This document shows positions 1 through 22,722 of a DNA stretch of 22,722 bases, in pieces (within the stretch, counting starts at the first letter, position 1; the number at the start of each line of letters is the position of its first letter). The stretch is from assembly GCA_018830405.1 (NCBI GenBank), contig JAHJSF010000030.1, forward strand, positions 1 through 22,722, written 5' to 3'. The notes beneath the pieces are model-generated. The model searched no databases and was not told where the DNA came from. It worked only from the letters and a program-made list of their open reading frames with translations. Made by a program: the position numbers and the translations under genes. The DNA comes from Nitrospinota bacterium (GTDB taxonomy: Bacteria > Nitrospinota > Nitrospinia > UBA9942 > JAHJSF01).

Positions 1-2
1 AA

Positions 3-176
3 CTCATTCTCCTGACAGACCACAAAATTGTCGATTCGGCAATCAGGTTGAACAGGAAAATCGAACATAAGCTGGGCGGGGGGGTGATGAGACTTCTTTT
101 TACGGTAGCCAAGAAAATAAGTAGGCATATGGTTTCTCTAAAACCAATTATTAACAGTCCTCTTTACCCAGACTGA
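3..176 (+). CDS. C-terminal fragment of an unidentified protein (cut by window edge)
   Basis: An open frame enters from the left edge and runs 57 codons to TGA at 174-176. The peptide is basic and mostly helical-looking, with a short hydrophobic stretch (VMRLLFTVAKKI) and a C-terminal LKPIINSPLYPD. I do not recognise the family. It would converge on the minus-strand polysaccharide deacetylase gene that ends at 251, leaving a 74-base gap in which I see no clear terminator. Codon choice (ATA, AGG, AGA, GGG) resembles that of the neighbouring genes. A 57-codon open frame can arise by chance, so this call is tentative. Confidence 0.4.
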   Translation, partial: LILLTDHKIVDSAIRLNRKIEHKLGGGVMRLLFTVAKKISRHMVSLKPIINSPLYPD

Positions 177-250
177 AAGATAAACAAACATCCTTGTTAA
201 TTCTATGCCGGAGGGCCCTTTTTATCAAGCCAGACAAAATAAGGAGACAG

Positions 251-1201
251 CTAACGGGAAAAGAGGCGATAGACCCTGCTTAAGGTACTATTAGAGTAGA
301 CCAGCCCCCTCTTTATAAACTTCATCTTCCCCCCGCTGCTGGATACCCTGGGGATAGCCATCCTATCGCTGTCAACCGTAACGGTTCCCGCCTCGGTAGT
401 ATAGCAGGCGGAGTAACCAGCCTTGGCGGCCAGCTCGATAGAAAGTTCATTATACTCTCCCCAAGGCCAACAGAGGTGAGTTGGGCTAACACCTATCTCG
501 GTCGATATCCTATCCCGTGATTCAGCCAGCTCACCCATTATCCTCTTCTCCATCTCCTCATCGCTCTCCCAACTACCCACATTGGGGGAGAAGGATCGAG
601 AGACGAGTCCGCTTTTAACTGGATATATCCCTTCTCCTAAAGCTACCCCCGGCAGAGGAGAGCTATATACCCAACGGCTATCCTCTTTCAATATCCCTGA
701 GGACTTGTCATCCGAGAAGACCTTGCGATGGGTAACACCATGAGATTGAACCGAGACAAGACCGCTCTCCTGCATCTCCCTAAGTTCGTCCCAGGTAAGA
801 AACTGACTCCTATCACCAGCCAAGGCATTTAAATGGCCGTCGGCAACGGTTAGCGGTCTATCCAGTATTGATATATCGGCCACCTCGTCTATCCTCTTTC
901 TAACCAGCCTTTTATCCCAAATATTTCCGGTTGAGACAAAAATGGTTGCCTTTATATTATATTTTTTAAGTATCGGATAGGCATAGACGAAATTATCAAA
1001 CCAGCCGTCATCAAAGGTGATGGCCACCCCCGGTCTGTCCAGTTTAACTTTGCCGTCGATATAGGCAAGAAGTTCATCAAGGGAAAGGATCGTGTATCTC
1101 TTTTTGAGGTACTTCATCTGCCACTCAAAAAGGTCAAGGGTGACATCAGGCGCAGGTGAGGCAGGATAGATACGATGATAGTAGAGAATATAGGCAGACA
1201 T
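251..1201 (-). CDS. Polysaccharide deacetylase family protein (NodB fold, CE4)
   Basis: A 316-residue protein with the carbohydrate esterase 4 signature. TFDDG lies at residues 62-66, giving the catalytic and metal Asp pair. The metal-binding SHGVTH lies at 153-158 and a late CWPWGEYN motif stands where the third family motif is expected. There is no signal peptide or membrane segment, so it probably acts in the cytoplasm or on lipid-linked sugar at the inner face. Family members remove N-acetyl groups from sugars; here the substrate is probably a lipopolysaccharide or other surface-glycan precursor, inferred only from the neighbours. It is the last gene of the minus-strand glycan operon, 6 bases after the GT4 gene. 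About 50 residues between the two motifs (roughly 95-150) form an insertion relative to short NodB domains. Confidence 0.85.
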   Translation of the reverse strand: MSAYILYYHRIYPASPAPDVTLDLFEWQMKYLKKRYTILSLDELLAYIDGKVKLDRPGVAITFDDGWFDNFVYAYPILKKYNIKATIFVSTGNIWDKRLVRKRIDEVADISILDRPLTVADGHLNALAGDRSQFLTWDELREMQESGLVSVQSHGVTHRKVFSDDKSSGILKEDSRWVYSSPLPGVALGEGIYPVKSGLVSRSFSPNVGSWESDEEMEKRIMGELAESRDRISTEIGVSPTHLCWPWGEYNELSIELAAKAGYSACYTTEAGTVTVDSDRMAIPRVSSSGGKMKFIKRGLVYSNSTLSRVYRLFSR

Positions 1202-1207
1202 GATAAT

Positions 1208-2368
1208 TTATTCACCTCTCTTTAGGTCAACAATCTCTTGGTAGAGAGACAACACCTTGTCAACATGGGTATCGATGGTATATTGTTTGGAAAGTTCTAT
1301 CCCCTTCTCTCTCATATCCAGTCTCTTTGACTTGTCCAAGAGATAGGCTATGTTCTCGGCAATCTCAGTTTCATCGGTCGGGTCATTAAGTAGGAGGGCG
1401 TTCTCTTTATCGGCCACAATATCGGAAAAACCGTTTATCCTGCTCGTAATAACAGGGAGGCCGGAGGCCATCGCCTCAAGACAGACATTAGCAAAGGGGT
1501 CGTATACGGTTGGGTGTACCAAGATATCTGCCCCATGATAAAAGGGGAGCAAATCGCCCTGCTTACCGGCAAAGATAACCCTGCCTTTAAGTTTTAAATT
1601 ATCAACAATTGCCTCAAATGGTCTCTTATTGCCGCCGCCAACAATCAAAAGCTTAAGGTCATCCCTATTGATCTTGGCCATCCCCTTTAGGAGATACTCA
1701 AGCCCCTTCAAGGGGAAGTTAGTAGCCACAAAGAGGAGGAGAATTTCACCATCACCTATCCTATACCTACCCCGGATCGTTCCTCTGTCGCCCCCTAGGC
1801 TATCCGGATGGAAGACAGATAAATCAACCCCATTATGTATCACGCGGACAGAATCGGGTGGAACGTTATACACATTCAAGATATCCCGTTTAACCTTTTC
1901 AGAGACGGCCATAACAAACCTGTGATTCCCCTTTTTGTAACCCAATCCCTCAACATATCGGGAGACCCAATGGGCCGGAGAAATAGTTCGTCTGGCAAAT
2001 TTTAAACCTCTTAAAAAATTGTTTTTTATGGGGGCAAGGGATTCCCTGATATATATCTTATGTACCCCTCCCCCTGACCGTATCAGATCCTGCCGGACAA
2101 TCCGGCTAAATCCTTGAACGATATCATATTGATTGTCTCTATTGACATTGAAGGTGAAGAGGGCAAACGAAAGATCTTTGCCCATACGGCCGAGGTTTAT
2201 AAGCGGAACCTTATGGGTTACTGCCCCAAGGGGTGGTTCTAAGCTGAATCTTGAGGCAAAGATATGAACCTCATGCCCCCTTTTTAAAAGCCCCTTTGTA
2301 AGATTAACAATATAGCGCTCTGTTCCTCCGTATGAGGAATACTTGTTATGGACGAGGGCTATTTTCAT
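1208..2368 (-). CDS. Glycosyltransferase family 4, WaaG-like LPS core transferase
   Basis: A 386-residue GT-B glycosyltransferase. The N-terminal acceptor domain opens with MKIALVHNKYSSYGGTERY, and the GGTERY loop is typical of GT4 enzymes. RSGGGVHKIYI at 98-107 strongly recalls the RAGGGVH region of WaaG/RfaG-type lipopolysaccharide core glucosyltransferases. NGVD is at 179-182. The nucleotide-sugar site follows, with VHPTVYDPFANVCLEAMASG at about 284-303, where the E-x7-E pattern is partly altered: D290 replaces the first Glu and E298 is kept. No membrane segment is seen, so it is probably peripheral at the inner membrane. It starts 9 bases after the O-antigen ligase gene and ends 6 bases before the deacetylase gene. 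GT4 membership is firm; the sugar transferred is not known. Confidence 0.88.
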   Translation of the reverse strand: MKIALVHNKYSSYGGTERYIVNLTKGLLKRGHEVHIFASRFSLEPPLGAVTHKVPLINLGRMGKDLSFALFTFNVNRDNQYDIVQGFSRIVRQDLIRSGGGVHKIYIRESLAPIKNNFLRGLKFARRTISPAHWVSRYVEGLGYKKGNHRFVMAVSEKVKRDILNVYNVPPDSVRVIHNGVDLSVFHPDSLGGDRGTIRGRYRIGDGEILLLFVATNFPLKGLEYLLKGMAKINRDDLKLLIVGGGNKRPFEAIVDNLKLKGRVIFAGKQGDLLPFYHGADILVHPTVYDPFANVCLEAMASGLPVITSRINGFSDIVADKENALLLNDPTDETEIAENIAYLLDKSKRLDMREKGIELSKQYTIDTHVDKVLSLYQEIVDLKRGE

Positions 2369-2377
2369 ATTCTAGGT

Positions 2378-3625
2378 TTAGGATATCTTTTCTTTAAGGG
2401 AGGCCCCGGCCGCAAAGATAAGACCGGTCACCAGCCATAGAACCATGGCCACCTCAGAATCGGTGAAGGAACTTTCAAATAGGCCGGCACCATGAAAGGC
2501 TGTTATCCCCCCCAAACCGCCCAATATAAGCCCTTTAATAAAATAGTCATCATCGGAGACATTCAGGTAAATGGTAAAACCCTCCCTAAAAAGGACAACC
2601 CAAATATATATAAAGGCAAGCAGGCCTACGACGCCACCGGTTGCCGCCTGATGGATGAGATTGTTATGGGCGTGGTTACTTATAACCGGGTCAACCTCAA
2701 CATAGGGGCTGACCGCCTGAGGCCAGTTATCAGTCCCTACTCCGGTTATAGGATTGGCTTTAAATACCTTTAATCCCACCCGCCAAATAAAGTAGCGAGG
2801 GTTACTCTCGGTCCGGGTAGTAGCTTGGGCAATAGAGTAGGCCCGAGTCCTAAATTGCGGGAGATAAAGGAGGGCCATAAAGGCCAACAAAAGGGCCAGG
2901 CAGGCCATTGTTACCTTTCTTTTTCCGGCGGCCAGGGTCATCAAAAATAGAGCCCCCAAAAATCCTAGCCAAGAGCTCCTGGTTTGAGAAAAGAGAAGGG
3001 CTGCCGTAGATAACAAAAATACAATAATATATAAAAAACTCTCCTTATAATTTGTAAGTTTTTCATCCCTCCCTGCTGCTTCCCGGGTAAATAAGAGTAA
3101 CGAAAGAGATAAAAATATACTAAAGAGCAAAACCTCGGCATAGGTCAGGTGGTGGTCAAAAAAACCGATGGCGTCACCGGTAATAATCTTTTCCCCAACC
3201 GGCCTTATAATATCCAGTCCTCCCAAAAACCCTTGGGTAATACCGTAGACAGACGCTACCACCGCCCCCCCCAACAATGCATAGACAAGCTTCTTGATAG
3301 TATCCGTATCGTTTATAAAGGTAACTGTGGCGAAGAAGATAAGCATAATCCAATGATTATGTATTATGGAAATCAAGTTTCTAAAAACACCACCGCCAAA
3401 AAGAGAGGACAGAGCCAAGGCTGCCAGGTAATAGAGCATCGGTCTGGTCATCGGAGTATCGGCTATGATAATCCTCTTCTCTTTAATCATAAGGACTATC
3501 CAATATATAATAATGACTCCAAGCCCTATTTGGGATGAAGAGATAGATAGAGAGGCAGAAAAAGCAACCAGATAGAAACAGGCCTTCATCCAGCCACTTA
3601 AGGGATATACTTCTTTCTTAATCAT
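2378..3625 (-). CDS. O-antigen ligase family membrane protein (Wzy_C / WaaL-like)
   Basis: A polytopic inner-membrane protein of about 415 residues with around ten hydrophobic segments. A periplasmic loop follows QTRSSWLG (about 216-223), the conserved Arg region of the family. The signature ITGVGTDNWPQ is at about 295-305 and SNHAHNNLIHQAATGG at about 318-333, placing the His residues expected of O-antigen ligases and polymerases. WaaL enzymes join undecaprenyl-linked O-antigen to lipid A-core in the periplasm; Wzy polymerases share the fold, so polymerase activity is the main alternative. The longest frame starts with GTG at 3631. I prefer ATG at 3625, because the AAGGAAG ribosome site is well spaced only for it. 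The gene lies 27 bases after the heptosyltransferase gene. Confidence 0.85.
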   Translation of the reverse strand: MIKKEVYPLSGWMKACFYLVAFSASLSISSSQIGLGVIIIYWIVLMIKEKRIIIADTPMTRPMLYYLAALALSSLFGGGVFRNLISIIHNHWIMLIFFATVTFINDTDTIKKLVYALLGGAVVASVYGITQGFLGGLDIIRPVGEKIITGDAIGFFDHHLTYAEVLLFSIFLSLSLLLFTREAAGRDEKLTNYKESFLYIIVFLLSTAALLFSQTRSSWLGFLGALFLMTLAAGKRKVTMACLALLLAFMALLYLPQFRTRAYSIAQATTRTESNPRYFIWRVGLKVFKANPITGVGTDNWPQAVSPYVEVDPVISNHAHNNLIHQAATGGVVGLLAFIYIWVVLFREGFTIYLNVSDDDYFIKGLILGGLGGITAFHGAGLFESSFTDSEVAMVLWLVTGLIFAAGASLKEKIS

Positions 3626-3652
3626 CAACACTTCCTTCCGTTTCTTCCTGAT

Positions 3653-4657
3653 TTATTTTAAAGACATCTCTTTAATTTTATCCGCAACCTCACCAGCCTT
3701 TAGGCTACGGATACACTCACAAATTAGACCATTAGTACACTTATTACATTCTTTATCCAGGACAATAAAACCGGCCCTCTCACCAAGCGGGGCCCACCTC
3801 CCGGGATGAATCGGCCGCATCGGTGCATATAACCCAACCGCAACCTTCCCTAGGGCAGATGCTATATGGAGTGGCCCCGTACTGGCCGCAATCAGTCCGT
3901 CGGCAGCATTTATAAAACTTATAAGTTCGGCCAAGGTCAATTTCCCGGTAAGGCCTGTAATCTCCCCTTTCATTCTAGCAAGAAATTCGGCCATTTCTTC
4001 TCCTTCATTGGCCGTTCCGGTAATAAATATCTTATACCTATCCTCGGGGAGAATCTTTACCAATTGTTCAAAGTTATCCAACCCCCACTCCCTGGCACTC
4101 CCCCTCGTCTTGGGGTGGAGGATAAGATTGAATTGATCCTTTGAGAGGAGAGAGGATATCTCTTCCGGCAGCTTACCTATCCTTTCAAGGCCATAATATT
4201 TATATATCTCGTCCCGCCCATACAGCCTCTTTATCCCCAAAGGGGCCAGGAGTTTGATATTTAGCTGTGATTCGTGGAGATTAGACCTGGTGCGGCTGTA
4301 AAATGAAAGACGATTACACCTTAAGAGATGGTAGACCCGTCTGGCCGTCCCTATTCTGAGGGGAATGGCCGCTAACTTGGCCATAGAGGCAATCTCCCTC
4401 CTTGGAAAGACATGGATAATCACATCGGCCTGAAGGGAGCGAATCTGTTCAACCTGCTCCGAACGGGGGAGGGTCTTCAGGCTATCCCAACTTAGAAAAC
4501 TATCTATATGTATAGAGGCATCAACAACCGGCCTGACATAATCTTGCCCGAGAAAAATAATTTCAGCGTTGGGATATTTTTCCTTTAATATCCCGGCCAT
4601 CGGCAAAGTTAGGATTACATCCCCTATACTGTCGGTTCTGCTTATGATTATACGCAA
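3653..4657 (-). CDS. Glycosyltransferase family 9, LPS heptosyltransferase-like
   Basis: A 334-residue GT-B enzyme of the ADP-heptose:LPS heptosyltransferase family. The N-terminus MRIIISRTDSIGDVILTLP has the catalytic-type Asp of the IGD motif at residue 13. The C-terminal nucleotide-sugar site shows STGPLHIASALG at 259-270, followed by LYAPMRPIHPGRW. A Cys cluster near the C-terminus (C304, C307, then C-E-C at about 313-315) matches the Cys-rich tail of many WaaC/WaaF/WaaQ homologues. It probably adds heptose to the lipopolysaccharide inner core at the cytoplasmic face of the inner membrane; which heptose cannot be told. A dispersed hairpin repeat separates it from the upstream GT2 gene by 96 bases, the second-largest gap in this operon. 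Confidence 0.9.
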   Translation of the reverse strand: MRIIISRTDSIGDVILTLPMAGILKEKYPNAEIIFLGQDYVRPVVDASIHIDSFLSWDSLKTLPRSEQVEQIRSLQADVIIHVFPRREIASMAKLAAIPLRIGTARRVYHLLRCNRLSFYSRTRSNLHESQLNIKLLAPLGIKRLYGRDEIYKYYGLERIGKLPEEISSLLSKDQFNLILHPKTRGSAREWGLDNFEQLVKILPEDRYKIFITGTANEGEEMAEFLARMKGEITGLTGKLTLAELISFINAADGLIAASTGPLHIASALGKVAVGLYAPMRPIHPGRWAPLGERAGFIVLDKECNKCTNGLICECIRSLKAGEVADKIKEMSLK

Positions 4658-4681
4658 ATTTCCTCCGCCTCACTTTTCTTA

Positions 4682-4797
4682 TAAAGAGTGTCATAACTTC
4701 GCATGCCTTTGTTGCTCCTCAGTTCGTCACTGCGGCGTATGCTGAAATACGCCTCACTCCTCACTTTTGTCGCGCCTCGGTCTACTTTGTTCTGACC
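4682..4797 (-). repeat. Hairpin repeat family, copy 1 (inverted relative to the 11.0-kb copy)
   Basis: About 116 bases that match, as reverse complement and nearly end to end, the sequence at 10974-11092. Read on the minus strand it runs TCAGAACAAAGTAG, a GAGGAGTGAG block, a hairpin GGCGTAT-TTCAGC-ATACGCC (plus-strand 4734-4753), GAGGAGCAACAAAGGC, then GTTATGAC. It fills the gap between the GT2 and GT9 genes and runs into the 3' end of the GT2 coding sequence. The stem abuts the GT2 stop codon and has no T-tract, so it might shield an mRNA 3' end rather than terminate. Confidence 0.85.
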
Positions 4798-5563
4798 CTC
4801 CACGCGTAGTTCCATTCATAATAAGCTCTCTAAGTTTTACATACTTCAAAAAGGTGGCCTGGGCCGATATGACGCTTATCACTAGACCATAGTAGCCGTC
4901 AAGAAAACCAAGTTTAACTACATAATCCCTGAAAAATTTCCAAAGTGGGTTCAACACTATCATCAGGAGAGGAGCACTCTTCCCGTTTCTTAAGGCGGTA
5001 GCCGCCCCTATATCGGTAAATTTATTTACCTGGTCGATATGGCCCCTTATAGAGTAGTAGGAATAATGGAGGAGATCTCCCTTAAGGAAATGGGTGGTTG
5101 AGCCGGCTTGGAGCAGGAACTTATCATGCGGATTATTCCCCTGCCAACTCCCTTTCCGTCTATCCCATAAACGGAGCTTACGGTCAGGATACCACCCGAG
5201 ATGCCTTATCCATTGACCGCAGTAATTAGTCAGGCGGTTAAAATAGTAGCCGTCATATTTCCAGCTATCCTTCACCTCCATAATGGAAGATTTAAGCTCA
5301 TCCGATAGAGCCTCGTCCGCATCAAGGGAGAGGACGTGGTCATAGGCTGCTTGGGCGGCAGCCCAATTCTTCTGCTCTATATGCCCCTCAAATTTATATT
5401 TAATAAAGCGAACACCATACTTCTGGCAAATCTCTTCTGTCTTATCTTTAGAGAAGGAATCAACCACAACAATTTCATCCGCCACCCCACGCAGAGATTC
5501 GAGGCAACGGCCGATATTTCTCTCCTCGTTATAGGTTATGATTACCGCCGATATCTTATTCAT
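4754..5563 (-). CDS. Glycosyltransferase family 2, WaaE/KdtX-like
   Basis: A 269-residue GT-A enzyme. It starts NKISAVIITYNEERNIGRCLESL, then VADEIVVVDSFSKDKT, and has the metal-binding LSLDADE at about 78-84. Spacing and sequence resemble the WaaE/KdtX subfamily of lipopolysaccharide core beta-1,4-glucosyltransferases, with the typical WYPDRKLRLW, HDKF and HYSY segments. No clear transmembrane segment is present. The gene begins 3 bases after the dut stop with no obvious Shine-Dalgarno, so translation is probably coupled. The last 13 residues (SEQSRPRRDKSEE) and the TGA are encoded inside the hairpin repeat at 4682-4797, so the native C-terminus was apparently replaced by repeat sequence. 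GT2 membership is firm; the acceptor is inferred. Confidence 0.88.
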   Translation of the reverse strand: MNKISAVIITYNEERNIGRCLESLRGVADEIVVVDSFSKDKTEEICQKYGVRFIKYKFEGHIEQKNWAAAQAAYDHVLSLDADEALSDELKSSIMEVKDSWKYDGYYFNRLTNYCGQWIRHLGWYPDRKLRLWDRRKGSWQGNNPHDKFLLQAGSTTHFLKGDLLHYSYYSIRGHIDQVNKFTDIGAATALRNGKSAPLLMIVLNPLWKFFRDYVVKLGFLDGYYGLVISVISAQATFLKYVKLRELIMNGTTRGGSEQSRPRRDKSEE

Positions 5564-5566
5564 AGG

Positions 5567-6013
5567 TCAGCTGTTTTTAAGGTTGGAAGAGCCAAAGCCT
5601 TTGTCATGTCTATCCGATGAGGCAAGTTCCCCATTATCCACTTCAACAATATTCCAGTCACTAACCGGTATCGGGACAAGCTGGGCTATCTTATCCCCTC
5701 GCCGAATGGCAAAATCATCGGTCGAGTTATTTCTCATGACAATCTTAATCTCCCCTCGATAGCCGTGGTCGATGACACCGGCATAGGTATGCACCCCCTT
5801 AACGGCCATGGAGGAACGATCCTTGATAAACCCACCCCACCCCTCAGGAAACTCCACCGAGATAGAGGTCGGCACAAGCCCCTGCCCTTCTTTAGCTATA
5901 GTTATATCCTCAGAGGCATAGAGATCATACCCCAGATCTCCCTCATAGGCCCTGGTCGGGAGTATCCCCCCTTCCGACAGTCTCAACACCTTAAGCTCTT
6001 TAATGATTCCCAC
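5567..6013 (-). CDS. dut: Deoxyuridine triphosphatase (dUTPase)
   Basis: A 148-residue homotrimeric-type dUTPase of normal length. All five motifs are visible in order: GDLGYDLYA (1), DRSSMAVKG (2), YAGVIDHGYRGEI with the catalytic Asp (3), GDKIAQLV (4) and the Gly-rich C-terminal arm HDKGFGSS (5). The arm has DK where many homologues have TG. It hydrolyses dUTP to dUMP and pyrophosphate in the cytoplasm, keeping uracil out of DNA and feeding thymidylate synthesis. The gene just upstream encodes a dCTP deaminase that makes its substrate, so the pair forms a dCTP-to-dUMP route. The two are split by a 267-base gap holding a compound repeat. The start ATG at 6011-6013 is the first in frame. Confidence 0.95.
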   Translation of the reverse strand: MGIIKELKVLRLSEGGILPTRAYEGDLGYDLYASEDITIAKEGQGLVPTSISVEFPEGWGGFIKDRSSMAVKGVHTYAGVIDHGYRGEIKIVMRNNSTDDFAIRRGDKIAQLVPIPVSDWNIVEVDNGELASSDRHDKGFGSSNLKNS

Positions 6014-6024
6014 CTCTATGTTTT

Positions 6025-6278
6025 AGGGTCTTCGTGTCTTAGTGTGGGTCATTTTATCCTATCCCCCCTCTTTGGCAAATCCGACCACCAACTCCTCCCT
6101 TTGGCAAAGGGAGGTTGGGAGGGATTTTATAATCATAACCCACTCCATATTTCCATCTCCCGGTTTTCAAATCCCCCTTCATCCCCCTAACAACCCCCTT
6201 TTATTCCCCCTTTGTTAAGGGGGACTTGAGGGGGTTGTAATTCCCCGTTTTCTAAAGGGGGAATTTATTTAAGGCCTT
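6025..6278 (-). repeat. Compound repeat, copy A (occupied by a nested module)
   Basis: On the minus strand this begins AAGGCCTTAAATAAATTC just after the dCTP deaminase stop. It continues through GAAGGGGGATTTGAAAAC, GGGAGATGGAAATA, a Pu/Py-rich CTCCC/GGGAG block, TAGGATAAAATGACCCACAC and a tail of ACACGAAGACCCTAAAA. The same sequence, in inverted orientation, lies at 12343-12500. Copy A is longer because about 60 extra bases (the module at 6188-6240 and its junction) interrupt it. The tail resembles the 'ACACTAAGACACGAAGAC' type of intergenic repeat seen in many genomes. No open frame lies in this 267-base gap between dCTP deaminase and dut. Confidence 0.85.
6188..6240. repeat. Nested 53-bp C/G-rich palindromic module (MITE-like)
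   Basis: Perfect 10-bp terminal inverted repeats, ACAACCCCCT at 6190-6199 and AGGGGGTTGT at 6229-6238, enclose an inner hairpin CCCCCTT-TGTT-AAGGGGG at 6206-6223. The related 12.4-kb repeat copy lacks this module. The same 10-bp ends recur at 15410-15419 and 15517-15526 around a longer interior. That makes it a separable unit, probably a miniature inverted-repeat element. No recognisable target duplication is certain. Confidence 0.75.
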
Positions 6279-6280
6279 CA

Positions 6281-7438
6281 CTATATATTTTTAAAATGTT
6301 TACTCAGGGCCAACCCCTGTTTATGGTAGTGGGACCCGATATCAGCCCCATAGTATGATGATGGCGATTGAAGCATACGCTCATACTTTATCTTACAGAA
6401 TATCTGCCCATCCTCTATCCTGAAGGGGACATCGTGGGGACGAACCTCCAAGACCGCCTTGGTTCCCTTAATCTCTCCCCCTTGGCCGTAACCGAAACCG
6501 CTGTCAAAGAAACCTGCATAGTGGGTCCTAACCTCCCCAGAACCGGCATCAAACTCAACCATCTCCCCGGCCATGTCGAGAGGAACTCGAACCCTCTCCG
6601 TAGAGGCAAATATATAAAACTCCTCCGGCTCCAGAATGATATGTCTATCGGGGTGTGACATAATCGGCTCCCAATACTCCTCAACATCGTAGTGGCGTAT
6701 ATTATCAAGGTCGATAACGGCACTATTCTTCTTGGCCTTATAACCTACTATCTCCCTATCCCCAGAGGCCGAACCTATCCCTATCCCCATAAAGAGTCCC
6801 CCCTTCATAACCGCCTTGTCGGCGGGGACAGCCTGGCCGTTATCGTAGTAGAGAAGGGGATCTTTTTTATAATACGCCAGCAACTCTGAATCGGTAATCT
6901 TGGAGGCATCTACGCAATTGTCGCCACCGCTACCGGCTGTAAAGAGACGGAGCTGGTTTAAGGCCTGCCCCGCCTTAACCTTGATGGTAAACGATTTAGG
7001 GACTATCTCCATATAGAGTCCCCCCTTATAGCCCGGCTCTATATCCTCAAAACGGCAGCCGTAGTCGGTAATAACCCTGGTAAAGATATCAAGTCTCCCC
7101 GTAGAACTCTTTGGGTTGGTTCTGGCGGAAATATTAGGCGGCAGGTTGAGACTTTCGAGAAGCGGAATCAGGTAGACATTCCCCTTCTCTAATATTGCCC
7201 CGTTTGAGATATCAATCTGGTACATTTCAAGGTCGGCCACCCCCTCCATCACCCTCTCTTTGTGGGGGAGGAAACTGCTCCTTATCCTATAGCAGACAGG
7301 CCCAAGCCTTAGATCCAAGCTGGATGGTTGGATACAACTATCGTCTATGGTCAGATCAGAGGTTATATACCCCTCCCTAATAACATCCCGCAAAATATGG
7401 TCAGGCAGCACCCCGTTTGAATCAAAAAAATCGGTCAT
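6281..7438 (-). CDS. dcd: Two-domain 2'-deoxycytidine 5'-triphosphate deaminase
   Basis: A 385-residue protein, twice the length of the usual about 190-residue Dcd. The N-terminal half has SSLDLRLG (39-46), NPKSSTGRLDIFTRV (108-122), similar to the RSSLGRLGL motif, and IEPGYKGGLYMEIV (133-146), matching the IDPGWxGxxxLE catalytic segment. The C-terminal half repeats the fold, with AGEMVEFDAGSGEVRTHYAG, FFDSGFGYG and KAVLEVRPHD. This matches the tandem DCD family (Pfam DCD type) found in alphaproteobacteria and others. It should deaminate dCTP to dUTP, the substrate of Dut encoded next. It is the first gene of the minus-strand operon, behind an extended -10 promoter at 7513-7521. The ribosome site is weak. 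Alternatives such as a bifunctional dCTP deaminase/dUTPase are less likely because a separate dut is present. Confidence 0.88.
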   Translation of the reverse strand: MTDFFDSNGVLPDHILRDVIREGYITSDLTIDDSCIQPSSLDLRLGPVCYRIRSSFLPHKERVMEGVADLEMYQIDISNGAILEKGNVYLIPLLESLNLPPNISARTNPKSSTGRLDIFTRVITDYGCRFEDIEPGYKGGLYMEIVPKSFTIKVKAGQALNQLRLFTAGSGGDNCVDASKITDSELLAYYKKDPLLYYDNGQAVPADKAVMKGGLFMGIGIGSASGDREIVGYKAKKNSAVIDLDNIRHYDVEEYWEPIMSHPDRHIILEPEEFYIFASTERVRVPLDMAGEMVEFDAGSGEVRTHYAGFFDSGFGYGQGGEIKGTKAVLEVRPHDVPFRIEDGQIFCKIKYERMLQSPSSYYGADIGSHYHKQGLALSKHFKNI

Positions 7439-7479
7439 TATAGTCGATACCCGCTTATAAATTGGTTTTTCCCCACTTA

Positions 7480-7498
7480 ACCGTCTAACCTTGACGGT
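7480..7498. promoter_or_regulatory. 6-bp inverted repeat in the dcd leader
   Basis: ACCGTC (7480-7485) and GACGGT (7493-7498) are perfectly complementary with a 7-base loop. They would lie in the leader of the dcd operon transcript, about 42 bases upstream of its start codon. This could be an operator or a leader hairpin; no function is demonstrated. Confidence 0.35.
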
Positions 7499-7512
7499 CG
7501 GCTGATTCGATA

Positions 7513-7521
7513 ATTATAGCA
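7513..7521 (-). promoter_or_regulatory. Extended -10 promoter for the dcd-dut-LPS operon
   Basis: The minus strand reads TGCTATAAT, a consensus TATAAT preceded by the TGn extended -10 element. No good -35 is seen at 16-18 bases, which extended -10 promoters do not require. The predicted start near 7506 would leave a leader of about 68 bases before the ATG at 7438. It is divergent from the dacB promoter 70 bases away. Confidence 0.5.
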
Positions 7522-7590
7522 TAGAGGCTGGTCATAAATTAGCCTCCTATCCGCCTTTGAATATCTATTCCAAGGCAACGGGGGAGATGT

Positions 7591-7618
7591 TTGACATTTA
7601 TAGTCAAACAGATATAAT
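7591..7618 (+). promoter_or_regulatory. Consensus sigma-70 promoter of dacB-recJ, with an overlapping inverted repeat
   Basis: A perfect -35 (TTGACA, 7591-7596) and perfect -10 (TATAAT, 7613-7618) are separated by 16 bases. The predicted transcription start is about 7625, two bases before the dacB ATG at 7627, which implies a leaderless mRNA. TTTGAC (7590-7595) and GTCAAA (7603-7608) form a 6-bp inverted repeat across the -35 and spacer, a plausible repressor site. Confidence 0.75.
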
Positions 7619-7626
7619 CCCTGGTT

Positions 7627-9084
7627 ATGACAAAGAAAAGACTCCTTATAATAATATTTACAATAATATCTTTTATATTAATCCCCTTACTGCTCCGGGC
7701 AGAGGTCGGTCCGGCCACAATCTTCAACAGGGTAGACAATGTCGTCAAGAGAGGGGAAAAACGTTGCCTCAGCAATGGGGGGAGTATCGGGGTAAAGGTC
7801 TACTCTCTCGACCATAAAGAGCCTATATACAGCCACAATGGCGATACCCTCTTGATACCAGCCTCAAACATGAAGCTTATTACCACAGCAGCCGCCTTAA
7901 AGGTTCTGCATCCAGATTATCGATTCAAGACATCAATCTTCTATGATGGGAAAAGGACAAATTCCCATATCGAAGGAAACCTATACCTGAAGGGGTATGG
8001 AGACCCTAAGTTGGTCCTTGAGGAGATGTGGCTCCTGGCCCATGAGATAAAAAATAGTGGGGTTAAAGAGATAAGGGGAAATATCGTCGCGGACGACTCT
8101 TTCTTCGACAAGGAGAGATACGGACATGGGTGGGGGAAAGATTTAGACTCTAACCCCTATAATGCCAAGATAGGCGCCCTCTCCTTCAACTTCAACACCG
8201 TCAGGGTCTATGTGAGACCTGGCGATAAGGTTGGAGATAAACCATATGTTGCCCTAGATCCCCAAACCGACGCGGTAGACTTGGTAAACATGGGAAAAAC
8301 CGTGGGAGCTAAAGATAGGGGATATCTAAATGTATATAGCGACAACGGGGGGAGTAAAGACCGTGTCGTAGTAAAGGGGGAATTGCGGATAAACAGCGAA
8401 CCAAAATATTATTACAGAACGATATCCAACCCCCCCTTGTTTGCGGCCAAAACATTTCGCAGTTTCCTCGAAAAAGAGGGTATTCTGGTGACAGGTAATA
8501 TCACCATCGGGGAAACCCCCTCCACAGCCAAGGAGTTGCTCCAGAAGGAATCTAAATCCCTCTCGGTTATTATTAGAGACCTAAATAAGATGAGCAACAA
8601 CTTTGTGGCCGAACAGATATTGAAGACGATGGGGGCCGAGGTAATAGCCCCCCCCGGAACAACCGCCAAGGGGATAAAGGTGGTTGAGGACTTTTTGGAA
8701 AAATTGGGGATAAAAAGAGGGGAGTATAAAATGGTCGATGGCTCCGGTCTATCCAAAGAAAATCGCCTCACCCCGGCCCAAATAATAAAGGTATTGGTAT
8801 ATACAGATAACGACTTTACCATTAAATCGGACTTTATCTCCTCTCTCAGCGTAATGGGAACCGATGGCACCCTTAAGGATAGAAGTATAAGGAATGGAAA
8901 AAATAGGTCAGTCAGAGCCAAAACAGGAACCCTCGACAATGTCAGTTCTCTCTCCGGCTACCTTAAAACCGCCGGCGGTGAAAACTTGGCCTTTTCAATA
9001 ATGGTCAATGGCTTTAGGTGTTCTGTAGATGACGTTTGGGAACTGCAGAATGAGATAGTTGACACCTTGATAGAGGGGAAATAA
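7627..9084 (+). CDS. dacB: D-alanyl-D-alanine carboxypeptidase/endopeptidase, PBP4 type (peptidase S13)
   Basis: A 485-residue low-molecular-weight penicillin-binding protein. A signal peptide (about 1-25, KKR then a long hydrophobic core ending LLLRA) exports it to the periplasm. The serine active site has all three motifs: SNMK at 80-83, SNN at 323-325 and KTG at 432-434. The large insertion between the first two motifs is typical of the S13 class. It removes the terminal D-Ala of peptidoglycan stem peptides and cuts 4-3 crosslinks. The start at 7627 is supported by the signal peptide, although it lies only about 9 bases after the -10 element and has no Shine-Dalgarno. recJ follows after 2 bases, so the two are co-transcribed. 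Confidence 0.93.
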   Translation: MTKKRLLIIIFTIISFILIPLLLRAEVGPATIFNRVDNVVKRGEKRCLSNGGSIGVKVYSLDHKEPIYSHNGDTLLIPASNMKLITTAAALKVLHPDYRFKTSIFYDGKRTNSHIEGNLYLKGYGDPKLVLEEMWLLAHEIKNSGVKEIRGNIVADDSFFDKERYGHGWGKDLDSNPYNAKIGALSFNFNTVRVYVRPGDKVGDKPYVALDPQTDAVDLVNMGKTVGAKDRGYLNVYSDNGGSKDRVVVKGELRINSEPKYYYRTISNPPLFAAKTFRSFLEKEGILVTGNITIGETPSTAKELLQKESKSLSVIIRDLNKMSNNFVAEQILKTMGAEVIAPPGTTAKGIKVVEDFLEKLGIKRGEYKMVDGSGLSKENRLTPAQIIKVLVYTDNDFTIKSDFISSLSVMGTDGTLKDRSIRNGKNRSVRAKTGTLDNVSSLSGYLKTAGGENLAFSIMVNGFRCSVDDVWELQNEIVDTLIEGK

Positions 9085-9086
9085 CC

Positions 9087-10835
9087 GTGGATACCCGCCT
9101 CGCCCCCCCCAAAACAATCTGGAATATAGAGGATGACAACGTCGATCTTAGGCGGACCATCTCCAAGGCCTTGAACATCTCCCCTATAACGGCTCAGATC
9201 CTGATCAATAGAGGTATAGATAACATAGAAATGGCCGATAGGTTTATCAACCCATCCCTTGAGCATTTCCACGACCCCTTTCTTATTAAGGATATGGATA
9301 AAGCGGTTAAAAGAATATTATCCGCCGTAGACAAGGGGGAGAAGATATATATCTATGGTGATTATGATGCCGATGGAATAACCGCCACCTCTCTCCTGAT
9401 ACTCTTCTTCCGCGATATAGGGACTGAAGTAAGTTTTTATATCCCTGATAGGATAAAGGAGGGCTATGGGCTGCATGAAGCGGCCATAAGGGAGATTGCC
9501 CAAAAGGGAGGCCAATTAATCATAACGGTCGACTGCGGCATCAGCGCAGTGAACGAGGTGCTGATAGCCAAAGATTTAGGGGTCGATATCGTCATAACCG
9601 ATCATCATAAGATAGAGGATATATTACCCGAAGCAGTCGCCATACTCCACCCCGCTATGGAAGATTCATCTTACCCATTCCAAACCTTGGCCGGAGTAGG
9701 GGTGGCCTTTAAGCTTATAAAATCTCTGCGCAGTTCAATGCACCGGAACGGGACGGAGAAAGAAGATCTCCCCAACCTAAAAAAATATCTCGATATAGTC
9801 TCGATAGGAACAATATCAGACATCGTCCCCCTGGTAGACGAAAACCATATAATAGCCAAATATGGGCTGATAGAATTGTCCAATACCTGTAGGCCGGGGC
9901 TAAAGGCCATAAAGGACGCGGCCAGAATATCAGACCACAATACAACCGCTCACGATATAGGCTATGTCATAGCCCCACGTATAAATGCGGCCGGACGCAT
10001 CGGCAACGCCTCAAAGGCGGTTACCCTACTCACCACCGAGAATATAGAGGAGGCCAATATTTTGGCGGCCGAGCTTGAGGTCGAGAATAGAAAAAGACAG
10101 AGGATGCAACAAGAGATATATAAAGAGGCGGTTAAGATGATAGGGGATATAGACCTAAACAGTCAAAGGGCCATCGTCTTGGCCTCCCCCAACTGGCACC
10201 CGGGGATAATAGGAATTGTGGCCTCTAAGATAGCCAATCAATTTTTGAGGCCAACGGTCATATTTAATTTAGATGGGGATACCGCCAAAGGTTCTGCCAG
10301 AAGCATCTACTCTTTTCATCTCTACAATGCCATATCGCAGTGCAAGGATATCCTGTTGGCCTTCGGAGGACACGAGTATGCGGCCGGAATAACAATCAAA
10401 ACCGAAAACATGGAAAAATTCAGGAAAGTCTTTAATGAGATTGTCGCCGAGGAATTAACCAAAGAGGCTATGGTTAAGCATATCGATATAGACATGGAGG
10501 TAAGCCTGAGCGATATAGACAATAAGCTAGCCAACGAGTTGGAGATGATTGCCCCATTCGGTTCTTCCAATCCCTCCCCCCTACTCTGCGCGCGAAGGGT
10601 CAGGTTTGCCGCCCCACCAACCTACATGGGAAAAGATAGAAACCATGTCCGAGTACACCTTGAGGGGGGGGATAATATTATAGAGGCAATCGCCTTCAAC
10701 GCCGTAAATACCTTTAAAGAGATTATGTCTGAAGATGAAGAATTCGATATCGCCTTCACCCCAGAAATAAACAGATATATGAATAGCTCAAGGCTTCAGC
10801 TGAACCTTAAAGATATACACTCCTCAAACCACTAA
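9087..10835 (+). CDS. recJ: Single-stranded-DNA-specific exonuclease RecJ
   Basis: A 582-residue protein of normal RecJ length. The DHH phosphoesterase domain shows DYDADG (92-97), DCG (149-151), TDHH (171-174) and GTISDIVPL (241-249), followed by PRINAAGRIGNA (297-308). The DHHA1 domain carries the GGHEYAAG motif, and a C-terminal OB-like region ends in a beta-rich segment. It degrades single-stranded DNA 5' to 3' in recombination and mismatch or base-excision repair, using Mn/Mg bound by the Asp/His motifs. The start is GTG at 9087, two bases after the dacB stop, with AGAGGGG about 9 bases upstream as ribosome site. Pairing with dacB looks like simple co-transcription. Confidence 0.95.
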   Translation: MDTRLAPPKTIWNIEDDNVDLRRTISKALNISPITAQILINRGIDNIEMADRFINPSLEHFHDPFLIKDMDKAVKRILSAVDKGEKIYIYGDYDADGITATSLLILFFRDIGTEVSFYIPDRIKEGYGLHEAAIREIAQKGGQLIITVDCGISAVNEVLIAKDLGVDIVITDHHKIEDILPEAVAILHPAMEDSSYPFQTLAGVGVAFKLIKSLRSSMHRNGTEKEDLPNLKKYLDIVSIGTISDIVPLVDENHIIAKYGLIELSNTCRPGLKAIKDAARISDHNTTAHDIGYVIAPRINAAGRIGNASKAVTLLTTENIEEANILAAELEVENRKRQRMQQEIYKEAVKMIGDIDLNSQRAIVLASPNWHPGIIGIVASKIANQFLRPTVIFNLDGDTAKGSARSIYSFHLYNAISQCKDILLAFGGHEYAAGITIKTENMEKFRKVFNEIVAEELTKEAMVKHIDIDMEVSLSDIDNKLANELEMIAPFGSSNPSPLLCARRVRFAAPPTYMGKDRNHVRVHLEGGDNIIEAIAFNAVNTFKEIMSEDEEFDIAFTPEINRYMNSSRLQLNLKDIHSSNH

Positions 10836-10877
10836 ACCTCCCCGCTAAAACTCTATACATTTACCGGTACCCATATT

Positions 10878-10906
10878 TTGCAGAAATAAGACAAAAAAGC
10901 TATACT
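10878..10906 (+). promoter_or_regulatory. Promoter for tyrS
   Basis: TTGCAG (10878-10883), a 17-base spacer and TATACT (10901-10906) give a good sigma-70 match. A start near 10913 would give a leader of about 200 bases that contains the hairpin repeat at 10974-11092. Confidence 0.55.
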
Positions 10907-10973
10907 GTTCTTGTGCATCAAGTCGCCGACGTCTTTTCTATATGCGGCAATATTGATTAAAAAGTAGACAGGG

Positions 10974-11092
10974 CATCAGAACAAAGTAGGCCGAGGCAAG
11001 ACGAAAGTGAGGAGTGAGGCGTATTTTCAGCATACGCCGTAACGACAAGCTGAGGAGCAACGAAGGCATACAAAGTTATGAGGCTCTGAATA
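10974..11092 (+). repeat. Hairpin repeat family, copy 2, in the tyrS leader
   Basis: This matches the reverse complement of 4682-4797 over nearly its whole length. It runs TCAGAACAAAGTAG, GGCAAGACG, GAGGAGTGAG, a hairpin GGCGTAT (11018-11024)-TTTCAGC-ATACGCC (11032-11038), then GAGGAGCAACGAAGGC, AAAGTTATGAG and CTCTGAATAA. The ends TCAGA/TCTGA are imperfectly complementary. It ends 6 bases before the tyrS Shine-Dalgarno, so it would be transcribed as part of the tyrS 5' leader. The gap 10836-11110 holds this and the promoter and nothing else recognised. Confidence 0.85.
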
Positions 11093-11110
11093 AATAACAA
11101 GGAGATATTT

Positions 11111-12322
11111 TTGAAGGTATCCGAGCAGGTAGAGATAATAAAGAGGGGAACGGTTGAAATAATCAGGGAAGATGATCTGGTTAAAAAGCTGACCAAATCG
11201 GCCGAAACAGGACAGCCCCTGACAATAAAGGTTGGATTCGATCCAACCGCCCCCGACATACACCTCGGTCATACGGTTCTCATCCAAAAAATGAAACACC
11301 TTCAAGACCTCGGCCATCAGGTAATATTCCTTATCGGCGACTTTACCGCCGCCATAGGCGACCCGAGCGGACGCTCCACCCTGAGAAAACCGATAAGCAA
11401 AGAGGAGATTATTAAGAATAGCCAGACCTACGCCGAACAGATCTTCAAGATTCTCGACAAGAATAAAACCAAGGTTGTTTTCAACAGCGAATGGATGGAC
11501 AAGGTAGATGCCGCCAAGCTTATAGAGATAGCCGCCCACTACACCGTAGCCAGGATTATAGAGAGAGACGATTTCAGCAAAAGATACGCCGAGCAGACCC
11601 CCATCGGGATACATGAATTTCTCTACCCCCTGATACAGGGGTATGATTCAGTAGTGCTGAAGGCAGATATCGAGATAGGGGGAAGCGACCAAAAATTTAA
11701 CCTCCTGGTCGGCCGGGAGCTGCAGAAGTTATACGGACAGGAATCTCAGGTGGTTATTACCATGCCTCTGCTGGTCGGCCTGGACGGTGTTCAGAAGATG
11801 AGTAAGAGTTACAGCAACTATATCGGTATTAACGAAGAACCGGCCGATATCTTCGGCAAGGTAATGTCCATCGGCGATGACCTGATGTTTGACTATTACG
11901 AACTGCTGAGTGACACCACTATGGAGGAGATTGAGGCCATCCGTTCCCAATGTAAGAAGGGGGAACTAAACCCGATGATCGCCAAAAAGGGACTCGGAGT
12001 TGAACTGACGGCCAGATTCTGGGGAAAAGAGGCGGGTGAAAAGGCCCTGGCTGATTTTGAGAGTCTCTTCAGCAAGCACAACACCCCTAATGACATCCCT
12101 CTGGTTGAGATTAGGTGGGAGGAGGATGAGATGTGGCTGCCGCAACTTCTTAAATTAGCCGGAACGATAGAATCGACATCCGACGGGAGAAGGCTTATTC
12201 AACAGGGGGCTATCACGGTCAACGATGAGAAGGTGACCGACCAAAATATTAAACTTGGAAAAGAGAAAGAATATACAGTCAAGGTTGGCAAGCGAAGGTT
12301 TATCCGCATAAAACCGGTTTAA
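11111..12322 (+). CDS. tyrS: Tyrosyl-tRNA synthetase
   Basis: A 403-residue class I aminoacyl-tRNA synthetase that charges tRNA-Tyr with tyrosine in the cytoplasm. The Rossmann domain has HLGH (51-54, the HIGH motif) within [14 protein letters not shown], then [19 protein letters not shown] is intact at 229-233, followed by an anticodon-binding domain and a C-terminal S4 RNA-binding domain (about 340-400, [16 protein letters not shown]). The sequence is of the TyrZ-like subgroup rather than the E. coli TyrS subgroup. The start is TTG at 11111, chosen because AAGGAG (11099-11104) is ideally spaced and the N-terminus fits the family. No T-box is seen in the leader. Confidence 0.96.
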
Positions 12323-12342
12323 TATTACTCAATGATAAAGTA

Positions 12343-12500
12343 AAGGCCTTAAATAAATTCCCCCTTTAGAAAAGGGGGATGAAGGGGGATTTGAAAACTG
12401 GGAGATGGAAATACGGAGTGGGTTGTGATTATAAAATCTCCCCCCACCCCTCTTTGCCAAAGAGGGGGAATAGGATAAAATGACCCACACGAAGACCCGA
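12343..12500 (+). repeat. Compound repeat, copy B (empty of the nested module)
   Basis: This begins AAGGCCTTAAATAAATTC and continues colinearly with the reverse complement of 6025-6278, through GAAGGGGGATTTGAAAAC and TAGGATAAAATGACCCACAC to a shortened ACACGAAGACCC tail. It lacks the 53-bp palindromic module found in copy A and also a few bases of the tail. It fills most of the 214-base gap between tyrS and speB. The CCCCCTTTAGAAAAGGGGG stem near its start has no T-tract. Confidence 0.85.
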
Positions 12501-12536
12501 TAAAGAGATTATCAGCAACAATCGGAGTTAAAAGTT

Positions 12537-13397
12537 ATGAGAAATAATTTTCTTGGCCTCAGCGACGGGGAGGCCGATTTTGACAAAGCCAAGGTTGTTA
12601 TCCTGCCTATCCCTTACGACGCAACCGTCTCCTATCAGAGCGGGACAAGAAACGGGCCGGAGGCCATTATCACCTCATCCCAATATGTTGAGCTCTACGA
12701 CGATGAGTTCGAGGCCGATATCTCGACCATAGGGATACATACCTCTGATGCAATAGAGACTGCCAAGAGCGGGCCTAAAGAGATGTTGGAGACAATAGAA
12801 GAGTGGGCCAAGGAGATTATTTATAGGGGGAAGTTTCTTGTCTCCCTTGGGGGGGAACACTCTATCAGCTCCCCTCTGGTCAAGGCCCACGCCAAGAAAT
12901 ATAAAAATCTTTCGGTCCTTCAGCTTGATGCCCACGCCGACCTGAGAGATTCCTACCAGGGGACAAAATATAGCCACGCCTCGGCCATGCGGAGAATAAG
13001 GGAGATAACCCCGGCCGTGCAGCTGGGCATCAGATCTTTCTCCGAAGAGGATGCCGAACTCATTAAAAAGGAAAATCTCCCAGTTTTGAAATCGATAGAT
13101 ATTATACAGGGGGACAGTTGGAAGGGGATGATAAGAGAACATCTGACCGAAAATGTCTATGTAACCATAGACCTCGATGTATTTGACCCATCGATAATGC
13201 CGGCTACGGGAACACCAGAACCTGGGGGGCTTGGCTGGTACAAGGTTTTGGAGATACTAAAATTTGTCTCTGAGGAAAAAAATATTGTAGGATTTGATAC
13301 CGTTGAATTAATGCCCATTCCGGGATTGGTGGCTCCCAACTTTTTGGCTGCCAAGTTAATATATAAGATGATTGGATATTCGTTATGGAAAAAATAG
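12537..13397 (+). CDS. speB: Agmatinase / ureohydrolase family protein
   Basis: A 286-residue ureohydrolase of usual agmatinase length. The di-manganese ligands are all visible: H108 in GGEHS (105-109), D131, H133 and D135 in DAHAD, and D212 and D214 in DLDVFDP. The substrate loop GTKYSHASAMRRI is of the bacterial/archaeal agmatinase type. It would hydrolyse agmatine (or an aminopropyl/carboxyaminopropyl derivative) to putrescine (or spermidine) and urea in the cytoplasm. It overlaps the deoxyhypusine synthase-like gene by 13 bases, so the two products probably act in one polyamine route. The ribosome site is CGGAG about 10 bases upstream. Other ureohydrolases (arginase, guanidinobutyrase) cannot be excluded from motifs alone. 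Confidence 0.87.
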   Translation: MRNNFLGLSDGEADFDKAKVVILPIPYDATVSYQSGTRNGPEAIITSSQYVELYDDEFEADISTIGIHTSDAIETAKSGPKEMLETIEEWAKEIIYRGKFLVSLGGEHSISSPLVKAHAKKYKNLSVLQLDAHADLRDSYQGTKYSHASAMRRIREITPAVQLGIRSFSEEDAELIKKENLPVLKSIDIIQGDSWKGMIREHLTENVYVTIDLDVFDPSIMPATGTPEPGGLGWYKVLEILKFVSEEKNIVGFDTVELMPIPGLVAPNFLAAKLIYKMIGYSLWKK

Positions 13398-14482
13398 TTA
13401 AACGAAACCCCAAATGTTACAAAAAGGGGGAGGGATTAAGGAGTCTAAAGTCTTTCAAGGTTAGAGATAAAAGCCCCGACCAGATAATGAGGGCCATGCG
13501 TGATACGGGTCTATCGGCCCGCGAGACAGCCAAGGGGGTCGACATACTGGAAAAGGGGATACTCGACAAGGATTGTAAGATGGTTCTAACCCTCTCCGGC
13601 ATTACCACCATATCGAAGATGGGGGGAATCATCTGCGAGATGATCGATGACGGATGGGTCGATTGCATCATCGCCACCGGGGCCCTAATTGCCCACGGGA
13701 TAGTTGAGGGGGCCGGGGGGGCACACTTTGAGTACGACCCGTCCATATCGGACGAAGAGCTGTATGAGATGGGTTACGACCGGATTTACGATACCCTGGA
13801 ACTTGAATCAAACCTTGATAGTATCGCCCTGCAGCTTGAAGAGGTTTGGAAACCTCTGATAGACAGCGGTAAACCGATAGCCTCCTCCGATTTCTGCCGA
13901 GAGACAGGAAGAATGCTTAACGATAAATATCCAAACCAGGATTCAATCATGAAATCGGCCTTCTTGAAGAATGTCCCGGTCTTTATCCCCGCCTTTACCG
14001 ATTCGGAACTGGCCTTGGACCTCGTCTCCTACTTTGCCAAGGGGGGACTCGATAAGGGTATGACCTTTGATGAGGCGATAGAGGATATCCACAACCTAAG
14101 GTTTAATCCCTTTATAGACCTTAAGCGTTACTTCGATTTTACCAGAGAGGCCAAGAAGATGGGGATACTTACCCTTGGGGGAGGGGTTCCGAGAAACTAT
14201 GCCCAGCAGGTTATGCCTATGCTCGATATACTCGGACAGCGGCTGAGTGAATATAATATAGCCGACCAGTTGGAGATAAAGAAATTTATGTACGGGGTCA
14301 GGATATGCCCAGAACCGGTATCTTTGGGCGGATTATCAGGATGCACCTACTCGGAAGGGATATCTTGGGGGAAATTTGCTTCCAGGGAAGAGGGGGGGGC
14401 GTTTGCCGAGATACACTCAGATTATACTGCGGTTCTCCCTTGGATGGTCAAGAGTCTCCAAGAGAGATTGGGTAAAAAGTAA
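13385..14482 (+). CDS. Deoxyhypusine synthase family protein (bacterial)
   Basis: A 365-residue NAD-dependent enzyme of the deoxyhypusine synthase family. Early TLSGITTISKMGG and ATGALIAHGIVEG, and later TLGGGVPRNYAQQ (263-275), correspond to the NAD-binding segments. The lysine that forms the imine intermediate in the eukaryotic enzyme is kept: SWGK, K330. True deoxyhypusine synthase transfers the aminobutyl group of spermidine to eIF5A, which bacteria lack. Bacterial relatives are thought to act on free polyamines, for example as homospermidine synthase-like enzymes. Overlap with the agmatinase gene and probable translational coupling support a polyamine role. The exact acceptor is unknown. 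Confidence 0.85.
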   Translation: MEKIVKRNPKCYKKGEGLRSLKSFKVRDKSPDQIMRAMRDTGLSARETAKGVDILEKGILDKDCKMVLTLSGITTISKMGGIICEMIDDGWVDCIIATGALIAHGIVEGAGGAHFEYDPSISDEELYEMGYDRIYDTLELESNLDSIALQLEEVWKPLIDSGKPIASSDFCRETGRMLNDKYPNQDSIMKSAFLKNVPVFIPAFTDSELALDLVSYFAKGGLDKGMTFDEAIEDIHNLRFNPFIDLKRYFDFTREAKKMGILTLGGGVPRNYAQQVMPMLDILGQRLSEYNIADQLEIKKFMYGVRICPEPVSLGGLSGCTYSEGISWGKFASREEGGAFAEIHSDYTAVLPWMVKSLQERLGKK

Positions 14483-14514
14483 ACCGCGGAGTCACCGAGA
14501 GACCGCCGAGTTTA
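14481..14514 (+). repeat. CCGCnGAG mini-repeat, copy 1
   Basis: This follows the deoxyhypusine synthase stop codon directly: AAACCGCGGAG, CACCGAG, ACCGCCGAGTTTA. It is built of three near-repeats of a CCGnGAG unit and is bounded by AAAC and GTTT. A second copy lies at 17048-17080 after mltG. Similar GCAGAG/GCGGAG strings are common intergenic repeats in several bacterial groups. Confidence 0.5.
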
Positions 14515-14564
14515 TGATTTCTGTCATTCCCCTCGCCCGCCTAAGGTAGCACTACCCAATAGTT

Positions 14565-14652
14565 CCCCTCCTATTTTAGGAGGGGTGGCCGAAGGCCGGG
14601 GTGGTAAGTCTTCTAAACCAACCACCCCTGCCCCTCCTTAACTAAGGAGGGG
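14565..14652. repeat. Cluster of G/C-rich palindromes between convergent genes
   Basis: Four hairpins lie in a row: CCCCTCCTA-TTT-TAGGAGGGG (14565-14585), GGCC-GAA-GGCC (14587-14597), GGGGTGGT (14598-14605) pairing with ACCACCCC (14621-14628), and CCCCTCCTTA-AC-TAAGGAGGGG (14631-14652). The first and last are near copies of each other. They sit between the ends of the deoxyhypusine synthase-like gene (plus) and a gene of unknown function (minus), where a two-way transcription stop would be useful. No T-tracts follow. This may equally be a dispersed palindromic repeat. Confidence 0.7.
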
Positions 14653-14673
14653 AGCCTGTATTGTCGGAAAAGG

Positions 14674-15264
14674 TTAGTCCAGCTTCTCCACTTTGGCCTT
14701 TGAGAGATGCTTTTTGAAGACATTGTCGTTTGACTTAATAAAAAGGGCAACATCCTTAGCCAGGGTGTCGTATATTGCCTCCCCAAGGCAAACAAGGAGC
14801 ATTCGGCCGAACGGTGAATTAACCCCCGGGTATTCAGGCAGCTTACTACTGCTGTCTTTGAGCCGTTTGGCAACATCCTTGTCGCTATAGAGGTCAGTAT
14901 CCACATACTTATAAACAACGCGGACAAAGTCGCGCTTCTTCTGATCCATAATCTTGGCGCCTACGACCAAGTCTTCCATCTCTATTGAAAAAGGCTTCCG
15001 CTCCTTGGTAATGAGACTCTCTACCTCTTTAAAATATTCTTCTTTGGTATAGTTTTTAACCAGAAGTTCCTCAGGGATTTTTGAGCTGAATTCAACGTAT
15101 ATATCTGTATCGTCAACCCTAACCTTGCCGATATCGTAGGTAATATTGTTATCGATAAAACGACCGGCTTTTTTGGGGGTATATGTCCCTCTGAGTTCTT
15201 CTCTCAGCCTTGCGACACTGCTATTGACGATATCACCATATATATGTTGCCTAAAGGTTGCCAT
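14674..15264 (-). CDS. Protein of unknown function (196 aa)
   Basis: I do not recognise this protein. It is about 196 residues, soluble, charged and Lys-rich, with no signal peptide, membrane segment or Cys cluster. It starts MATFRQHIYGDIVNSSVARLREEL, has a central beta-rich stretch (IDNNITYDIGKVRVDDTDIYVEF), and its C-terminal half looks helical. The frame extends to TTG at 15267, but I prefer ATG at 15264 because AAAGGA is spaced 6 bases from it. It has its own promoter at 15332-15360 and faces the deoxyhypusine synthase-like gene. Codon use is like the core genes, so recent transfer is not indicated. Clean start signals and length support a real gene. Confidence 0.72.
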   Translation of the reverse strand: MATFRQHIYGDIVNSSVARLREELRGTYTPKKAGRFIDNNITYDIGKVRVDDTDIYVEFSSKIPEELLVKNYTKEEYFKEVESLITKERKPFSIEMEDLVVGAKIMDQKKRDFVRVVYKYVDTDLYSDKDVAKRLKDSSSKLPEYPGVNSPFGRMLLVCLGEAIYDTLAKDVALFIKSNDNVFKKHLSKAKVEKLD

Positions 15265-15331
15265 CAAAATTCCTTTCCATACTGCTGTTTTTAAACTATC
15301 AGATTCTTAACCGATTTTAGGTTTGGGATTC

Positions 15332-15360
15332 ATCATAGTTTATATGCTTAACAAATGCAA
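15332..15360 (-). promoter_or_regulatory. Promoter for the unknown gene at 14674-15264
   Basis: On the minus strand TTGCAT (15355-15360) and TATGAT (15332-15337) are separated by 17 bases. Transcription would begin near 15325, giving a leader of about 60 bases with a normal ribosome site. Confidence 0.6.
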
Positions 15361-15384
15361 GCATAGGGGTGGCAGCGTTATATT

Positions 15385-15550
15385 ATACGGAGTTACATTC
15401 AAAATAATTACAACCCCCTTACTCCCCCTTTTCTAAGGGGGAATTATGGGAGGAATTGCAGTAGAGTCCCCCTTGGGAAAGGGGCATCCAACGATTCCCC
15501 CTTAACAAAGGGGGGTAGGGGGTTGTTAGCGTTTGAATGCGACTCCGTAT
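15385..15550. repeat. Modular inverted-repeat element with ATTCAAA ends (166 bp)
   Basis: The 19-base outer arms (15385-15403 and 15532-15550) are complementary at 17 positions: ATACGGAGT, then a spacer, then ATTCAAA, mirrored as TTTGAAT and ACTCCGTAT. Inside, ACAACCCCCT (15410-15419) and AGGGGGTTGT (15517-15526) match the ends of the nested module at 6188-6240, here around a longer C/G-rich interior with several CCCCC/GGGGG stems. The end sequences ATTCAAAATAATTACAA and GTTAGCGTTTGAAT recur at 19423-19522 with a different interior. No open frame is present. With the promoters on each side it accounts for the 15265-15585 gap. Confidence 0.8.
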
Positions 15551-15579
15551 TGACAAACAGAAGGGATAGCAGGTAATCT
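15550..15579 (+). promoter_or_regulatory. Promoter for ruvX-mltG, abutting the repeat element
   Basis: TTGACA (15550-15555), an 18-base spacer and TAATCT (15574-15579). The first T of the -35 is also the last base of the right arm of the element at 15385-15550. The predicted start is at about the ruvX ATG (15586), so the mRNA may be leaderless. Confidence 0.6.
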
Positions 15580-15585
15580 CTAACC

Positions 15586-16014
15586 ATGAAAACACTTTCT
15601 TTGGACTTTGGAAGCAAATATATCGGGGTGGCCATCAGTGATGACCTCGGTATCATAGCCGTCGGTCTTGAGGTAATTAAGAGGGAATACCTCAAGAATG
15701 ATATAGATAGAATAAAGACCATTATTGAGGAAAACGGGGTAGAGGAACTGGTAGTCGGACTCCCCAAAAAACTAAATAACGATGTAGGAATACAGGCAGA
15801 TAAGACCATTGCCTTCGTTGAATCTCTGAAAGAAAACATAGATATACCAATTCAGATGTGGGATGAGCGGCTAACCACTGCCGAGGCGCAAAAGATGCTT
15901 ATATCGATGAATGTCAGCCGAAGCAAAAGAAAAAAGGTAATAGATAAGGTGGCGGCCCAGCTTATTCTGGACAGCTACCTGCAATTTAAAAAGAACAGAA
16001 AAAACAGAGAATAA
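15586..16014 (+). CDS. ruvX: Putative pre-16S rRNA nuclease / Holliday junction resolvase family protein
   Basis: A 142-residue YqgF/RuvX protein with an RNase H-like fold. LDFGSKYIGVAISD near the N-terminus carries the first catalytic Asp (D7). VVGLPKKLNN, WDERLTTAEA and DKVAAQLILDSYL follow in family order with the acidic catalytic residues kept. Members process the 5' end of 16S rRNA and have been proposed as resolvases. Its stop overlaps the mltG start (TAATG), showing translational coupling. Upstream there is no well-placed Shine-Dalgarno (AGG lies about 12 bases away), consistent with a leaderless start at the promoter just upstream. Confidence 0.93.
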   Translation: MKTLSLDFGSKYIGVAISDDLGIIAVGLEVIKREYLKNDIDRIKTIIEENGVEELVVGLPKKLNNDVGIQADKTIAFVESLKENIDIPIQMWDERLTTAEAQKMLISMNVSRSKRKKVIDKVAAQLILDSYLQFKKNRKNRE

Positions 16015-17042
16015 TGACCGCCCCGACCAAAAAAAAGAAGCAGAATAAAAGTGCCTTAGCCGCCACAATACTCCTAATCCTGACACTCTTGCTCTCCCCC
16101 TTAATCTCCCTCGGCTACTGGTTTTACACCCCCCATAATCCGAATGGACAGAATGAGATTGTGGAGATCAAAAAGGGGGGAAACATAAATACCATATCCT
16201 CCCTGCTTAAAGAGAGGGGACTCATAAATAACAGTCTCTATTACCGAATCATAGGGAGAATTGTTTCATTCGGCCTAAAACCAAAGGCGGGGGAATACCT
16301 CTTATCCGCCTCAATGTCCCCCTCGGTCATAATGGGCAAAATATCGAACGGTAAGGTATATATGCATCAGGTAACCATACCGGAAGGGTTTAATATCTAC
16401 GAAATAGCCTCGCTCCTCGAGGGAAAACAGTTGGCTAATAAGGAAAGATTTCTGGCTGCGGCAACAGACCGCGAATTCATAAAGTCTCTATCATTCGATA
16501 TCCCCTCCCTGGAGGGCTACCTTTTCCCCGACACATATCTATTGTCCAAGGGGATGACAGAAAGGGAGATTGCCGCCAAGATGGTTAAGACCTTCAAGGA
16601 GCTGGCCTATAACGAAATTGCGGCCAAGGCCTCCGCAGTGGGACTGACCCCTCATCAGGTTGTCAATATGGCCTCATTAGTGGAAAAGGAAACCGCCCTG
16701 AACGAGGAGAAAGTCATCGTCGCCTCTGTCTTTCATAACAGGCTGAAGAAGGGGATGAGGCTCCAGTGTGATCCAACCGTTATCTACGCCATCAAGAACT
16801 TTGACGGGAATATCAGAAAGAAGGACCTGATGATAGATTCCCCCTACAACACCTACCGCTACGCCGGACTACCGATAGGTCCGATAGCCAACCCGGGACT
16901 TGATTCCATACGCGGAGTCTTATATCCCGTTCAAAGCAATTACCTCTACTTTGTAGCCACCAAACAGGGGGGGCACTACTTCTCGACCAACATAAAAGAC
17001 CATAATAGGGCGGTCAGGAAATATCAGCTGAACGGGAAATAG
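16014..17042 (+). CDS. mltG: Endolytic peptidoglycan transglycosylase MltG (YceG-like)
   Basis: A 342-residue inner-membrane enzyme. A Lys-rich cytoplasmic start (KKKKQNK) is followed by one transmembrane segment (about 15-37), leaving a periplasmic LysM-like region and the YceG catalytic domain. The active-site motif NMASLVEKETAL places the catalytic Glu at about 224, followed by VFHNRLKKGMRLQCDPTVIYA and, near the end, SNYLYFVA. It cleaves nascent glycan strands and sets their length. ruvX and yceG-type genes are neighbours in many bacteria, which supports both calls. The ATG shares its A with the ruvX TAA stop. Confidence 0.94.
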   Translation: MTAPTKKKKQNKSALAATILLILTLLLSPLISLGYWFYTPHNPNGQNEIVEIKKGGNINTISSLLKERGLINNSLYYRIIGRIVSFGLKPKAGEYLLSASMSPSVIMGKISNGKVYMHQVTIPEGFNIYEIASLLEGKQLANKERFLAAATDREFIKSLSFDIPSLEGYLFPDTYLLSKGMTEREIAAKMVKTFKELAYNEIAAKASAVGLTPHQVVNMASLVEKETALNEEKVIVASVFHNRLKKGMRLQCDPTVIYAIKNFDGNIRKKDLMIDSPYNTYRYAGLPIGPIANPGLDSIRGVLYPVQSNYLYFVATKQGGHYFSTNIKDHNRAVRKYQLNGK

Positions 17043-17047
17043 ATTTT

Positions 17048-17080
17048 AAACCGCCGAGAACGCTGAGGCCGCAGAGTTTA
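17048..17080 (+). repeat. CCGCnGAG mini-repeat, copy 2
   Basis: It starts 5 bases after the mltG stop: AAACCGCCGAG, CGCTGAG, GCCGCAGAGTTTA. It has the same unit, length and AAAC...GTTTA borders as 14481-14514, and both copies follow a stop codon directly. It marks the end of the housekeeping operon. Confidence 0.5.
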
Positions 17081-17150
17081 CCAACATTATGACCAATGCT
17101 TAAATCCCTTATTGACTCTAACTACCTATCTGTAATACTGTTAAGCAGTT

Positions 17151-17271
17151 AGGGTGATTTCATATCAGACTAAAAACAGAGAACAATCATTCCACGAATC
17201 ACCCTTAATATAGGGATAAGTAAAAATATTTTCCTTATATATACTCCGATATGGTGGAAAGTATTTCCACC
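17151..17271. promoter_or_regulatory. Two inverted repeats upstream of the lipoprotein gene
   Basis: AGGGTGATT (17151-17159) and AATCACCCT (17197-17205) are perfectly complementary across 37 bases. GGTGGAAA (17253-17260) and TTTCCACC (17264-17271) form a perfect 8-bp palindrome with a GTA centre. A TATACT at 17240-17245 could be a -10 box, which would put the second palindrome at the transcription start, as for an operator. No convincing -35 is seen. The rest of the 17081-17297 gap shows nothing I recognise. Confidence 0.45.
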
Positions 17272-17297
17272 TATTAACACTTTTAGCGAGGAAAATT

Positions 17298-17693
17298 ATG
17301 AAACTCAAAAAAACCATAATCTTTATATTTGTATCCTTCATGTTGACGGGGTGCGCTGCTAGAACAGGACTTTTAGTCGAGGTTTCTGACGGAACAAAAC
17401 CCCTTATGGGCGAGGCTGTAGCGACAGTGGTCAGTGGTACTTTCCAGGTATCAAACTTAGAGGGCTATACATGCAATGGTTCATACAACCAGTGGACCAA
17501 ATCTCCTATCCTCAAAACAAAAGTATCTTGTAGTGATGGCCGTTTTGGAGAAGTAATGGTAATGCGAACTGGGCCTAATTTCATGAATGGTTCAGGAGAA
17601 GGAGTACTAAACGACGGCACTAAATTCAGAGTTTTGATGGGTGACATGGTTCATTATCGCAATACACAAGGAGTATGGGAAAAAGCAAAATAA
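17298..17693 (+). CDS. Small outer-surface lipoprotein of unknown function
   Basis: A 131-residue protein. A short basic start (KLKK), hydrophobic core and lipobox LTGC (Cys19) mark it as a lipoprotein; Ala after the Cys predicts outer-membrane sorting. The mature part (about 112 residues) is Gly- and beta-rich, with a likely disulfide pair (C59 in EGYTCNGS and C78 in KVSCSDG) and repeated GxGEGVLNDGTKF-like turns. I do not recognise the family. GAGG 8 bases before the ATG is the ribosome site. It is probably co-transcribed with the next gene. Base composition and codon use are more AT-rich than the preceding core genes. Confidence 0.78.
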   Translation: MKLKKTIIFIFVSFMLTGCAARTGLLVEVSDGTKPLMGEAVATVVSGTFQVSNLEGYTCNGSYNQWTKSPILKTKVSCSDGRFGEVMVMRTGPNFMNGSGEGVLNDGTKFRVLMGDMVHYRNTQGVWEKAK

Positions 17694-17725
17694 CAATTAG
17701 CGGCCTAAAAAATAGGAGAATCCTA

Positions 17726-18100
17726 ATGAATCTTGATGAGTTTATCGAAACGTCACTCAAACAAATAATTGATGGTGTCAAAAATGCACAAGTAGCAACA
17801 AAGCTTCCAGGAAAACACCCAACAAAAACAGACGTAATCAATCCAGCTGTAATGTATGGTGCGGATTCCGCACCCAAAGGTAAATACTTTGCTACAACCA
17901 GTAGAAATCTTGTTCATTTTGTTGATTTTGACGTTGCAGTAACTACTGATTCAGCATCTGAAACTAAAGGCAGTTTATCCATAAAGGTAGCTGGCTTTGG
18001 AGTAGGTGGTGGCGGTGGGGCTAAAGATAGAGATATAGTTGTAAGCCGTATTAAGTTTCAGGTCCCCATTATGCTACCGCAATCTTCGGATCAAGAATAA
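17726..18100 (+). CDS. Small uncharacterised protein, resembling the 'Trypco2'-type domain family
   Basis: A 124-residue protein. The frame stays open to an ATG at 17675 inside the lipoprotein gene, but ATG at 17726 has AGGAG 7 bases upstream and begins MNLDEFIETSLKQIIDGV, so I choose it. The layout is an amphipathic N-terminal helix, then HFVDFDVAVTT, a Gly-rich turn (GFGVGGGGG) and a closing SRIKFQVPIMLP. I have seen this pattern in many uncharacterised 120-150-residue bacterial proteins, and it may correspond to the domain called trypsin-co-occurring domain 2. Assignment is from memory and tentative. No signal peptide; likely cytoplasmic. Its link to the upstream lipoprotein is unknown. 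Confidence 0.65.
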   Translation: MNLDEFIETSLKQIIDGVKNAQVATKLPGKHPTKTDVINPAVMYGADSAPKGKYFATTSRNLVHFVDFDVAVTTDSASETKGSLSIKVAGFGVGGGGGAKDRDIVVSRIKFQVPIMLPQSSDQE

Positions 18101-18198
18101 TGCCTTTGCTATTATGCTTAAAAAAGATTAAGAATAAGCGCAATCGATATTTAAATAGCTGAAATGAAGTTCCCCCGATTTTACGGACACTAAATTTA

Positions 18199-18275
18199 GT
18201 TAGGCCGCAAGAGGCTGGGCGGTGCTAATCGCGGTCTATTGCGCTGGGCGGCTCCTGAACTCAACCGTTATATGT
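18199..18275 (+). other. Possible integron attC remnant upstream of the DUF2971 gene
   Basis: GTTAGGC (18199-18205) has the GTTRRRY form of an integron core site. About 60 bases later GGCTCCTGAACTCAACC-GTTATAT (GTTATAT at 18267-18273) resembles the L'-R' end of attC sites. Two GCTGGGCGG copies lie between. The expected complementary 5' half is not visible. GTTATATGT at 18267-18275 is the exact complement of ACATATAAC at 19171-19179 beyond the gene. Confidence 0.35.
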
Positions 18276-18284
18276 AAGAATATT

Positions 18285-19178
18285 ATGGATTACAAAATTC
18301 CAGAGTTTCTTTATAAATATACTTCCTGTTCAACTGCAAAATTAATATTAAGGAATAAAACAATACGGTGGAATTCTCCCTTAAATTTCAATGATATTTT
18401 TGAACTTAATCACTCGCTAGGGATGGATTTCGAAGAAACTAAAGCAGTAAACATTATCGCCCAGAAACTTGCCGCTGTAATATATGATGACGAGATTCAG
18501 CTTTATGATACCGGAAAGAAAAACCCCAAACTGGATTATATGCGAAGAAACTTGCGCAAAGACTCATATCCAATAGAACAGCTAGTCGAAACAATAAAGC
18601 TTGTGGCAAGAGAATTTATTCCCACGGTCAAAAATATTATAGAAAGTGAAAGAATACGTTGGCGAAAGGATATTGAGAATTATAGAATTTTATGTTTTTC
18701 TGAATTCAATGATTCTGACTTAATGTGGAAGCGTTATTCAGATCAGCATTCCGGGGTGGTCCTTCAATGGAAACCAATTGCTACGATTGATTCCACTCTT
18801 TTAGTGGCTCGCCCTGTAGTATATTCTGATGATATACCAGAAGTTGCTACATTTGAATATTTTACTGAAGTTGCTGTTGGTTTAAAACCAATGGTAAGCA
18901 CTGATGATTTGTCCGCATTAACAACTATTAAAGCGACATCATGGTCAGATGAAAATGAGTGGCGCATTGTTTCAACAAACAGAATTTACGATTCTGGAGA
19001 TCATGAAGATGTTCCATTTTCAGCACAAGAAATTAATTCTGTGTATTTGGGCTGTCAAATTGACAACAAAGATAAAAAAGTTATTTTGAAATATATTGAT
19101 GAAAATTTTTCTCATGTTAATGTTTATCAGGCATATATAGATGAAGATACTAGAGTGATAACATTTAAAAACATATAA
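18285..19178 (+). CDS. DUF2971 family protein
   Basis: A 297-residue cytoplasmic protein. It opens IPEFLYKYTSCSTAKLILRNKTIRWNSPLNFNDIFEL, the classic DUF2971 pattern of 'xLYKY ... NPxxFNDPFE'. Later come ILCFSEFNDSDLMWKRYSDQHSGVVLQW and SWSDENEWRIV, both typical of the family. Its biochemical role is unknown; members are common in phage-related regions, genomic islands and gene cassettes. The frame extends back to 18222, but ATG at 18285 gives the family start. The ribosome site is weak (TAAGAA). It is clearly more AT-rich than the core genes. The 9-bp inverted repeats at 18267-18275 and 19171-19179 bracket it, the second one containing its stop codon, as in an integron cassette. Confidence 0.85.
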   Translation: MDYKIPEFLYKYTSCSTAKLILRNKTIRWNSPLNFNDIFELNHSLGMDFEETKAVNIIAQKLAAVIYDDEIQLYDTGKKNPKLDYMRRNLRKDSYPIEQLVETIKLVAREFIPTVKNIIESERIRWRKDIENYRILCFSEFNDSDLMWKRYSDQHSGVVLQWKPIATIDSTLLVARPVVYSDDIPEVATFEYFTEVAVGLKPMVSTDDLSALTTIKATSWSDENEWRIVSTNRIYDSGDHEDVPFSAQEINSVYLGCQIDNKDKKVILKYIDENFSHVNVYQAYIDEDTRVITFKNI

Positions 19179-19305
19179 CTATGCAGTGCAGTTGAAATCG
19201 AAGCAGCCGGGATAAGTTTTGCTCTCTATATTTTATGATGTTCAAATCAGTCTAATGCATGTTAATATTCTCAAGGGTTCGATTCACTGACTTTCGCATT
19301 AGCCG
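19171..19305 (+). other. Possible decayed attC site downstream of the DUF2971 gene
   Basis: ACATATAAC (19171-19179) spans the stop codon and complements GTTATATGT upstream of the gene. GTTGAAATCGAAGC at about 19191-19204 is partly complementary to GGTTCGATTCACTGAC at about 19277-19292, as the L boxes of an attC would be. The expected closing GTTRRRY is not intact (CATTAGCC is near it). Between here and the element at 19411 I see nothing else. Confidence 0.3.
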
Positions 19306-19410
19306 TATTGAATGCAGGGCAATGTAGCTGACAGAAATTAATCCATAGTGGATGGGGGCAGGTCTACTGATGTTTGAGCCTCCGACTATCCCAACCGCCG
19401 TCTATTTTTT

Positions 19411-19534
19411 GCACGAAGTAGAATTCAAAATGATAACAAGGCGGCAAGGAGGAGGCGACGCAGGCATAGTTTGAGCTATGTTGAGGAGCTGACGACGAAG
19501 CCAACACAGTTAGCGTTTGAATAGTGCTTCGTGT
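19411..19534. repeat. Modular inverted-repeat element with ATTCAAA ends and hairpin-family interior
   Basis: The 19-base arms (19411-19429 and 19516-19534) are complementary at 15 positions: CACGAAG and ATTCAAA mirrored as TTTGAAT and CTTCGTG. The ends ATTCAAAATGATAACAA and GTTAGCGTTTGAAT match the element at 15385-15550. The interior instead belongs to the hairpin family of 4.7 and 11.0 kb: GGCAAGGAGGAG, stem CATAG (19465-19469)-TTTGAG-CTATG (19476-19480), GAGGAGC and GACGAAGCC. The right arm meets the stop codon of the phospholipase D-like gene. Confidence 0.8.
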
Positions 19535-20124
19535 CATTCGATTCTATTCAGATAATCAAGAAAATATCTCGCCAACTCCTCAGACTCAATCATCAGTGAG
19601 GTCTCATTACTCTTTGATAGGGCTGTATGGGACAGATTGTGACTGCCTATAAAAACTATCTTTCTATCTATAACAATCAGCTTAGAGTGGGTAACTTTGC
19701 CGAGGGAATCAAACCTCACCTTAACCCCTCCCTTCTGCAACCTGTCGGCCGTAAAACTGTTTGATTTGTTCAGGCTATCACTCTTCCTCCCATTCTTTTC
19801 CAATATCACCTCCACCTCTACCCCACGTTGGGCAGCAGCCAGAAGTTCCTGCATAATGGCATTTGAGTAATTCTTTTTGGAGTTGGTCGTTTTGAAGAGA
19901 TACATAGAGAGATGGATATCCCTATCCGCCCCCTTTATTTTCTCCCTCAGAAGGTGAAAATATTTCTCATTATCGAGAGGAACAATGGGGGCATCAAAAG
20001 ATTCCGCAACTATCCCGCCTGAATAAACAGAGCGGGCTAAAATCTGGCTGGGAGAGGCCAAGGCAACGGCCAGCAGACAGACAACAAAGAAAAACCTAAA
20101 TTTAAAAATGTTGTCTGTAAGCAT
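19534..20124 (-). CDS. Secreted phospholipase D-like nuclease (single HKD motif)
   Basis: A 196-residue protein with a signal peptide (about 1-30, hydrophobic FFFVVCLLAVALA then SPSQILA). One HKD motif, HSKLIVID...IGSHNLS, keeps His, Lys, Asp and the GS pair. A single HKD copy and small size fit the Nuc/endonuclease-type PLD proteins that work as homodimers, here in the periplasm or outside the cell. Lipid hydrolysis is the alternative. It begins 9 bases after the helicase stop, so it is in that operon. The stop codon abuts the repeat element at 19411-19534. Confidence 0.85.
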   Translation of the reverse strand: MLTDNIFKFRFFFVVCLLAVALASPSQILARSVYSGGIVAESFDAPIVPLDNEKYFHLLREKIKGADRDIHLSMYLFKTTNSKKNYSNAIMQELLAAAQRGVEVEVILEKNGRKSDSLNKSNSFTADRLQKGGVKVRFDSLGKVTHSKLIVIDRKIVFIGSHNLSHTALSKSNETSLMIESEELARYFLDYLNRIE

Positions 20125-20133
20125 ATAGTCAGC

Positions 20134-21867
20134 CTATTTTTTCTTTACGCCTCTAAGTTTCTTCCCCCCATATGAAGGGGCGGAACCACTCTTTTGGGGT
20201 CTGGGTGACCTATGAGGATTGTGTGAACCATGTGAACCATGAGGTCTGGATGTCCTTGGGTTACGGGGGGAGCTGGGAGCCTTCTGCTCCTTGGCCTTGG
20301 TAACAACCGACCTTTTACCCCCATTCCTATTAAATGTTCTAAGGATAATCTCAGCTTCAGCAAAGGGGACGGTAACAAAGGAGAAACTATCCAATATCTC
20401 TACCTTGTCAATCAGATCTTTAGGGATATCGGCGGTCTTGGTCAAAAATTCAACCAGATCTTTTTTGGTTATATTGTCCTTTTTCCCTTTGGCTATGAAT
20501 AGACGGGTTTGGCCCTCCTCCTCAACGATTGTTCTCCCCCTCTTCTTCTCATGCGGAGGAGTAAGATCCTTATAGCGTCCCTTATCGAGAGACTTACCGA
20601 ACGAGTATTTAAGGACCGAGGCCAGGAGGTCCTGCGGAGACCCGTTCTCCAGCAATTTGCCGGCCCAATTCTTATAACTGTCAATATCCCCCTCAAATAA
20701 GATTCTCCCTATCTCCTCCGATATCCTGTTCATCTTGGCCTCGATGACATCAGAGATATTGGGAATAGACTCTCTTCTGATATCGGTTTTGGCCACCTGT
20801 TTTATAAACCCGAGTCTTCTGAACTCGGAAGGAGTTATAAAGGTGATAGCCACACCATGTTTCCCTGCCCTCCCCGTTCTCCCTATCCTATGTATGTAGG
20901 CCTCAGGGTTCTGCGGGATGGCGTAGTTTATAACGTGGGTAATATTCTCAACATCAATACCTCTGGCAGCTACGTCTGTAGCCACAAGTATAGATATGTT
21001 CTGTTTCCTAAACTTCGTAAGAGTCCTCTCCCTCAGCACCTGCGACATATCGCCATGCAGCCCTTCAACCGCATAGCCTCGATCGTGAAGAGAGCTGACG
21101 AGGGTATCAACTTCAATCTTGGTTCGGCAGAAGATAAGCCCGTAGAATAGGACTTCAATATCTATGATTCGGCAGAGGGCCTCAAACTTATCCTTATTCA
21201 AGACCTCAAAATAGATCTGGTCGGTAAGTTTGGTGGTAAGCTTGGTCTCAGACTTAACATGGGTATACTCCCGCATATACTTTTCGGCTAGCTTTTTTAT
21301 CGGGGCGGGCATGGTAGCTGAAAAGAGAAGAACCCTCTTCTCTTCCGGTGTTTCCTTCAATACGGTCTCGATATCATCGATAAAACCCATATTGAGCATC
21401 TCATCCGCCTCATCAAGGATGAAAAACTGTATCTTCTTCAGGGAGAGTGTTTTCCTCTTCATATGATCCATAACACGCCCAGGGGTCCCAACAACTATCG
21501 ACACCCCCTTCTTCAGCCTCTTAAGCTGCAGCTCCATCGACTGTCCCCCATATATAGGGGCAATGGAGAGCTCACTATCTCCCCTCAAGGAATTAAGCTC
21601 TTCACACACCTGTATAACCAGCTCTCTGGTTGGGGCAAGGATAATCGCCTGAACCCCTTTGACCGAACTGTCCAGCATCTCCAACAGAGGGAGACCAAAG
21701 GCGGCTGTCTTCCCTGTGCCGGTTTGGGCCTGGGCAATAATATCAACGTTGTTTTTAAGGAGAAGGGGGATTGTAATCTTCTGAATCTCAGTCGGTTCTT
21801 CAAATCCCTTTTTTTGGAGGGCTCTGATAGTATTGGCCGATAAACCAAGTTCTTTGAAATGTTCCAT
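20134..21867 (-). CDS. deaD: DEAD-box ATP-dependent RNA helicase with DbpA-type RNA-binding domain
   Basis: A 577-residue helicase. The Q motif region is at about 21-30, Walker A AQTGTGKT at 47-54, PTREL at 79-83, GTPGR at 127-131, DEAD at 152-155, SAT at 183-185 and HRIGRTGR at 326-333, so both RecA domains are complete. A linker region (about 370-440) is followed by a DbpA-like RNA-binding fold (about 453-525, TRLFIAKGKKDNITKKDLVEFL) and a basic Arg/His/Ser/Pro-rich tail ending GVKKK. DeaD/CsdA proteins unwind structured RNA in ribosome assembly and cold adaptation; DbpA is the closest alternative. It is the first gene of a two-gene operon, with a predicted leader of about 157 bases and a weak ribosome site. 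Confidence 0.93.
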   Translation of the reverse strand: MEHFKELGLSANTIRALQKKGFEEPTEIQKITIPLLLKNNVDIIAQAQTGTGKTAAFGLPLLEMLDSSVKGVQAIILAPTRELVIQVCEELNSLRGDSELSIAPIYGGQSMELQLKRLKKGVSIVVGTPGRVMDHMKRKTLSLKKIQFFILDEADEMLNMGFIDDIETVLKETPEEKRVLLFSATMPAPIKKLAEKYMREYTHVKSETKLTTKLTDQIYFEVLNKDKFEALCRIIDIEVLFYGLIFCRTKIEVDTLVSSLHDRGYAVEGLHGDMSQVLRERTLTKFRKQNISILVATDVAARGIDVENITHVINYAIPQNPEAYIHRIGRTGRAGKHGVAITFITPSEFRRLGFIKQVAKTDIRRESIPNISDVIEAKMNRISEEIGRILFEGDIDSYKNWAGKLLENGSPQDLLASVLKYSFGKSLDKGRYKDLTPPHEKKRGRTIVEEEGQTRLFIAKGKKDNITKKDLVEFLTKTADIPKDLIDKVEILDSFSFVTVPFAEAEIILRTFNRNGGKRSVVTKAKEQKAPSSPRNPRTSRPHGSHGSHNPHRSPRPQKSGSAPSYGGKKLRGVKKK

Positions 21868-22030
21868 AAATTTCTTTCTAAAATAATAGTTTTATACTAA
21901 GTTGGAATATCTATTTTTAAATAGGCTTATAAAGAAGAAGGGGGCGAGGAGAAACAGGCATACCCTGTAGGTCTCTCTTCTATAAACAAACGGTTTAATC
22001 AATCATCTTTGCTTCTCAACCACTCGCGGT

Positions 22031-22060
22031 ATTATAACGCAGAAAGATAAAGGGTTACAA
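22031..22060 (-). promoter_or_regulatory. Promoter of the DEAD-box helicase operon, with a long leader
   Basis: On the minus strand TTGTAA (22055-22060), an 18-base spacer and consensus TATAAT (22031-22036). The predicted leader of about 157 bases runs to 21868 and contains a small hairpin (plus strand ACAGG-CATAC-CCTGT, about 21955-21969). Long structured leaders are usual for cold-inducible helicase genes. The rest of the 21868-22168 gap shows a TACAAT at 22119-22124, a possible -10 for hemC without a clear -35. Confidence 0.55.
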
Positions 22061-22168
22061 ATCTTTATGAATCAAGGGGAAGTCTTAACTCTAAGATTAT
22101 ATAAATCGCTCCTCATGGTACAATAAAGGCCGTAACATTGGCCTAAGAACATTAAGCGGAAAAGGGTG

Positions 22169-22722
22169 ATGACAAAAAATATAAGAATTGGGAGCAGAGG
22201 GAGCCTCCTGGCCCTAAATCAGGCCAACCTAATAAAGGTAATTATCGAAAAAGGGGAACCGGATCTCCGGGCCGAGATAATTATCATCAAGACAACCGGA
22301 GACAAGATACTTGATGTCCCTCTGGCCAAGGTTGGTGGGAAGGGTTTGTTCGTTAAAGAGATTGAAGACGCCCTAATAGACAATAGGATAGATATAGCCG
22401 TTCACAGTATGAAGGATGTCCCCTTTCTTATCCCCGACCAACTCATCATACAGGCCATCACCAAAAGGGAAGACCCGAGGGATATACTGATATCAAAGGA
22501 GGGGCTTAAGATAGACGAACTCCCGAAGGGGGCCAGGATAGGAACAAGCAGTCTTCGCCGCCAGGCCCAACTCCTCCACCACCGCCCCGACCTTCAGATA
22601 TCACAGCTTAGGGGAAACCTCGATACCAGGATTAAAAAGGCCTTCACCCCTGAATTCGATGCAGTTATCCTAGCCGCAGCCGGTCTCCACCGGATGGGCT
22701 GGGAGGAAAAGATTACCGAATA
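22169..22722 (+). CDS. hemC: Hydroxymethylbilane synthase (porphobilinogen deaminase), truncated by window end
   Basis: The first 184 residues are visible. [11 protein letters not shown] at the start, [36 protein letters not shown] and RGNLDTR appear in family order. The catalytic Asp region and the Arg/Lys residues that bind the growing pyrrole chain are therefore present. The Cys that carries the dipyrromethane cofactor lies in the third domain, beyond the window. The enzyme joins four porphobilinogens in tetrapyrrole (haem, sirohaem, B12) synthesis in the cytoplasm. Start ATG at 22169 has AAAGGG just upstream; a GTG precedes it directly but is less well spaced. It is divergent from the helicase operon. 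Confidence 0.95.

Follow-up and report, generated by a model that had tools for sequence, protein, structure and literature searches.

What kind of element the hairpin repeats of this locus represent, and whether they all represent the same one, is the question raised by the window analyzed here, the whole 22,722-nucleotide stretch of contig C167 from a Nitrospinota MAG (1.42 Mb in 185 contigs). A preliminary description, made from the letters alone, had proposed a single family with a conserved loop, three copies of which would keep their stems paired through compensating changes. The repeats are genuine: hairpins stand at all three places named, GAGGAG boxes occur in both arms on the same strand, ACGAAG-type flanks are present, and the genome carries many copies. 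They belong, however, to two families rather than one. The copies at 4682-4802 and 10968-11089 are members of family A and that at 19411-19534 is a member of family B, with different terminal inverted repeats (TIRs). A further B copy, with a hairpin of family C nested inside it (15386-15549), had been overlooked. The elements in the window are as follows.

4682..4802, minus strand: family A copy 1, centre stem 4734-4740 / 4747-4753
6190..6238, no strand assigned: stand-alone C hairpin
10968..11089, plus strand: family A copy 2, centre stem 11018-11024 / 11032-11038
15386..15549, plus strand: family B copy with hairpin family C nested at its centre, upstream of ruvX
15410..15526, no strand assigned: nested C-type hairpin array (ACAACCCCC..GGGGGTTGT) inside that B copy
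19411..19534, plus strand: family B copy without C, centre stem CATAG 19465-19469 / CTATG 19476-19480

The two A copies are approximately 86% identical and are inverted relative to each other. Copy 1 sits between two minus-strand glycosyltransferase genes, the upstream one of which terminates within it (4754-4802), its stop codon and last residues being supplied by the copy. Copy 2 lies between recJ and tyrS, with the copy and both genes on the plus strand. The B copy at 19411-19534 has a DUF2971 gene on one side and a PLD-like gene on the other, and its best relatives, found elsewhere in the genome, are 88-92% identical to it. Because the copies compared belong to different families, the contrast between GGCGTAT/ATACGCC and CATAG/CTATG, initially read as a compensatory change, is simply one between families A and B. 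A genuine compensatory change does occur inside family B, where other short copies carry CATAC/GTATG and the window copy carries CATAG/CTATG. Nor is the loop conserved as proposed, since the loops of A include TTTTCAGC, TTTCAGC, TTTAGC, TTAAGC, TTAAAC and TTAGGC.

Searches of the genome recovered approximately 30 clear copies of A and 30 places for B; with partial copies counted, approximately 40 places per family are occupied in the DNA examined (A 43, B 40, E 44), more than expected by chance. Family E is a third family, 163 bp long, that is absent from the window. Elements of all three families are non-coding, span 118-163 bp and lie mostly between genes, and the genes that neighbor them are unrelated to one another. 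They share a common plan consisting of a TIR, two conserved purine-rich segments that face each other and lie on the same strand (GGCGCGACGAAGGCGAGGAGTGA and GTAACGACGAGCCGAGGAGCAAC in A), and a central hairpin. The TIR of A is ACAGAGCG..CGCTCTGT, and those of B and E are TACGRAGTYGCATTCAAA and AGTGYTTARTTGC, each inverted at the opposite end; the central hairpins are GGCGTAT/ATACGCC in A, CATAC/GTATG in B and CCATAG/CTATGG in E. Hairpin family C occupies the centre of an A, B or E element in 26 of 28 full copies, a figure obtained by reading the junctions by eye, as automated assignment left 10 of these unplaced, and the hairpin at 6190..6238 is one of the only two found outside. Many B and E copies are composite forms with C, and deletions between internal direct repeats and A/B chimeras were also found.

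Two further observations concern other repeats. Within the window, 6032-6286 and 12335-12500 form an inverted pair of repeats of approximately 200-250 bp that contain C-like hairpins. The sequence at the outer ends of this pair (TCTTAGTGTGGGTCATTTTATCC) is similar to the ends (GGCTCATCGCGTCTTAGTGTGGGT) of multicopy IS-like repeats, which look ISL3-like and lie at contig ends in other parts of the genome. Another dispersed repeat of approximately 180 bp (FAM 2, e.g. C63:8425-8637 and C76:10631-10813) occupies approximately 30 regions, begins CTTTCTTG.. and contains CGCCTGCTGATTTTTTTAACGGC.

The two sides of the stems in A, B and E change together more often than phylogeny accounts for. Using the fold of the majority consensus, which was not picked by covariation, we counted compensatory double changes falling on the same branch of each family tree and compared them with a phylogeny-aware null in which the changes of each column are scattered at random over the branches. 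Family A shows 19 such changes against 1.8 expected (reached in 0/400 simulations), E shows 11 against 1.7 (0/200) and B shows 7 against 0.65 (0/400), with trees built on approximately 100-180 columns and a null that contains no gene conversion among copies. Column-shuffle and slide controls on A likewise both give an excess of pairing and of double changes. The covariation check advocated in the preliminary description bears out an aggregate excess in all three families but no individual pair: the per-pair R-scape-like test returned none within the structures at E<0.05, and the aggregate branch test was used for this reason. Paired stem changes are likewise real in the outer stems within each family, where the compensatory double changes of A, B and E mostly fall, and are not seen in the central hairpin of A, whose six pairs are never altered on both sides. 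Given that the within-family changes exceed the phylogeny-aware null, it is reasonable to infer, as had been suggested, that a folded form is either under selection or an intermediate in copying.

The elements are MITE-like in having terminal inverted repeats, intergenic dispersal and short duplications of the target, of 3 bp in B and of 2 bp in the related family H. In B, 3-bp direct duplications, among them TCA/TCA and TGA/TGA, adjoin TACG..CGTA in 9 of 15 copies, where 3.7 are expected (p=0.0008; the duplication was found by scanning offsets). The signal for A is weak, and the E copies examined for target duplications showed none. Family H comprises approximately 100 near-identical 120-bp copies in sampled contigs of another Nitrospinota MAG, JACRGM01 (G012), and is flanked by a 2-bp duplication, usually TA/TA but also TG/TG and CA/CA (p<0.0001). 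The near-identity of its copies in one MAG suggests recent activity. A plain DNA search of 60 relatives with A gave no match, and a structure model was needed; the covariance model of A detects H in G012 at E about 2e-5. In the 908 kb searched (~64% of the assembly), no autonomous element or transposase with A, B or E ends was found. Solo H ends in G012, considered as parts of a longer autonomous element, proved to be relics or contig edges, and an IS630-type mobilizer was set aside as the assembly contains no IS630-type DDE_3 (PF13358) gene.

How far this architecture extends was addressed by running the pattern GAGTRAGGCGTA..TACGCCGT over GTDB genomes. It matched in JACRGM01, Syntrophus, Desulfobacteraceae and other Deltaproteobacteria MAGs, Geotalea toluenoxydans and one Methylomirabilota MAG, and each of ten sampled genomes carries the class I core in 22 to 150+ copies. 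A profile of class I loci from other phyla finds both window A copies, over the core only, at E values down to 8e-14; these loci were chosen by the pattern, so its 20 positions are partly conserved by construction, and the likeness reaches beyond those positions, as between A and L233 (E=4e-15). The cross-genome core itself shows 11 compensatory double changes against 1.2 expected (0/200). In G007, in turn, the E model picks up a related element, in three copies, whose centre (CCGCAGGCATAGC..CTATG..GAGGATT) is the same and whose ends are unrelated. Judged by these matches, within each of the two core classes the interior is common to genomes and the ends are unrelated. An ordinary MITE retains its parent's ends around an arbitrary middle; A, B and E differ in that the middle is conserved while the ends vary. 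This shared-core, swapped-ends architecture is the interesting part of the finding. Tentatively, it is possible that the elements form a multi-phylum superfamily of modular hairpins in which an internal-loop core is conserved and outer stems and hairpin tips are exchangeable. What is recognized for spread would then be the core together with the folded single strand, whether RNA or DNA, and not the terminal repeats; were the core the recognized part, these would be miniature elements whose spread depends on their fold. Such repeats occupy dozens to >100 intergenic sites in Nitrospinota, Desulfobacterota, Geobacterales and Methylomirabilota and carry no Rfam name.

Searching the literature for the core as a literal string gave only unrelated papers among the matches listed. 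A described relative may nonetheless exist. According to the accessible portion of Aklujkar et al. 2009 (PMC2700814), G. metallireducens has 24 predicted short RNA elements with the centre GRCGTAGCGCTGCTACGCC in common; like A, B and E they are intergenic and multicopy with a central palindrome (Additional file 4), and they differ in their loop and outer stems. Exact matches to this palindrome are present in 34 of 77 Geobacterales genomes, with as many as 98 in a genome, and the reversed control gave none. At one GRCGTAGCGCTGCTACGCC locus (L353) the flank matches the class I profile over nearly the whole length (E=1e-14), others share parts, and most Geobacterales copies match only weakly. On this likeness, and as far as that portion of the article describes them, the Geobacter elements appear to belong to the same superfamily, part of which is therefore probably already known, but not as mobile or covarying: the same portion reports no mobility, covariation or wider family (PMC2700814).

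We consider it most probable, at roughly 0.6, that families A, B and E consist of MITE-like insertion elements that are non-autonomous, are moved in trans and have their stems kept paired by a folded single-stranded state. The evidence for this is the observed dispersal, the inverted repeats, the duplications flanking B and H, the compensatory changes and the shared core with unrelated ends. Each element would form one long imperfect palindrome, with the TIR as the outer stem, the purine-rich segments set opposite one another in an internal loop (GAGGAG.. / ..ACGACGA) and the tip of the central hairpin replaceable by a second hairpin, that of family C. Spread would proceed by insertion with a short target duplication, and pairing in the stems would persist because a folded single strand is the form in which the element functions or is copied. 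The transposase, the folding molecule and the job of the core are what we infer; the mover is most likely a putative transposase of the cut-and-paste (DDE) type acting in trans.

By description, A, B and E resemble ERIC-type repeats, intergenic imperfect palindromes of approximately 120 bp whose mobilizer is not known, in being long imperfect intergenic palindromes. The likeness to bacterial MITEs (PMC10969869), which include Chunjie of Geobacter uraniireducens and to which the comparison is again one of description, extends to short length, non-coding content, TIRs, target duplications, intergenic position and stable stem-loops. The difference is that no parent IS was found for A, B or E, and that it is the interior rather than the ends that genomes have in common (PMC10969869).

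An alternative, which we regard as unlikely, is that A, B and E are cis-acting structured RNAs, such as mRNA stabilizers, terminators or regulators, with their multicopy spread being secondary. Structured RNAs are usually recognized by covariation together with conserved internal loops, and the related G. metallireducens repeats were annotated as predicted short RNAs in 2009, as far as the accessible portion of that article goes (PMC2700814). One strand is also favored in folding: in 70 of 70 tested A, B and E copies, RNA energies give the GAGGAG strand a more stable fold than the complementary strand, and the GAGGAG strand is likewise the more stable one in class I loci of other phyla. Elements tend, moreover, to share the strand of neighboring genes (same to opposite 63:37 in tandem contexts, A, B, E and H pooled, p=0.012). 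That bias is weak, orientation is mixed, and family E, at 9:12, runs opposite to it, such that orientation relative to 3′ ends and operons does not serve as proof of an RNA role. Neither does the asymmetry of single changes prove one folded strand, with G-U to A-C ratios of 30:13 in A, 34:31 in E and 11:9 in B, an excess confined to A. Against cis-acting RNAs stand also the mutually unrelated neighbor genes and the target duplications with the approximately 100 near-identical H copies, which point to insertion; an Rfam search of the elements, the window and L183 gave a chance match only, to no described RNA family. For the insertion elements that we favor, the weak orientation bias and the more stable fold of the GAGGAG strand tip the balance slightly towards transcribed RNA, rather than DNA, as the folding molecule.

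Template switching between the arms (quasipalindrome correction) would produce paired changes with no selection on folding, and is, in our assessment, distinctly improbable. It would suit the placement of 18 of the 19 double changes of A on terminal branches, several of them in the same copy (L013, L021, L025), as well as the transversions among them (GC to TA, AT to TA), which are impossible via G-U. Yet the non-complementary internal loops, which such correction should erase, are conserved, and single G-U intermediates are common in A.

The preliminary description had raised a REP-type origin, in which a Y1 (RAYT) transposase would mobilize A, B and E in single-stranded form. This is very improbable and largely refuted: one Y1 gene does exist in the genome, and some were found in 8 of 11 other genomes searched, but the sole gene detected in the assembly (L086 on C26, 2855-3706, with a C-terminal helix-turn-helix) is bordered by GGGGTCAGGTCTTGCAATG palindromes and forms with them a RAYT-like unit that has no relation to these families. 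Four genomes heavily loaded with relatives of the core (approximately 100 copies in G012, at least 150 in G078, 52 in G080 and 141 in G084) yielded no detectable Y1 gene, although these assemblies are incomplete. The long terminal repeats and target duplications of the elements argue in the same direction; RAYT transposition is not known to produce such features. REPs of the GTAG and CGTC types, which accompany RAYTs, are single hairpins of 20-40 bp with a tetranucleotide tag (PMC3733652). A, B and E share with them the character of dispersed extragenic palindromes, many per genome, and were found instead to be 118-163 bp long with inverted ends and target duplications, neither having the 20-40 bp hairpin with a GTAG or CGTC tag nor being tied to a RAYT gene.

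A further class of repeats in this genome, TGTCATTCCCCGATTTAATCGGGGAATCCA, does resemble CGTC-type REPs (PMC3733652) in its letters and occurs at C93:4327, C80:1039, C5:3837, C104:2443, C66:548 and C44:765. Finally, at 12537-14482 of the window, an arginase/agmatinase-family gene adjoins a deoxyhypusine synthase-family gene, the latter enzyme being best known from eukaryotes and archaea.

Follow-up and report, generated by a model that had tools for sequence, protein, structure and literature searches.

We consider it probable that the two repeats with shared ends in the window (the whole analysed stretch of 22,722 nucleotides) are copies of one MITE family, spread by transposition, then corrected in their arms by template switching and finally altered by replacement of their interiors. 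The anatomy is that of a MITE family, to judge from terminal repeats, target duplication, size and copy number. The window corresponds to contig C167 of a draft genome (G000) that has 1.42 Mb in 185 contigs and is 87% complete. The element, about 122 nt long and ORF-free, forms a hairpin; it ends in 18-bp terminal inverted repeats (TACnnAGTTGCATTCAAA) and is flanked by a TNA target duplication of 3 bp. Its consensus in G000 reads TACGGAGTTGC-ATTCAAAATGATAACAAGGCGGCAAGGAGGAAGCGACGCAGGCATAC-loop-GTATGTTGAGGAGCTGACGACGAAGCCAACACAGTTAGCGTTTGAAT-GCGACTTCGTA, the outer 18 bp on each side being the terminal inverted repeats. Inspection of the window sequence confirmed the two copies at 15386-15549 and 19412-19533, with the following features.

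15383..15385, no strand: left flank of copy 1, TTA, putative target duplication; its partner TTG has one mismatch (the family-wide duplication is TNA)
15386..15549, + strand: MITE copy 1 with C/G-rich interior, 164 nt
15386..15403, + strand: left terminal inverted repeat of copy 1, TACGGAGTTAC followed by ATTCAAA; family consensus TACGGAGTTGCATTCAAA
15410..15526, + strand: C/G-rich palindromic module of copy 1, ACAACCCCC...GGGGGTTGT, in place of the native interior; junction class 13/12
15532..15549, + strand: right terminal inverted repeat of copy 1, TTTGAAT followed by GCGACTCCGTA
15550..15552, no strand: right flank of copy 1, TTG, putative decayed target duplication
19412..19533, + strand: MITE copy 2 with native interior, 122 nt; positions 2-111 match the family consensus at 94%
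19412..19429, + strand: left terminal inverted repeat of copy 2, diverged, CACGAAGTAGA followed by ATTCAAA
19440..19508, + strand: native hairpin interior of copy 2, GGCGGCAAGGAGGAGGCGACGCAGGCATAG...CTATGTTGAGGAGCTGACGACGAAGCCAACACAG; the same interior occurs in L001, L004, L006, L028, L032 and other genomes
19516..19533, + strand: right terminal inverted repeat of copy 2, diverged, TTTGAAT followed by AGTGCTTCGTG

The original prediction described two elements with the same ends, unrelated interiors and self-complementary arm pairs that differ between the sites, and all of this is present. The shared-end unit runs from ATTCAAAATAATTACAA to GTTAGCGTTTGAAT at 15397-15538 in copy 1 and from ATTCAAAATGATAACAA to GTTAGCGTTTGAAT at 19423-19522 in copy 2. 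Immediately outside lie ACGGAGT/ACTCCGT and CACGAAG/CTTCGTG, respectively; the full outer arms are TACGGAGTTAC/GCGACTCCGTA and CACGAAGTAGA/AGTGCTTCGTG. Each copy is predicted to fold into a single long hairpin (z = -8.4 for copy 1, -5.9 for copy 2). The two interiors are not alignable, as the original prediction requires, their local score of 13 standing against a mean of 14.9 for shuffled sequences (P=0.85). The arms had been taken for site-specific flanks around the element. When all copies are aligned, the ATTCAAA...TTTGAAT unit and these arms merge into one element, of which the supposed flanks are the outer 11 bp, inside the target duplication. The interior of copy 2 had also been assigned to the hairpins at 4.7 and 11.0 kb of the window. 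Those two clearly form one family (pairwise score 149), while membership of the 19411 interior is doubtful: pairwise alignment found no significant similarity to the 4.7-kb hairpin and only a short, marginal one (score 25) to that at 11.0 kb.

The shared ends recur elsewhere in the genome far beyond chance. In G000 the exact end-to-end pattern finds 6 copies and its reversed form 0; the terminal-repeat pattern matches 95 times and its reversed control 6 times. Since facing terminal pairs are less than about 200 bp apart, the approximately 45 copies in G000 include no long element. Lengths are mostly about 120-190 nt with the arms included, and the shortest copy has about 71 nt. Beyond G000, the right end occurs at 47 places in Deltaproteobacteria bacterium nzgw173 (a MAG, here G077), and also in Smithella (Syntrophales), other Deltaproteobacteria MAGs and Nitrospirae MAGs. 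One good copy was found in the actinobacterial MAG Candidatus Solincola sediminis; being a single copy in a MAG, it is possibly contamination. Copies are absent from 76 other genomes of the same class, and the exact pattern was also negative in 59 relatives. We count this wide scatter over distant lineages, with no copies in the 76 class-mates, in favor of mobility. Searches of viral, phage and plasmid collections gave zero copies, and a literature search for the element sequences gave zero matches.

Insertion is documented by the flanks of 81 well-delimited copies from ten genomes, compared with left and right flanks that were re-paired among copies. Identical 3-bp flanks were found 34 times, against 11.3 after re-pairing (12 in G000, 13 in G077 and 9 elsewhere; P<=0.0002 in each set). 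In 42 copies both flanks read TNA, and 34 of these carry the same N on both sides (12/14 in G000, 13/17 in G077, 9/11 elsewhere). The window copies themselves have decayed flanks, TTA/TTG in copy 1 and TTG/TCA in copy 2. Because the TNA duplication lies outside the arms, so does the boundary of insertion. It could be imagined that only the ATTCAAA...TTTGAAT interior is mobile and inserts into pre-existing palindromes, given that the arms of L142 (CCCACAGCTG/CAGCTGTGGG) and of window copy 2 are off-consensus and still complementary. The position of the duplication and the clear arm consensus in every genome make this highly improbable. Palindrome targeting, one of two options in the original prediction, is thus not supported; the arms are part of the element, and insertion into pre-existing palindromes was rejected on account of the duplication outside them.

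We found no autonomous element in the draft genomes or collections. G000 has no long-spaced terminal pair, and the one in G082 (L185), tried as an autonomous element, is a MITE plus a further terminal repeat around ordinary genes. Genes of the DDE_Tnp_1 type were also considered as the autonomous partner. In the search for PF01609, the one profile used here, this domain was absent from G000 and its matches in related genomes had no MITE ends. The ends were not found flanking any transposase gene, so transposition presumably proceeds in trans. Nor was an empty site found among the genomes compared, which include no relative of G000 at genus or family level and no genus-mate of G077.

The interior of the MITE is exchangeable. 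The C/G-rich module is present in 26 of the 35 copies analysed for their interiors in G000; the 9 module-free copies comprise six with the full native interior and three with internal deletions. In G000 the module begins after 12-13, 38-39 or 45 nt of the element and ends 12, 44-45, 54 or 62 nt before its end (mostly 12 or 44-45), and these left and right junction classes are mixed in six or more combinations. Bases resembling ACAA/TTGT are visibly shared at the junctions. Copy 1 represents the class with the shortest flanks, 13/12, and carries a compound module of 117 nt; related compound modules occur in L052 (class 39/12) and L061. L052 bridges the two window copies, whose unalignable interiors are in this way linked by intermediates. 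The module also exists as a free-standing repeat, apart from the MITE, in G000 and order-mates. In one order-mate, G002, it forms helix P3 of RNase P RNA; the RNase P RNA of G000 is of ordinary length. The proposal of a non-autonomous mobile element with constant ends and exchangeable cargo is supported by copy number, TNA duplication in three genome sets and the modular interior, and the original interpretation as a whole is partly supported.

Its second option, co-varying arms, is supported as well: covariation is strong across genomes and in G077; in G000, the genome of the window, the most stringent test falls short of significance. Among 65 distinct copies, 93% of the cells in the 18-bp terminal repeats are paired. 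Two-sided changes affect 13 of the 18 arm pairs, against 5.2 after shuffling, and 82 cells, against 19.7. The covariation score is 0.272, compared with 0.115 for shuffled arms (sd 0.008) and 0.04-0.09 when the partner is slid by 1-3 columns. At arm position 4, for example, the states are GC 23, UA 18, AU 9 and CG 7. Observed and shuffled numbers of two-sided changes are 18 and 5.4 in G000, 32 and 6.4 in G077, and 11 and 3.3 in the others. The consensus arms of the lineages also differ by paired changes (TACGGAGTTGC/GCGACTTCGTA in G000, TACTAAGTTGC/GCAACTTAGTA in G077, TACCAAGTTGC/GCGACTTGGTA in the pooled rest), and in some copies the matched arms are entirely private, as in L142 and L072 (TACAAATGCGG/CCGCATTTGTA).

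Shuffling is blind to relatedness and may overstate covariation, if a few masters with different arm pairs were amplified. We therefore scored how well each left arm pairs with its own right arm and with that of the nearest copy, the one whose left arm resembles it most. Pairing within the copy was moderately better in G077 (10.17 versus 9.56, P=0.018); the difference was not significant in G000 (7.57 versus 7.39, P=0.26), nor was it in the other genomes (P=0.35). Covariation in excess of this control is weak in G000, so subfamily history does contribute, as recurrent pair states like TACTCAG/CTGAGTA in several G077 copies would also suggest, and the strong claim of covariation rests on G077 and on the differences between genomes. 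That subfamily history accounts for everything is nevertheless improbable. The matched arms of the masters would still have to be explained, L072, L106, L142 and L105 have private matched arms in single copies, and those G077 copies whose left arms are isolated pair at 10.2 of 11 positions with their own right arm versus 7.3 with that of the nearest copy. A second palindrome family in G077, described below, is far more extreme.

Matched base changes are usually read as proving that an RNA stem is functional. Selection on the hairpin is the main rival of template switching. The MITE would be the same, but its arms would stay complementary because the hairpin matters, be it as RNA, for the way in which flanking transcripts are processed, terminated or stabilized, or as single-stranded DNA that has to fold for the element to transpose. 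Besides the covariation of 13 out of 18 pairs and the strong predicted folding, this reading would fit two further observations: ATTCAAA/TTTGAAT stays constant while the outer arms change together, and positions 5 and 9 of the arms have fixed G-U pairs, with wobble common and A-C rare there, as in RNA pairing. In G000, 15 of the 18 two-sided changes are transitions and 3 are transversions, which is possible under selection that tolerates G-U. In G077 transversions predominate (20, with 12 transitions, among 32), and they count for template switching because they cannot proceed via a G-U intermediate. Outside positions 5 and 9, changes on one side yield G-T about as often as A-C. Copies occur in co-directional, divergent and convergent gene contexts alike, Rfam families have zero matches in the window (so that membership in a known structured RNA family is not supported), and the second, unrelated palindrome of G077 behaves similarly. 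We regard selection on the hairpin as rather unlikely and favor template switching at quasipalindromes as the cause of arm pairing. One observation speaks against it: complementarity of the flanks beyond the arm tips shows no excess (7 versus 10.5 permuted), although a switch that overruns the arm should produce complementary flanks. In G077 one-sided changes are found mostly in copies with near-consensus interiors and two-sided ones mostly in diverged copies, a pattern that later restoration of mismatches to pairs would produce, whether through copying or through selection.

A probable model of the family's history begins with a DDE-type transposase encoded elsewhere, which, as the sequences suggest, would have inserted hairpins of about 122 nt, bounded by TACnnAGTTGCATTCAAA, at TNA sites, each insertion duplicating three target bases. 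Once inserted, the element may act as a DNA quasipalindrome. Upon mutation of an outer arm, template switching during replication would copy the mutated arm onto its partner, so that arms drift between copies and lineages and stay complementary within each copy. Such an activity is known from experiments in E. coli, where template switching makes quasipalindromes more perfect (PMC7202029), and a role in maintaining RNA stems has been proposed for it (PMC8794818). In a third step, the C/G-rich hairpin ACAACCCCC...GGGGGTTGT may have taken the place of the upper part of a hairpin, joined to it through short matches resembling ACAA/TTGT; one chimera of this kind would then have been amplified, and recombination between copies within the shared module may have reshuffled left and right junctions. 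We infer, then, DDE transposition, template-switch correction of palindromes and exchange of interiors by recombination. The anatomy is explicable without any host function.

The process might reach beyond this family. The second palindromic repeat of G077 has at least 40 matches, a conserved core and copy-specific outer arms, with 92.5% complementarity within copies versus 59.5% between copies (30 positions, 16 copies). Together with the module in the RNase P RNA of G002, it lends support, short of proof, to a general process of palindrome homogenization and hairpin grafting. A tentative proposal, which we think doubtful at present, is that the two arms of mobile palindromes are still evolving in concert in these bacteria, and that such palindromes exchange hairpin tops with each other and with structured RNA genes; if true, hairpin grafting would be general and would go beyond ordinary MITE biology. 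The family itself offers a natural test of replication copying arm onto arm, with its matched arm changes, its numerous transversions and copies that show no preferred orientation toward genes. It illustrates how chimeric repeats arise, one hairpin repeat taking the top of another before the chimera is amplified, and how DNA palindromes spread and stay symmetrical. For annotation, covariation in a dispersed palindrome should not by itself define an RNA gene.

How does the family relate to known systems? The IS1031 and IS427 groups of the IS5 family produce a 3-bp TNA target duplication, as this MITE does. We know of no IS5-family member with the terminal sequence TACnnAGT, and an origin as an IS5 derivative was rejected on the PF01609 search described above; as no IS5-type transposase was found, we do not file the MITE in that family. 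The attC consensus of integrons is RYYYAAC/GTTRRRY; attC-like sites, suggested by TAACAA/GTTA, were dropped because the ends are unlike it. REP palindromes, associated with the Y1 transposase RAYT, are likewise palindromic, intergenic and present in high copy number. REPs are 20-40 bp long and have GTAG or CGTC tags (PMC3733652). They have no target duplication, whereas this MITE has long terminal repeats and a TNA duplication, which led us to reject membership. Quasipalindrome correction by template switching similarly perfects imperfect inverted repeats by paired changes in one step; it was described at single loci and RNA genes (PMC7202029, PMC8794818), whereas here it would act on a dispersed repeat family. 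Closest are the bacterial MITEs (QMITE, ERIC-like and Correia-type), which are also short, ORF-free, multicopy and intergenic, with terminal inverted repeats, direct target repeats and stable stem-loops (PMC10969869). In those, outer repeats decay independently, whereas here they co-vary copy by copy; here, moreover, another repeat has taken over the interior at a small number of fixed junctions, and no parental IS was found. It is this paired drift of the arms, with the exchange of hairpin tops, that makes the family unusual among MITEs.

The C/G-rich module ACAACCCCCTTTTATTCCCCCTTTATTAAAGGGGGATAGGGGGTTGT, the hairpin that replaces the MITE interior in many copies, forms helix P3 in the RNase P RNA of G002, an order-mate of the window genome. 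Besides this module-built P3, the same RNA carries two more large hairpin inserts.

L216 931-1569 and L244 (G002:C84:7262-7900): RNase P RNA gene (RF00010, 268 bits)
L243 1697-1954, (-) strand: GIY-YIG nuclease ORF, 85 aa (PF01541, E 9e-19)

The latter ORF is contained in the RNase P RNA gene of another genome (G003:C369), where its site is the variable P12-region insert. A long insert at the matching position is found in the RNase P RNA of G006.

Other features also lie within the window.

19534-20124, (-) strand: PLD-domain ORF, its stop codon overlapping the TCA right flank of MITE copy 2
4679-4795 and 10976-11093: distinct family of palindromic repeats, TCAGAACAAAG...AAAGTTATGA, with two copies in inverted orientation
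6032-6286 and 12335-12500: two long repeats, inverted relative to each other and 89-94% complementary, in which several C/G-rich hairpins are strung together as modules

Because of the stop codon overlap, insertion of copy 2 may have trimmed the C-terminus of the PLD-domain protein. An element of the TCAGAACAAAG...AAAGTTATGA type adjoins a truncated MITE left end in one stretch (L051), and sequence resembling the long repeats lies immediately left of another MITE copy (L002).

A second palindromic repeat, with conserved core CTATCGACGTCGCTTCCATAATACTATTAAGAACGGGGTAAGCGCGCTCGATAG, is present in Deltaproteobacteria bacterium nzgw173 (G077; L253-L272, L098, L105), with at least 40 matches. Its outer arms differ from copy to copy and are near-perfectly complementary.

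Finally, right-end variants CAACAAAGGTAGCGCTTGATT and AGTTAGCTAAAGAATGCGACTTGGTA, related to the MITE end, occur in five MAGs (G078, G079, G082, G083 and G085). These variants suggest a larger superfamily of MITE-like elements in Syntrophales-like MAGs.
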